DNA from: Nitzschia sp. pyKryTriq1
Lineage: Eukaryota > Bacillariophyta > Bacillariophyceae > Bacillariales > Bacillariaceae
Assembly (NCBI GenBank): GCA_956465555.1
Contig: OY101115.1
Coordinates: 2,480,001 to 2,544,000, forward strand
Reading direction: 5' to 3'
DNA: 64,000 nucleotides
Under the pieces are notes generated by a model, which ran no database searches, was not told the DNA's origin, and worked only from the letters and a program-made list of their open reading frames with translations. The position numbers were made by a program, and so were the translations under genes. The stretch's first letter is position 1, and every line of letters begins with the position of its first letter. Positions 1 through 64,000 of this stretch are shown one piece after another.

Positions 1-3000
1 GCCCTGATCTTGTTCAAGTCTTCCCTGGAGCAGTGTAGTCGGAGATACGACGCATAGGCAAACTTGAGGTAGTTCCCTGCCAACTTATGTTCATCGATGG
101 GAGAGTTCCGAACGGACCGTTCCGACATTTCTTGAATCAACACATCTGCAAACGCACTATTGGCCTGACGTTTGACAGTTGTTATAAAACCTCTCTCGGT
201 CAAACTATTGTGAATGACCAAGAGTGGATCATTCACATGAGTTTTGGGCGGGACACCTCCACCTGCAAGGGCGCTGGATTGAAAGTACCCTGGCATGTCG
301 CGACGACAAGTCGATGCCCACTTGAGAAAGGTTTCCAGATTTCCTCGTCGTCGAGATAAGCGCAAAGTCTCGAGATATGCCGATATGTACTTTCCTCGCA
401 ACGAATCGTACTTCCGCGTAGAGTTGTTCAGAAGTTGAAATGGTGAAGAAGAAGACGCAGTTGTCGTTACCCAAACAGCACAAAGTTGGGTGCTGCGAGT
501 ATATCATACAAGCACAAAAATAAAAGGTAAGCGAGGAATACATGGGCACGAGTTTACGCGCCATGTCGAGCAAGCCATCCATACTTGTACTTACCGCTTC
601 TTGTCAAAGAGGCTACTCATGACAATCTCAGCACTTTGTGCAACAGGTGTTGAGTTGTTGAGGCCCCGGATCTGAAAACTCCTTGTCGCCGGTACGCTAT
701 CAAGACTTCCTTCACCAGAAGTGGGATCGTAAAGGACCGGGGACCACATAAGAGCCTGCGCATGACGATATACCGATCGGTGGAAAAAGGATTGGTCCAC
801 TCGGCATTGAGCGAGGCCGGACACTACATCGGCGAGTACAGTCCACACGCGATCCCGAACGTGCTCCTTCTTTAACGCATCAACATCCTCCGGAGGTTTA
901 AACCAATTGGACTCAGTGAGTCGCAGGGCTTCTTCCTCGGCCATGTCAAATTCCTCCACAACCCGAGTCGCCGCTGATATCAGACATTTCAATCGAGACG
1001 CAAGAACCCGATAGAGAATCTCTGTACAACCATGGGAGCTTCCACCAGACTGTTCTACGATAACACCTCCATCTTCTTCGATTTTCTTAGCCTGAGAGTA
1101 AGCCGAAGCGTATTGGTCGAGGGCAGAAGCCATGAACTTCTCGTATAGACGACGCTCCGTCCCTTCGTCGACTTTCTTCGGAAAAGCTTCCAACTTGTAG
1201 GTCCCAGCTATCTTTTCATCGCACTACAAAAGAGGGTTATTGAGGACACATTTATTTCTCACGAAGATGTGCCGTGGCATCACCCAAAAAACGTACCTTC
1301 CCGATCATGAAAAGCAAGTCCCAAGTTGCCTGGGTTTCGTCATCGCTGCCATCATCGTCGCTACTTGGCTCCTCAACAATATCTGCTGCCGCTCGAAAAC
1401 ACGCCCTGGAGGCACTTGCCAAATCGCGCTTGCGTTTTGGACCCATGGCTCGCATAGGATAGCCATAATTCTGAGATCCCATAAGGTCGGAATATAGAAT
1501 CATGCCAAGCGACTCGCATAATTCGGATATGAGCACTTTATCTTCGGCATCTTGTTCGGTCTTTGACAGAAGTAGATAGAGCGCTACTGACATGAACCGC
1601 ACCGCGAGCTTTCTTAGCGCGAAAACAAAAATACCACCCCAGGCTTCTTGCCATCCCAGATAGTCTCCCTTTTTATAAAGAGAGTCAATACTTCTCCAAA
1701 TAAGTCTCTGACTGCGTTTGCCATCTTCAGATGGCAGGGTTCTACAAGCTTTTCCAATCTCATCTGAACATGCCTGAAGAGAGTCGAAAGACGCCCAGGA
1801 GAACCGTGCATACACCGAAAGATCACTTCCCAAGTAATGGATCCAATTGGCATTGATAAGTGCGTCCTCTTCTTCCTGTGCCTCCTCCAGTTCCCGCCGA
1901 TCGATACCTTGCACCGATCGAGGTTCGGGCAGAGGAATTGCGAAATCGGTACTTCTCGCAAAACCTTTGCTGAGTCCAAGCCGGTCTGCAATCAGTTCTG
2001 CCTTTGTGCTCACGCATTGAGCCGCCCTGTACCAGCCTTGGCTGTTTTCGGCATCGCCGAGGCAGAGATCACCTAAAATGGCTTCAAACTTCTTGGAGAT
2101 CTCTTCTTCGTTTTTGATGGTGGCCACGCGGTCGTCATCTGGCGCTTGATCTGACTTGCCCTTTCCCGCTTCATTTATGCTGATCGGAAGTTGCCCCCCG
2201 GCGAGTTCTGACAAAATCCCTCGCCTGACCCGCATAATTTCCTCCTTCTCTTGAGACAGGTGCTTTGGATTATTCTGTTCGTCGCTAGATACGAGATGGA
2301 CCCCAATAGGAGCAAATGGCGTTTCCCAGTTGTCGTCCTTCCTCACTAGAGATGCAATTTGGTCCAGGGAAAGGTAGGGTTCTGAAGTGTTGAATAGGAA
2401 GCTTTCAAGTGCTCTACTCTTTTCGGTTTCCTCCAACGGGGGCAAGGCAGACGATACCAACTCGAGCGCTTTCTTTGGCGGAGACCGACGGCCAGTACTA
2501 TATGCTCTGACTATGCACCGGTAGAGTTGAGCCGCAGCCGAGACATTTTCCAAGTGGCAGTCTCTGACGGCCAAGTCAAGGATTGGAGTGGCGGTCATGG
2601 CAAGATCTTTCCCACTGCTTTGCAAATGAGCTTTCTCGCCTACGAGCACAAAGCCGTATAACCATCGCAAGACCTTGTGTAGATTGGAATCGAGAATTTC
2701 TCCGATTGTTCTCGTGCCGACCGGGTACTCTTCCGACCACAGATTTGGTTCATCTTGATTTTCGTCGACGAAGTTCTGAAGTAGAGAATCAGCAAAACGA
2801 TTGAGCACCCTGGAAGCTACAAGTGGAAAAACCGGACCGAGGTCCTTGCATCGACTCTGAGATACCACCGAAAGAGCTTCCTTGTCGTCAATTTTGTCCA
2901 ATACAAGGGTTATGCATTGTACAGCATGGCACAATACTCGGAGGAGCTCCCTCCTTTTCTGGCTTTCGTCGTCGGGTTCTTCGTCATCGGATAGCCAGTC

Positions 3001-6000
3001 GTTCGCACTTTCGTCCGAGTCGTAGAATTCCGAGAGACAAAGGGGATCTTCTGAGTCGCCGACGGGTTCTCCCCTATTTGTCCTCGACGAAGCTGCCGAA
3101 CCACAAAGTGCAACGACAATGATTGCAACCGGAACACGAAGACATTTGACTATTGGGCGATCGAACGAGCTACAGGCAACCACTGGCGGCCCGGTGCCTT
3201 GATTTTCCGAAAGATTCTGCGAAGCATACTTCCAAAACCACAGTACAGAATCAATGAAGTAATTCCATTCGCTGTTGGGAAAGCCGACGCAGATGTCTGA
3301 TTGCACCATCACAAGTTTCTGAACCTTGCCTTGATAATGCGACATCAATATACCTATCTCGCTGACAACTGCGTTTACGTATTCAGTCCTCTTGATGCAG
3401 AGTTTCTGTTTGGTGATCCGGGTAGACCTGTCTCCGTGGTTATGAACAAGACCAGCAAACACCTTTCGATGTGATATTAGGATCTTGGTCAGGTACTGCA
3501 AGTACTGTGCGTCGAACTTATGCCGTTCGACTGGCGTGAGATCTGTGCATAGCAAAATCATGAGAGAGCTGACGGATCGAAAAATTAAAAGATCGGCCAA
3601 GTCTTCAGGTTCAAAGTGCTTCGCAGTCGCTTCAAACCAATGCGAAGATAGCTCCAGCGAACACCGCACCAGAGTTCGACACTCTTCGTCGGCGATAAAC
3701 AGTTGCTTCTCCTCCGTGCTCAAGCACTTTGAAAAGCCCTCGCAAATCCTGTGGACGAGGAACGCAACGAGATGACCACACTGCATTGCCCGCTTTTCGT
3801 CCATATTCTTGTTTGAAGTATTTCTCTCCTCGGAATCATCGCTCATCATGGAGTCGTCGTCACTGTCAGAAAAATCATCATCGTCGCCCTCATTTCTCGT
3901 TGCCTTCGCGTCGTGGATTCTTTGCAAGAGTACACTGTGCGTATCCTTGGTCGACAACACAAGACGGACGAGCAACTGCATAACGAGAAATTGGTTTGTC
4001 TGCTTCATATTCATACAGACTACCAGCATTGATAAAATGCTTGGATTTGACATCTTTCGGAGCGAGGCTGGATCAAGTCGTTCCAACGGTATCAACAAAG
4101 AGATCGACGAAAAGTCATTTTGACCCTCACTTCGGCTGCTGGAAATAATATCGTTGCCATGTACGGAAAGAAAGTTTTCAACAAGCTCGCTGTGCTTCGC
4201 CTCCTCATCCCCATAGCCGGATTTGTATCGATCGAAAAGAGTCTCACCGATCTCTACGAGTGCCTTGGCGTCTTCATCAGACACATTCACAGGCACCTCA
4301 GTTGATTCACTCCTGCGGTCCATGGCAGCGATCAAGTCTTGAAATTTCCCCCGAACGAGTGAAACGACAGAGGAGGCTTGGATCTCGTCGCGATATTTCG
4401 CTAGAGCGGTTGGCGATATCTCCTTCCAGTAAGATTCCGTTCTCCCGGGCGACGCGAGGTGCGGGGTCGGTAGTGACTTGATTTGTCGTAGACAAGGAGG
4501 GCTGAACCCTTTCAAAGCCTCCTCTATGAAGGCTGTTCCTTCTTCTTCAGCCTCTTGGGCTTCCCAAATGGAGCGGGCAATCCGACTCCTCCAGAGGTAA
4601 AAGCCCGCAAGTAGCCAGTTGCATCTGATTTTAAATATGGAGAATTTCTTCTTGGTAGCCTCGTCGTGGTCATCCCCATTCTGTTCCATCGCACTTTCGA
4701 GTTCCGAGCACGCCTTGAAAAGATTCGGGACCATGATACTAATCAAATTACAGTCATCGTCGTAGGCTACGTGAACCGGGCTGTATCTGTCACACTGCTT
4801 CAAGATCAACTCTCCATAAAGAAGATCCAGCGCGAAGCTTTCCAGACTCGTTTGAAAACTGCACCTTGCTGACGGCGAAACGTAAAAACTAGGCACCAAC
4901 TGCTCCTGAAATCCATTTCGCTTTAATTGGGTCTCGAAACCTGCATCCAGTATTTTTTAGAACACTTCATAATCAACCATACGCGTACAGCAAGCACGAA
5001 CTTACAAGAAATTATGCAAGAGCCAAGAACAACCGTACCCCCTGGATCACTGGTGAAAACATCCTCTACATGCATAGCGACGTGAAGGAGATATTTCATC
5101 ATCAGATCCATTGGACCAGAATTATGGTTGCTCCACCCGTTAACAAAAGCTGCCAAAGAAGAGTCCCCAATAGGTTCCTGCGCTTCTCTTCGCTTCGAGT
5201 TGAGCGCTTCGCTAGATTCATGCCTTCGAATATAACCTCGCTTCGAATCAGAACGAAGCATGCCTGATCCTGAGAGCAAACGCTGAATGGCGTCATCAGA
5301 CGTTGCATCCTCGATGGCTTCTTTGTGCTCGTCAAGAGTCTTCCCTGAGGTGGCAGCGAGGAAGCAGTAATCAAACGACTTCCGTTTGCCCGATCTTTCT
5401 GCCTTCTTTCCGGATGTAATCTGCTGTGACCGTAGCCGCTGTGACGACCTGTGGTTTTCGTTTGAATTTTTGTCGTCCACCTTGCCACTGGAACTACCAT
5501 CGTTTTTCTCAGTCTCTGTATTCTGTGTTTCCCTGGCGGCTTCGACTGCTGCGCCTTTGGATTTTCCTCCAGAGACGTCACTGGATTTTCCTTGAGTCGT
5601 CTTCAAGCCCTTTCCAGCCACCTTTTCTTCCTCCATGACGGCCCTTGCGGACATGATAGCAACCGAGAGAGCCCGACAGGTGGCCTCAAATCTCCAGATA
5701 GCACTGTTGTCGAGGAAGAGACAAATTCTACCCAAAGCACGGGTCGGGAGAACGAGCATTGGCGAGAGGCTCATTTCGATCATTGGAGATCCAAACTGGA
5801 TCGACTTCTTTGGGCGTCCCGTAGTGAGGCTGGATTGATGCCGGTGGTCGACGTGGTAGTCCGCTCCTTCCCTAGACGCCTTTAGAAGCATTCGCCCCAG
5901 TACGGACCAGGAATAACGTGGCAAATCGAGGACAAGTTTGATCGGCTCGTCGGACATTTCCTCCTGGAATGACTCGTAAACTTCAGGCTCTGGTTCTGCT

Positions 6001-6923
6001 TGAAGCTGCTCCAGTGCGCGTCGAATGGCTCGATTGGGTGGCATATGGGGAGGAAGAGCCAGACTTCCTTCCTCCAATGCGTATCGTTGCAATCTCCGAT
6101 GTTTGCTGCGCCCAATTGTAGAGAGCTGTGTTGCTTGGATAATATTTTCTAGTCCCCTTGATGCACAGGCGAGTTTCAGCCAGAGGGTAGGATCGGAGCC
6201 ATCCAACTTGGAGGCATCGCACAGAGCCGTAAGTGCGAGTCTTTGCGTATCTTCTCCCGACTCGTTCTTCCAACAACAGTGGTTTCGGTCCTGCAGTGTC
6301 TTTATTTTTGTCACTACCCCTCGATCTAGCAAGGATTCGTCTTTCTTTTCATCATTAGAGCGTTCGAGCTGTCCGCATACACAACAACTCTGCAAAAGAT
6401 CGGAGTAGTTGACAAGGGCCAAATACGCCAGCTCTCGAATGGTCGACTTGTGTGCTGCCGAGGAGAGGACAGGAGGGATAGGTCTCCGTTCCTGAACCAC
6501 TTGCCACCGCTGACGGCTCGATGCATCCTTTTCGTCGTTGTTGTGTTCCAAAAAGTCATACATGGTATCACGAAGCGTCGTGATATGGGGCAACACCAGA
6601 GGATCCAAAAGGATGGCATTCTCCAAGGTCGACCGTGCCGCCGTCGCAACCCGATCCATCACTGCCAACGTTTCTTCCGTGATCTTGGAGGGATCTTTTT
6701 GTAGCATGCGATTTGTCTTGTTCAAGGCACCAATACAGTCCATAGAAGTTGTGTAGGCCTTGGAAAGACGCGACAGAGCCGCTTCCACGGTTTCCGTCGA
6801 TCGTCGCTTCTCTCGGATGGTTGTAGTGCCTCCAAGGCGACCACCATCGTCGAGACCTTCTCCCCCCTCCACAGACTGTCTGTCTCTTTGTGCCTTGGGA
6901 GCATTTGCTGCAGCCCAACTCAT
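1..6923 (-). CDS. CABIN1: CABIN1/HIR3-like histone chaperone (HIRA complex) subunit, 3' end outside window
   Basis: Four exons are read on the minus strand: 6923-5006, 4940-1297, 1223-595 and 492 to beyond position 1. All junctions keep frame; donors are GTAAGT, GTACGT and GTAAGT. At least 2227 residues are encoded, close to human CABIN1 (about 2220). The N-terminal part has TPR-like helices (D-G-S-D-P-T-L-W followed by an A-L-E-E-G stretch) and a basic R-S-S-Q-R-L segment like plant and animal homologues. The C-terminal part carries the conserved Y-P-K-K-like, R-R-D-M-P and F-Q-S-S-A-L-A-G blocks. In the family this subunit scaffolds the HIRA/HIR complex that deposits histone H3.3/H4 independently of replication. 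Odd here is an F-box-like segment at about residues 389-425. The stop codon is outside the window. Family assignment is fairly secure; exon ends are manual. Confidence 0.8.
5649..5759 (-). other. F-box-like segment inside the CABIN1/HIR3-like protein
   Basis: Residues 389-425 read L-P-T-R-A-L-G-R-I, then F-L, W-R-F-E-A-T-C-R-A-L. The spacing of hydrophobic residues fits the F-box pattern (LP..LL..I..FL....L..L..VCR). F-boxes recruit SKP1 to cullin-1 ubiquitin ligases. I know of no F-box in CABIN1 or HIR3, so the match may be fortuitous. Confidence 0.4.
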
Positions 6924-7428
6924 GGTAAATCAAAATCGAGTAATCTATTTGAGTGTAATACTGACGCCAGTTAAGGATGGATATACCGGTACGAGTAATC
7001 ACAACACAATGATCGCAATGAAGGGACAAGGGACTGTTGCATAATACGTACCAGGTACCGTCACACTGGCATCGCATACCTGTATGTACATACATTTTTC
7101 AGACCAGCCGGCCAAAACGCGGGGGGAACGATTCCCCCCAGAACATTAGCGAACAATTATCGAACCATAACGAACAACTCTCGAGAAACCACGACACGAG
7201 AACATGAGCTCGACGGCGACTGCCGGTACAAGTACATGTACCGGGTACCGCTGCGGGACCTGGTGCGGTCTGGTACAGTAGGTGATGAGGTTTGATGATG
7301 GTGATGGTGAAAAGAGGCACCAGAAGCCACAACCTGGAACGACCTTCATACAGTACCCGAAAGGTGAGACAGTAGAAGAATTGACCCTCTTGCTTGAACA
7401 CTCAAGTTGAAACCGACGATATTTTAAG
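6924..7428. promoter_or_regulatory. Divergent promoter region, CABIN1-like / fibrillin
   Basis: This 505 bp gap separates two divergent start codons. It holds one exact TACCGGTA palindrome at 6984-6991, 61 bp before the CABIN1-like ATG, and related words (TGCCGGTACA near 7221, TACCGGGTACC near 7249). No gene or RNA was recognised. Confidence 0.5.
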
Positions 7429-8438
7429 ATGAGTCGTTCTATTCGACAAGTTTTCATTCTTTTTCCCTACCTTCTTTGTGCGAACAGTCTCCTGGTCGAT
7501 CTCGGACCAAAACGATCTTATGCATCAAAGAAGGTTCGAATTTTTGCGACTCTTAATGAAGGAACCGAAACACGGCGGGATGAAGTCAAGGCGCAGCTCC
7601 TGGATTTGATAGCCGGGACGCCGTCCAATATGCCAACTTCGAAAAGTGTGACCAACCAAATCCTGGACGTGGTTCGTAAAATGGAGCAGACTTGCCCCAC
7701 CCCAGATGAGGATGTCGTTGAAAAGCTCGGAGGAAACTGGGAGCTCTTGTGGACTGCTCAGGATCAGTCAAGTGATGAATGGGGTCTAGGACCGCTACGA
7801 ACATGGATCAAGTAAGTGGAATGCGGTGCTACCTGGTGATGTACCATTGATGATGATGACAGCGTCCCATTTCTAAATTCGAACTTTCTATGCTAGTCCT
7901 TTGGAAAATCAAAGCTATTCCAATAATCCAAGCGCTGATTTTGGACGTGCCAACCCAGTACTTCCTCGGCCTATCCAAGACAGGCTCGAAAAGATCGGTT
8001 TGATCTCACAAGAGGCCGACCCAATTCGTAGCAGCCAGGCGATCGATCTGAAGAAGCAACAGGTGCGGAATGTGGTTTCGTTTGTGCTTCCATCCATTGG
8101 ACAACCGAGGAAAGCATCGTTAACGGGTGAGTGCTCCGACAGAATACAACATGGTTTCACGAGCTATTGAAAGTCTGATATTCATGCAATTTTCTACGTT
8201 TGTTGCAAAAGTCTCGGTGGACTTCAAGCCCAATCCTCTTGATAAACGAAAAGTGGACGTCAAGTTTCAGGCTTGCAAAGTAGTCGTCAACAATTCTCCA
8301 ATCAACGTGAATATCCCGCTTGGAATAATTGGTCCCACCGGATGGCTTCGGACTGGATATATTGACAATACTATGCGGATCACAAGGGGACACAAAGGTT
8401 CCATTTTTGTGTTGACTCGACCAGGGAGAAAATCGTAG
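7429..8438 (+). CDS. Plastid lipid-associated protein (PAP/fibrillin family)
   Basis: Three exons, 7429-7811, 7897-8126 and 8212-8438, give 279 residues; both introns are 85 nt with GTAAGT and GTGAGT donors. After a hydrophobic leader (about residues 8-22), the mature part starts with K-A-Q-L-L-D-L-I-A-G-T, followed by L-G-G-N-W-E-L-L-W-T. It ends with G-W-L-R-T-G-Y-I-D and I-T-R-G-H-K-G-S-I-F-V-L. These are the conserved blocks of fibrillins, lipid-binding proteins of plastoglobules and thylakoids. The leader suits import across the four membranes of a secondary plastid, but I could not prove a cleavage motif. Its stop is 16 bp from the convergent neighbour's stop, so the 3' UTRs probably overlap. 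Confidence 0.85.
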
Positions 8439-8454
8439 AGGAAGGGCACTCTTT

Positions 8455-10095
8455 TCATTCTGATACCCTCAGTACAAGTCTCGATCGCATTCGTCGCTGA
8501 CCTCCAAAACGTTCCCAAGTAAAAAGTTCTTTCTCAGAAACTCGCATACTGATTCCTTCTTGGGTGGCTGTAAGCCAAGACGGAAGATCTCCATACTCCA
8601 TTAAAAGATTCTCGATCAAATCCATTTCCATAGCCGCAATCTCCCGCGCCAGATCGTCGTGCCCTTCCATCCCAGCCAAGTCGGATGGGCAGTATCCTTC
8701 GGTATCCGGGCCAACCAATTTCAGCGCAGTTGTACCATCCGTAGATACCTTGATCCAAGTGTCGAAAAACCAGTTACACACAGGTTGCTGGCCTCTCTGA
8801 GCTGCTTTGTGCAAGACACCATGCCCATTATTGTTTACCTTGGTCATTTCGCAGCCTTTCAACTGAAGCCATTCCATGATCGTCGTATCACCCTTTCCCT
8901 GCGCAGCCCAAAGAACCGCATTACACCCAAAATGATTGAGTGTGTGCACATCAGCGCCGTCTTCGCTCAAGAACTCCATGATCGGAATATGCCCCTGCCA
9001 GCTCGCCCAACAAAATGCTGTGGTCCCATCAATGGTTGCAGCTTCAACGTCTACTCCACATTTCCGAACCAGGTACTCGACCACGTCAAGATTCCCATTC
9101 CGAGCTGCCCAGTGCAAAGCGGTCCTCCCTGAAAACGACCGCTTTCCCTGTTGAGGCTGGTTGGGATCGCACCCACCGACCTCCACAAGATACCGAACCA
9201 TACTTAAATGCCCACTACCAGCAGCCCACATGAGTGGCGACGCCCCTTTCTTATCCATCTCTTGAGCAGGCAAATAGCCATTCTGCAAACACAAATTCCA
9301 CACTTTTTAGAGACCAGATTCCACTTCACAACCCATTACACTCCATAGTACTCGAGGATCACTCACTTCTACCTCCTGCTTTAGTGCTTCTAGGTTCCCA
9401 GCTTTCACATAGTCCAGTGGCTCGTCGACGTCGATTGCAGCTGCCCCATCTCGAAGCCCAGGGGTCTGCCCGATCGAAGAAGACGACGACAAAATCTCCC
9501 TGTCTGGATTGTAGGGTATCATCGCCATCGTGTCTGTAGACGAAGCGGCAACTTCGGCTGCTTCTGAATGCGCGATTTTGTGATTCTGCTGTTGATGCCA
9601 CCATAGTCCCTTCTCGCCCTGACACCACTTTGTACAATGGGGGCAGGGGAGCTTCCCTGTTAATCGTAGTACATGGGATCTTCCAGCCGTTACGATACAA
9701 AGTAACCCTGAAGGCTGAGATCTGACATCATGGGCGACTCCTTCCCTCCGACAGGCAGACTCCAAAGGCAAAAGAATCAGATCCGCCAATGCTCGAGGAG
9801 AATCCACCCGACGCGTTACGCCCATATCCGAAATGACCTCCACGACCTGCTGGGGTGTTGCGTGTTCCCGTTTCCATCGATGAAATAAGGATAGGGCAAG
9901 TCGAATCTCAATATCATGTGGTTTTCCCGAGGCGACAGTATTGTTGTTGTTTGGAAATGAAATCGAAGAGACAGCAGTTTCAAGCAGCCTTTTCTGCTCG
10001 GATTCTTCGGGGAAACTGCCTCCAGCAACCAGAAGAAGGGATTCTGTGAGACATCTTGCGACCAGCTCCCGCACTTCAACTTGTCCCAAGTCCAT
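8455..10095 (-). CDS. C2H2 zinc finger plus ankyrin repeat protein
   Basis: Two exons, 10095-9367 and 9282-8455, encode 518 residues, joined over an 84 nt intron with donor GTGAGT and acceptor TTTGCAG. The first half is unassigned except for a single zinc finger at about residues 150-180, with spacing C-x2-C-x12-H-x4-H. The second half has at least five ankyrin repeats recognised by G-A-S-P-L-M-W-A-A-G-S-G-H-L, G-R-T-A-L-H-W-A-A-R-N-G-N and relatives. Ankyrin repeats bind other proteins; the finger could bind nucleic acid or protein. Partner and pathway cannot be read from the sequence. No signal peptide or membrane segment is visible, so a cytosolic or nuclear site is likely. Confidence 0.75.
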
Positions 10096-10671
10096 ACCGA
10101 CCAGACCTCTGCATAGTGTGGCCTATATCTTGGTCTTGGATGATGAATACTGTAACAAGTAAAAGTGAATTGCGATTACGGTAACGTAGGTTTTGTGACG
10201 ACACAAAACACAACACCTACCAACATCATCGATCAGGCCAGCATCTTGCTCATCATCTTTTCTTTTCTCGCGCAAGGCTCAAAAGAATCGGAGTGGTCGA
10301 GACTTTCGCGTGCGTGTACTGTAAGAAGTCGCGCGATGTCTGTTAACGCCCTCCTAACCGCGAAAATCCGACTTTGGGGTTTTGTATTCAAAATCCGTCG
10401 AGAAATTTGAAACGGACCGATCGATGAAAGTCCCACGTTCGAGCCAAAAAATCGACAAAGATGAAAAAAAAAGAGGCAGGGCATTTTTCTCTCTCTACGA
10501 AGCTACCGTACCAGGTACCTGTACTCCAACTCGAAGTCTACTAGTAGAGCTAGAGTACAGGTAGAGAGAAAGAGACCATCAGATCGAAAGGTGGGTGTCT
10601 CGTTTTTACCGGTACTGTAGGGTATACTCATACAACAAGTCAAAAGGTTGATTTAGAGTCCAATTTTCAAG
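10096..10671. promoter_or_regulatory. Divergent promoter region with nested inverted repeats
   Basis: This 576 bp gap lies between divergent genes. Near the armadillo-like gene it has nested inverted repeats: CTCTCTAC (10491-10498) pairs with GTAGAGAG (10561-10568), and ACCTGTACTC (10517-10526) pairs with GAGTACAGGT (10553-10562). TACCGGTA lies at 10607-10614, 58 bp before the ATG. No RNA gene was recognised. Confidence 0.45.
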
Positions 10672-12291
10672 ATGATGCGACATGAATCTCCAGCCAAGCG
10701 GCCTCGAACGGTGGAACATCAAGAACATAAGAACCCCCACGATATTGTCCCCTCCATCCACCAAGCTGTCACTGCATCCCAGCGATTCGAAACTCTGCAT
10801 CATTTATTCCGAATACTCAAGTATGACATGAAGAGCAGATCTTGTCACAGTAACCCACAGATTTTCATGTTTTTGATTGAGTCTGGAGTGGTCAACGCGT
10901 TAAGTCTCCAACTCGGATTTGTGCTCAACCGGCACGGTTCCTCCAAGGAAGAAATCGAGCTTCTCTCTACAGCCCTAGATATTTTTTACAGATTTTGTCC
11001 CGATCTTGTCAGCGGACAATCACTACGAGCCAAAGGGAAGGAGACACTTAGGTTGCTAGCTGCCGCGCTTCGACGGGGCGCCATTCTCCCTGTCTTGTCA
11101 ATATGGCATTCCTGCTCATCGAGTGAGGTTGGGACATCCCTTTTGATAGAAGAAGCTTCATTCTTGCATTCTCTCAGTGGTGTGTTTCGACAGGGTAATT
11201 TTGGTGACGAGACACTGGCTGAATTGCTGGGTCTGTTGAAAAACATCACGTACTATGGCGAAGACTTCCGGCCGCGTATCATTGAGCAACAGGGAATGCT
11301 CTCTTCGCTGACAAGTTTAGCCGAGGTCAGGTTATCAGAGAAGGCTCAGGAACGCCTCTCTGCTGTCATTCGAAATCTGGCATTATCACCCGCGACGCGT
11401 GTCGTCCTCGCTCAACGAGCTCATGTTTTGACCTGCATCGTCCGACTAGCAAACGATGCTACAGAACCAACCTTAAGGAATCTACTGAACGCACTGGTTA
11501 GCTTGACAATGGATGGCGATTCCTGTCTTTTAATTGTGTTTCATGGCGATGGTATGCTGATAGAAATGCTCAAAAGGTTTCTTTTCTTCGAGGATTCTCC
11601 AATTGTGCGGAAGCGAGCAGCTAGGTGCCTGCGATTGATGGCGAGAGAAACGTCACTTCCACTTCTCGTACACGATAACAAACTGATGGAGATTTTATCG
11701 AATCGAGCACTTCACGACCCGAATACAGAAGTACGAGCAGAAGCAGCGGAGGCGTTTGGACGATGTGCCGGGCTAATCAAGGCAGCGATGACACAACACA
11801 ACGCTGTTTTGGATGCCCTTACCCACCTCGCAAACAGTCCTAATGTACAAGCTGATGCAATGGCAAGAGCGGTGAAGGATCAAGCATCCCACCCCGAAAA
11901 TAGAGCTTCATTGGCGAACAGAGGGAAGCTCCTCGACGCGATAGCCAAAATTGCTCTATCACCTGAATCCTCAATTACAGCCAAAGAAAATGTTTGCAAT
12001 ACTTTCCTGGACCTCTCAAGTGATGAAAAGAGCAGAGAGGTGATAGCGACTCAGACGACCCTCAATGCGTTGGTCCAAAATGCCGAAGACAGAATCGAGA
12101 GACATACAAACGTTCGAGAGGCAGCCGTAAAGACATTGCTGAATCTGGCCCTCCACCCAGGGAATCGTAAAATCATGGCGAAACAGTCCAGACTTATCCA
12201 GTCCCTCTTGCATTTTGCGACTACAACGACGACAGACGACCTTAAGAAGGAAGTCAAACTTGCTCTTTTGAAACTAGCCGCAGAACTTTGA
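10672..12291 (+). CDS. Armadillo/HEAT-like repeat protein, function unknown
   Basis: A single exon encodes 539 residues from the ATG at 10672. After a short charged N-terminus, the protein is almost wholly helical repeats of about 42 residues, rich in L-x-x-L-A and N-L-A-L-S-P patterns (for example R-N-L-A-L-S-P-A-T-R and K-T-L-L-N-L-A-L-H-P-G-N-R). This is how armadillo-type solenoids look. Such proteins are scaffolds or transport adaptors. I do not recognise a specific orthologue, and no catalytic motif, signal peptide or membrane segment is visible. The stop is 87 bp from the convergent EF-hand gene. Confidence 0.75.
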   Translation: MMRHESPAKRPRTVEHQEHKNPHDIVPSIHQAVTASQRFETLHHLFRILKYDMKSRSCHSNPQIFMFLIESGVVNALSLQLGFVLNRHGSSKEEIELLSTALDIFYRFCPDLVSGQSLRAKGKETLRLLAAALRRGAILPVLSIWHSCSSSEVGTSLLIEEASFLHSLSGVFRQGNFGDETLAELLGLLKNITYYGEDFRPRIIEQQGMLSSLTSLAEVRLSEKAQERLSAVIRNLALSPATRVVLAQRAHVLTCIVRLANDATEPTLRNLLNALVSLTMDGDSCLLIVFHGDGMLIEMLKRFLFFEDSPIVRKRAARCLRLMARETSLPLLVHDNKLMEILSNRALHDPNTEVRAEAAEAFGRCAGLIKAAMTQHNAVLDALTHLANSPNVQADAMARAVKDQASHPENRASLANRGKLLDAIAKIALSPESSITAKENVCNTFLDLSSDEKSREVIATQTTLNALVQNAEDRIERHTNVREAAVKTLLNLALHPGNRKIMAKQSRLIQSLLHFATTTTTDDLKKEVKLALLKLAAEL

Positions 12292-12378
12292 ATCTAGCTA
12301 CCCTCTGTTAATGTAGATCTCCCGTCAGTCGGGCGACATACGAGTACCGCTACCAGACATCCTCTTTCATTATTTTGT

Positions 12379-13107
12379 TCATTCGCAGTCGGGGAAGAAC
12401 GCTCCTTTGTAGGCCCGCCTCTTGAAACATGTTGCAAGGCACTGGTGTGCGTTGTGCTCCATGTCGTAGTCCATGCTTTTCAAATAAAACGAATCTTCAT
12501 TGTAAGTTTTCATTTTGCAAAGCAAAACCATGGCAGACAGTATCAATCAATTTCACTCACCTGATAGCATCATCCCCGTCCATATCACCTATTCGGAAGG
12601 GAGAACAAAAAAATCATAGAAATCTTAGAAGGACCGCGAAGCAAATTACTTTTTCTACAGATATCGCATGACGGACCAAGACTTACACTTTTTCATCATC
12701 TTGTCTACCGATCCAAGTACGTTGATAATACCTACGAGCAAATGAAATTTCTGTCAGAAACCAGGACAAAGTAACCACGAGACGACAGAGTTGGATAACT
12801 GACCTCTCCCATACCAGGGAAGCTTATCAATGGCGGCTTGCAATTCTTTTCGTTCCAGCTTGCCATTTTGATTTGTGTCAAGGTAAATCCCAGAGCATCT
12901 GATAACATAATCCCTCGAGGGACAATTCGGATCCTCGGGGGTAACATCGGGAACTTCAGCGTCTGGATTGGCACATTCTCCACCATCAGTCTCAGTAATG
13001 CAATCGCCCCCTTCGGTATCGGTTTCGGTTTCGGCGTTGCAATGACCGCTCACCAAGAGGAGCGCCAGAAGCAATACTGCAAGGAAACGAGACAACCTAG
13101 CACTCAT
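12379..13107 (-). CDS. Small secreted EF-hand protein
   Basis: Four exons, 13107-12804, 12731-12687, 12588-12561 and 12475-12379, total 474 nt or 157 residues. The N-terminus is a clear signal peptide (hydrophobic L-L-L-A-L-L-L-V-S-G, probable cut after H-C-N-A). An acidic spacer with several cysteines follows. The first EF-hand loop reads D-T-N-Q-N-G-K-L-E-R-K-E; a second, D-M-D-G-D-D-A-I-S-M-D-Y-D, is assembled across exons 3 and 4. The tail has paired cysteines and ends F-F-P-D-C-E. Calcium binding in the secretory route or outside the cell is likely. The two middle exons are only 45 and 28 nt. The last acceptor lacks a strong pyrimidine tract, so that join is the least certain. Confidence 0.65.
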
Positions 13108-13421
13108 GGTTCGAACTAATGTTTCTTCTTGCTACCTAGTAGAATTATTTTATGAGTATTGTGATGACAACAAAGACGTCGGACTTGAGAGGTGCCAACC
13201 GACAAAATTGCAAACCGGGACCGAGATGGAGGATGGATCTTCAACAGGAGAGAAAAATGCGCGAACGTCAAAGTGCTCGGAGTAGTCGGCAATTTCCACG
13301 ACTTACTTTCAGTCCGACGACTCACAACAGTTCCTGAAAAAATAATGTCAAACGGTACGAGTTCAGTCGGTGACTGCTAGAGTAGAATTTGTCTACGACT
13401 TTGTTTCTATTGTTCCACTGA
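13108..13421. other. Intergenic gap, nothing recognised
   Basis: This 314 bp stretch lies between the EF-hand gene start and the AP endonuclease stop, both on the minus strand. It should hold the EF-hand gene promoter and the upstream gene's 3' UTR. No motif, repeat or RNA stands out. Confidence 0.4.
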
Positions 13422-15092
13422 TCAACATTTCTTCTTGAGTTCGATTTCTAGTACCACTGGGGCGTGGTCACTTCCAAGTCGATCTGGAACCATATAGCTA
13501 TCTCGTACGACAGCCTCAGATTCTTCGGAGAAGAGAGAGGGAGAACATACGAAATAGTCGAGACGAAGTCCCTTGTTTGGTTCCCGATTACCGGCACGCT
13601 GACTCCAATAGCTATAATGACCTTTGGCCTCTGGGTGGAGCTTTCGAAAGGCATCGACATAGCCGGCATCTAGCTGTTCTTGAAAGGACACGCGTTCTTG
13701 CTCTGTGACACCCGCTTGGGTCGCGAGATGTTTGGCCCCATCGTTCCAAATGTCGTACGCTTTGTGAGCAATGTTCAAATCGCCAAGCCAGATGACAGGA
13801 AGGCCTCTCTCTTTTTCCTTCTCTTGATGAAAGGCCAGAAAGTCCTTGTCCCACTCTTTCGTTCGGTAGTCCAAACGCTCAAGTTTTTGACCAGAATTTG
13901 GCACGTAAACATTTGTGATGGTGGCAAAGGGAAACTCCAATGTGATAGTGCGCCCTTCGTTATCAATAGGTTTTCCAAGTGTGTACGAAACATCGGTGGG
14001 GGTGACTAGTTCGGCTGGAACATTGGATCCTTCTCCTTTAAGGTCATTTTTGCTTGGTTCAACCGCCTCGCTTTGTCCCTTGACCTTGCTTTTCTGGACT
14101 GGCGCAAAGAAACTTCCAATATCACTTTGCTTTTTCTTGCCTTGTTTCTTCTTTTGGTTACCCCGCTGTTTCACAAAAACAGCCGTTCCAGAGTAGCCCT
14201 TTTTAACCGTCGAACAGCTCCAGTAATCATCGTATCCAGCATCGCTGAGGCACCCTCGCAACTTTAGTTTTGGATCTTCCAGATGACTTTCTTGCAACTT
14301 GGTTTCCTGGAGGCACAACATGTCTAGATTGTGTTCCTCGCAGAGATCCGCCAATGCTGTAGGATGATTTTTCATCACGGCCCGAAGCCCCGCCACATTC
14401 CAGGAAGCCACTCGAAAGGTGTAAGATCCGTCCTTCTCGGCAGCCGCTTTCGCGTCCCACAAACGCGGCAAGGGATCACGGTCCGTAATTCGCTGATGGT
14501 CCGCAGCCGCCGCCTTTTTCGGTGGACTAGTATTCTTTTTCTTCTTTGCCGACGACACACTGCTAGCATCGTCGTCATTCACTACTTCGGGCAGCTCGTC
14601 TTTTTTGGAAGAAGCTTTCGGCGAGGATGATGATGATTCCTCTCCTTTCTTCTTCTTGACCGGTGCCTTTTTCTTCTTCTGGGGCGAAGTTTTGGCCTCT
14701 GCAGTTCCCTTTCGCTTACGGGAAGGAGACGACGACTCTTCTTCTTCTACGGCCTCCTTGTTCGGAGACGCCATGACACTGGTCGGCGATATCCTGGATC
14801 GCGTAGGACGAGGCATACTAGTTGTGGTGGTAGTAGATGCAGTCGTCAACCAGGAAGTAGGAGAAAGTGGTGATCTGGCAGTGGGTTGAAAGGGAGGTTT
14901 GCAATAACTCCACGTACCCACAGGGCGGACTACCAACAAGCTCAATACAGGGATCCAAGAGTAGAGGCGGTGGAAGGAGTTGTGGACACTACTACTAATC
15001 GTATACTGCTGACGATGGTGATTCTTCTGCTTCTTCTCGATGATCTGGAACAAGGATGCCTGTCTCGAAGCAGCTTTGAGCAACAATCTCAT
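13422..15092 (-). CDS. APE1: AP endonuclease, exonuclease III/APE1 family, with PIP-box insertion
   Basis: A single exon encodes 556 residues. The catalytic domain runs from about residue 226 to the end and has all expected residues: W-N-V-A-G (Asn232), L-Q-E-T-K (Glu263), G-D-L-N (Asp438, Asn440) and S-D-H (Asp542, His543). It cuts DNA 5' of abasic sites in base excision repair. Before it lies a lysine- and serine-rich disordered region that should carry nuclear signals. The first 100 residues, basic and Ser/Thr-rich with a hydrophobic stretch near 46-56, could be an organelle leader. An ATG at residue 107 could give a nuclear form, so dual targeting is possible. An insertion at about residues 309-360 interrupts the domain and contains QSDIGSFF, a consensus PCNA-binding box. 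Confidence 0.9.
   Translation of the reverse strand: MRLLLKAASRQASLFQIIEKKQKNHHRQQYTISSSVHNSFHRLYSWIPVLSLLVVRPVGTWSYCKPPFQPTARSPLSPTSWLTTASTTTTTSMPRPTRSRISPTSVMASPNKEAVEEEESSSPSRKRKGTAEAKTSPQKKKKAPVKKKKGEESSSSSPKASSKKDELPEVVNDDDASSVSSAKKKKNTSPPKKAAAADHQRITDRDPLPRLWDAKAAAEKDGSYTFRVASWNVAGLRAVMKNHPTALADLCEEHNLDMLCLQETKLQESHLEDPKLKLRGCLSDAGYDDYWSCSTVKKGYSGTAVFVKQRGNQKKKQGKKKQSDIGSFFAPVQKSKVKGQSEAVEPSKNDLKGEGSNVPAELVTPTDVSYTLGKPIDNEGRTITLEFPFATITNVYVPNSGQKLERLDYRTKEWDKDFLAFHQEKEKERGLPVIWLGDLNIAHKAYDIWNDGAKHLATQAGVTEQERVSFQEQLDAGYVDAFRKLHPEAKGHYSYWSQRAGNREPNKGLRLDYFVCSPSLFSEESEAVVRDSYMVPDRLGSDHAPVVLEIELKKKC
14106..14129 (-). other. PCNA-interacting (PIP-box) motif in AP endonuclease
   Basis: Residues 322-329 read Q-S-D-I-G-S-F-F, exactly fitting Q-x-x-[ILM]-x-x-F-F, preceded by lysines (K-K-K-Q-G-K-K-K). 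Basic residues beside the box are common in real PIP boxes. The position inside the catalytic domain, in a lysine-rich disordered insert, suggests an exposed loop. Confidence 0.7.
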
Positions 15093-15618
15093 ATGCCGTG
15101 TACGTTCGTACCAGTACTCGTATCGGTAGACTATATCGTAAGCAACAAAACAAGGAAGTTTGTGTCAAATGTCTACCGCATAGACGAGTAGATTCATCTT
15201 GACTTGGGATTTTCTGTGTCAGCAGAGCAGGTGGAGGCAACTAATTTCCACCAATGCTGATTTTATCCACGCCGCCGGCCTGCGTTCGTCGTGTCGTCGA
15301 CCAGTTGGAGTGATGAGTATCGGTACCTGTACCGGTACCTGGAGGAAGCGAAAAGGCTGGAAGGAATGACAGACGGTATCGGTTGACGGTTGTACCAGTA
15401 CAATTTTTGTATAGAGCACCTCAGAAATTGGAGACTATCATCTGATCTGGAGCTACCGGAAGTAGTACGTAGTAGGCTTTATAAAGTAGCTATAATAGTT
15501 GAGCAGCTACTCGCTGCCCCGAAGTAGTAGACTAGAGAGAGACAGCTCGAAAACATACCAAAGACGTCATCGTTTGTCCAAGTTTCTTATCCGAGAGCAA
15601 CCCCCCCCCCCCAACCTG
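15093..15618. other. Intergenic region with poly-C run and TACCGGTA
   Basis: This 526 bp gap holds the AP endonuclease promoter and the 3' flank of the alpha-galactosidase gene. TACCGGTA lies at 15330-15337 within overlapping GGTACC words. A run of 12 C occurs at 15601-15612, just past the alpha-galactosidase stop. No gene was recognised. Confidence 0.4.
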
Positions 15619-16980
15619 TCATGATATCCGACTACCGGTACGATTAGTCGGTAAAGAAGAGATGAAAAATATCTGGAACATGGACACACTGCTCTCGTCC
15701 ACTAGCATGGTGATGTTGTTCTCATAGATGCCCAAATCTTGACGCGCCACGAGATCTCGAACAAAAAAAGAATGCCACTGGTTTCCGTTGGGGAGATGTC
15801 GTCGGGGATCAAATGTGATGGGTTGCTTCCAAAATATCGTGTTTCGATTCTCTAGTACCACCGCCCAAGAATCGGAGGTTCCCGGAGGACACGGCTCGCT
15901 ACCAATATCGTCCCAAGTGGGCTTCAATTCACGTACCCAAACTCGAATGTTTCCTGTCAGCAGATTCGAAGCCGTCTCCGCACACCAACCTTGTCGGCCC
16001 AAAGAGTCTTGGTTGACAGCAATGATATCATCGTTTAACAAAATCATACGACTCTCTTCTGAAATCGTTCGCAAATCAGTCGATATCATGAGGGGTGCAG
16101 CAAATATAGCCCATAATGAAAATTGAGCTTGCTGTTCCGATATCGAAAGGCCTGGGTTCCCAACGACCAGCATGTCGGGATCGTTCCATCCTCCCTTACC
16201 AGCAGCTCGCACCAGCACGTCATTCGGGCTTGAACGAGCCCAGAAATCAATAATCTTGGAGACCGCCTCCCAACTATCAAACACATCGTTGTAATTTCGC
16301 CAGGTATTGCATGTCTGCTTGATTCCATGATTTAGGTAGTCCGGATCTTCCCAGTGATTGTGTTGTTCGTAGTAATCCTTCGGCCAAGCGCAAGAGTACA
16401 AAATAGGTCGACCTGTCCGATTGAGTGCAGCTCCGAAGGCTGGGTACGTGATGCTGAAACTGGACTCGTTCGCATGGCAGTCATCGACTTTAATCGCATC
16501 GATTTCAAAATCGTTAGCCAATGTCAAAGCATCCAGCTCAAAATGTCCCTCAAAACCCGGATAACCGACACATGTTTTGGTTCCAATATCACCGTAAAGT
16601 CCCAACTTGAGCCCCCAAGAGTGAATTGTCGACGAAAGTTTCTTCAAACCGTGTGGAAATCGAGACTTGTCTTCTACCAACTTCCCATTTTTTCGCTTTG
16701 GGGCGCTCCAACAGTCATCAATGTTCACGTATTCATAGCCAGCCTCAAGGTACCCATGTTCCAACATTAGACGTCCTTGGATAAGGTACAACTTCTCCGA
16801 GATGCAAGAATCTGGAAATTTGGTGCAGTTGACTTGGCATCCGAATCGCTCCCACGACATCCATCCCATCGGTGGAGTCAACGCCAAGCCATTGTCCAGA
16901 GCTTGAGACCTCCTTAAGAGTAACGTTGAGACGACACACGTAGAGAGTATCACTAAGAGCGATGGGCAGTCTGTTCGCAT
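15619..16980 (-). CDS. Alpha-galactosidase / alpha-N-acetylgalactosaminidase, GH27
   Basis: A single exon encodes 453 residues from the ATG at 16980. I chose this start because it gives a signal peptide (L-L-V-I-L-S-T-C-V-V-S) directly before the mature A-L-D-N-G-L-A-L-T-P-P-M-G-W-M-S-W. The frame stays open upstream to an ATG at 17208, but that extension shows no homology. Asp166 in K-V-D-D-C matches the GH27 nucleophile and Asp232 in W-R-N-Y-N-D the acid/base. The G-G-W-N-D-P-D-M and A-P-L-M-I-S blocks are intact. The enzyme releases terminal alpha-galactose or alpha-GalNAc from glycans or glycolipids, in the lysosome/vacuole or outside the cell. Sequence alone does not settle which sugar is preferred. 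Confidence 0.9.
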   Translation of the reverse strand: MRTDCPSLLVILSTCVVSTLLLRRSQALDNGLALTPPMGWMSWERFGCQVNCTKFPDSCISEKLYLIQGRLMLEHGYLEAGYEYVNIDDCWSAPKRKNGKLVEDKSRFPHGLKKLSSTIHSWGLKLGLYGDIGTKTCVGYPGFEGHFELDALTLANDFEIDAIKVDDCHANESSFSITYPAFGAALNRTGRPILYSCAWPKDYYEQHNHWEDPDYLNHGIKQTCNTWRNYNDVFDSWEAVSKIIDFWARSSPNDVLVRAAGKGGWNDPDMLVVGNPGLSISEQQAQFSLWAIFAAPLMISTDLRTISEESRMILLNDDIIAVNQDSLGRQGWCAETASNLLTGNIRVWVRELKPTWDDIGSEPCPPGTSDSWAVVLENRNTIFWKQPITFDPRRHLPNGNQWHSFFVRDLVARQDLGIYENNITMLVDESSVSMFQIFFISSLPTNRTGSRIS

Positions 16981-17385
16981 CCTTACAAGTTGGTGAGGGA
17001 TGGCGCTGAAATAAGGAGTGAACCTGCAACAAAAGCAACTGGCATCAACAGGCTCAAAGCTCCGAGTCACAAAAAAGATCCAAATCAAAGATTTTGGGGC
17101 TATGTTAGCACCTGTTTGGCGCCGCGCTTTGTCTCCCATCACCACAGAGCGCATGCGCCTCGCTGTAACGTGGCTCCCACAAGAACTGCGTAGAGATGGG
17201 ACCCTCATTCAAGTACTTCAAGTACAGCTGTATGGGCTCCCTCTAGAGTAATAGTAGAGTTCGAAAAAGGGGAAAGAACTACAACGATAACCCGACAAGC
17301 AGAAAAAGGAAGATCGCAGCGAGGACTTTCTCTAGCACAAAAAAATTATACAAACTTTACGAGCAGCGCCACAATGTTTCATTCC
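16981..17385. other. Intergenic gap upstream of alpha-galactosidase
   Basis: This 405 bp gap holds the alpha-galactosidase promoter and the 3' flank of the acyl-CoA-binding gene. Its first 228 bp are open in frame with the galactosidase, so a longer leader cannot be fully excluded. Nothing else was recognised. Confidence 0.4.
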
Positions 17386-18522
17386 TTACATGTCACCATC
17401 ACCGTCGTCCAAGTCCACTGGAATATGGTCTAATGCAGCCATGTCATCCTCGATCGACGAGTTTGTTGTATTGGTATTCTCTGGTTCCGCAGGTGTTGCA
17501 GCGGAACCGCCCAGCTCTTGCAGCTCTTTTTGAAAGTCGGCATCAATTTCCAGCTGCCCCACACTGGCACGAAACAGCAAATCACGCAGGATGGGGTCAT
17601 CTTTGGCACATTCTCGAGGAGTATCACCATCGGCGTCAGGCTGATCCGGGTTGGCACCCAAAACGCACAGGAGCCTGCAAGTCTCCACATCGCCTGCAAT
17701 GACTGCCGCTTGAAGAACGGAGATTCCATCGTTATCGGAGGCTTGTACATTGGCACCGTGTTCTACTAATACTTTGATGCATTCGGGATGACCTGCGTCT
17801 GCCGCAAGATGTAAGGCTGTTTGACCAGAAGAATCGAGTTCATCGGGGTCTCTCTTATTGTCTCCCCCTTCTTGCAGCAATCGTTCAAGCACTGCAAGTT
17901 GGTTGTCACGGGCAGCAGCATGCAAAGGATATGCCTTGTCATCTTCAAAGTCGGCCGCTTCCTCCTCTTTGGTTCGTTCCACTACCAAAGTGCTCGGCCT
18001 GTTGCCCATTCCATTCATATCCATCACAGCGTCTCCCTCCAGCTCGAAATTTTCGTCGTCGTCGTCGCTGACCAACATGCTACGAGTAAACTCAAAATGA
18101 ACCGCCTTGTCAATGTACTCCTGCATAGCAGCTGATCGCGCCATACCTTGCACCGATTTCCAGGCCTTGTACTTTGCCCTCGCTACAAGGTCATAGAGCG
18201 GCGGTGGGTGCGCCATGTATTCGTCGACATCGCCCAAGGATGCTTGCTTGTACAAGGCGTAAAAGTCTAACTGTGAAGACTGGGGAAGCTTCGAAAGTCG
18301 ATCTTTCATGTGTTGCACACAACTGTTAAACCGTTCTCTGATCAACGTGTCAACATCAGTGCCAGTTTTCTCGATCTTGGGTGCCTCGTTATCATTATTT
18401 TTCTTTGTGTCACCGACGGACGGTGACGTACTGCGAGAATAATATGCAGCACCCAACGCGACCGTGGCCATAGCTGCGACGGACAACCATATTGCTGAAG
18501 ATGAGGTGCTTCGTCCCGACAT
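17386..18522 (-). CDS. Membrane-anchored acyl-CoA-binding protein with ankyrin repeats (ACBD6-like)
   Basis: A single exon encodes 378 residues. A hydrophobic N-terminal segment (about residues 10-27) looks like a membrane anchor. The acyl-CoA-binding domain follows at about 60-145, with Y-A-L-Y-K-Q-A-S-L-G-D and K-Y-K-A-W-K-S-V-Q-G-M, which include the ligand-contacting Tyr and Lys of the family. An acidic linker leads to three ankyrin repeats (about 200-300; G-Q-T-A-L-H-L-A-A-D-A-G-H) and an acidic tail. The layout matches plant ACBP1/2 and animal ACBD6, which bind long-chain acyl-CoA esters for lipid traffic or remodelling. ACBD6 itself lacks the membrane anchor, so plant ACBP1/2 are the closer layout. 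Confidence 0.88.
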   Translation of the reverse strand: MSGRSTSSSAIWLSVAAMATVALGAAYYSRSTSPSVGDTKKNNDNEAPKIEKTGTDVDTLIRERFNSCVQHMKDRLSKLPQSSQLDFYALYKQASLGDVDEYMAHPPPLYDLVARAKYKAWKSVQGMARSAAMQEYIDKAVHFEFTRSMLVSDDDDENFELEGDAVMDMNGMGNRPSTLVVERTKEEEAADFEDDKAYPLHAAARDNQLAVLERLLQEGGDNKRDPDELDSSGQTALHLAADAGHPECIKVLVEHGANVQASDNDGISVLQAAVIAGDVETCRLLCVLGANPDQPDADGDTPRECAKDDPILRDLLFRASVGQLEIDADFQKELQELGGSAATPAEPENTNTTNSSIEDDMAALDHIPVDLDDGDGDM

Positions 18523-19006
18523 TCTGATTAATGGTCTCGAAGAAAGCTGCTGGGAGAGGAAGAAGGAAACGATTGGGTGCTAATGATTGTCAAAAGTAAG
18601 AATGACCAAGATGAAGGCGTTGTCGTTAGTTTGTCATCGATGATGCAAACATCAACAAATCAACACCCTCGCGACGAAAATGTCCCTTCGCGCCGGCGGG
18701 AAAATCCTTTTTTCGACTTCCGAAGTCGACTACTCCGACCTGAAACAAGTTCGCGCAATTATTATTTATCGCGCACTATTTCCGCCTGGCCGTCGTCCAT
18801 TTGTGAAACACCCCCTAAAAAATAATGATGACGCACGAAGCAACGAAGATGGGCAACCAGGAACCAGATGAAGACGCCCATCAAACCACAAAAGAAAGAA
18901 AAGAGAGAGAAGAAGTAAGACAAACGACGCGTTTCATTCATTCCAAATTCATCGTCGTGGAAATAGGTTTGTTCATTCTTTTAAAATCAGCTTCAACCGT
19001 AGAACG
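18523..19006. promoter_or_regulatory. Divergent promoter with E2F-like site
   Basis: This 484 bp gap lies between two divergent start codons. GGCGGGAAAA at 18695-18704, overlapping CGCCGGCG, matches the E2F/DP consensus. There is no exact TACCGGTA here. No gene or RNA was recognised. Confidence 0.35.
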
Positions 19007-20098
19007 ATGACTCGTCTTTTATTTGTGAAAGTTGCAGCTCTTCTTTTGCCGGTAGCATCGGCGCTGGTCATCTCCGACAGGGCCCAGACGGCCCGAGGGC
19101 GACTGTTTGAAGCCCTGGCGTCTCCCTCTGGAAAATTGACGCTGAGCGCGGAAATTGTGATTCCTGCCCCGAGCGATCCTACCGCAATTCTCCTTCAGTC
19201 TTCTTTGATCACTGCCATGTCGGAAAAAATTCGAACAAGGGCGAAGGCAAACGCTGTGTTCATCTCGGGAGGAATCCCTGCTATGCAGACATTTTGCAAT
19301 GAACAGGAACTTGCCCGAGGCAATTTTCCAGGGCCTGTACCAGTGATTTTCTGTGATAAAGTCGATGATATGGCTGCAGTGGCGAAAGCAGGTGCCGAGG
19401 GTGTTTTGATTCCGATTTGTGATGGCAAGGAGATTACAAATTTGGAGGATCTTTCCTCGGACAGCTCGTGGTCTGACGCATGCAAGGCGGCCTTGGAAAA
19501 CGGTCTACAGCCCATCCCAGAGATTACACTTGGAGAATCCACCGCGCAAAGCTGGACGGGTGATGAAGTTGCGGATTTGGTTTCCAAAATAGCCGAAATT
19601 ACTGGGGACGATCCTGTCTCAATTTTGTTGTCTGTCAGTCAGCCACTACCACCCGTCAGCGAAGGTGACGACGACGAGGAAAATGTGGCAGAAGCAGAAG
19701 TGGTTGTACCTCACGTGCCAAAGGGCTTGGGAAAGAAGACTCCAATCCTGGGATCTGTGCGAGCTAAAGCTGGAGGAGGAAGGATGGGACTAGAAACTGG
19801 AAGCTACAAGTCTGCTGGATTCACAGGAGCAGTGTTGCGACAAGACTGCTTGCCCGCCATTTCCATGAGCCAGGATTTGGAATTCGTGACAAGCTTCTGG
19901 AGCGCGTGTATTGGTGATCTCAAGAGCCTCAAGAGTAAATCATTTGACTTTCGAGCAAAAAATAACATGTACAGAGATTTAGGGGTGGAGTGGGCCAAGT
20001 ACCAGATGGACGTCATGCAATCCGGGGCATTGGGCGAGGAAGCCGCTCATGTCTCTATGGGTCTCAACACGGATCAAGGCGACTACGTAGGTTTCTAA
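19007..20098 (+). CDS. Secretory/plastid-leader protein, possibly TIM-barrel-like, function unknown
   Basis: A single exon encodes 363 residues. The N-terminus is a signal peptide (V-A-A-L-L-L-P-V-A-S-A-L), and the A-S-A-L boundary resembles the diatom plastid motif, with Leu where Phe is usual. The mature part has alternating strand and helix blocks, such as A-N-A-V-F-I-S-G-G and A-G-A-E-G-V-L-I-P-I. These faintly recall indole-3-glycerol-phosphate synthase and related TIM barrels, but I see no complete active site. An acidic segment sits at about 220-230. I do not recognise the family; a stramenopile-restricted plastid protein is the best guess. Its stop is 28 bp from the convergent sirtuin stop. 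Confidence 0.7.
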   Translation: MTRLLFVKVAALLLPVASALVISDRAQTARGRLFEALASPSGKLTLSAEIVIPAPSDPTAILLQSSLITAMSEKIRTRAKANAVFISGGIPAMQTFCNEQELARGNFPGPVPVIFCDKVDDMAAVAKAGAEGVLIPICDGKEITNLEDLSSDSSWSDACKAALENGLQPIPEITLGESTAQSWTGDEVADLVSKIAEITGDDPVSILLSVSQPLPPVSEGDDDEENVAEAEVVVPHVPKGLGKKTPILGSVRAKAGGGRMGLETGSYKSAGFTGAVLRQDCLPAISMSQDLEFVTSFWSACIGDLKSLKSKSFDFRAKNNMYRDLGVEWAKYQMDVMQSGALGEEAAHVSMGLNTDQGDYVGF

Positions 20099-20126
20099 GA
20101 GTTGGAGATTTTATAATATGCCATTA

Positions 20127-21393
20127 CTATCGTGCTGAGGAGGCTTGCAGGATGACTTCGTCTTCAGCAAATTTTTGTACGCATAGACTCAAAGCATCAC
20201 TGACTGGTGCTTCGATCTTTAGAATATTGTCAAGACCTTCGGCTTCGGCACGCGTCTCGCCAACATTGAGAATGGCAACCGAGGTGCCTTTGGATACTGC
20301 CGCACGAATGTGCCGAAAGGCAGAATGAACCGCGAGGGAGGTGCCGACGACCAAAATTCCATCCGCCTCCTCCACTGCACTCTGGCAGAGAGCCACGCGC
20401 TCTTTCGGCACGGTGTCCCCGAAAAAGACAACATCCGGTTTGTAAAACCCGGTCTTGCAACGTGGGCAGTTTGGAACATGGACATGATTGTAGTCCACCT
20501 CCTTTACTAGTGCATCACCGTCTGGTCGCATTTCTGTCGACTCTTCATATCCTTGTTTTGCTTCTGCCAACCACAATTGATTCTTCTCCTCCAGATCCCC
20601 ATGGAATTCGTTTCTATCGTGCTTTTTCCCACACTGCATGCATTTGAGGAGGCCGCCTCTTCCATGCAAGTGAATAACTTCTCTCGAACCTGCTCTTTCG
20701 TGCAAGCTATCTACATTTTGTGTCACAATTGCCAACTTTCGTTGCCCGGTGCTGTGCATGTAGTAGTTGTCAACATCTGCTTCTTCGTAAAACTCTGGCC
20801 TATCCGTCATGGTCACACCAAGATAATCCAAACGCTCCAAATCTGCTAATGCCACATGTCCTGGCTACAACCAAGCTCGTCAGAAACCTGCCAAAATACT
20901 GAAGATGTAAGAAAGAAGAAGACTCCACAACATACGAACTCACATTCGGCTTGGCCAGATCAAACCCTTTCCACCCAACCATGGAACGACCCCAATATCT
21001 CTTCCTTTGGTATTCACTCTCCATATATTGTTGATGAACGATGGGCTTGTGACCTCGATGATAGGATCCGTTGTTTCCACGATAATCTGGAATCCCGGAA
21101 TCGGTCGACAATCCTGCACCTGTGATACAGAACACATTGCTTTTGCCTCTCCACCAATCCATCAAAATAGAGACTTTTTCTTCCAACTGCTCCGATGTCA
21201 GTAGAGAATTTGGATCCGGTGGTATTTCTGTGACTTTGTGCATTCCAGCGGATAGGCCCCGCTTGGCCGCCGTGAGAGTCGTCCGGCCGTGAAGGGATAC
21301 CATTCTGTTTCTTTTGGTCGACCACGTCCGAACCAAGGCGAATGGCGCCTTTAACGAAGCCAGAAAAAGACAAAGAAAAAGGCAATGTCTCAT
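20127..21393 (-). CDS. Sirtuin, class II (SIRT4-like) NAD-dependent deacylase
   Basis: Two exons, 21393-20944 and 20864-20127, encode 395 residues over an 80 nt intron (donor GTGAGT). The join gives A-K-P-N-P-G-H-V-A-L-A-D-L-E-R, matching the SIRT4 class. NAD-binding blocks are clear: G-A-G-L-S-T-D-S-G-I-P-D-Y-R-G and T-Q-N-V-D-S-L-H-E-R-A-G, with the catalytic His in H-L-H-G. Zinc is held by C-M-Q-C and C-P-R-C. The hydrophobic N-terminus (L-F-L-C-L-F-L-A-S-L-K-A-P-F-A-L) looks like a signal peptide, unlike the mitochondrial leader of animal SIRT4, so an organelle or secretory site is possible. Substrates are unknown. TACCGGTA lies 20 bp before the ATG. Confidence 0.9.
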
Positions 21394-21874
21394 CCACTAT
21401 GGTGACATAAGATACCGGTAGAACTCGAAATCTATCTGGATAATGTCAAAAACAAAGAATGCGAAGTTTGTGCTATTGCATGCATGGACGAGAATAACAT
21501 GAGCATTGTTCAGGAAAGAATTACCAGTTACTACTGCTACCCGCGATAGAGATGGAAGAGGCGAAAGGATGACGCGGAGAGATGACGCGACAACGAAACA
21601 AGAGAAAGGCCGAAGGAAAAGAACTTTGACGGACATTAGCGTTCGTTAAGAACGCAGGCTATGTTCGCTAAGATTCGTCGCGGCCGACAACGTCCAACGT
21701 TCGCCGACTTCGACTTTCGAAGTTCGAAGCAACACGCAACAATAAACAATAACGTGAGATGTACGATGTACTCGTAATATATCATGCACATGTCTCTTCT
21801 CAATCTTGCAGACTTCGTAGACACAACCTTGTGTATCTCTCGACAAAGTCATATTGCTCCCCGAACGTTCACCC
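21394..21874. promoter_or_regulatory. Divergent promoter, sirtuin / helical-repeat orphan
   Basis: This gap of about 480 bp lies between divergent start codons. TACCGGTA is at 21413-21420, next to the sirtuin start. GTACTCGTA, a word common in gaps of this window, occurs near 21768. No gene was recognised. Confidence 0.4.
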
Positions 21875-23281
21875 ATGCAAGTTGCGAGTAAAATGGCGAC
21901 AACGACGGTGGCTCTTTCGCGAGGACATGGTTCGTTCCGAGTCCCAGGAGTCGGAATGAAATCTTTCAGAGGATCTTGTAGATCCAGTGGCGGCTCCTTG
22001 GCAACCTTGAGCAATCCCAGGGCCTTCTCTGGTGACTCATTCTCCAACACGATAGATAGATTACCCTTTAGCAAATCCAGCTTGGGTCTTGATCGAAGCT
22101 ACATAGCTCCGAACCTCGCAGCCATCCGACAGCTGCCAGAAGTCGACACGGCATGGACCCAATTCCCATCCGCGTCCACTCTGGACAATCTACGGCGAGG
22201 CTCTGACATTTTTGGGTCTTTTAACAAAGGTGGGAGCGAGTACTTGGCAGTGAACGCCATGGCGGCTGAATGTCAACACCGACTAGGATTGTACAACGAA
22301 GCATTGCATACGCTTGACGAATTGAGCCTTCAAGTTTCTAAAAGTGATACTTTAACCATCCCGAATGCTTCGGATGATATTGTCCTGGCAAGAGCCAAAG
22401 TATTGTGGACGCAAGGAGAATTTTCTCAATCCCAGGAACTTTGCGAGAGCCTAATTGCCGACTATGACGATTTGCAAGAAAGTTTCCCAACTACCCCACT
22501 TCATCTAGCTGCGGCTATGACAGGCAAAGCACTTTCTCAGCTGGCAGCTATGGATACTATGGATCAAGCTTTTTCGGTGAGAGATTACTTTCGGATTACC
22601 ATGAAGTTCTTAGAACGTCATCCTTCTTCGAATTCGCTGCCCTTGGCTGCGGCCCATGCGAACTGTGGGGTCGCTGAGGTGGTCTACAACAACTTCTTGG
22701 AAAAAACCAACGATGTATCCGTTCCCATAGATTCCGCACTCAAAGTTTGGTTCCAGGGGTTACAGAAAACAGAGCGTGAAATCTCTGAAGAAACACTTGG
22801 TCCACAGTTATCGAAAGCTTCCAGGGTGTTGCAAGCTACGATACAGGCTGATTTGGCCTGGGGCGTCTTGAACTATGAACACGATAGAAGCGATCGACTG
22901 AAGAAGGCATCTGAGTATGCCAAGAAGGCACTAGATGCTCTTGGCCCTGGAAGTACAACGGAGGCTGAGGGGATCCGCCGTGTGTTATCTGTAGTGGCAG
23001 CGTGTTATCAGGAAGCGGGAAGTGCGGTCACATCCGAGGGACTATTTCAATCTGCAACGGATCGCAAAAGTCTTCCTCCAGGTCCACTTCCTTTGTTGGA
23101 ACTTCAGGATGCCATTCTTGGATATTCCAAATTATGCACCAGCTGGGAAAAGAGAGAAGGCGATGCCAAACGGCTTGAGAAGGAATCATTGGAGATAAAC
23201 GATAAGTTGCCAGAGGCGTGGAGAGGCAAATCAGGTATTCATGGCAGCCTATGGTTCTGGACACCGGCTGACTTTCAGTAA
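21875..23281 (+). CDS. TPR-like helical repeat protein, function unknown
   Basis: A single exon encodes 468 residues from the first ATG at 21875; the ATG at 21893 has better surrounding bases and would give 462. The N-terminus is rich in Ser, Arg and Gly with few acidic residues, which could be an organelle leader. From about residue 110 the sequence is helical with TPR-like patterns (A-E-C-Q-H-R-L-G-L-Y-N-E-A-L and A-R-A-K-V-L-W-T-Q-G-E-F-S-Q-S). No catalytic motif is visible. It ends W-F-W-T-P-A-D-F. I do not recognise an orthologue; TPR proteins usually assemble complexes. Confidence 0.7.
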   Translation: MQVASKMATTTVALSRGHGSFRVPGVGMKSFRGSCRSSGGSLATLSNPRAFSGDSFSNTIDRLPFSKSSLGLDRSYIAPNLAAIRQLPEVDTAWTQFPSASTLDNLRRGSDIFGSFNKGGSEYLAVNAMAAECQHRLGLYNEALHTLDELSLQVSKSDTLTIPNASDDIVLARAKVLWTQGEFSQSQELCESLIADYDDLQESFPTTPLHLAAAMTGKALSQLAAMDTMDQAFSVRDYFRITMKFLERHPSSNSLPLAAAHANCGVAEVVYNNFLEKTNDVSVPIDSALKVWFQGLQKTEREISEETLGPQLSKASRVLQATIQADLAWGVLNYEHDRSDRLKKASEYAKKALDALGPGSTTEAEGIRRVLSVVAACYQEAGSAVTSEGLFQSATDRKSLPPGPLPLLELQDAILGYSKLCTSWEKREGDAKRLEKESLEINDKLPEAWRGKSGIHGSLWFWTPADFQ

Positions 23282-23828
23282 AGGACGATATGCAGATAAA
23301 CGTACGACTGGAAAAGGTAGATTATTTTTCTCTACGACTACTCGTAAAGGTACAGTACTCGTAGCAGGAAGTAAGTTGTGCAGTAAGTACCAGGTCTACC
23401 GGTAGAGTCTGTCTGGATTTCATAGTCTCGCGAGTACGTACTCATACCATACATACTGTACCGCTGCGCGGTACGAGCAGACAATGGGATCTGTGCGTGG
23501 AATGTCGGAGGGAGATTTTGCGATGTTGGGTTTTGTTCGGTTTGGTCGTTGTATGACGTCAGCCGATCGCGTCATTGCATGAAGAACATCATTCTCATTA
23601 TTTCGTCATCATTCTCATCGTCACAACATCATCATCATCCCTGCCTGTCCCATGCCTCGCTCCTATGTATCTACCTGTATCCACTTGTTTACTCTTTACG
23701 ACCGACGCAGCGACAAATCATCATTACGGTTCGTAAGATTGAGCAAGGAAGCTTTCCCGTTTGGTATATTCATTCGTAAGGGATAGTATTAGTGTGGCTG
23801 TGGCCTTCAATCTCAGCCAAGCATTATC
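23282..23828. promoter_or_regulatory. Intergenic region upstream of ADCK1-like gene, with CRE and TACCGGTA
   Basis: This 547 bp gap holds TACCGGTA at 23397-23404, several GTACTCGTA-type words at 23336-23470, and a perfect CRE palindrome TGACGTCA at 23554-23561, about 270 bp before the next ATG. TGACGT-type elements control CO2- and cAMP-responsive genes in diatoms. No gene was recognised. Confidence 0.4.
23554..23561. promoter_or_regulatory. CRE-like palindrome TGACGTCA
   Basis: This is an exact bZIP/CREB consensus palindrome upstream of the ADCK1-like gene. Its role is inferred only from the motif. Confidence 0.35.
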
Positions 23829-25828
23829 ATGCTGAATCGGATAGGAATAGGAACAGCGATCGCCGTCGTTCGCCATCAACGCAGGTCAACGATACTCGCG
23901 GCGTCTGGAATTGCAGTGGCGGCAGGAGGGGTCAGCTTTGCGACCCATTGTGAGGCACAGCAGCTCCACCGACCGTGGCAGAATGATACAATACCGCTGG
24001 TACCGACTTTGGAAGCCGCTGTAAGAGCCGTGAGACTAGTCGGTACGGTCGCTACGGTGGTAATGGAGTACGAGATTGCAAAGTACAAGCCGCGGATGTT
24101 CCAATCCTCGCCAAATGAAGACGCTGAACTAGAAGCATTGCAAATTCAGATGGAAAGAAAAGAGACCGACTTGGAGGAAGCCCAGATTGCTTATTCGACC
24201 GAAATCAAAGATAGTAGTCTTTCGCCAACCCAACGAAGAGCACTGAGGGAGGAGCAAAAACGCCGGATGCAAGAGGCTGCAGGTCAATTGGCTGAAGTCG
24301 AAGAGCAACTCATGGCGATGGAAGGGGAATCCTCAAAATCGAAACTCCATCGAAAGGCAGCTCGTCGGCTGCTAAATTTATGCCGTGAGAACGGAGGCGT
24401 TTACATCAAAGTTGGACAGCATCTGGCAAATCTCGACTACCTCATCCCTCAAGAGTATATTGAAGTTATGTCCACGTTGTTTGACGATACTCCACAATCA
24501 AGCTACGAGAATGTTTGCCGGGTTATCGAGGAAGATCTGAACGGCCGAGTGGAGGATTTGTTTGATCGATTCGATCCGAAGCCAATTGCTTCGGCGTCGT
24601 TGGCGCAGGTCCACGTTGCATTCGACAAAAAGACAGGGAGGAAGCTTGCAGTAAAAGTGCAGCATCGTGGCTTGCGTGAGACATCCGCTGGAGACATCTT
24701 TACAGTAACGAGAGTTGTCCGCCTTCTTGATAAGTGGTTTGAAGACTTTACCTTTGGATGGATCGCTGACGAAATTGCCCCCCATCTTCCGAAAGAGCTC
24801 GATTTCACAAGGGAAGGAAAAAATTCTGAGCGAGCAGCCGAAAATATTGCCAAGACTGGGCTCCGTTGCGTCATCCCTAAAGTTATCTGGACAAAGACAG
24901 CACCAAGAGTCCTGACGATGGAATTCGAAGAAGGATTCAAGGCCACGGATACTGCTGAAATCGAAAAGTCGGGCCTAAACAAACAGTACGTGCTTGAAAG
25001 GCTACGCAAGAACATTCACGTAGAAATTTGATCTCACGAGATTATTGTGCTTGCATATTAGTGATATCGCCAAGTTGGTGTCGTCAGTTTTCAATTCTCA
25101 GGTGTTTATTTCAAGCTGGGTTCACTGTGATCCTCATCCTGCGAATGTGCTTCTCCGTAGCAAGAATGGAAAAGCCGAAATGGTGCTAGTAGGTAAGAAT
25201 CCAACAATCCACAAACGCGTTGGTAGAATAAATTCCTGACAATCTTTCACTCTAAGACCATGGGCTATACAAACAGATTGACGACAAATTTCGCATTCGG
25301 TATGCCCGTCTTTGGAGGTCACTCATGATGGCCGACTTGAAAGAAATCGAATCTTCGTGTCACGACATGGGAGTCGACAAAGCCTACCCACTTTTCGCCG
25401 CAATGTTGACAGCTCGACCCTACGACGAAATCATTGAGCGATCGAAAACCGGTTCGTTCAGTGCGAAAGCAGCCTCCCCTGAGAGCCAAGCAGACCGTGC
25501 AGTGATTCGAGGTTATGCCAAGCAGTTCCTAAAAGATATCTTTGTGTTGTTGGGGACTCTGCCTCCACAAATGCTGTTGCTATTGAAGATGAATGACTGT
25601 TTGAGACATATTGATTTCTCCCTTGGTTCTCCGACCAATACAATAGTGATTGCGGGAAAGTATGCTGCAAAAGCCGTATACGAAGACCAGAAAAAGGCGG
25701 CCTCGCTAAGTACTCGGTTGCGCTGTTGGCTCCAGTACATGAATGTTCTTGTGCGCATACAGATTTATGATTTTGGTATGTGGATGATCCGGGTAAGGAA
25801 CTCTGGAGGACTCTTGACGAATTCCTAA
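23829..25828 (+). CDS. ADCK1: ABC1/UbiB atypical kinase, ADCK1-like
   Basis: Three exons, 23829-24985, 25062-25192 and 25257-25828, total 1860 nt or 619 residues. Donors are GTACGT and GTAAGA. The basic N-terminus and a small-residue stretch (I-L-A-A-S-G-I-A-V-A-A-G-G-V) suggest mitochondrial import plus a membrane segment. A coiled coil follows at about 95-170. The UbiB hallmark K-V-G-Q is present, then A-S-A-S-L-A-Q-V-H, the lysine in L-A-V-K-V-Q, the catalytic loop H-C-D-P-H-P-A-N (usually PGN) and the metal site D-H-G-L. The intron 2 join creates D-H-G-L, which supports it. Family members act in mitochondrial lipid and coenzyme Q handling. Its stop is 60 bp from the convergent gene. Confidence 0.88.
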
Positions 25829-25888
25829 ATTAGCTTACATCCGCGACCAGAGAAATTGCCAACATAGCACACATCAAAATCTCGTCTC

Positions 25889-26854
25889 CTACAAATGAAA
25901 GTCACCTGCGAGTCTTCTTTTCACCTTGAGGGCGGCATACTGAGCCTGGATTTTTCGCCTCATCATTTCCATCGATTTGTTCTCGGCTTTCACGGCTTCC
26001 TCTGTCATTCCCTTCGTCGCAGCCTTTTCCTTGGAGGTTGTTTCCTTTTTCTTGGCACCGCGAGGTAGTTGTCGAAATGTGGGTGGACGTTCGGCCTGTT
26101 CTCCGAATCGCACCTGGTCTGTCATGGCAATCGCGCGCTCTCCCGTGATGAAGGTATCGTTTTCTTGCGTGTCACGGCGAGTATCATCCACTTCGCCCCT
26201 CATAGTAATAAAGGACGAAGATGACTTCTTTTTGTTTTTCTTATTCGAAAGAAACTCCTTCTTCTTTTGTTTCTTCTCTGGATTCTTTGTTTCCGTCGTT
26301 TGCTTGATAATTTGTCTCGTTTCTACTTTGGTTCGTTTCGAGTACGCATTCTTGCTCTCGCCTTCCATTCGGGCATGGTTCTTGGCCGCCTTTTTCGCGT
26401 CTTCCTTCTTCACCTGATCCCGTACATTCAGTATTCTTGCAGCCTTCTTTTCGTCTCTATCAGTCTTGGGAATAGTCGCCACATTTCCATTGACCACCAC
26501 GCGGTCGACAGCGAATAATTCTTGATCTTTACTACCCCCTCCTTTGGCATCGTCTTTCAATGGATCCACCACTTTTTGCTTCTTGACACTTCCCACCAGA
26601 TCCTTCATATCAAATTCATCCCGCCCCGGTGGCAAGTCAAATCCCTTCTCATTATCTGCCGCCGACGACCGTTCATGTCGTCGCGGCTTTTTGTTGGCAC
26701 GCAGCAGCTCGGACTTTCGACTTCGTTTCTTGGCTTTGCGCCCATCGTTGCCAAGGCCCCAAATTCCCACTTTGGACAAATCCACGCGTCCTCCATTCTT
26801 TTTGGAATAGGGATCGACCGATTTGATCTTTTTGTACTTGGCAACTCTTCCCAT
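25889..26854 (-). CDS. CCDC137-like lysine-rich nucleolar protein
   Basis: A single exon encodes 321 residues from the ATG at 26854, chosen because M-G-R-V-A-K-Y-K-K is a typical start for this family and the open frame upstream has no earlier ATG. The protein is very basic and disordered. Three blocks recall CCDC137: M-E-G-E-S-K-N-A-Y-S-K-R, V-R-F-G-E-Q-A-E-R-P-P and Q-A-Q-Y-A-A-L-K-V-K-R-R. Human CCDC137 is a nucleolar and chromosome-periphery protein linked to ribosome production. Lysine-rich stretches predict nucleolar location. The identification rests on short blocks, so it is moderately sure. Confidence 0.7.
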   Translation of the reverse strand: MGRVAKYKKIKSVDPYSKKNGGRVDLSKVGIWGLGNDGRKAKKRSRKSELLRANKKPRRHERSSAADNEKGFDLPPGRDEFDMKDLVGSVKKQKVVDPLKDDAKGGGSKDQELFAVDRVVVNGNVATIPKTDRDEKKAARILNVRDQVKKEDAKKAAKNHARMEGESKNAYSKRTKVETRQIIKQTTETKNPEKKQKKKEFLSNKKNKKKSSSSFITMRGEVDDTRRDTQENDTFITGERAIAMTDQVRFGEQAERPPTFRQLPRGAKKKETTSKEKAATKGMTEEAVKAENKSMEMMRRKIQAQYAALKVKRRLAGDFHL

Positions 26855-27515
26855 GTTTTTCTTTTCTTTTCGGAACTGTTTTTGTAAAGCGGGATGAATG
26901 AAGCTATTATATGTTGTACGGTATTTGAACAGAAAACAATGAAACAACACAAAACAGGAAAGGACGAAAGAAGAACGAAACGGATCAGATCGAGGAACCT
27001 GCAATTTGCAATGGCGGGAAAGGAACAACTCATAACCTGATTATGGACCGATGTTTTGTGTCCAATCTGGGATAACGGGAAGCTAAAAGGGGGGCGGATT
27101 TATACATACCTTGCATACTAACTGTACATAGCTCGATCGAGCGCGTGGCGCGTGGCGCAAAATGCCACCGACCGAGAGACGCACACTGAACACTGAATGC
27201 GTGATGGGACCCGTTCAAGCGACTTCTTTCTTCTTCTTCCATCGATCGCGATCAACTTCATTATTATTACCCGGTACAAGTACTGTATTTGTTTTCCAGG
27301 ATCGATCTCTTCCATCCTCTCGTACTGTAAATACCTGTGGCGCCACGAGAGGTGGATTGGTCTGTCTTCCCGGCGTAAAGGTCACGATACTTTGTATCTA
27401 TACGTCCAGTACCGGTACAGCTTTTGTATGTTTGGCGTCGTGGAGCCATCAAACGACCCTTTTTGCTGCGAGTACCGGTAGAAAGGGGGCATCCGATATT
27501 CCGATATTATTATCC

Positions 27516-27549
<34 letters not shown>

Positions 27550-27561
27550 GTGGTCATCATC
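26855..27561. promoter_or_regulatory. Divergent promoter, CCDC137-like / villin-headpiece gene
   Basis: This 707 bp gap has TACCGGTA at 27410-27417 and 27473-27480 (82 bp before the headpiece-gene ATG) and an (ATC)11 microsatellite at 27517-27549 in the probable 5' UTR. No gene was recognised. Confidence 0.4.
27517..27549 (+). repeat. (ATC)11 microsatellite in probable 5' UTR
   Basis: Eleven perfect ATC units end 13 bp before the headpiece-gene ATG. The frame is open here, so a near-cognate upstream start would read the run as isoleucines. Confidence 0.9.
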
Positions 27562-30500
27562 ATGGGACTCGAATCCGTGACCAGCAGTGAGCAGCCGAGT
27601 GGTTTCATCGTCGCCGTCGAAGAGGAAGAAGAAGATGAAGAAGAAGCCTACGAAGAAGAAGAAGTGATCGTTTCTGATGTTGAAGAAGATTACTCGATCG
27701 AGGAAATTTTGGAAGAAGAATTTATCGAGGAGGTGGAAGAGGAAGAAGAAGAAGAAGAAATAATCTCGGACCACGAAGAAGAATTCGTAGAAGAGGAAAT
27801 CGTAGAGTTGAGTGAGGAAGAAGTAGTAGTGGACGACAAAACACCCGGTAACAAGGATGATGATTCTTCCGATGACGAGGACGACGACGACGACGACGAG
27901 AGTGGAGATTTCATAGATGATGGCTCTTCGGTCCCCCCTCCTTCCTTTGACTCCTCGGATCTAGCTTTGTACGACGACAATACTTCTGGCGGGCGAATTT
28001 CCCAGGATTCTTCCCCTTCACTTCCTGTCGAACTGATTCGGAGGAAGAAAAAGGAAAAACAGCTCGAGCGACAGAATGCAGCGGTGAATGAAGGAGCTAG
28101 AAAGGCCATGGAGGAAGCGCTGGCTCGGGAGAGGTCTCTGCAACGACAAGCAGCACGAGAGGCCCTCCAGCGAAAAAGACTCGAACAGGAAGCCCTCAAG
28201 CAAATCGCCACCGATGCAAAAGACTTCGTCCACATGCAAGATCGGACACCGAGGCAAGAACACAAGGAATCATTGCTGCTGCAACTTAATAATAATTCTG
28301 CTCGAATGAAGCTCATTGATGAAATTCGAAAAGTCGACAAGGCCCTAGCTCAAAAAAGGGAACAACAACAACAACAACAACACATGTCGCCCAATAATTT
28401 GCGGGCTCGTGGAACGGTCGAGATGCAAAAGCGGAAACGAGCTCTGGCGGAACTGCGACGGCAGTCGGCTCGTGAAGAACTGACACGCAACAATAATCTG
28501 CTCAAGGCAGCTAAGGCTTCCAGACTGGGTGTCAGTACCACATCTTCACCTCGAGCTAGCTCAATGCACCCCCGTAGCAATCACCACTGGGTGCTTTCTC
28601 CGCAGCCAAGCCCTACTGGCTCTGCACCGGACGAACTGGAGTTGGATCCGTCCATCTTGGCGAAACTACCATCTATAGATATTACCACCACCACAAGGGT
28701 AGATCCTATTTCGCCCTTACGGACAGGTATTTCTGTAGTACCGGACAAAACACTGACTCCTCTTAAACCGCATACAATCGCAATCGATCACGGGTCATCT
28801 CCAGGCTCAGGCGTTCCAGAAGCATCCTCTCGACGCGCAGAAGAGGACCAAGACCATGTGACCGCCCTCTATAACGAAGGGGACGCCGCTATAAGTTCTG
28901 TGAACGACAATAGTTCCGAAGAAAAGCGGTCGAAACCGTGCTACGGGAACATGGAACAGCCGGCGCAAGTTGACAATGAGCTGAACCCAAAGTCGGCATC
29001 TCACAGGCCGATAGCGTCCTCTCCTAGCACAGAAAGCAAGGTGATTCAGCGATCGGGGGCTCACCATGAGCCTGATACCGCTGATAATGTCCATGACACG
29101 CACCAGACGCGGCAGGATGCAGCAGACAAGTCGGGGGTATCTTCGCCCGACGAAAACGACCATCGTGTCGCGCCGCAAAATGTGCTCTCGCCCACGACGA
29201 TTCCTACCGAGACGAAACCTTCCCAAGACGAACCAAACGCGGAGACAATAGACAAATCCAGTGATGTCTCTACGAGAGGAAGAAAGGCCGTGAAGGTGCC
29301 ATCTGTTTTCAAGAATAGAGATGAAGCGATCAAAACGGCAGAGCTTTCTATCTCGACACTCGGCGCAGCGAAGAAAGCTGTTTCGAAACAAGCTAAAGAG
29401 ATCTCGGATCCGACATATCAATGCCTATCTTCGATCAGGCGTACGGTGGTACTGGAGAAGATGACAGCAGGTCGAGCTATTATCAGCAATGAGCCCCTAT
29501 CATCTCGAATAGCCTCTCCGGTGAAGATTCCGTCCATTTTCAACACGTCCACGACGACAGACGCAATTGCAACAGCGGCCCCAGATCTTGCGCGTCGGTC
29601 ACCGTCTTCGATCCATTGTCAAATTGCGAAGAAAAAGTCGGTTTCAGATCCAGCTATTACCACACCCATTCTCTCTTCACCTCAAAAGCCTTCGCCTGTG
29701 AAGGTGCCTTCGATTTTCAAGCCGTCCAAAGCGGCGAGCGAGATTGCAGCAGAAACCATGAATATTTCAAGTCGGTCTCCATCTTCGAACAAACATGCGG
29801 TGATACAAAAGAGGAATACGATTTGCGCACCTTTCGCAGATAGGGTTCCCCCATCACCGCACAAGACCTCACCGCTAAAAATTCCATCCATGTTCAGCAA
29901 CTCCATGTCAGCAACAGAGTTTACACCCAAATCCCCCAAAATGATAGAGCGATCACCAGTATCGATCAAGCGTACAGTGGTGCAAAAAATGAGCTCCGCA
30001 AGTCAAGTTCTTGAATCGAATAAGCCTTTGGCGCCTAACAAGGAGGGAGAGAAGTCCCTTTCAGAATCTGGAAAGACCAAAGATTCCAATCAGTTGGTGC
30101 CCTCCCAGGAAGGTGCAACAACGGGGGCGGGAGATACTCCAGAACGATGGGGCCGTCGGTCCTCATCCGTTCGAATCCCTTCAATTTTCAAGAAGACGAC
30201 GGGTGGAACAAATGAAAAAGCAAACGTTGTAAAAACTTGGCACTCGCCTTCCTCTCCGGGTGGTGCCAAGCTACTTTCTCCGACCTCTGGGCTACGGAAA
30301 GTAATATCGAGCCAAGTCCCTCTACCAGCCTCACCAACGAAAACGACAACCATGTCACCCACAAAGACGCAACTGAATAGTCCTTCAAAGAAGAGATTTC
30401 CATCGCCTCGGGTATCCCCAGTCACTTTCCAAAAGAAGGTGTTGGGCGTGGTAGGGAGCTGCGGCGAGAAATCAGAATCATCGCCCCCGTATGACGACGG

Positions 30501-30729
30501 GCGCTATTCGAAAAATAGAGAGGTTGTGGACTCTGTTCAGAGTGGATCAAAGTATTACAGTTTGGAGGACCTACGAGAGAAAAGAGTCCAGGGCATTGAT
30601 TACAGCCAACGGGAACAATACCTTTCACCACTAGACTTTGAAAAATGCTTCCACGTCTCGAAGTCGGATTTCGCACAGTTTCCCAAGTGGAAACGAGACG
30701 TGAAGAAAAGGCAGTTGGGGCTGTTCTGA
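27562..30729 (+). CDS. Long disordered protein with a C-terminal villin headpiece
   Basis: A single exon encodes 1055 residues from the ATG at 27562, the first in frame. The first 150 residues are extremely acidic. A charged, Gln- and Arg-rich helical part (about 160-320) may form a coiled coil. A long Ser/Pro/Lys-rich region contains five copies of a [VLI]-[KR]-[VI]-P-S-[VIM]-F motif, starting at 29290, 29521, 29698, 29875 and 30169. The last 60 residues form a villin headpiece: Y-S-L-E-D-L, then Y-L-S-P-L-D-F-E-K-C-F, F-P-K-W-K and a terminal G-L-F. Headpieces bind F-actin, so an actin-associated scaffold is likely. There are no gelsolin domains, so it is not a normal villin. Confidence 0.85.
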   Translation: MGLESVTSSEQPSGFIVAVEEEEEDEEEAYEEEEVIVSDVEEDYSIEEILEEEFIEEVEEEEEEEEIISDHEEEFVEEEIVELSEEEVVVDDKTPGNKDDDSSDDEDDDDDDESGDFIDDGSSVPPPSFDSSDLALYDDNTSGGRISQDSSPSLPVELIRRKKKEKQLERQNAAVNEGARKAMEEALARERSLQRQAAREALQRKRLEQEALKQIATDAKDFVHMQDRTPRQEHKESLLLQLNNNSARMKLIDEIRKVDKALAQKREQQQQQQHMSPNNLRARGTVEMQKRKRALAELRRQSAREELTRNNNLLKAAKASRLGVSTTSSPRASSMHPRSNHHWVLSPQPSPTGSAPDELELDPSILAKLPSIDITTTTRVDPISPLRTGISVVPDKTLTPLKPHTIAIDHGSSPGSGVPEASSRRAEEDQDHVTALYNEGDAAISSVNDNSSEEKRSKPCYGNMEQPAQVDNELNPKSASHRPIASSPSTESKVIQRSGAHHEPDTADNVHDTHQTRQDAADKSGVSSPDENDHRVAPQNVLSPTTIPTETKPSQDEPNAETIDKSSDVSTRGRKAVKVPSVFKNRDEAIKTAELSISTLGAAKKAVSKQAKEISDPTYQCLSSIRRTVVLEKMTAGRAIISNEPLSSRIASPVKIPSIFNTSTTTDAIATAAPDLARRSPSSIHCQIAKKKSVSDPAITTPILSSPQKPSPVKVPSIFKPSKAASEIAAETMNISSRSPSSNKHAVIQKRNTICAPFADRVPPSPHKTSPLKIPSMFSNSMSATEFTPKSPKMIERSPVSIKRTVVQKMSSASQVLESNKPLAPNKEGEKSLSESGKTKDSNQLVPSQEGATTGAGDTPERWGRRSSSVRIPSIFKKTTGGTNEKANVVKTWHSPSSPGGAKLLSPTSGLRKVISSQVPLPASPTKTTTMSPTKTQLNSPSKKRFPSPRVSPVTFQKKVLGVVGSCGEKSESSPPYDDGRYSKNREVVDSVQSGSKYYSLEDLREKRVQGIDYSQREQYLSPLDFEKCFHVSKSDFAQFPKWKRDVKKRQLGLF

Positions 30730-31172
30730 TGTCTAGCTGGAGTGGAAGCTCGGGGCTGGTCGATTGCTAGTTCATGCATTATAGAAGGGCAAATGGCGTC
30801 GTGTGTCATTGGTGTGGTTGACATTTGGCATGCTCTGTTCTCTCTCTACTAGTAGTAGCTAGCTCTATGTTCTACTCTCTACTAGCTTGAGCTAGTACTC
30901 GTACCGGTAGTAAGAAGAAAGAAGATTGTGTGAGGGGGCGGATACGGGTCCAATTAGTCGACCCTCGTTTGGACTACTACTAGACTACTACCGGAACCAC
31001 AAATTATTGATGAAACGAGAGGAGAGAGAGGAGTGCACACAGCGTTCCCCATCCATTTCATATGACACAAGCAGCATACTTGCACTCCGTATGATACAGG
31101 AGGAGTCGTCGTCTCTCTCACAGCCAAAGGCGACCAAGGCAGCGATCTTTTGCGTGTCGGAGAAATCTCAGA
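30730..31172. other. Intergenic region with TACCGGTA and CTAGTAG words
   Basis: This 443 bp gap has dense ACTAGTAG, TAGCTAG and GTACTCGTA words at 30845-30910, ending in TACCGGTA at 30902-30909. It should include the promoter of the methyltransferase gene. No gene was recognised. Confidence 0.4.
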
Positions 31173-32051
31173 ATGGCGGCTCAAAAGAACGGAGACCCGA
31201 AGAAGAAAAAAGCATGGAAACCAAAATTCGATTATCCCGTCGATTATAACGATCACTTCGAGACTCCGCTCGTCGCCTATCAAGATTTGCTTCCTCTCCT
31301 GGATGCCGTGCAGAAAGGGAAAACGGACCGAAAAAAACATGTCTTGTACGATCCTTATTATTGTAACGGGCGGACTGCTGTTTTTCTCCGACAACTTGGG
31401 TTCGAACGCGTGGTGCATGCCAAAAGGGATTTCTACCTGGACATATCCAACCAATCAGTTCCACAGTACGACGCCTTGATAACGAATCCACCGTATTCGG
31501 ACACGCATAAGGAGCGTTGCTTGGAATTCTGCACGCAACAATTTCGAGCCCATGGAATGCCCTTCTTTCTTTTGATGCCCAACTACGTCGCGGCGCGAAG
31601 TTACTATCGCCGCATTTTGGGGGATTCAGTCAAAGATGTCGCATACTTGATTCCTTCTCATCCCTACGAGTACGATCATCCTGAAGGGACGGGGCATGAG
31701 ATTTCACCATTTGCATCCTTGTGGTTTTGTGGAATTGGAAGAGAGAATATTGTTCAATTTCAAAAGACCCGACAGAAAGCAGGTGATACGATAACGGAAT
31801 TTGCTTCGTTTGTAGCATCTCTGGAGGAACTAGAATCTAGACGTGCCATTCCAACGGGGAAACGACCTAATCCTAGGCAGAGAAAGAAGCGAAAGGCAGC
31901 AGCCATTTCGCTCGAACAAAACGACAAACAAGCTAGACCGCCTGTGATAAAAGCCTCAGCCTCGGATCCCATTGTCAAAAAGCACGACAATTCCCATAAG
32001 ACCAGCAAACACCGTGATGAAAGAGGTAAACGAGTCAGGAAGAGGTTCTAG
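31173..32051 (+). CDS. N6-adenine-type SAM methyltransferase (NPPY motif), substrate unknown
   Basis: A single exon encodes 292 residues. The core (about 20-195) has L-Y-D-P-Y-Y-C-N-G as a possible SAM-binding loop and D-A-L-I-T-N-P-P-Y-S as the catalytic motif. The NPPY tetrad is typical of amino-methyltransferases acting on adenine in DNA or RNA, or on glutamine. F-F-L-L-M-P-N follows at strand 5. The C-terminal 80 residues are very lysine- and arginine-rich, which suits nucleic-acid binding and nuclear or nucleolar location. It is not METTL3, METTL5 or N6AMT1 by eye. Its stop is 68 bp from the convergent helicase stop. Confidence 0.72.
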   Translation: MAAQKNGDPKKKKAWKPKFDYPVDYNDHFETPLVAYQDLLPLLDAVQKGKTDRKKHVLYDPYYCNGRTAVFLRQLGFERVVHAKRDFYLDISNQSVPQYDALITNPPYSDTHKERCLEFCTQQFRAHGMPFFLLMPNYVAARSYYRRILGDSVKDVAYLIPSHPYEYDHPEGTGHEISPFASLWFCGIGRENIVQFQKTRQKAGDTITEFASFVASLEELESRRAIPTGKRPNPRQRKKRKAAAISLEQNDKQARPPVIKASASDPIVKKHDNSHKTSKHRDERGKRVRKRF

Positions 32052-32119
32052 TAAACTTGATCTGAGGAATACGACTGGACTATAAGCTTGCTCTATGGAC
32101 CCCCTTCGCACTTTCCTTT

Positions 32120-35100
32120 CTAACGGCCGTTTCGGTTCTTGGGCATTTTTTTCGACTTGGCATCTTCCACGTCGCTTTGTTGATAGTAATGAGGGGCAAT
32201 CTCCACCAGCCATTCGGGATTGATCGGCGCCACCTGCCGCATGAATTCTTTGGTGGTGAACGCGAGCTCAAAAAATACTAGCCATGCTGGTGGCTGCTCT
32301 TCTTTGGCGAGTACACTGCTCGGGTGAATGTACACCGTCTTGTGCTGCTTGACCGTTTGATAATCTCCCGTTCGACTAAGCTTGGCCACATTGTAGAAGA
32401 AACCAGAGGTGATTGCCTTGAGAATAGCGTCCAGATCATCAGGTTTGGAAACAGTGTGGTCGATTTCTACACGTTCGCACAAGCCTTCGAGCTGCTCTCG
32501 GATATCTCGAGCTCGACGAATGGATCGGACTTGGACAAAATTCTCAAAGCACCAAGCCGTACTGTAATCCGTGGAAGCCCAATCGCTATAGCATCGAAGC
32601 AGTGCAATGTGATCGCCGCCTCCACCTCGTGCAAAATTCAAACGAGCTGTATCGGCATGGACGGCTTTTTCTTTGGGGCGGTAAAATACCGAAGCCCCCA
32701 GCGACAGCATAGATACCGTCGACAGCACATCGGATACGCACTCGTACTTTTCAGAAGCAATCACACTTTTGCTGAGCATTGGTTCCAGGGGGAATTCTGC
32801 CATGCGCCTTCCCAACTTGGTCAGTTCTCCTCTATCATTCAGAGCCCCTAGCGCGTAAAGTTGTTCCAGAGCTCGGATCAGGGCATCGGCTGGCGGTCGA
32901 TCCATGAAATCAAAATGCAACAGGTCGTTGATGCCTAGACTCTTCAACATGAGAACCACATTCCCTAGGTTGGTTCTCAGAATCTCGGGAACAGTGTTGG
33001 CTTCTAATTCATGCTGAAAGGACCATGCCGTGAACAGTCGGAAACACTTTCCTGGTTGCGTTCTGCCGGCACGACCCGCTCGTTGATTGGCTGCTGCCTG
33101 TGATACTGGTGTGACCACCAATGACTCCATTCCTGTACGAGCGTTGAAGGATTTTTGTTTGTTGAAACCTGTGTCGATCACGTAGCAGATGCCATCAATG
33201 GTGAGACTGGTTTCTGCGATATTTGTGGCGAGAACGACCTTTCGGGATCCTTTGGGAGTCTTCTCGAAAATCTTGGCTTGTTGGTCAGAGGGAAGATTGG
33301 CGTAGACAGGACAGATCATGAGCTCCTTGATTCTTGAACCCAAATTTCGTGTCCGCTGAGTGAGGATTTCGGCTGCAGTTTCAATCTCCTCCTGACCCGT
33401 CAAAAACACAAGAATATCGCCATTGAGGGGCTGCGAAACATGAATCTGTAATACCGTTACAACGGCAGCGTCAACGTAGTCAGCTTCTGGTGACTTGGTG
33501 TAGTAGATATCGACCGGATACATGCGACCAGGGATCATAAAAATGCTAGCATCGTCAAAGTACTTTGAGAACTTCTCTGCATCCATGGTGGCACTACTGA
33601 TAATGAGCTTCAAATCACTTCGAAAGCGAACAATATCCTTCACAAGTCCAAAGAGGATATCGGAATGAAGTGTCCGCTCGTGCGCCTCATCAATAACCAT
33701 GCACGAATAGCTCGCGAGGTCAGGCTCCGTTAGAATTTCCCGTAGTAACATTCCATCGGTCATGTACTGGATAACAGTAGACTTGGAAGTGCAATTTTCA
33801 AAGCGAATCGAGTAGCCTACTTCTTGACCCAATCGTACATTCATCTCTTGCGCGACACGAGCCGCTACACTCATTGCAGCAACACGACGAGGCTGGGTGC
33901 AGCCAATCTTGCCAAGCTCTGAATATCCAATTTCGTGGAGATATTGGGGTATCTGCGTTGTTTTACCACTCCCAGTCTCTCCCACTAGAACCAGAATTTG
34001 ATGGTCCTTGACGGCTGCTAGAAACTCTTCTCGGTAGGGGTACACGGGGAGCTTCTTCCGGCCAATTAAAATCTTTTCGTGCTCCGTCAGGATGGGCTCT
34101 TCTTCTTTGATTGCAAGCTCGACGCAGTCTTCAACAGATTTGTGCTTCTTGTCTCGTTTGTCGTAGCCTTTCGCTGTTTCTTGCATGACGAAATCGATCT
34201 GATCATCAAAGACTAGTTCGTATTCCTTTTCCTCTTTCTGCGCTCCCTTCTTCTTGCGTGGTGCCATGCCTTGTGCCTTTTGAGTTTGGGATTCTTCCCA
34301 CAATTCTTGCTCGGACTTTTCTTTGACTGGCTCCACGTAGCGCGAGGTCAAGAGTGCCTGATCTTGTTTGCCTTTGGTATCCCCTTCGTTGTATTCATCC
34401 GGCAATCGATAGAATCCATCATTTTTATCTTCTTGATTTTCGTTTGTTTCCACCATTTTCAGGATCTTTTTGCCCAATTCAATGCGTTTTTGTTCCGCGG
34501 CCGTCAACTTTTGATCTCGGAAGAGCTCCTCTTCATCTTGTAGCGACTGCTTCAATAAGTTCACTTCACGTTCTTGTCGTTTCTTGAGATATGCTCTACG
34601 ACTTTCCATTCGTAGTCGATCCAAAGTCAAGGCCTTGCCATCTTCTCCCACCACTGTCTCCCCACGCGCAAGACGTTCTTCGAGATCCAATCTTTTGCGC
34701 ATAGCATCTTGAGTTTCATCTTGATCTTCCTCGTCTTCCTGCTTGACTTGTTGTTTCGTCTTGGACTGATCTCGCTCGAGCATACGCTTTACAAATTCAT
34801 CTCGTTCCCGAAGATCCTTTTCTCTTTCCAGTTCGGCGCGCTGTTCGGCAGTCAAGGCATCGGCTTCCTTTTTCACGATGTCCTGCTGCCGTCGTTCTCG
34901 ACGTTCCTGCAAAGATTCTCGATTGACACCACCCCCACTTTCGTCACTGTCACTATCACTTTTGTCCTTGTAATTTCTTCGACGTTTCTTCTTTTCTCGC
35001 AACCGATCTTTTTTGGAGGCAAGTTTGTTTCCATCGCCATCGTCATTGTTGCCACTGTCATCACCATCACCATCACTCTTGCTTCGAGTAGAGGATCGTT

Positions 35101-35527
35101 TACTACTCTGTTTGCGTTCCTTTTTTCGCTTGCTCTTGCTGTCTTTTCCCCCCTCCTCCTCTTCTTCCAACAAGGCATATTGATTGGCTTTCTGGACCCA
35201 GTCGGCATTCGTCTTGGGGAGGCTCGCCTTGCTGGAAGTTCCGCAAGAACGACTGCTACTACTATTGCTGCTGGGTTGACATTTGGCAAACAAGGTCCGA
35301 CAAAACAAGGCTTGCTGTTCTTGAGTACTAGGAGTCGTGGCTTGGACATTTCCCTGTTGCAGGGTTTGCTGGATCTCGTCGACACTCTTGGCACGGCTTG
35401 CTACGTGCACCAAATACTTGGCCAAGTGCGAGTCCGAAAAGCCCATCAAATCGTGCAGCTGATCCGAGCACCATTCTTGGACTCCGGGAGGAATTTTACT
35501 ACTACTACCGCTGCGTTTGGCAGGCAT
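32120..35527 (-). CDS. DHX16: DEAH-box spliceosomal RNA helicase, PRP2/DHX16-like
   Basis: A single exon encodes 1135 residues from the ATG at 35527. The N-terminal 90 residues (V-Q-E-W-C-S-D-Q-L, then L-A-K-Y-L) match the N-terminal fold of DHX16. A long charged region rich in Arg, Glu, Lys and Asp follows. The helicase core has [26 protein letters not shown] and Q-R-A-G-R-A-G-R. The winged-helix, ratchet and OB-fold regions complete the C-terminus. PRP2/DHX16 activates the spliceosome before the first catalytic step. The N-terminal D-L-M-G-F-S-D-S block and length favour DHX16 over DHX8, DHX15 and DHX38. The lack of introns in 3.4 kb is notable for a splicing gene. Confidence 0.9.
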
Positions 35528-35766
35528 TAGATGAACGAATTGATTGATGGGCCGATTGATAGAGTATGGATACAAGCAGGAGTAGGAGGTAGGAGGTAGG
35601 AGGCTGTCAATACATCAACTACGAGTATGTCGTACTGCGGCGTGCATGATGTACAGGTGGCACCGAAGGTGCGCTGGATGTAGCAGGGACCAAGTAGCGT
35701 GAGTGGTACGAGCTCCATAGGCACCTGGCTGGGGTGCGGGTAATGGGTGGGAGTACAGTCGGGTGT

Positions 35767-35815
35767 GCGATTTAACGAGGTCTACGTCAGAACGGCTTCT
35801 TCCTCGTTAAATCGC
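35767..35815. repeat. Inverted repeat GCGATTTAACGAGG
   Basis: GCGATTTAACGAGG at 35767-35780 is followed by its exact reverse complement at 35802-35815, with a 21 nt loop. Flanking GGG and CCC extend the pairing past a small bulge. It could be facing element ends or a structured 3' UTR. Confidence 0.8.
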
Positions 35816-35836
35816 GCCCTATAATGAACGGAAACT

Positions 35837-35900
35837 ACGTAGAAAATGTACTAGGTTCTACGTACAATGCAAACAATTAGGAACACGTAGAAAATGTACT
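35837..35900. repeat. 16 bp direct repeat
   Basis: ACGTAGAAAATGTACT occurs at 35837-35852 and again at 35885-35900, with other CTACGTA words between. Origin unknown. Confidence 0.75.
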
Positions 35901-35919
35901 GACATGCGCGTGGGTTAGA

Positions 35920-36546
35920 CTACTTTGGGCCAAAGAAGGCATTGATGCTCGTCTGCCTGCTTCGACTCTTGGCTTCCGCTTCTTTCATTTTGACGCGGCG
36001 GTTGTGCGAAAACACTTCATCTCGCGCTTTTTTCAAGAAAAGGACCGCACCCGTGGCACCAGAAGAGTCAAGACACTCCTGCAACTCCAGCAGCTTGGCA
36101 GTCACCGCAGCATAATCAACTGCAGTCTCCTCCACCTCTTCTTGCACACTATCATTGTCACTGATCTCTTCTTCTTCCTCATCACTCAAGACTTCACTAA
36201 TTGTTGTTGCATTGATGACATCAAGCTTTTCAGTGCTGAGATATTCTGAAATTTCCTCCGAAGCCTCAAGATTGGCCCATTCCTCCAGGTGGTGCTCAAG
36301 TGGTTTCTCCTGACAATCGACCATTTCAATCATGTGCCGGACGGATTCAACTACTGGATCGAACTCGTCTGCATCCTTTGGGATTCTCAAACGTTTGAGC
36401 ATCACAACAAGCTCTTCAATCTTGGGGGCCAATGGATGATCCTTCAAAGTTGGTGCTGTTTTGCCATGCTGTTGTACAAGAGTGGCAGTTTGTGTGATTG
36501 GCAAAATATCTGCTTTAAAGAATTTGCGTGCGCGATTTCGAAACAA
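35920..36546 (-). pseudogene. Transposase-like C-terminal fragment (possibly Tigger/pogo class) with PIP-box tail
   Basis: The frame is open for 208 codons but has no ATG near its start; it begins directly after the stop of the upstream small ORF, in the same frame. The beginning (A-R-K-F-F-K-A-D-I-L-P) recalls the end of pogo/Tigger DDE transposases. A long acidic region and a basic tail ending S-R-Q-T-S-I-N-A-F-F-G-P-K follow. Q-T-S-I-N-A-F-F fits the PCNA-binding consensus; pogo transposase is known to bind PCNA. No catalytic DDE part is present, so this would be a 5'-truncated DNA-transposon remnant. It could also be the last exon of a host gene I failed to assemble. Family assignment is weak. 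Confidence 0.4.
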
Positions 36547-36843
36547 TTACAGCAGCATCGTCACCAGCATTTGAATCACTCGATTGAAGCAGGTCCACAC
36601 CAAGGGCGTCTCGAGGCGGAATCCTTTTACCGCAAAGAAGGTGAATCCGTACATGCCGCCCAGCATGGCCATGACCACGTCTTCCTTGTTGCCATAAGCA
36701 AGTAGATTGTTCATGCCATAATCTGTGTATCTTACACATTGTCCTTTTCTTGCATGGCGTGGGCCAGTGTCTTTTTGTCCGGTCAAGTCGTACATGACCA
36801 GCTTGGTCAAAGAGCGAAGAAGAAGAGGGGGGGGCACTAACAT
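36547..36843 (-). CDS. Small hypothetical protein
   Basis: The ORF has 98 residues from the ATG at 36843; an internal ATG 16 codons on (M-Y-D-L-T-G) may be the true start. A hydrophobic stretch (M-A-M-L-G-G-M-Y-G-F-T-F-F-A-V) may cross a membrane. I do not recognise it. The C-terminal part may run into transposon-derived sequence, since the transposase-like fragment follows directly in the same frame after its stop. It is divergent from the proteasome-like gene, which supports a promoter between them. Confidence 0.4.
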   Translation of the reverse strand: MLVPPPLLLRSLTKLVMYDLTGQKDTGPRHARKGQCVRYTDYGMNNLLAYGNKEDVVMAMLGGMYGFTFFAVKGFRLETPLVWTCFNRVIQMLVTMLL

Positions 36844-37389
36844 GTCGGATATGATTGTTAGGTTTTTGATCAGGAAGGAAAATCTCTGGTCTTGAAGTTC
36901 TCTGTTAACAGTGCTTAGTGAGGAAAACTGGAAAGAGCAGACTTCTCAATATGTGAGGGGCTCTGGTCTTGACCCAGGAGCTACATACACAAGTACCCAT
37001 CTACATACACACCAGGTAAAAACAAGGCACTGTAAAAACACAGCCTGGTCCCCAAGTAAATCCCCCCAAGCAAAGCACCCCCAAAATCAGCCTGGTCCCC
37101 AACTAAACCCCCCCCAAGCAAAGGGGACCCCCAAAATCAACCTACCGGTACCCATACACTCTGTATCATACACGTACAAGTAAGTGTAGTCTCTACTCGG
37201 GTAGAGAAAACGTTGCGACGAAGAAGATGACACAGTGCTGGTACCGGTACCCGGTATGCGTACCTGGTACCGTACGTTCATCATTATCATCACACCAGTG
37301 CATCATCCTACTTGTACCTTACCGGACAATGTGATCTACCGGTACACCAATCGTCGTCGAAAGCACTCTTTTCACTCAGGCAATCCAAA
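36844..37389. promoter_or_regulatory. Divergent promoter with tandem repeat and three TACCGGTA
   Basis: This 546 bp gap holds TACCGGTA at 37143-37150, 37242-37249 and 37337-37344, the last 46 bp before the next ATG. A tandem duplication of about 48 bp lies at 37041-37137. No gene was recognised. Confidence 0.45.
37041..37137. repeat. Two-copy tandem repeat, unit 47-50 bp
   Basis: Both copies begin CAGCCTGGTCCCCAA and end CCCCCAAAAT; they differ by a few substitutions and a short indel. It is a local, non-coding duplication. Confidence 0.8.
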
Positions 37390-38695
37390 ATGAGGCAACA
37401 GATAGCAGTTTCACTTCCATCGTCGCCCCGGGTTTGGGGCAAATTCCTCCTCCTATCGACGATGATTCTTCTCCAAGCGTTCCCGCCCGTGAAATCTTCT
37501 TCGTCCTCTCCCTGGAAGGGAGCTCCCTGGCAATCATCAGGAGAGGACAGTCAAGCGCTTCTAGAGCAGTTGAGATACAACGACTTGTCACCCACCATCT
37601 TTTCTCCGACTGGTAGATTGCATCCCGTCGAACGAACCATGGAGCAAATCCGACAACCTGACGCCCGCAGCAATTTGGTGGTGGCGCTCCACTGTCGAGA
37701 TGGCATGTTGATGCTATCGACGGTTCCGCTGTCCCCTTATCTGAACACAACAATCACTCCCTTGAACAACAACAACAACAACAACAATAGCGAGAACGAC
37801 GAAAATGACAATACCACAGAGACAGGTTCTACTACCGCCTTGTTTCTAATCCAAAATGAGGACAGTACTGACGAGTCCACCTCGGAGTCTTTTTCTTCTA
37901 CTCTACCGATTGTGGATTTGACGCCTGGTATTCTCGGGGCCACAGCGGGGAAAGTGTTGGATTGTCAAGTTTTGCGACTTCGGATGCAAGCCTTGGCTGA
38001 GCAACTGGTGGAAGATGATTTGGATCAAACTACGACCAAATGTGATGCCATATTGGTATCCAAATTGGCGCGAATGCTGGCCGATCAGCTGCAAGTGCCG
38101 ACACAAAAAACGAATTCTCGTCAAGGACCTCTTCTAGCGGTAAGAATGAATACAATACTTGCTCCAAGTTGGCTAATATATTGACAGCGTCTCACCGCAC
38201 TACCACTTCCTGCTTGCATCTGTTATCACCATCCGACATGCCCAATTTTAGAGTGCGGCAGTGGTCTTGGGACACCAGCAGCTGTGGAGAATTGATCCAA
38301 CTGGCCAATTTTGGAACTGTCATGCGGTCGTAGTAGGTAGAGAGTCGGATCGGGCCGAAGAGGAACTAGTGACGAAACTTTTGGAACGTATGAAAGCCAA
38401 CGAGAATGCTGCTACCAAGGAGGACGAGGAGCTGGGATCCTTTTTGAAATCTAGCATGACGTGCGACGATGCTTTGGATCTGGTCTGTGAATGTTTACAA
38501 ACAATATTTTGGCCCGCATCCCTGAATCTTCAAGCACTTCCAGAAGGGGTACGGGCGACGATTCCTTCCATTCCTTGGGTGGCCGTGACACTACGGGAAG
38601 GTGCCAAAACGTCGTCACAGACGACTCGACAAGTACGACGAGGTGCATTTCTTCCACCTCGTAGTGTCAAAGAAGAAGTAAGCAAGGAAGAATAG
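37390..38695 (+). CDS. Divergent proteasome alpha-type protein with signal peptide
   Basis: Two exons, 37390-38139 and 38252-38695, encode 397 residues over a 112 nt intron. The join gives P-L-L-A-S-A-A-V-V-L-G, then L-W-R-I-D-P-T-G-Q-F, matching the alpha-subunit pattern (...Y-Q-V-D-P-S-G). The alpha signature is near residue 75: L-S-P-T-I-F-S-P-T-G-R-L-H-P-V-E-R-T-M-E. Before it lies a signal-peptide-like leader (F-L-L-L-S-T-M-I-L-L-Q-A-F), which cytosolic and nuclear alpha subunits do not have. It also has a poly-Asn insert (about residues 126-135) and is longer than the usual 230-260 residues. It is not one of the seven standard subunits as far as I can tell. Export into the secretory route or plastid compartments is inferred only from the leader. 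Confidence 0.72.
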
Positions 38696-39031
38696 GAGAT
38701 TTTATCAGAATTAGCAGACTAGTAGTATGACTCCTCGGCCCACCATTCGTACCGGTACCGGTAGAAGCAAACCATGCTGAAGATGAGGAGTCGTCACGAA
38801 GTGGTCGTTCTAGTCATCGACAGGATGTTTTTTTGCACAAAGAAGAGCGATTGGCGATTTACGATACGCACGGTATTTCCGACTACGAGTACATCAGACT
38901 TCCCATTTCGATGCGAACAACGCGAACGAACAATTCCTTCCTTCATGTTCTCGCATTGCTGTACCGGTAGGTAGAAACGACCCGAATTCTGAGAGTACCT
39001 ATACGACTCCGATCGAGAAGGGAAATGGACC
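38696..39031. promoter_or_regulatory. Intergenic region with three TACCGGTA
   Basis: This 336 bp gap has overlapping TACCGGTA at 38750-38757 and 38756-38763, and a third at 38962-38969, 63 bp before the OTU-gene ATG. No gene was recognised. Confidence 0.45.
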
Positions 39032-40176
39032 ATGGCGAAGAAACAAAAAGGTGAAAAAGGGAGCACGAAAGGCAAGAACAAAGCGACGAGGGACACAAAT
39101 AAGGCAGACAAAGGATCTCGGTCCTCATCATCGAATGGAAAAAGTAATAAATCGAGGGCAAAGATGATGGACGTTACCGACGACGACTTTAAATTCCGCC
39201 ATTCGTTGGAGTCTGGTGAGTGTTTATTTGCTATTGTTGATTGTTGATGAGAAATATTACAAATGTACCAGGTTTTGCTCATTCTTCTTGTTCTGAAGAC
39301 GGCTTGACGGTAGTGGATATGGCAGCCGACGGAAACTGTTTGTTCCGGGCAATCTCGGACCAACTCTACGGCGATTACGGGAATTGCCATGAGGAGATCC
39401 GATCGGATATTTGTGATTTTATGGAAGAAAAGAAAGAGGACTTTGCAGTTTTTCTGGTTCTGGACGACGATAGTTGTGAAGAGGGCGATGACGGCAAAGA
39501 TTTTGAAAGTTATATTCGAACAATGCGGGAGGACGGAGAGTGGGGAGGCAACCTCGAACTTGTCGCTGCAGCACGTCTTTATCAGTGAGTTTCGCGAGTT
39601 GGTATCATGGGTGTCAAAATGTGATACGAGGAATGTCTCATCCTTTTTCTCCAATGTCATTCTTGCACAAGACGAAAAGTTACTGTGTTCTCGGCTACAC
39701 TTTCCGCGTATTCAATCGAACCCGGCGAAGAGAAATCTAGCGGACCTGATATTCTTGTAAGTTTCCACGACAACGATCATTATAATAGTGTCCGCGACGA
39801 GAAATCTCCTCCCAAACCACCGCCAAGGCGAAACAAGGAGAAAACTAGACAACTGGGTCACGAAGCTGGAGAGAGGGAGCAATCGCACGCGTCTGATAGT
39901 ACCGCCACAAGTGCGACGGCGTCGTCGTCGGTCTCCGATATGTCGATAGATAACAAAGCAGTTCCAGAGGATTCTGTACTCAGTCAGACGAAGAAGCAAA
40001 TAAAGAAGAGCGCGTCATGTCCCTGTGGGAGTGGGCTGCGATATAAGAAGTGCTGTCATGCCAAGCAAAAGCACGCAGCTCGTCTTGGAAAGCTCAAAGC
40101 GGAAGAATCACCCGAAAAAGGCGAAGACGAAGATGAAGTAGCTATGAAGGGAAACTTCCGAGTTTTGCAGATATGA
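39032..40176 (+). CDS. OTU-family deubiquitinase with SEC-C motif (OTUD3-like)
   Basis: Three exons, 39032-39215, 39299-39584 and 39672-40176, total 975 nt or 324 residues. An alternative in-frame acceptor at 39270 would add nine residues. A lysine-rich N-terminus precedes the OTU domain (about 60-190): D-G-N-C-L-F-R-A carries the catalytic Asp and Cys, and H-D-N-D-H-Y-N-S-V the catalytic His. A disordered linker leads to a SEC-C zinc motif, C-P-C-G-S-G-x-x-Y-K-K-C-C, near residue 280. OTU enzymes cleave ubiquitin chains; OTU plus SEC-C is known from other protists and plants. Cytosol or nucleus is likely. Chain preference cannot be read. Confidence 0.85.
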
Positions 40177-41816
40177 GCCACAATTTGCTTGAGACCGTCT
40201 CTCCTGACGCACCATCGCATTTGATGGAGCACCTTGCTTTTGAGACTTACGACGACGTACCGGTATGTTTTATCTTTCACGCGGGCACAACGCCCCAGGG
40301 ATCCGAACAGTCCGAAGAAATTGATTCTACTGTATATCTTGCCCACAGCTACAGTAGTATACGATTTCACAGTAGTATACGATACTCGCTGATCAAATGT
40401 GCCCAACTTGCGTTATTGGTTGGGTTTGTATTCCTACGAGTACGAACTCGCCACGATGAACTATGATCGACGATAGGCGCGATATTTCGCCGTTGACAGG
40501 TGAGGCCTTCGCAGTCGCAAAATCCAGCTTTATGACTCTCTCTAAAAAGTTGTTGGTTGAACCTTTCTACCCGCTCGTAGGGAATTGGACGACTTGCAAC
40601 TCCACTCTAGACGACTGGTGCTTTTGCTCTGGCCCACTGCTCCATGGAGACATGCACTACTCTGAGTACTACGTAGTGTACAGTACGTACTGTTCTTGCG
40701 CTCGCACTCTATAGCTAGTACGAAGAAGAGAGTGGTGCCTCTTTTTGCTCATTTAGCAGTCTTTCTCCTCTCTACAGTACGAGTACACAAGAGGGTGGAA
40801 ATATGTTGTAGTAGCACGAGGATTATGTACGAGCGTGTAGTTCAGTTGGAGTGACCTATCGTTATGTGCATACATACTACGTTTACGAATACTACTCTAC
40901 TTCTATTGTTCTAATATTCACTATCTATCTCTTGCTCGTACGGTATCGTCTTTCCTCGTCAACGACGTCAGCATGCATGCTACAGTACACGTGGCGCGTC
41001 ACAACCCGCAAAAGCGCCTGAAAAGGAAGAACTTTGATTGGTCAAGGTTGAGTCCCAGGAGTCGTTCGTTCATTACTGTACATTACTTAGCGCGCGTGCG
41101 CCAAACTTGCGCCGAAGGCCAACCGAACACGCAACAACCATCGAAGTTTGATTTGAATTCATCGCACAAAATCAGAAAAAAGCGCCTTTCGTCGTCTTGT
41201 CGGAAGGACCAGAAAAAAGAGTTGCCCGTAGCAACCAAAAATTTACCAAAAGTAAGTCAGAGATATTTGTTGCTTTGTGTGTTTTGTTTTTGCCATGGTG
41301 GAATCTCGGAATTGAGTATGGTGAAGATGCCAGAAGAATGCCTTTTTTCGGTCGACTTTACACGGTGGTCGGTTCTGTTTCGATGGCGCACGATCCACTT
41401 GACTGCAATTCCACGGCTCCTCCGGGTTCTCTTCCGTTTACCTCAATACTACAGGATGAGGAAAATTCCTGTCCACGTAGGAAACTTCGTAGAAACTTCG
41501 AAGAATTTGGAATTTCGGATTGCCACCTCGAAAAGAAATGAGAGGCAGTGGATGGTGGTGGTCGTGGTGGTTCTAGAGCCGCACACCATGGACAAGAAGG
41601 ATTTGCATGCAAATTCAGCTCAGGAACATTTCATATTCTTCCAGTGGACAGATATCCCTACTACGTAGAAACGGAATCGCATCTCACCAGAGGTTATTGC
41701 TTGCTTCCTTTCTTGACAGAAAAAATAAACGAGAGTCTTCTCTTGTCTTTTGATTTTCTCAGATCCACCAAGCTTTGTTACGTTATTTCCCGAGTTTAGA
41801 ACAAACGAACCGGACC
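40177..41816. promoter_or_regulatory. Long intergenic region; probable 5' leader intron of PABP
   Basis: This 1.64 kb gap has TACCGGTA at 40258-40265 and GTACGAGTAC-type words near 40436 and 40776. Before the PABP ATG, a GTAAGT at about 41251 and a strong acceptor (TTTTCTCAG, ending about 41761) could frame a leader intron of about 510 nt. Open frames here have no recognisable protein. Confidence 0.35.
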
Positions 41817-43901
41817 ATGTCTGCTCCAGCCACCGAAAACGCTCCTGAAGGAACCCCTGCCGATGCTCCCCCCTCCGCCCCTGCCCCTGCTCCCATGCCT
41901 GGACCCTCTTCCGCTGTCGAGACTACGCCTTTTCATTCCGCCTCGCTTTACGTTGGAGATCTTGCCCCCGATGTGAACGAAAGTTTGTTGTTCGAGATTT
42001 TTAACGCTGTGGGACACGTCGCTTCGATCCGTGTGTGCCGTGACGCTGTCACCCGCCGTTCTCTCGGATACGCCTATGTTAACTACCATCAATTGAACGA
42101 CGCCGAGCGTGCCCTTGATACCATGAACTTTTCGATGATCAAGAGCAAGCCCTGTCGTATCATGTGGAGCCAACGTGATCCCTCGCTTCGTCGCTCTGGT
42201 GTTGGTAACATTTTCGTCAAGAACCTCCACGAATCGATCGATAACAAGCAGCTCTACGATACTTTCAGTCTCTTCGGTAACATTCTTTCGTGTAAGGTCG
42301 TCACCGACCGTGAGACTGGCAATTCTAAGGGATATGGATACGTGCACTATGAAACCGCAGAGGCCGCCAACGCTGCCATCGACAAGCTTGATGGTATGTT
42401 GATTGACGGACAAGAAGTCCAAGTTGGTCACTTTGTTCGACGCAACGAGCGTCCTGGACAGCACGATTGGACTAACTGCTACGTCAAGAAGATCCCTCTC
42501 GAGTGGGACGACGAGCGACTCAACAAGGAGTTCTCCCAGTATGGAGAAGTTGTGAGCGCTGCAGTTGCTATGGGCGTCCGAAAGACCATGCCGAAGAAGC
42601 CAGAACCCAAGGAGGGAGAAGAAGGAGGAGACGAGAAAACAGAAGAGAAGGAAGACGAACCGGAGGAAGAACCCGAGGAAGAGGACAACAAGGATGAGAC
42701 CGGCGACAAGAAGATCGAAACCCTCGGCTATGGCTTTGTTAATTTTGCCGATCACGAATCTGCTATGGCTGCTATCGAAGGTTTGAACGGCAGAAAGTTC
42801 AAGACCGTAGTTGACGGGGAAGAGATCGAACAAGAAATTTTTGTTGGACGTGCCCAAAAGAAAGCCGAACGTGAGCGTGAACTTAGAGCAAAATACGAAG
42901 CAGAGAAGATGGACCGTATTTCCAAGTTCCAAGGAGTCAACCTTTACATCAAAAACCTTGACGATACGGTCACCGACGACCAGCTTCGTGATGAGTTCTC
43001 TGTCATGGGAACGATCACGTCGGCCCGAGTGATGAAGGACATGAAGGATGGCCGATCTCGAGGATTCGGCTTTGTTTGCTTTTCGACCCCAGAAGAAGCC
43101 ACCCGCGCTGTAAATGAGATGAATGGCAAAATTGTGTCCAACAAGCCGATCTTCGTTGCGCTTGCTCAGCGCAGAGATGTCCGTCGCGCCCAGCTGGAGG
43201 CGCAGCATGCCAGCCGAGTTGGACCCGGTGGTCCTGGCCAGCCCGGTATGATGCGGGGACCTATGGGCGGACCGATGGGATACCCCGGCATGCCCATGTA
43301 CATGCAACGACCTGGACCCGGTGGTGCAATGCAGCCCGCCTACCCAATGGCCATGCCCCAAATGATGGGACCAGGTGGCCGGGGAGGTCAAAGACCTGGC
43401 TACCCTATGATGCAAGGGGCGGGCCGTGGTGGCTACCCAATGCCCTATGGTGGAATGATGCCGCAGCAGCAAGGCCGAGGAGGAGGTCGAGGTGTTCCTC
43501 AAGGAAGAGGTGCTGGACGAGGCCGGGGACCCGGTGGTCCTATGCCAGGCCGAGGCCCGGCTGGTGGTCAACAGATCAAGTTCAACCAGCAAGCCCGAAA
43601 TGCCGGGCAACCGATGCCAGCGCAGGCCCCTCCTGCGCAGCAACAAATGATGTCAGAAGGCGCTCTTACTGCCAGTGCGCTTGCTTCTGCCTCTCCAGAA
43701 ATGCAAAAGAACATGATTGGAGAGCGACTCTACCCTCTTATCCACCAGTCACAACCTGACTTGGCTGGAAAGATTACCGGTATGCTTTTGGAGATGGACA
43801 ATAGCGAGCTTCTCCACCTTTTGGAGAGTCCTGAAGCCCTGGGCTCCAAAATCTCGGAAGCGCTTCAAGTGCTCGAAGCGCACCAGGCATCCGATTCGTA
43901 A
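41817..43901 (+). CDS. PABP: Cytoplasmic poly(A)-binding protein
   Basis: A single exon encodes 694 residues from the ATG at 41817. Four RRMs are clear: RRM1 from about residue 42 (S-L-Y-V-G-D-L-A), RRM2 (N-I-F-V-K-N-L), RRM3 (N-C-Y-V-K-K-I-P) and RRM4 (N-L-Y-I-K-N-L). A Gly/Met/Pro/Arg-rich linker follows, then the MLLE domain at about 635-690 (R-L-Y-P-L-I, then K-I-T-G-M-L-L-E-M). It binds mRNA poly(A) tails and supports translation and mRNA stability; MLLE binds PAM2 motifs. RRM3 is split by an acidic insert of about 40 residues (259-300), unlike most PABPs. A 616-codon antisense frame is a codon-bias artefact and suggests high expression. Confidence 0.96.
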   Translation: MSAPATENAPEGTPADAPPSAPAPAPMPGPSSAVETTPFHSASLYVGDLAPDVNESLLFEIFNAVGHVASIRVCRDAVTRRSLGYAYVNYHQLNDAERALDTMNFSMIKSKPCRIMWSQRDPSLRRSGVGNIFVKNLHESIDNKQLYDTFSLFGNILSCKVVTDRETGNSKGYGYVHYETAEAANAAIDKLDGMLIDGQEVQVGHFVRRNERPGQHDWTNCYVKKIPLEWDDERLNKEFSQYGEVVSAAVAMGVRKTMPKKPEPKEGEEGGDEKTEEKEDEPEEEPEEEDNKDETGDKKIETLGYGFVNFADHESAMAAIEGLNGRKFKTVVDGEEIEQEIFVGRAQKKAERERELRAKYEAEKMDRISKFQGVNLYIKNLDDTVTDDQLRDEFSVMGTITSARVMKDMKDGRSRGFGFVCFSTPEEATRAVNEMNGKIVSNKPIFVALAQRRDVRRAQLEAQHASRVGPGGPGQPGMMRGPMGGPMGYPGMPMYMQRPGPGGAMQPAYPMAMPQMMGPGGRGGQRPGYPMMQGAGRGGYPMPYGGMMPQQQGRGGGRGVPQGRGAGRGRGPGGPMPGRGPAGGQQIKFNQQARNAGQPMPAQAPPAQQQMMSEGALTASALASASPEMQKNMIGERLYPLIHQSQPDLAGKITGMLLEMDNSELLHLLESPEALGSKISEALQVLEAHQASDS

Positions 43902-44578
43902 ACGACCAACGCTCCTCCCGGTAGCAGCTATTGGGATAGTCAAAGGCCTACCATGCTTGATTAGTGTAAATTAGACTCATTCTCCCAAAGACAACGCCGT
44001 ACAATAGTAGTGATCGATTCTTCAATCGCTTCCTGGTGGTATCCAATCTACTAGACTCCTACTTACATCACAGAAGAGTAGCCACTCACGGTAGAGAACT
44101 TATCATGGAAGTACTCATTCAGTTTCTGGCCGTGCCAAAAAGCCCAGAGGCGGTCTCTACTCTACTTGAGTCTCTCTAGAGTCTCTAGTAGAGGAGAGTA
44201 CAAATAATAACAATAAACAAGGTACTCTATTACAGCAGATAGATACTACTACCGGTAGTAGAGGACGATGGAGTGGAACGGACGGCGGACAGGAACCCTC
44301 CAACTACCGTTACGCACACTCACCACTCACCACTCACGACGACGCACACGGGGCGAGATCGATCGATCATCGAAGAAAAGGCGTGCGCGGCGGCGCCGCC
44401 GCCACGGCACGCGATGTTGACTATTTTCTCGTTTCGTAACGAGGATACAAGTATCAGTATGTGTTGTCGGCTCTCGCCTCTCGCACTTGTTGCATACTGC
44501 AAATCTTTAGAATATCCCATCAACACTAACGCACTTCATTGCTCCATTCAGTCCGGAGAATAAGATAGAGAAGGACCG
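43902..44578. promoter_or_regulatory. Intergenic region with palindromes and a GC-rich hairpin
   Basis: This 677 bp gap has the 16 bp palindrome CTACTACCGGTAGTAG at 44246-44261 and a strong GC hairpin at 44381-44412. CTCTACT/AGTAGAG words fill 44155-44200. No gene was recognised. Confidence 0.45.
44381..44412 (+). repeat. GC-rich hairpin in probable 5' UTR of the KH gene
   Basis: GCGTGC pairs with GCACGC, and GCGGCGGC with GCCGCCGC, separated only by CACG on one side. It sits about 170 nt before the KH-gene ATG. It would be very stable if transcribed. Confidence 0.7.
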
Positions 44579-46749
44579 ATGTCGGAAACGGAAGAAACAG
44601 CCAACGCGGAAAAGAGAGAGCGTCCGGAGGAAACCGAGGATAAGGCAGAAGGTAGGCGTTGTCGATAATCGTCTGGGACGAATGAAAAAAATGAATGAAT
44701 ACCCTGCAAATACTGAAGTCTCACCCAACGTTGATGTTTCATCTATCTCTCAGAGCCTCCTTCGAAACAACAGAAAGTGTCCGACGATTCAAAAGTAGAC
44801 GATGGAAAGACTGCGGAAGAGGATGATAAGGTCGCACCTGCAACAGTTGAACCAACCTCGGAGGAGACAAAAACAGCCGAAGGAAAGGTGGTAGAAGAGA
44901 CACCAGAGCCGAAAGTAGAACCCGCAAACGATGCAGAAAAGACGACAGAAACAGTGGATACACCAGCTCCTGCACCAGCAGTGGAAGAAGTCAAAGCTCC
45001 TGCGGCCACTGCCCCCGTGCCGGTACCAGCTCCCGCTCCAGCTGCCGCCAGCGCTCCAGCCGCACCGGATGTACCAACTGCTGCAAATGCATCCAGTGTG
45101 CCTGCGGGACTTCCCCCTTTATCGGCGTCTAATCCCGATGCTCCGGTAGAAGAACGTGGCACAGTTTCGGCTCTCTATGTTGGACGAGTTATTGGGAAAG
45201 GTGGAGGTACGTTCTTCAAACTCAACACAGTTTTTCCTATGAGATTTCTCTAACGCTCTCGAATGATGTTTAGAAATGATCCGTGATCTTCAAGCGAGAT
45301 CTTCTTGCCGGATTGATGTGGACCAGAATGTTCCACAGGGGCAGCCCAGGGTGATTACCTACAGAGGAACACGCCGCACTGTTGACTTTGCAAAAAAACT
45401 TGTACACATGCTTTGTCAAGAAAATGCATCAGAAACAGACCTTCCCTTGGGAGAAGCAAAACGGGAATTCCTCATCGTACCTGCATCATCAGTCGGAAAG
45501 ATCATCGGCAGAGGTGGCGAAATGATTAGGGAACTGCAGGCTCGATCTCAAGCAAAGATTCAAGTAGATCATAATAGCCACAATGGAATGGATCAACAGA
45601 AGCACGTGACCATGACAGGGACCCCCCAAGCTGTGACGAAAGCCAAGGAGATGATATTATTTCTTGTGGCGAACCCACTTATGGACGCTATGCAAAGCAT
45701 CAACATGCTTGTCGAGGACAAACTTCAGCGAGGTGGCATTTGGGGATCGGGACCGCCATATCCTAACTTGCCAAACATGGGACAGAACATGCAACCCGAT
45801 GTAGGCGCGGGTGCGGGTGGTGGAGGCTACGGGTATGACCAGCAGCCACACTATGGAGGCTACCAGGCACCCCCAGCTCACCAACCATATGCCGCTGCTC
45901 CTACACCATATGCCGCTGCTCCTACACCATATGCTGCACCACCACAAGCCTATCAACAGCCTGTAGCAGCAACACCGTACGGTCAGTACGGTGTTGCTGC
46001 GGGTGGCGGCGGTACGGAAATTGAAGTTTTTTATGCGGCGAAAAACTTTATGGGGAGAATCATTGGTTCCAAAGGAGTCACGATTAACGACCTCCAGCGC
46101 CGTTCTGGTGCAGATCTGCAAATTAATCAGGACGTGCCACCCGGTCGCGAATGCGAAATTACAATCCGTGGACCTCGGCCAGCTATCGAGACAGCGAAAC
46201 AAATGTTAAGGGAAATCATCGAAGTTGGTAAGTTCGATCCCTCCTTGAAGTATACTGTACAGTGGATAAATATCCAATTGTGCTCACAATTTTAATCTTG
46301 CTCAACAGGCCCAAATCACCCTTACGCTGGTGGCGGACGTAAGTTTCTATCCGTTTGCCGAAAGATAAAATGAAAAGCCCTATCGGTTCGCTTACCCATT
46401 CTTATTCCATTTTACAGCGCCAGCAAACTCAGGGGGCTATCAGCAGGGTGCCTACGGTCAACAGCCGGGGCCATACGGACACCAAAATCAACAGCAAGGA
46501 GGGTACAATCAAGGATACGGTCAGAGTTACGGCCAGCAACCACAAGCATACAACCAAGGATACCAAGCTCCGACTCAGGCATATCAACAGCCGCACGCAC
46601 CATACCAGCAAACTCCTGCTCCTTATGCACCCCTGGTTGCTGCTCCAGTGTCTGAATGGAAGTCAGCTTCATCTCCCGATGGACAAGTTTACTATTACAA
46701 CGAAAGGACCGGGCAGACTCAGTGGGAAAAACCGTTGGGCATGCCATAG
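44579..46749 (+). CDS. RNA-binding protein with three KH domains and a C-terminal WW domain (FUBP/KSRP-like)
   Basis: Five exons, 44579-44651, 44754-45206, 45274-46227, 46309-46338 and 46418-46749, total 1842 nt or 613 residues; exon 4 is only 30 nt. An acidic, then Ala/Pro-rich N-terminus precedes KH1 (about 164-232, G-K-G-G loop), KH2 (245-320, G-R-G-G) and KH3 (423-490, G-S-K-G). Between KH2 and KH3 is a Tyr/Pro/Ala region with an exact 21 bp duplication. A Gln/Tyr/Gly-rich low-complexity part follows. The WW domain (about 580-613) has W-K-S and Q-W-E-K-P. The layout resembles FUBP/KSRP regulators of transcription, splicing and mRNA decay. Intron 2 falls inside the KH1 GxxG loop. Confidence 0.85.
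45885..45926 (+). repeat. Exact 21 bp tandem duplication
   Basis: Two identical 21 bp units, 45885-45905 and 45906-45926, encode P-Y-A-A-A-P-T twice in the linker of the KH protein. Identity at third codon positions suggests a recent event. Confidence 0.9.
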
Positions 46750-47247
46750 AGAGGTTTGGCACTGGTTTGCAGTTTGGTTCCGCGCATGAATTTCTCTGTC
46801 TGCTTGCTGACTGTGCTCATGCGTCTAAAACTTGTGACGACGACGATGCTGATGATTTTATGATTATGATGTTTGTTGCAGTTCATTTGGATGTTTGTGT
46901 GACGTGATGATGATGATGATGATAATTCTGTTGCTTTCCCCACTCGCTTGTTTTTGAATTGTTGCGATTGAGTTGGGTTAATTGATTGATGATTCATTCT
47001 CTTGTCCAGTTGTCTCGTACGCGAACAACATTTAATAATCAACTTCTTTGCTTGTTTCGGATATCGAAATCTCTAGGTCACGACCACTACCTGGTGAACT
47101 ATCGGTCATGGATTTTGGGGAAGTAATAGGGTGGAAACATTTAAAACCAGAAAAGTAGTTCTAAAAGTAAAGACAAGAAAGAATAATTGTTGGACTTTCA
47201 AAAGCTAGCAGATTCGAAATGCTACATTACCGTGGTAGTGTAAACCT
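46750..47247. other. Convergent intergenic region
   Basis: This 498 bp gap lies between two stop codons. A (GAT)n run lies at about 46906-46923. It must contain both 3' UTRs; nothing else was recognised. Confidence 0.4.
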
Positions 47248-48618
47248 CTATCGACGTTGTCGCTTCCGCGGTGGCGAATGAGTGTGACCGCCGCCGCCTC
47301 CGCCACCACCATGTCTGGGGGCATTTAGCGGCTTGAGTCGGGTGAGGGTTGCTCGTTTTCTCATCTCGTCGGTGGGTGGTAAGATCGACGCCAATATAGA
47401 AACCGCTGGTTGAGCAGGCACCGTCACATAGCTCAGCAGTACCTTGAAGGCAATCTCAAATGATCGCTGAATCAATGATATCCGCCACGATGGCGCCCCA
47501 ACATCCATTTTTGGCTCCAAAGGGTTCTCCATGGCGAAACTAAATGGTCGGTCGGGCTGCCAAAAGTCTTCTTTCCGGTCTGTCGCGCCCTTGGGAAAAT
47601 AATGTCCATCAAAGCGCACGGATACTCCTACAGTGACATAGTTAAAGTCCATGCTGTACAGTTCGAAGAACTCGACCAACAGAGCGCCTAGATTGTAGTT
47701 GGTAGGCATGCGGTTGTAGAGGAATTCGCGCTCCCTCTGTTGTAGAAAAGATACAATCATCATTTGTAGCATGAAACTCCCCATCCCACCCGAGTACGGC
47801 TGATTCGTACCCCGAGCCGCCAAGAAGTATTTGAGAACAAAAGTGAGCGGTCGTAACGGAGGAAGCGCGTCCATATATGCATGCATCAACTTTGCTGCCT
47901 GAACTCCCGTCTTTTGATTGAAACAGATATCGACCGCAATGTCAGTGGGTCCATGTCGGAACTTGACCAGTGGTACCCGAGTATTTGGAATGACTTCGAG
48001 GTAGGCTAGGTCGCTCAACCATTCATCACGAAGAGCTCCCGCCAGTCGATCTAGTGGGGATCCTGATGCAGCATCCCAGTTCTCCATATCCTTGAGCTCT
48101 TGTTCTTTTGATATTATCACCTTACCGTCCTCGCCTTCGGGCGCCGAGGTTTCGGTATCCTTTTCGCTCAGTTGAATCGCAATATCAATATCCGAGGATG
48201 GTAGACACAGCCCTGTCGCCTGAGAACCAAAGACGTCTACTTGACAGTCCTTGAACACTTTCTTGGCAAGGACCGTAAAGCGCTGCACCAGATCATCGCG
48301 TTCTTTCATTTCTTCTGGATGAGGCTCCATTAACTTGCAAAAGCCTACGATTTCATTGTGCAAAGCCACCAAGAGGTTGCTTCGCTCGTGATTCACGTGT
48401 TGAGTCGTCATCCAAGGAGGCAAATCACGCTGGCGATCATATACTGCTCCAAAAGCTTGATCATTCTCCTCACTTTGCGAATTCCCATCATCGTCTTCGT
48501 CGTCATCGTCATCATCGCCGACGCCCTCCAGAGTCACAAAATCTTCTTCGAGATCGTCTTCTGCGTCGTCCTTGGAGGAGGATAATAATTCTTCTTCTTT
48601 GCGCTCTTCGTCGGACAT
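47248..48618 (-). CDS. TRF4: Non-canonical poly(A) polymerase, TRF4/5 (PAPD5/7)-like
   Basis: A single exon encodes 456 residues. The very acidic first 55 residues are followed by D-L-P-P-W, a known start of the Trf4 core. The nucleotidyltransferase site is F-G-S-Q-A-T-G, then S-D-I-D-I-A-I (Asp143, Asp145), with the third Asp at about 230 in D-I-A-V-D-I-C-F. The PAP-associated domain has P-Y-S-G-G-M-G-S-F-M-L. A Gly-rich, basic tail ends R-K-R-Q-R-R, a likely nuclear signal. In the TRAMP complex this enzyme adds short A tails that send nuclear RNAs to the exosome, with MTR4. MTR4 and RRP46 are nearby on the same strand. Confidence 0.92.
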   Translation of the reverse strand: MSDEERKEEELLSSSKDDAEDDLEEDFVTLEGVGDDDDDDEDDDGNSQSEENDQAFGAVYDRQRDLPPWMTTQHVNHERSNLLVALHNEIVGFCKLMEPHPEEMKERDDLVQRFTVLAKKVFKDCQVDVFGSQATGLCLPSSDIDIAIQLSEKDTETSAPEGEDGKVIISKEQELKDMENWDAASGSPLDRLAGALRDEWLSDLAYLEVIPNTRVPLVKFRHGPTDIAVDICFNQKTGVQAAKLMHAYMDALPPLRPLTFVLKYFLAARGTNQPYSGGMGSFMLQMMIVSFLQQREREFLYNRMPTNYNLGALLVEFFELYSMDFNYVTVGVSVRFDGHYFPKGATDRKEDFWQPDRPFSFAMENPLEPKMDVGAPSWRISLIQRSFEIAFKVLLSYVTVPAQPAVSILASILPPTDEMRKRATLTRLKPLNAPRHGGGGGGGGHTHSPPRKRQRR

Positions 48619-49362
48619 GATGGTGCCTGCTCTACTACAAGTAGCTAGATTTTACTGAATAGACAGTCTACCCCTCTCGAACTGCGGTTCAATGTGGTGT
48701 GTACGTAGATGTATATACTTGTACCGGTGCAGTAGACTACAGGATGATTGATGAGCCGTCTTGTTTCACAGGAACCAAAAGAGCAGGGTCCAGGAACGCA
48801 GCTTTTCGGTTTTCATTATTGTCGCTCGGCGCTTCCAACTACTTGTCACTTGCTATTAATAAGTTGTACAGTAAAAGTTACCTCGGAATGGATGTGTACG
48901 TCAGTGCGTCGTCGGTCCGCGGGTGGTTTTGACAGGGTTTTGATCCGTCCTCGCTCGCTCCCTCTCCATCATCCTCCGATCCATCCGATTGTACCTGTTG
49001 ATTAATTCGATTAACTACCCAAATCGATCAACCCTTCCTTGAACGAAATCAAACCTACACTCGCTTGACACTTCACTTCGTACCAATTACCAATCTCTCT
49101 ACTAGCTAGTAGTAGCTCTAGAGAGCTCTAGCTCTAGTTAGAGTAGAGAGAACCTCTTCACAGTATAATACTGTAGAGCTATGTGCTCTCACTTCTGAAA
49201 TCTAATACAGTACACGTACGAGTAGTAAACGTACTGCGCTCCATTTCTCAAAAAGGCGAGCCTGAGATACTATGATACTTTCCTGTGATTTTCTTGGAGG
49301 GGCATTCATCGAAATCTAAGGTTGTCATTGATTCACTACTCTAGACTGGGACTACAAGGAAT
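48619..49362. promoter_or_regulatory. Intergenic region with large imperfect palindrome
   Basis: This 744 bp gap holds the TRF4-like promoter. Near 49097-49152 a run of CTAG/CTAGAG words is framed by CTCTCTACT and AGTAGAGAG arms, forming an imperfect cruciform. GTACGAGTA occurs near 49217. No gene was recognised. Confidence 0.4.
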
Positions 49363-50082
49363 CTATTTAGACCATAAAGTTTGGGATTCCCGTGTGACCT
49401 TTTGCTCTACGGCGAGTCTCCAAAACGCAACAATCGCTGGACCAGCCTTGGCAGCCACTTGGACACATGCCAGAATCTTTTCTATTGGAAGACCGCTCCC
49501 CGTGGTATGACTCCCCAAAATCTTATCTGGTTGAGTGCTCTCATTCACTAGCACAATTACGGACGTATTGGCTTCTTCCTCTTCGGCACGAGAGGGATCC
49601 AGAAATATTGTCGAATTTTTCGACGACAGAATTGCTGTATCAAGCACCAAACACGTCGTTGCTACTGGAAGATAGAGTAATTCTACACCCGCGTCCATCA
49701 GCGCAGCCACTGCAGCGTGAAGTAGGCACGAGAGTAATGATCCGTCTGCTTGAATGATTTGCAGCACGACCTCTACCACGGATCTTGGATACCGATCACG
49801 GTCCACACACGCCGAAAGAACGTTGCACAAGAACTCCCCCCATTCGTATTCAAGTGCCGACATTTTGTCCTGCCGACCCGATTTTATGACAACTGATACG
49901 ATCGCCTTTTCTTCTTCCTTGTTCATGTTCAGAGGGGCAATAGGCCCATGGATGGCAGCCATCACATGGGTGAATCCTGACTTCCACAGTGCGGATCCAT
50001 CGGCATTCTGTAAGGTGGATAATTCGCACGATAGCGGGCGAAGTGTGCCTTCGCTAGCTCTTCCATCTGCTCGTAGACCCAT
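49363..50082 (-). CDS. RRP46: RNA exosome core subunit RRP46 / EXOSC5
   Basis: A single exon encodes 239 residues. It starts R-A-D-G-R and continues R-P-L-S-C-E-L-S, N-A-D-G-S-A, A-A-I-H-G-P, then L-Q-I-I-Q-A-D-G-S-L-L-S-C and A-A-L-M-D-A-G-V: an RNase PH-type fold matching EXOSC5. In eukaryotes this ring subunit is catalytically dead and shapes the channel that feeds RNA to the nuclease. It is of normal length (about 235). An alternative is another RNase-PH-like subunit (MTR3, RRP41), but the S-L-L-S-C block favours RRP46. Confidence 0.85.
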   Translation of the reverse strand: MGLRADGRASEGTLRPLSCELSTLQNADGSALWKSGFTHVMAAIHGPIAPLNMNKEEEKAIVSVVIKSGRQDKMSALEYEWGEFLCNVLSACVDRDRYPRSVVEVVLQIIQADGSLLSCLLHAAVAALMDAGVELLYLPVATTCLVLDTAILSSKNSTIFLDPSRAEEEEANTSVIVLVNESTQPDKILGSHTTGSGLPIEKILACVQVAAKAGPAIVAFWRLAVEQKVTRESQTLWSK

Positions 50083-50720
50083 TGTTGACTTTGTGAGCAG
50101 AGATTGCGATCGAGGGGATATTTGGAGATGATTGTGTAGCGTGATACAAATAATCGTCTCGACGCCAATGGGCTTGAGGAAATCCCATGGTTGGATTCTT
50201 GCTCGCGTTGAGCATTATTTTGCCGTGTTGTTTTTGCTTCAGAAATTTGGGTGGTCGTGCGTCGTGCGTGCTCGCGTATAAGAAGTTTAGGTCCGTTTAG
50301 TCGTTTTAAATCAAATAAGAGTACTCTTAGTCGTCTACTCTCTACTTGATACCAGAGAGAGAGGGGACTCAACAACCACTAACCACTACTTGACTATCAA
50401 TACGAAGCGGTCTGATAGCTAGTAGAGAGGTTTGATGTGATACGAAAACAATAGAGGCGGTATTTTACCTACCCGGTATGTACGCTCTTCAACTGCAATT
50501 CGTAGTATTGTAAGAATCTCCTCTTCAGCGCCCAACGAGGAAACATGCCTGCGGAACTCGAAGAAACCTTCGTGTCGGAATTCGATGTTGGCTCAAGCCC
50601 GTTCTTCCACACGATCTCGAAGACTCTCATAGATTGACTTTAGAGTCACTTGAATATATATCCCTGTGACGATGCCTGCTGAAATTTGGAGGCTGCTATT
50701 CAATTTAATGCCCTTCATGC
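50083..50720. other. Intergenic region, nothing recognised
   Basis: This 638 bp gap holds the RRP46 promoter and the 3' flank of the Myb gene. CTAGTAGAG and CTCTACTT words occur around 50335-50430. No exact TACCGGTA, gene or RNA was recognised. Confidence 0.4.
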
Positions 50721-51509
50721 TTATACTTGATCTAGAGCAGGTGGCTTTGAATTGCCAGCGTCGTTGTCTCTTGATAATCTCTCAGCTTCAGTACGCTCTT
50801 GCATCAGATGCTGCGTCATGGAAAGGAAAAGCCCCATTACAAATGTCATGGAAACTCCGAGAGAGGTATTTTTCTCTTCTTCTGTCAACTCTGGAAAAGG
50901 TATCCCCGTACCAGCAAAGTTTTCAACGTATTCGGAAACATCTTTGCGAAATAGCTGCGACGACATAGAGGTCGCCCCATTAACAATTTGATCGTTCTTG
51001 GCGGAGCTTGAATTTTCATTCAAGACGGCGTAGCTCAAAAAGGCCGCAGCATCACCGCCGAGCAATTTCTTGCATCCCATCATTTCTAACAAAGCGAGTG
51101 GCGAGCTTCCAGCGTGAGTTCCGACCCCAGCACAACCAACCGCTTTCAACCTCGCCAGGAAGGCATCATATTCGTCAATGAAGTCTTGCCTTGACTTGTC
51201 CTTGCTATTCCTGTACTTCTGTAGCTTGCTCTTTACCCTTTCACTTGTAATCGCTTTTGATTTCTCAGTCATATTCTCCAGTATCACGGCAGGCGACGAG
51301 TTTCGCAAGCCAATATCGAAGACTGCAGAAACAAATTCTTTATGAAATTCGTCGCTCCATTCTTGGTCGTCGGAATTGGTGTTGATTTTGTGTGCCTTTC
51401 CAGCAGAGGCATGTTCCGAAGAAGTGTCATCTTCGCTCTCTCGATTCCTCTTTTTCGAACCATTGAAAATATTCATCGTGTTGTCATCAGCAGGGCGGTG
51501 ATCGTCCAT
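50721..51509 (-). CDS. Myb-like (GARP/SHAQKYF-type) transcription factor
   Basis: A single exon encodes 262 residues. A charged N-terminus with K-K-R-N-R, a possible nuclear signal, precedes one Myb/SANT-like repeat at about 50-110: W-S-D-E-F-H-K-E-F, then the third helix R-V-K-S-K-L-Q-K-Y-R, close to the SHLQKYR motif of plant GARP factors. The next stretch (K-D-K-S-R-Q-D-F-I-D-E-Y-D) recurs in diatom proteins of this class, from memory. The rest is unassigned, with a Met/Phe-rich helix (M-T-F-V-M-G-L-F-L-S-M). It should bind DNA as a regulator; targets are unknown. Confidence 0.8.
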   Translation of the reverse strand: MDDHRPADDNTMNIFNGSKKRNRESEDDTSSEHASAGKAHKINTNSDDQEWSDEFHKEFVSAVFDIGLRNSSPAVILENMTEKSKAITSERVKSKLQKYRNSKDKSRQDFIDEYDAFLARLKAVGCAGVGTHAGSSPLALLEMMGCKKLLGGDAAAFLSYAVLNENSSSAKNDQIVNGATSMSSQLFRKDVSEYVENFAGTGIPFPELTEEEKNTSLGVSMTFVMGLFLSMTQHLMQERTEAERLSRDNDAGNSKPPALDQV

Positions 51510-52149
51510 GGTCCCTGGTTCCCCCCTACGTGGTCAAACTGTGAATAGAATGCTTGTTGCAATGAGAATGAGAATACTGGTATTCGTCTCGTTGTTACAG
51601 TAGATTTGTGTCGGTTCTGCAGTTGCAAGAATTTTCACTACTACCGGTACCGTATTATTTTAGTCGGTGGATGTTAGCAGGGAGTTTGAGTCTGAGAGTT
51701 GTTGCAGTAATTCGCGCCACGTGTGTAGCCTAACTATGTACTGATGGTGGTGTGTGTTATCGTGGGGGGGCATGTACCGGTAGTACCGGTATGCATCATC
51801 GCCCGTTGCACTTTCGTTTTGCCAAAAAATAAATGTTGGTCGCCCACTATTTATGCTCTTGCTATTATTAACCACCGGAATCGCTTACTGCATGCTACTG
51901 GTAGCAAACCACGAATTGTGCGTGAATCGAATCTAAAATACTTCATGTTGAGAATAATACAGCAACTATGTTGTTAAATGCGTCCAGTAGACTTCACATA
52001 AATAATATAGCATGCGTTTATTTATTATTACCGTCCGGAAGGAGTAATTTCAAATTATTTATGCAGCATCAAAAGCCGCTACAGCACATCATTGCGTCCG
52101 TACCGGTATCGATAATCCGAGCAAGGTCAAGATGTTGAGGACGAGGACC

Positions 52150-52180
<31 letters not shown>

Positions 52181-52232
52181 CATTGATGTAACATAATGTG
52201 GAGTCGCCGTCACAGGCCATTTGCTAGCGCCT
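51510..52232. other. Intergenic region with several TACCGGTA and a (TTG)10 repeat
   Basis: This 723 bp gap has TACCGGTA at 51642-51649 (133 bp before the Myb-gene ATG), 51775-51782, 51784-51791 and 52101-52108. A (TTG)10 microsatellite lies at 52150-52180. No gene was recognised. Confidence 0.5.
52150..52180 (+). repeat. (TTG)10 microsatellite
   Basis: This is an uninterrupted trinucleotide run in the 3' flank of the secreted-protein gene. Confidence 0.9.
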
Positions 52233-54421
52233 TTATTGTTGACCCTCTTGAAACATGGCGACAATGGTGTCCTCGTCCATCATGTGTTCATCAGTCTCCA
52301 CTCTCCTCAATTGTCGACGACTACCTGCAGTAGGACACGCACATCGAATCAGGAAGGAATATTGAGCGACAGTGGTCGAGGGAATATCTCCTGGATGGCA
52401 GCATCGATCAATGTCGACGGGTCCAAAGATTTGATCGGCCAATGATTCGGTTGCGTCGACAAAATACAATTGGATCAAGGTGACGGGATTTCCATGCGCT
52501 TTGAGGCAATTGGCGGTAACAAGTGTCGATTCCACAACGCCACCACATGGCTCCAACATGTGCTCTTCACAGGCTTGCGACCAAGCACCTGCCTCTCCAG
52601 CGGGTTCGTGGTACTTGACGAAAACCCTGGTGGTGACTGGGAAGGGATTATACACTTGGAATTGAATCGAAGATCCATCACCTGTTTCAGTGATATTCCA
52701 GATAATATCCACATCTTCGGGAGAGGGAGACGCACCTTGTACGTTCAGAGCTACCACACCCGTACCGGTAGCGTTAGGGCAATGCTGACTGCCTGGGTTC
52801 GATAAGTTGTCGTCTGGGATGCATTTGGGCGTGCTGGCCACCAATGTTTCCGCAGCAGTGGGATTGGCACTGGAACTTGCTGCAGGCATGTCAGTAGGGC
52901 TTGCGATTGGCATGTTAGTGGGACTTGCTGTTGGCTTGGGAATCGGCGCAGTGGTGATGATGTCTTCATAAACTTCCACAGCGGCATCATCAGTATCGGT
53001 TACCTGGATTCCAGAATAGTAGCCCGTTCCGACCACAGTAGCTTGAATGAAGCCTTCCGGAGCCAAGGAACCCGAGATCGAGGACCCCGACACATATACT
53101 GTGTCGCCAGGACACAAGCTCTCCGAGGTATGAGTGATGGAATGGTTGGGAAGGCCACCAATTGGAGCCGGATCGTTCATATGCACATCATACAAGCACT
53201 CGTCACTGCTTTCGGGTACACTGATTTCATAGCAGTACGCCCAGTCGCCCGAAACAGAGGGGACCGTATACAAGTCAGGTTCCAGGTCGCTCATGCCCTC
53301 GGAACTACAGATTCCTGGAGGTCCGGCGTACTTGAGAATCTGGATTTCAGGAGTGGGCGTCTCGCGGCAGTATCGATAAACCAACGAATTGATACTTCCA
53401 GACCCCCAGTATTTGACATCCACCATGGTGACATTGTTGTAGATACTTGGATCGATATCTACAGGATAAAGGCCATTGTCTCCGGTGGGTTGAGTATTGA
53501 AGGTGCTCTGTTGTCCTCCTTGATGAACAAACAACTTGGGGCTGTAGCCGCCCTCGTCAATGTCCAACAAAGAAGTCAAGGAAAGTGTGACTGGCTCTCG
53601 AAAGGTTAACGTGATATATCCACCTTTGCCTGTGTCGTCTGGGCAGTCCTTGTTTTCTTCTTGGATGATGGTAACCATTCCAAGAGGTTCACAATTGGCA
53701 TATGGGTTCACTTGACCATTGGACACAAGGGGCTCGCCTCCCGATCCATGCCCTGTTTCGATTAAAGATATCACAGTCAGTTAGGAGAGAATCGCTGAAT
53801 CGTGTTGTCTCACGTTGAGATTTCACGGTAACTATTTTGATTTGACTTACCGGGTCCACCCCCAGGGCATTGGTTGTTGGGCGCTCCCAAGTCCGGATCT
53901 CCTTCGCCAACGCGGTTGGCACATAGCGGTTGGTGGTAAGCAGGGTTTGAGCTCCAAGTGGGTCTCATGGTATCGAAGAGACGCACGGCACCCCCAGAGG
54001 AAGGATCGTCTTTGTCCTGGTTGATCTTGTCGTCCTTCCACTTGCCACTAACGCGGTCATAGCGAGGAATGAATGGTTTGGAGCTAGTGGCATGACCGTT
54101 GTCCAAGATTCGGGCCGAGACCTTGATTCCGTGAGTATACCAGAGCTGATCGTACAGGTAATCGCCAGCCCGGAATGTGGAAGATTGGCCGTAGTAGTTC
54201 GCCATTGGATTGGGCAAGTTGGTGAAGTCCAGAGTGACAAACGGGCACTCACCAGACTCGACGCAACAATTAATATCGGTGTCCCACTTGCATTCAGGAG
54301 CGTCCACACAGGCAACATTTCCGAGACCAGTGCAGATGATTCCTTGCACAGCAGGGACCAACGACGACCCGACAAGCGCAATGGCAAGTTTAGCTTGTGT
54401 CGACGATGCGAAAGGCTGCAT
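52233..54421 (-). CDS. Large secreted protein, probably stramenopile-specific
   Basis: Two exons, 54421-53851 and 53752-52233, encode 696 residues over a 98 nt intron (donor GTAAGT). A signal peptide (L-A-I-A-L-V-G-S-S-L-V-P-A-V-Q-G) opens the protein. The rest is cysteine-containing, acidic and rich in Asn, Ser, Thr and Pro, with strand-like blocks (Y-I-T-L-T-F-R-E-P-V-T-L-S-L). A short Pro/Thr/Ser linker (K-P-T-A-S-P-T-N-M-P) divides it near residue 490, as in diatom extracellular proteins with PT repeats. A basic R-R-Q-L-R-R lies near the end. I recognise no enzyme motif. A cell-wall, adhesive or extracellular-matrix role is plausible but only inferred. Confidence 0.75.
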
Positions 54422-55612
54422 GGTGATTTCGTACTTTTACGATGATGTTTCCTTGCAGATCTGTTTTTGAATTTATGCGGTTCCAGTTCTTTGAGTGCAG
54501 CATCATGATATCCTTTTTGTTCCAGATTTATAGAGAGAAAGGGTCATAAAGAGTTCATGAAAATCTGAATCTGCCATAAAAGGTGAGGGGAGTGTTCATC
54601 GCTCCCAAGACCAACGTTTGTCAAAAAATACCATAAGTATTTTATCATGCATGCATTGCAGCCAATAATTAGAACAAGAAGATATATGGACTACTAGTAG
54701 TAACTACTGTAGTACTCGTGCCGGTACCACCAGCAGTAAGTCCGCGGATAATACTTGGCATTAAGCACTCTGCTTAACGTCCTCCGTAGAGTTACGTGCG
54801 TGTGCGTAGCAGAAGAGATTAGAGACTATGATGTATAATAACCAAAAATAATGGGTCATTTTGCTACCAGCGAATGAATCATCTCTCTCTCTCTCTCTAC
54901 TCGTAGTAGCTTGACCGCGACTGTGCCCACCTATCGACTAGATTGGTAAGTTATCATCTTCTGGATCGTTCATGGTGGATTGTTGTGTGGTGTTGAAACA
55001 CAGGTGCTGTCATGGTCTCCAGTCATCACTGATCGGAACATGGATCCAAGGCGACTATGAACAACGGTGACAACGGTGGCATAGTGTGGGCGAGCTTTTT
55101 TCGTCGAGCTCCCGCCGGCGGCGCTCTGGAAAGCGATGTCACCCGCAAGGAAACGAGAACTTCCCTGCGAGGTCGGGAAAATACAAATACCGAGCTCGAT
55201 GATGAAATCTGATTGGAAGATCTTTGATGCCTTCGGATCATCTCCCCGCCCCCGGCAAGAAAATCGCCTCTTCCTCTTCTCGCCTTCCTTCTGGGATTGT
55301 TCTGATAGGAAAATGGGGATGGTGATGATGGAGTGCTTGATTTGTAAAGAACGTTTTCTATGGTAGCGTTGTCTTTCGTTTCTAGTTGTTCTTTAAAAAA
55401 CTATGCAATTGAAAGATCCATCAGTTTGCTGTAAATGATATGTGTATCATAGAGAGTAGGGCATGTTTTTCGTTCTCGAGGGACGAGACGTCATCATGCG
55501 CAGTACGTAGGAAAAAGGTGTCATGTAGTTGTTGTGTCATGTATCAGCAAAGAAAAGTTCTTTTTCTGTTTGTATCCGAATGAAAACGAAGGTTGTTTCA
55601 CGCGGTGTTGAA
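54422..55612. other. Long intergenic region, no gene recognised
   Basis: This 1.19 kb gap holds the secreted-protein promoter. Visible features are a (TC)n run at 54882-54898, CTAGTAG and GTACTCGTGCCGGTACC words at 54690-54730, and scattered short frames with no family match. ORFs of 70-76 codons near 55026-55366 look accidental. Confidence 0.4.
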
Positions 55613-55852
55613 TCAAAACCAGTGACCTCCTTTAAATTTGGCCTCGTCTTGGGCAGGCTTGCTTCCAGAGACTCGTTTCACCATCTGAAATTCCAAAAGA
55701 TCATTGTTGCTATCACCGCCTTCATGATTCTTTCCGTTGACAATACGAGATGCCGGGTTGACTCTTTCTCCACGAATGTAGTTGTTCTTGTTTGTTTCCG
55801 CTTGTGTAAGCACTAATAAAGATAGAATTAGGACAAGGCGGATGCTGAACAT
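55613..55852 (-). CDS. Small putative secreted protein
   Basis: The ORF has 79 residues. It begins with a good signal peptide (M-F-S-I-R-L-V-L-I-L-S-L-L-V-L-T-Q-A) and continues with a hydrophilic mature part that lacks cysteines. I do not recognise it. In such a short frame the leader could arise by chance, so it may be an exon of something else or not a gene. Confidence 0.4.
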   Translation of the reverse strand: MFSIRLVLILSLLVLTQAETNKNNYIRGERVNPASRIVNGKNHEGGDSNNDLLEFQMVKRVSGSKPAQDEAKFKGGHWF

Positions 55853-56698
55853 TTATGATGGAAGGGTGGAGTACGGTGGCGGAGTCGCGGTATCTTTTCT
55901 TTACTTTCCTGTAGGAATTGAATAACGGAACAAAAAAGAGTCAGATAACAGATCCACCCATACCCTCATGACATTCCATCATTCCTCGACACATTATACG
56001 TGTGCCAAGACGTCCTCGGCAGCAAAATCCCATGGTGGCACGTACCTGATCGAGTACCTCAGAAAAAGAAAAACGCCAGAAAAAAATGAAAGCTTCTGTG
56101 GGGTGGGCGGCGAACCAGAACGAAATTCTGAAGCCCGCTATCGAGCGATGACGACGGTTGCGGGAGTGCAGGCTCGCCAGGCGCCAGACACACGAATAGT
56201 ACTGAATCGTACAGTTTGTACGTAGAAAATCCACGATCGGCCGTGATGATCGTTCACAGATTATCGGTTGATTGACGTTATTCCAAGTGACCGTTGAAGG
56301 GACTTAGGACTAAAATGCTGATTATGAAACTCCCGCCAAAATGACTCTTGAGGAAAAAGCGATAAACTGTATGGCCTTGCTTGTGTCTGTTAGAAATTTA
56401 GCCACGACTCCAAAAAAATCGATATTCAATCGCTAATGCGCGGAGTTGCGCAACTAACCTCTGAGACAGATCGATTTTTTTCGCGCCATAAAAACTTCGC
56501 GGCTCGCTCGCTACTCGCGCGGCCGGCGATCGTCGAGATCGGCGGTAATAAAAAAAAATCCAGCATGGCATTGGGGATGGAGATGCTCTAGACATGCTAC
56601 TGGTAGCCCTAATACTGTTTGTAACTGCAGACAACCATTCTTCTCTTCTTCCCGTTGAAACTGCTTTACTTGCACCGTTCAATAAGAAGAAGAACAAT
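55853..56698. promoter_or_regulatory. Intergenic region with E2F-like sites and AT/GC inverted repeat
   Basis: This gap has TCCCGCCAAAA at 56331-56341 and TTTCGCGCC at 56478-56486, both E2F-like, and the 12 bp inverted repeat AAAAAAATCGAT (56412-56423) / ATCGATTTTTTT (56470-56481). They lie upstream of the acidic protein gene. No RNA gene was recognised. Confidence 0.4.
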
Positions 56699-57526
56699 AT
56701 GTCTCCTTCAACAATCGTCGCTCCCGCTGCTGCTGCTGCTGCTGCTGCTGCTGCAATGCCACTCGCTGGCGGGGTCGATATTTCCAAGCTGCTCAAGTCG
56801 CAAGGTCCCGTGGTGACCGCTGTCTTACTCAAGGCCGGGCCGGACGCCATGGTCGAGCAAGTTCAAGTCGACACAACTCCTCAGAAACAAATGGTCCAGA
56901 AGCTGCTTGGGGGTCCTTTTACCTTTCTGGGGCAATACGAAGAAGAGGGGATCATGTTGATGTGTCTCCGACCGGACGAAAACAACAACAACAATGACAA
57001 CGACGACGACGACGCTGAGAGCGAAACTACCGCTGGCGGTCCTCCAAAGTTGTTGAAGAATCAGCACAAGCTTCAGCCGCCCTTTGATGACGCCCAAGTC
57101 CGTGGAGATATTTTGCTCTTGAAAGTAGCGGCCGAGGACGAATCATCATCGGATGCTGACGGTAACGGTAACATCATGATTGACACTCTTGCCGAAAAGT
57201 CCAACGAGGAGTTTTTCCTGAATTACACAAAGGACGAGTACATCAAATTTGCGGCGCGTACGGATGTCGAAGCTCCCAAAGCAGTTGTGAGCGAAGACTT
57301 GGAAGAGGAGGAAGACATGGAAAGTGATGGCGACGAGGAGGAGGAAGAAATGGAAGGGGAGTCTGACGAAGAAGATGACGAAGAGGATGGCGCAGCAGGA
57401 TTCATGGAAATGCTAATGGGACAAGTCATGCAGCGATTCCAGGAGGAGCACGGACGATTGCCCGACGAAATGGAACTACAGGCATTGCAGTCGGCAATCG
57501 CACAAAAGATGGGGGGAATGAACTAA
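56699..57526 (+). CDS. Acidic protein of unknown function, probably DUF5880-like
   Basis: A single exon encodes 275 residues from the ATG at 56699. An in-frame ATG at 56594 would add 35 residues with a hydrophobic stretch (L-L-V-A-L-I-L-F-V-T-A) like a signal peptide; I prefer the shorter form. A poly-Ala run (GCT repeat) precedes a folded part (G-P-V-V-T-A-V-L-L-K, then G-P-F-T-F-L-G-Q-Y and G-I-M-L-M-C-L-R). A poly-Asn/Asp insert, a very acidic region and a C-terminal helix (G-R-L-P-D-E-M-E-L-Q-A-L) follow. I recall this pattern from a stramenopile domain of unknown function but cannot check. E2F-like sites lie upstream. Confidence 0.7.
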   Translation: MSPSTIVAPAAAAAAAAAAMPLAGGVDISKLLKSQGPVVTAVLLKAGPDAMVEQVQVDTTPQKQMVQKLLGGPFTFLGQYEEEGIMLMCLRPDENNNNNDNDDDDAESETTAGGPPKLLKNQHKLQPPFDDAQVRGDILLLKVAAEDESSSDADGNGNIMIDTLAEKSNEEFFLNYTKDEYIKFAARTDVEAPKAVVSEDLEEEEDMESDGDEEEEEMEGESDEEDDEEDGAAGFMEMLMGQVMQRFQEEHGRLPDEMELQALQSAIAQKMGGMN

Positions 57527-58310
57527 GACACATCATGGCGAGGTTCACTGTTTTGGTGCGTGTCTCGTGGGTGGCCGTACCAGCTACCGGTACTTCTTGT
57601 TTGCACTGCTCTATTTTTCTAATACCATGACTAATGGTGTGGTACACTGCCTATACTTCATAGCATCCATAATATGAAGAATGTAGTAGTATATGCTGTT
57701 ATTTTGTGACTTCTAGACCGTTTTGTACCAAGCTTACCATCCAAAGCCACGCACGTGAACGAGAAGTGTGCAAGCTCCAGTACCAAGAGCTGGTGTTGCG
57801 AGAATAGAAATCCAGAGAAGCTGGAACAAAATGGAAAACATACTAGAAAGAGGGGGAAATTTTTTAGAAGAAAATGGTGTAAGTCTGTGCTAATCTAGTA
57901 GTATTAGCAAATCATGACGGCATAGGAGCTGCCTACGTCATTCGACTCCTCCTCCTCTACGGTACCGTACAATATACCATAGACTATATTGGTTCTTACA
58001 GAAAGTTGGTGTAGGGTACGATACGGTATGTATGGTATCATACTACCACTTTCTGCTACAGTAGTACTCGTAGCTTTAGAGAAGGGATCGCGGGGATCGT
58101 TTCGATCGTCGACTACTTGGACAATACCCATCAGACCTTCGTCCGTCGGCACACAGCCCATCCGCTTAAAAAATTATGAATGCTGATGGTGATGAATAAC
58201 GATGAAGGATGAATAAAATGGGGGCTGAAGTTATCACACTCATCATGCTAAGTTAGAATGTCTTGGAGCTGTGCTGATCCTGACAGATTTAAAGAGTGAA
58301 CGAAAGGAAA
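57527..58310. other. Intergenic region with TACCGGTA, no gene recognised
   Basis: This 784 bp gap has TACCGGTA at 57585-57592, shortly after the acidic gene's stop, and GTACCGTAC and GTAGTACTCGTAGC words at 57960-58075. It includes the BRCT-gene promoter. Confidence 0.4.
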
Positions 58311-58976
58311 ATGGAAGACGAGAAGTCCTCTGACTTGGTCCAGCAAGGTAGCGCTCAGAAGAAATCTCGTTCCAGAACGAAGAACAAGAGATCCAAAAAG
58401 AAAAGAAAGGATCGCTCCTCCGAGCAACGAAGCTCCACATCAGTGGACGACGACGGAGAATCGTCGCCTGTTCCGATAGCCAAGAAACAAAAACAGGCTC
58501 AACCGCTCCGTGGTGTTATTCTTTCTGTATCGACTCTCAAGGATGGCCAGTCCGACGACAAAGGCGACGGTTACAACGAAGTCTGCAAACTCAGTAAGGA
58601 CATGGGAGCTCAAGTTACCGGCCAAGTAAGCAAGCGTGTACAACTCCTTCTATGTACGCGGTCGGCCGTGGATAAAGCAACGCAGCGAGTCCGCAAGGCC
58701 TACAAGAAGAAAATTCCAGTAGTGGATGTCGCCTGGCTGGAAGCTTGTAGAGAAGCTGGAGGCTCAGTTGACACGAGCTCTTTTCGGCTGGACGAACTAG
58801 CAAAGGACGCAATCGCCAAGCGAGAGAGAAGTCTTGGAGATGAAGCAGATCCGGCTGCCGAGGTGCCTCCGGATGCTGGATGGACCGAGTCGGTATCATA
58901 TGGTTGTAGCTGTGTCTGCCACGAGAATGGTGCAGGGAAAGATTGCCAGTGGTGCTCCAGCGGATGTTCTGCTTGA
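58311..58976 (+). CDS. BRCT-domain protein
   Basis: A single exon encodes 221 residues from the ATG at 58311. The N-terminus is lysine- and arginine-rich (K-K-R-K-D-R), a nuclear signal. One BRCT domain covers about 65-155: L-R-G-V-I-L-S-V-S, M-G-A-Q-V-T-G-Q-V, V-Q-L-L-L-C-T and the diagnostic V-V-D-V-A-W-L-E-A-C. The tail has a cysteine cluster (C-S-C-V-C-H, then C-Q-W-C-S-S-G-C) that may bind metal. BRCT domains recognise phosphoproteins in DNA repair and checkpoint control. No specific orthologue is recognised. Its stop is 41 bp from the MTR4 stop. Confidence 0.8.
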   Translation: MEDEKSSDLVQQGSAQKKSRSRTKNKRSKKKRKDRSSEQRSSTSVDDDGESSPVPIAKKQKQAQPLRGVILSVSTLKDGQSDDKGDGYNEVCKLSKDMGAQVTGQVSKRVQLLLCTRSAVDKATQRVRKAYKKKIPVVDVAWLEACREAGGSVDTSSFRLDELAKDAIAKRERSLGDEADPAAEVPPDAGWTESVSYGCSCVCHENGAGKDCQWCSSGCSA

Positions 58977-59017
58977 AGATTCGGAAGGTCGTGCGATAGG
59001 AAGAGCTACTTACTAGT

Positions 59018-62000
59018 TTATAGGTACAGCGAGCTACAGAAGACGATATCCCGCTTGATCAGTTTGCTCCCTTCCTCGAATTTGGCCTCGAGTTCCTTGT
59101 CCCCAAAGGCCTTGGCAGCGTTTGTTATCTGTCTCACGAGCTCTTCTAGTCGACGGAGAGTGCGAATGGTTGTACCTTCAAAAGATCCTGTTAGCTTTTG
59201 GACTTCGACGAACTTTGCTCCCTTGCACCATGCAAAGACGGCTTCCATCCTATGAGACAACGGGGGAAATGTGAGAAACGAGTTACGATAGCGTAGAAAA
59301 AAGTTCGAGATGATACCGGGTAGGAGGTTAAAACTGCTCAGAGAGTATGGTCGCGTTTCGAATTCCTCATTGACGACAGCGCCAAATAGGGTTGCCCTGC
59401 GGCGCAAACAGACGAGCTCCGCTGCCGAAGCAACGCGGCTCAAGAAGGTTTGCCAGAGCAACAAAGAATGTCTATAATCATGGCAGAAATAGTTTTTGGC
59501 ATCGTTCATCCTTGCGAAAACACTTACATTCCAGGATTGAATTTATCAAGAAATTCGTCTTCGTCCACATCGAGACCACACGAGGCTTGCACCTGCGCTA
59601 CGGTCTTTGCCACGTCTTGTAGTTTGTAGAACGGGTTCAATAGAAAACTCTTCAACCCTTTTGTTGGATCGTCGTCGTCTTTGTTACGCTCGTCATAGGT
59701 CATCGATGATAAAAGCGCGACGCACTGCTCAACTGTCAGTGTTTTGAATACTCCTGTAAAGATAAGTTCTGTGACAACAAGCTCGTCGGCTGTATTTAGC
59801 TCGCAGGCTGTCCGTCCTTTGGTTTGAATGACACCATTTGCATCCACGTGTCCAAGTTTCTTCAGGACCCTCTTCATCTTCTTCAGGTCGTCCTTCATCG
59901 CTATTGTCTGGCAGCTCCTAGCTTCGTCTCGAAGCAGACGGGCGCGTTCCTTGACTTCAAGCTTCTTTTCATAATGTTCCACGAGATTGACTCTCTTTTC
60001 TTCATCCCAACCAGCCGTTTCCATAAATTCGGCCATTCTTTTGGCGAGAGCCTCGGCGCGTTCGATCAGTGTTTTGAAGCTAGCATCGTCAATGCCCAAG
60101 TCTTTGACGGGGTCAAGTAGGGGTACTCCTTCGGGGAAACGATTTTGAACTTCTTTGACGGAAAGCGCAATCTTTTTTCTTGCCTCGAGTGAATTCAAAG
60201 CATTCGGAGTAAATATCCGAACAGACGAAATCCTTTCGATGTTTTCAAGGCCGACAGTGAAGACTCGCATAGAGATCAACGCTGGCTCATCGACACCTTC
60301 CTTGACGGGCCGACAGTGTCTGGCCGTCCCTCGCCAAAGAACTGGTGCATCTTTGGCGTCTTGCTCCTTCTCCTTCTCGTCAATATTATCAAAATGGCGA
60401 TCCACGCAAAACAACAACACCTCGAGGGTGTAGGCTGGTTCGTTCGTCATTTCCGCAAGTTTGCCCGCCTCTCCACCGGCACCCGTGCCAGACTTTTTCT
60501 TGCAGGATGTCAAAACACCCCAACCAAAGTTGTCCCCATCGATCGTGATATCAAGAAAACGACCTGCCACCTTGAGGTACTTGAGAATGTACTCGGGCTT
60601 TTGAACAATCTTGGAGATCTTGCTCTTTGTCAGAAGAAGCTGTTGATCCATTTGATAATATTCCTTGACCAGCTTGGACTCTTCTTCAGACTCGAGCTCA
60701 AGAGAGGCAGCCTCCTGTTCCAGCGTTTCGGCCTGTGCGATCAACGCTGGAGCTTCGGTTTCCTTTTGAAATTGGTGGAAGGAAGCACGAAGGAGAAATT
60801 CCGGCTCGACATCCTCAACTCTCATGAGATTCAAAAGCATATTGTAGGAGATTCGGTAGCTGGAATTCAACGGATCAGGGTCGCCGTAGAGAATACCCTT
60901 ACATACTGCCGGCTCCATTTTCTCGTCCAGCATTTGAATAACCAAACCTCGATCATCTTTTCCACGTCTACCCGCTCGTCCTGTACATAGTGAGAAAAAA
61001 GTAAAGGGTAAGAGGGGACTACTCTCTGCAACCAGCAAGTCAAAAAGGTGTTGTGACCACCGAGAAACGTACCACTCATTTGAATGTACTCGCCCGATGT
61101 GAGCCAACTGGATCCATTGAGTTCAGGAGTATGGATTTCGTTAGTACTACTCGTACAAGATTTTTAAAAGGAGAATTGTCAGCGGTTCAATCTAAAATCA
61201 CTTACCGAAAATCCTTTCCGTCCCATTTTCTGGTGTTGGTAAAGACGACCGTTTTGGCTGAACAAAGATAGTCAATGGTAAGAGAGGGGGGTAGTATGTT
61301 ACAAACAACGACAAAAAATGATAAATTTGAAACAACGTACCAGGCATATTGATACCAATACTGAATGTCTCGGTGGCAAACAAACACTTGATCAAACTTT
61401 CTGCGAACAAGATTTCGACAATTTCTTTCAAGATCGGGAGGAGACCACCATGGTGGATCCCAATTCCTCGTTTGAGAAGAGGTAGTAGAGCTTGCACTTG
61501 AGGAAGTTTCTGGTCGTCTTCGCTGAGAGATTCAATTGCATTGGTGTAGACTTGTGATATCAGATCCTTCTCCACATCGTCTGTATAGTCTTCTTTGTTC
61601 AAAGCGAGGGCGTATCGTTCGCAGTCCTTTTTCGAGAACGAAAAGACAATGACTGGATTCAAATTGCGTTCCATGATCAATTTCACAATCCGATGCAAAT
61701 CCTCAAATTGTCCACCTTTTTTGCCCCCACCACCCCCAGCTCCTCGTTTTCTCTTCTTGCCATTGCCCGAGCTCAGCAGGGCATCAGCCGCGGCGACATC
61801 GGTGCTGGCGGATTGCATGGTAGCCATGGCTTTTTGGAAATTGGCTTCGCGAAACTTTCCCTTTTCATCCACCACCAAATGCAAGCCCTGTCCTCCTTGC
61901 GGGAAAATGTAATGTTGAAGGGGGACCGGACGAAAGTTGGTGTACACCACGTGGCAGGGTTGATGATGGATTTCACAAATCCAATCCGCGAATTGGGATG

Positions 62001-63036
62001 CATTGGGAATCGTGGCACTCAGAAAGACGAATCGAACGCGATGGGGCAACAAAATGATAGACTCTTCCCATACTACACCACGTTCCGAATCACGCATGTA
62101 GTGCACTGAAAGAGACAAAAAGGGAAGACGAACGAAGTGTGAGATAAAGTACGTACAGTACGAATACGTATATTGAAATCTGTTACGAGGACACGCCTCA
62201 TGTTACGCACCTTCGTCGTAGATCACCCATGCCACTTCTCGCATGAGTTCCGACCCACGATACAACATGGATCTCAGAATTTCGGTCGTCATGACCAGAC
62301 AGGTGGCATTTGGATTGATGGTGATATCGCCCGTCATCAAGCCCACGTCTCCAAACTCTTCCTGCAAATCTCGAAACTTTTGATTCGAAAGTGCCTTGAT
62401 GGGAGAAGTATAGACGACACGTTGACCGTTGTTGAGAGATTTGGCAATGGCATACTCCGCCACTGTGGTTTTACCGGCTGAAGTATGTGCTGCCACTAGG
62501 ACGGATTCTTCCTTTTCAATGTACTCGATCGCTTGCGCCTGAAAGGGATCCAACGTGTAAGCATACGTCTTGGCAGGCTTTTCGCTTCGTTTCGGCGTCG
62601 GCAAGACGTGTCCTTCAGGTAAATTCTTCGGATATGCCGAATACGATCGAACGGACTTGTCATGCGAGGTTCCAGTAGCAATGTTTTGCTTGCTCGACGC
62701 CTCTTCTACCTTGTCCTGCTTGTCTCCGCCATTGTTGTTCCTGCTGCTGCTTTCCACTGACTTTTTTGCAGTTTCTCTCAACCTGGAAGTTGTGGTCGCC
62801 GACATGGCAGTAGTGTACAGTCGTTTCGCAGCTTCCTTGTCGTCGTCGTCGTCATCTTGAACATCCTTCATGGTTGTATCTTTGGATGACGAGTCTTCTC
62901 CTGTAGTAGATTGAGCGGCAGCAGCAGCGGCAGCAGCAGCAGTGGAAGCACCACCATCATTCTGTTCTTTTTCTTGGCCACCCTCATCATCATCGCCGTC
63001 GATGGCGCCGAAGAGATCGTCTAGTTCATCGGCCAT
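59018..63036 (-). CDS. MTR4: Exosome/TRAMP RNA helicase MTR4 (SKIV2L2)
   Basis: Six exons, 63036-62211, 62105-61341, 61257-61206, 61107-61073, 60980-59528 and 59249-59018, total 3363 nt or 1120 residues; exon 4 is only 35 nt. The disordered acidic N-terminus with poly-Ala precedes A-H-T-S-A-G-K-T-T (motif I), D-E-V-H (created by the intron 1 join), S-A-T-I-P-N-A and M-S-G-R-A-G-R-R-G (created by the intron 4 join). The arch and DSHCT regions follow, ending [11 protein letters not shown] as in other MTR4 proteins. It unwinds RNA for the nuclear exosome. SKI2 is excluded by the ending. The last intron, 278 nt, is long for this window; keeping it would stop translation at once. Confidence 0.93.
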
Positions 63037-63689
63037 TTTCGTAGAACAACAGCGATAGATCGTTGGAAATACAATGCCAGTCAAGTCTCACCTAAGACTG
63101 CAGAGGCTTGTGCGACACTACAGACTTTGTATGGACTTGCCATGGCCGAGGAGACGATAGATCCAAAAGGACGAAGCACAACAGCATCCATCATCCATCG
63201 AGATGAGATATGAGAGGCGCGAATGGCGGAGGGCGACTGATGTAATCGAACCAATCGGCTACGTATCGAACATCACCAACGTGGGACTGGGAAGACTGAC
63301 GGACGGTTGATCGGGTTGATCGGACGCGCGCCGATGCCCGATGTCAATGCGTTGCGAGTGCGAACACGATGCGAAGCCGCGAGATCCAGTTCCTGGAGGC
63401 CGTTGGAGCGCGAGCCCCAAAACTGCAGTCATCGGCTCGTATGCAACTGCAGATGATGCGCCTGCTCCATCACGACTACAATAAGTAACCATACAAAGTA
63501 GATGATAGAGGAACAACTCGCCACATCGCCCTGCATGCATGCTTTTGCGCCACGTCGATTGAACTTTACACATCATCATCATCGTCCGACTTTTTTTTAG
63601 AAGGAAAGACGACGACGCCCATCAAAAAACCGTAGACTATTTTAATCCACGTCGACCGAAGCAAGAAGAAGTGGCATTATTTTCACTAA
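63037..63689. promoter_or_regulatory. Divergent promoter, MTR4 / edge gene
   Basis: This 653 bp gap separates divergent ATGs. It has no exact TACCGGTA. CAT-rich words appear near 63570. Short frames here have no family match. Confidence 0.4.
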
Positions 63690-64000
63690 ATGCTTAGAGC
63701 CTTGACACAACAGCAGCACGGTGTGGTCACTACTTCAGAGGACCACAAACGCCAACAAGACTTTGAGAACGGTGGTTTCAGCAGTAGTGAAACAAGAATC
63801 GTTCCATCCCCCGACTGGGACAGCTTTGTCGAAATCGAGGAGAGCCCAGCAGCAGCTTCTAAAACCAAGAAAAAGAAGACTACTTTCTTCCGAATAATGG
63901 GGAATGCTGCGTCCTCCTCGTCCGCAGCCTCCTGTGCCTCGGGCTTTGCGAGCAGCAAAAGCGGAATGTTGACCACCCGAACCTCCCAAGAGGAGTTGGA
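63690..64000 (+). CDS. 5' end of an unknown gene, cut by the right window edge
   Basis: From the ATG at 63690 the frame stays open for 103 codons to the window end. The peptide is Gln-, Ser- and Lys-rich: V-P-S-P-D-W-D-S-F-V-E-I-E-E, then K-T-K-K-K-K-T-T-F-F, a Ser/Ala-rich stretch and T-S-Q-E-E-L. It looks disordered and cytosolic or nuclear. No domain is recognised. Support comes from the open frame, the divergent position opposite MTR4 and codon use like its neighbours. Confidence 0.55.
   Translation, partial: MLRALTQQQHGVVTTSEDHKRQQDFENGGFSSSETRIVPSPDWDSFVEIEESPAAASKTKKKKTTFFRIMGNAASSSSAASCASGFASSKSGMLTTRTSQEEL

Follow-up and report, generated by a model that had tools for sequence, protein, structure and literature searches.

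TACCGGTA, a strongly enriched palindrome of a Nitzschia genome, as a probable docking site for a paired regulatory protein

Introduction

The DNA words that control diatom genes are, in our judgement, poorly known, and described counterparts of the palindrome TACCGGTA come from oomycetes. The same word appears in Phytophthora infestans as M94, a predicted promoter motif named there as high-confidence (PMC3597505). In the pertinent passages of that report, M94 is grouped with germinated-cyst and hyphal-stage motifs, and a related motif, M93 (TACATGTA), shows greater over-representation in hyphal promoters (PMC3597505). A further word, motif-9 of PMC3520976, is GTACCGGTA as quoted by PMC10031896; according to that quotation it has a core in common with TACCGGTA and lies upstream of genes. 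Two other systems are described in terms that bear on the word: HIP1, a highly iterated palindrome of cyanobacteria (PMC4390886), and the heat-shock element nTTCnnGAAn, in which HSF binds trinucleotide half-sites that are inverted and set 2 bp (also 1 bp) apart (PMC11267843). A limited search of open-licence literature, judged by titles and abstract openings and therefore weak, found no diatom report of TACCGGTA.

Abundance and copies in the window

The window, that is, the whole 64,000-nt stretch of Nitzschia sp. DNA that was analysed, contains 24 exact copies of TACCGGTA against 0.24 expected under a first-order Markov model. In 100 dinucleotide shuffles of the window, the mean expectation was 0.47, the largest count was 4 and none equalled 24, so that the strong enrichment claimed in the original prediction is confirmed at either expectation. 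All 23 coordinates given in that prediction are exact, although a 24th copy, at 43775, had been missed. Genes were called as coding blocks by an HMM of our own, with a cruder alternative set made up of ORFs of at least 150 aa. The window copies are as follows.

6984..6991, divergent gap, 60 bp upstream of ORF 4923-6923(-)
10607..10614, divergent gap, 57 bp upstream of HEAT/armadillo-repeat ORF 10672-12291(+)
15330..15337, tandem gap, 237 bp upstream of Exo_endo_phos ORF 13422-15092(-)
15633..15640, within the 3′ end of alpha-galactosidase-like ORF 15619-17208(-); scored non-coding in the density counts because the HMM block ends short of it
21413..21420, divergent gap, 19 bp upstream of Sir2-like ORF 20800-21393(-)
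23397..23404, tandem gap, 424 bp upstream of ABC1-kinase ORF 23829-25031(+)
27410..27417, divergent gap, 144 bp upstream of villin-headpiece ORF (ATG 27562)
27473..27480, divergent gap, 81 bp upstream of the same villin-headpiece ORF (ATG 27562)
30902..30909, tandem gap, 263 bp upstream of ORF 31173-32051(+)
37143..37150, first of three copies in one divergent gap, the trio being spaced by 99 and 95 bp
37242..37249, second copy in that divergent gap
37337..37344, third copy in that divergent gap, 45 bp before ATG 37390
38750..38763, overlapping pair with starts at 38750 and 38756, forming TACCGGTACCGGTA
38962..38969, non-coding by HMM, yet within open frame 38794-39660(-), which is without a Pfam match
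40258..40265, long non-coding gap by HMM
43775..43782, within RRM/MLLE (poly(A)-binding-protein-like) ORF 41817-43901(+)
44250..44257, tandem gap, embedded in ACTACCGGTAGT
51642..51649, 132 bp upstream of ORF 50721-51509(-)
51775..51791, two copies with starts at 51775 and 51784, 9 bp start to start
52101..52108, same gap as the 51642 and 51775 copies, 591 bp upstream of ORF 50721-51509(-)
52763..52770, within ORF 52233-53678(-), coding by HMM
57585..57592, 58 bp past the stop of ORF 56594-57526(+) and 718 bp before the next start

Six of the seven start-codon distances given earlier agree with ours within 1 bp (60, 57, 19, 81, 45 and 132), while the seventh, an "OTU" gene at 63 bp, could not be placed. 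The accompanying gene names fared unevenly: Pfam backs the HEAT/armadillo, Sir2 (weakly, at 26 bits) and villin headpiece assignments, but the ORFs taken as "CABIN1-like", "proteasome-like" and "Myb" have no match at E 0.001. Eight window copies lie 19–144 bp before start codons; for other copies, the closest start codon they might serve is 237 to 1018 bp away. The 20–140 bp range that had been emphasized thus fits several copies but was selective.

The word is also conspicuous beyond the window. Genome-wide (40.65 Mb) there are 15,515 copies, or about one per 2.6 kb, against 839 copies of the reversed word. In a 314-kb sample, TACCGGTA ranks first among the 256 palindromic 8-mers, with 109 copies against 1.5 expected, about 70-fold above first-order expectation, and a third-order model of non-coding gaps of at least 200 bp still leaves 88 copies against 5.4 expected. 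The spread is fairly even: across 25 spaced samples of 10 kb each, 85 copies were counted, with a mean of 3.4 and a variance of 5.25.

Placement relative to genes

In the 314-kb sample, the HMM places 105 of the 109 copies in non-coding DNA, at 0.83 per kb against 0.021 per kb in coding sequence; with the crude set, the copies inside ORFs rise from 4 to 11 of 109. Density by HMM is 1.25 per kb in divergent gaps, 0.88 in tandem gaps and 0.23 in convergent gaps, and the word occurs in 23 of 38, 20 of 49 and 6 of 37 such gaps, respectively. The bias among gap classes is significant by length-stratified permutation (p = 0.0018, 112 gaps) and also after clusters are collapsed (binomial p = 0.0033). 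The crude gene set weakens the contrast to 1.02, 0.78 and 0.50 per kb, so that a promoter bias is present but its size depends on gene calling. Equal density in 3′ flanks and promoters, which would have spoken against a promoter role, was not found, the convergent density being about one fifth of the divergent (about one half with the crude set). In the window itself, copies occur in 5 of 8 divergent, 8 of 18 tandem and 0 of 7 convergent gaps by our gene calls; the earlier figure of five in seven divergent promoters thus becomes five in eight.

Start codons were used as a stand-in for transcription starts in the positional profile. No peak was seen before the ATG in the 314-kb sample, the profile staying roughly level between 25 and 1000 bp. 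Divergent gaps divided into fifths hold 9, 10, 11, 8 and 8 of 46 copies, an even spread, and tandem gaps hold 7, 7, 11, 6 and 4 of 35, with no crowding toward the downstream gene.

Symmetry, relatives and clusters

When all inverted trinucleotide dyads with spacers of 0–8 bp are ranked by their enrichment in divergent gaps, TAC-N2-GTA leads (135 against 15.3 expected, 8.8-fold) and TAC-N1-GTA comes third (90 against 15.3). Convergent gaps have an excess of TAC-N2-GTA as well (52 against 11.1), mostly through other words, with TACTAGTA leading. G or C predominates immediately outside TACCGGTA, in 93 and 89 of 109 copies on the two sides. Imperfect relatives have no clear orientation bias (TACTCGTA 18/15, TACAGTAC 23/21, TACTGGTA 9/16), which points to a DNA-level rather than an RNA-level element.

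Copies also cluster. Genome-wide, 1,864 pairs have 0–30 bp between them, against 3 for the reversed-word control, and in the 314-kb sample eight pairs occur at 6-bp spacing, the overlapping form TACCGGTACCGGTA. The sequence inside clusters is GTAC-rich, and TACCGGTA belongs to a wider GTAC-rich vocabulary that includes GTACTGTA and GTACGGTA. A near-identical C1/C3 segment (L029, L030) is 99.93% identical over 9.7 kb, an identity too high for the allele comparison to be informative on constraint.

Candidate factors and other proteins

The genome has 153 HSF-domain matches, some of which are exon fragments or copies. The recognition helices of the 20 that were compared vary widely, and none of these is tied to TACCGGTA. 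The CP2 domain (PF04516) and the SBP domain (PF03110) had no genome match, a weak result in both cases since control genomes were without a match either.

The same genome has 72 light-harvesting matches. One such protein, L023, matches the solved fucoxanthin-type chains 6ly5_A and 6l4u_5 at 1e-81, followed by 8zeh_G at 2e-57; we take the first two to be from Chaetoceros gracilis and the last from Thalassiosira. Two others, L021 and L022, have no match as close, their best being the long multi-domain chain 9vfj LHCI-11. Taken with the 72 matches, L023 suggests a photosynthetic, Chaetoceros-like diatom.

A dimer-site reading and its alternatives

The 15,500 or so genome copies, together with the almost exclusively intergenic and mostly promoter-side location of the sampled ones, suggest that TACCGGTA is probably a widely used candidate docking site for a paired regulatory protein. 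More specifically, with a probability of roughly two-thirds, it would be the preferred site of a symmetric, dimeric, sequence-specific protein in promoter-containing regions, acting without a fixed distance. Each subunit would read one TAC/GTA half-site on double-stranded DNA, the word being bordered in most cases by a G or C on either side; the dimer would prefer CG as a 2-bp centre, and a single A or T there may be accepted. The copies, which are often grouped homotypically, would act at no set distance from the gene start, perhaps in the manner of upstream activator or general regulatory (chromatin-opening) sites. That a protein binds, that it does so as a dimer and that its binding regulates transcription are steps that we infer from the sequence. 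On geometry alone, HSF-type and bZIP-type dimers are candidates. Of the possibilities raised in the original prediction, a palindromic factor site is the one that best accommodates the half-site symmetry, the 2-bp spacer, the rarity in coding sequence, the low convergent density, the clusters and the absence of clear orientation bias. Speaking against the dimer-site reading are the flat spread in tandem gaps, the weaker contrast with crude genes, the rise of TAC-N2-GTA in convergent gaps, the wider GTAC-rich vocabulary and an excess of single-transition variants.

It is conceivable, though unlikely, that TACCGGTA is simply a favoured genomic word without regulatory function, one of the most frequent 8-mers in GTAC-rich non-coding tracts that expand through slippage, conversion or biased mutation. 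The overlapping copies, GTAC-rich clusters and enriched related words would all suit such a process, as would the single-transition variants, of which 81 were counted where 9 are expected, all four pair positions taken together; a mutational or repeat process could also yield such an excess and such a vocabulary. Yet one-step transversion variants (43 in total against 18 expected) are far fewer than the exact word, so the full 8 bp matter, and TACCGGTA itself leans toward divergent gaps and is spread fairly evenly over the 25 samples. The repeat-like TACTAGTA and TAGTACTA are biased in the opposite direction, toward convergent gaps, and much of their number (33 of 71 and 30 of 51) is confined to two stretches, L001 and L018. 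The repeat-word suggestion made earlier keeps some probability in view of the vocabulary and the variants. A simple microsatellite is disfavoured by the contrast between the fairly evenly spread word and the clustered, convergent-favouring TACTAGTA and TAGTACTA. The central CpG invites yet another idea, namely a DNA-modification target, and the CpG-transition variants TACTGGTA (30) and TACCAGTA (27) are indeed the commonest one-mismatch neighbours in the 314-kb sample. A modification word, however, need not avoid convergent gaps, and CpG decay would presumably leave the outer TAC/GTA unexplained; this idea and that of an RNA-level element, to which the relatives without clear orientation bias are opposed, are both extremely improbable.

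The two remaining alternatives concern how the word might work at promoters. The original prediction named a core promoter or initiator element as one option. Such an element would keep a set distance to the transcription start, and it would suit the preference for promoter-type gaps and the eight window copies at 19–144 bp before an ATG. The missing start-codon peak, which was the positional check attached to that proposal, disfavours it, as do the even spread of copies across tandem and divergent gaps and the absence of the word from 15 of 38 divergent and 29 of 49 tandem gaps, and we regard it as very unlikely. Somewhat less remote, but still quite improbable as a separate explanation, is an architectural mark instead of a classical activator site. 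A general regulatory factor would bind it and keep the DNA free of nucleosomes or insulate adjacent genes, as Reb1 and Abf1 do in yeast. One copy per 2.6 kb or so, the frequency in divergent gaps and the lack of a fixed gene distance would all be in keeping with such a mark; the idea overlaps with the dimer-site explanation, though, and the same 15 divergent and 29 tandem gaps lack the exact word.

TACCGGTA could serve as a part in diatom promoter design. Its roughly 70-fold enrichment, its frequency and its identity to a predicted oomycete promoter motif also make it a concrete probe toward a major stramenopile transcription or chromatin factor.

Comparison with known systems

HIP1 resembles TACCGGTA in being a short palindrome of very high copy number across one genome. 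HIP1 is spread through coding sequence, whereas the word here is non-coding in 105 of 109 cases (11 of 109 fall in ORFs of at least 150 aa) and has a promoter bias. The likeness to the HSF site lies in inverted trinucleotide half-sites with a 2-bp gap, but the half-sites are TAC/GTA here and TTC/GAA there, and TTC-N2-GAA is not enriched in divergent gaps (12 copies, 0.33 per kb against 0.49 per kb coding). The canonical heat-shock, CRE, AP-1 and Grainyhead words were likewise not enriched in divergent gaps. The CRE TGACGTCA occurs once in divergent, four times in tandem and never in convergent gaps of the sample, and the Grainyhead/CP2 site, AACCGGTT, is absent from all three gap classes and occurs twice in coding sequence. 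The SBP-box site has a GTAC core.

The excerpted oomycete accounts name no binding factor for the word. Streme-5 of Plasmopara halstedii (ATACCGGTAT) is, as described there, an inverted repeat upstream of genes with a core common to TACCGGTA, but its outer bases are A/T, while those here are mostly G or C; motif-9 has the outer G in common with the word here. By the same accounts, streme-5 lies upstream of 206 genes and motif-9 of 1,284, sets enriched for infection-related genes, and the copy number here is far above that of either. The M93 word of Phytophthora is only modestly enriched here (9 against 2.3 expected in 314 kb). A doubtful extension would be an ancient stramenopile system, in which one dimeric factor, perhaps a diverged HSF-type protein that reads its half-sites differently, uses a general regulatory element at thousands of promoters of this diatom-like alga, the site preference having been kept since the oomycete split. 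The traits of M94 and motif-9 that recur in the diatom are the inverted-repeat core TACCGGTA and over-representation upstream of genes (weaker with the crude gene set), and M94, as printed for P. infestans, is an 8-bp palindrome identical to the word described here (PMC3597505).

Abundance and shape of the palindrome

The window holds 24 exact copies of the eight-letter palindrome TACCGGTA in 64,000 bases. All 23 positions listed in the original prediction proved exact, and one further copy, absent from that list, lies at 43775. A first-order model gives a chance expectation of 0.24 for the window, and 100 dinucleotide shuffles of it yielded a mean of 0.47 and a maximum of 4. Genome-wide (40.65 Mb, 20 contigs), the word occurs 15,515 times vs 839 for the same word read backwards. 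The enrichment first claimed for the window is thus confirmed and is, in fact, a property of the genome.

In a 314-kb sample comprising the window and 25 spaced 10-kb stretches, TACCGGTA ranked first among the 256 palindromic 8-mers (109 copies vs 1.5 expected), followed by TACTAGTA (71) and TAGTACTA (51). The preceding base was G or C in 93 of the 109 copies and the following base in 89. Single-transition variants, from the outer to the inner base pair, numbered 12, 11, 9 and 49 vs 2.0, 1.8, 2.6 and 2.6 expected, while transversion variants showed a smaller excess (7, 9, 11 and 16 vs 4.5, 4.3, 4.7 and 4.6). This richness in transitions is consistent with a site maintained exactly and eroding by the usual transitions; alternatively, the excess could come from variants that binding tolerates or from a mutational process.

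Location relative to genes

Genes were called with a seven-state hidden Markov gene finder, its training begun from 97 long ORFs, which scored 60% of the sample as coding. By these calls, 105 of the 109 copies are non-coding, at 0.83 per kb vs 0.021 in coding sequence. Non-coding gaps of at least 200 bp hold 88 copies, where first-, second- and third-order models predict 1.0, 2.3 and 5.4; coding blocks hold 4 vs 0.4–0.9 expected. These calls locate gene ends only approximately. One copy just within an ORF's end, at 15633, was scored non-coding, and for the Sir2-like gene the called start falls about 580 bp from the originally predicted position.

Density of TACCGGTA by gap type (hidden Markov gene calls)
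Divergent gaps: 1.25 per kb (46 copies, 36.8 kb); at least one copy in 23 of 38 gaps
Tandem gaps: 0.88 per kb (36 copies, 41.0 kb); at least one copy in 20 of 49 gaps
Convergent gaps: 0.23 per kb (6 copies, 25.6 kb); at least one copy in 6 of 37 gaps
Short tandem gaps: at least one copy in 1 of 28 gaps

This contrast held after length stratification (permutation p = 0.0018, on the 112 gaps no shorter than 200 bp) and with clusters collapsed (p = 0.0033). With a second gene set, cruder and made up of all ORFs of 150 aa or more (82 gaps), the densities drew closer, to 1.02 per kb in divergent, 0.78 in tandem and 0.50 in convergent gaps; ORFs then contained 11 of the 109 copies (0.065 vs 0.68 per kb outside). 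The promoter bias therefore keeps its sign, and its size depends on gene calling.

Half-site geometry and related words

Dyads were scored as each trinucleotide plus its reverse complement, the two lying 0–8 bp apart. The leading dyad in divergent gaps was TAC-N2-GTA (135 vs 15.3 expected), followed by ACC-N0-GGT, itself part of TACCGGTA, and TAC-N1-GTA (90 vs 15.3). Both TAC/GTA dyads were outside the 14 leading dyads of coding blocks. In convergent gaps TAC-N2-GTA came third (52 vs 11.1), most often as TACTAGTA (22 copies vs 6 of TACCGGTA). Words of the TAC-N1-GTA type (TACAGTA/TACTGTA, GTAC[AT]GTAC) were 5.9-fold enriched in the sample's divergent gaps and may be where the putative TACCGGTA factor, or a sister factor, binds.

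Non-palindromic relatives showed no clear orientation toward the downstream gene (TACTGGTA 9/16, TACTCGTA 18/15, TACAAGTA 11/11, TACAGTAC 23/21, TACGGTA 16/21), which points to a putative double-stranded DNA site with two equal half-site readers.

Pairs of TACCGGTA separated by 0–30 bp numbered 1,864 genome-wide vs 3 for the backward control; about 400 would be expected by arithmetic from the sample's non-coding density. By hand count, 36 of some 100 pairs listed lay 9–14 bp apart, start to start, or about one helix turn, and the intervening sequence was often GTAC-rich.

TACTAGTA and TAGTACTA resemble TACCGGTA yet prefer convergent gaps, TACTAGTA rising from 0.24 per kb in divergent gaps to 0.73 in tandem and 0.86 in convergent ones; two 10-kb stretches (L001 and L018) hold 33 of its 71 copies and 30 of the 51 of TAGTACTA. 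Individual loci include the following:

Window 37143, 37242 and 37337: three TACCGGTA in one divergent promoter, almost evenly spaced at 99 and 95 bp
L001 2214–4769, L018 529–643, and window 10539, 30847 and 54692: strongly enriched, clustered, convergent-favouring TACTAGTA, TAGTACTA and TAGTAGTA, with regular 9-bp spacing in L018

Candidate factors

Phytophthora infestans heat-shock factors use TTC/GAA half-sites with 0-, 1- or 2-bp spacing, according to PMC11267843, and the 1- and 2-bp spacings are common to the TAC/GTA dyads here. The half-sites differ, however, and the TTC/GAA word was not enriched in this genome's sampled divergent gaps. A heat-shock-factor-type protein is thus a candidate reader of TAC/GTA by geometry only. 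The genome has 153 matches to such domains, exon fragments and copies among them, and the recognition helix varied among 20 that were translated.

The heat-shock-factor matches are partly grouped, at C5 3.11–3.25 Mb, C6 0.08–0.18 Mb, C13 1.24–1.33 Mb and on C16, and a single 934-residue open frame at C8:1704104–1705888 has four of them, an unusual multi-domain arrangement. The bZIP dimers of P. infestans mostly bind palindromes (same paper) and would fit the geometry of TACCGGTA equally well. CP2 and SBP domains had no match in the genome, in a search run without a positive control.

Other features of the genome

The light-harvesting family PF00504 has 72 matches. Among three light-harvesting proteins compared, L023 matched two fucoxanthin-type chains, attributed to the diatom Chaetoceros gracilis, at 1e-81; neither L021 nor L022 had an equally close match. 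The host is taken here to be a diatom, perhaps a Chaetoceros-like one. Two contigs share matches in one and the same order, at C1 4.236–4.333 Mb and C3 3.095–3.196 Mb, with 99.93% identity over 9.7 kb in the one stretch compared; the segment has either been duplicated recently or represents a haplotype left uncollapsed.

Interpretation

The original prediction offered a core promoter or initiator element, a palindromic factor site or a favoured repeat word. The first is very improbable. Density 3′ of stop codons is about half of that 5′ of starts (tandem gaps entering both sides), and the profile is roughly flat from 25 to 1000 bp upstream of start codons, here a proxy for transcription starts. 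Copies do not crowd toward the downstream gene in tandem gaps (7, 7, 11, 6 and 4 by fifths; n = 35) and are evenly spread from edge to centre in divergent gaps (9, 10, 11, 8 and 8; n = 46). This lack of a fixed position argues against a core promoter element.

A genomic word favoured without function is unlikely, though less so; TACTAGTA and TAGTACTA serve as an internal control, the promoter bias being absent from repeat-like words in the sample. The favoured reading, with a probability of 0.68, is that TACCGGTA is a palindromic factor site, one of the three options originally offered.

Relatives in other organisms

Motif M94, given in PMC3597505 as a high-confidence P. infestans promoter motif and similar to M93 (TACATGTA), is identical in its letters to TACCGGTA. 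In Plasmopara halstedii, ATACCGGTAT is among the motifs 5′ of a 206-gene set, and PMC10031896 equates it with P. infestans motif-9, quoted there as GTACCGGTA. PMC3520976 describes motif-9 as an inverted repeat that is abundant and lies 5′ of 1,284 genes. A limited open-licence literature search, judged by title and abstract opening, found no report of TACCGGTA in diatoms, and having an 8-mer in common is by itself no proof of descent. The oomycete core promoter elements INR+FPR are apparently missing from the diatom Thalassiosira pseudonana (PMC3599244), so an upstream motif common to oomycetes and a diatom would, if shared, be a notable contrast. TACCGGTA would belong with promoter cis-elements, and it is striking both for how often it occurs and for matching an oomycete motif letter for letter.
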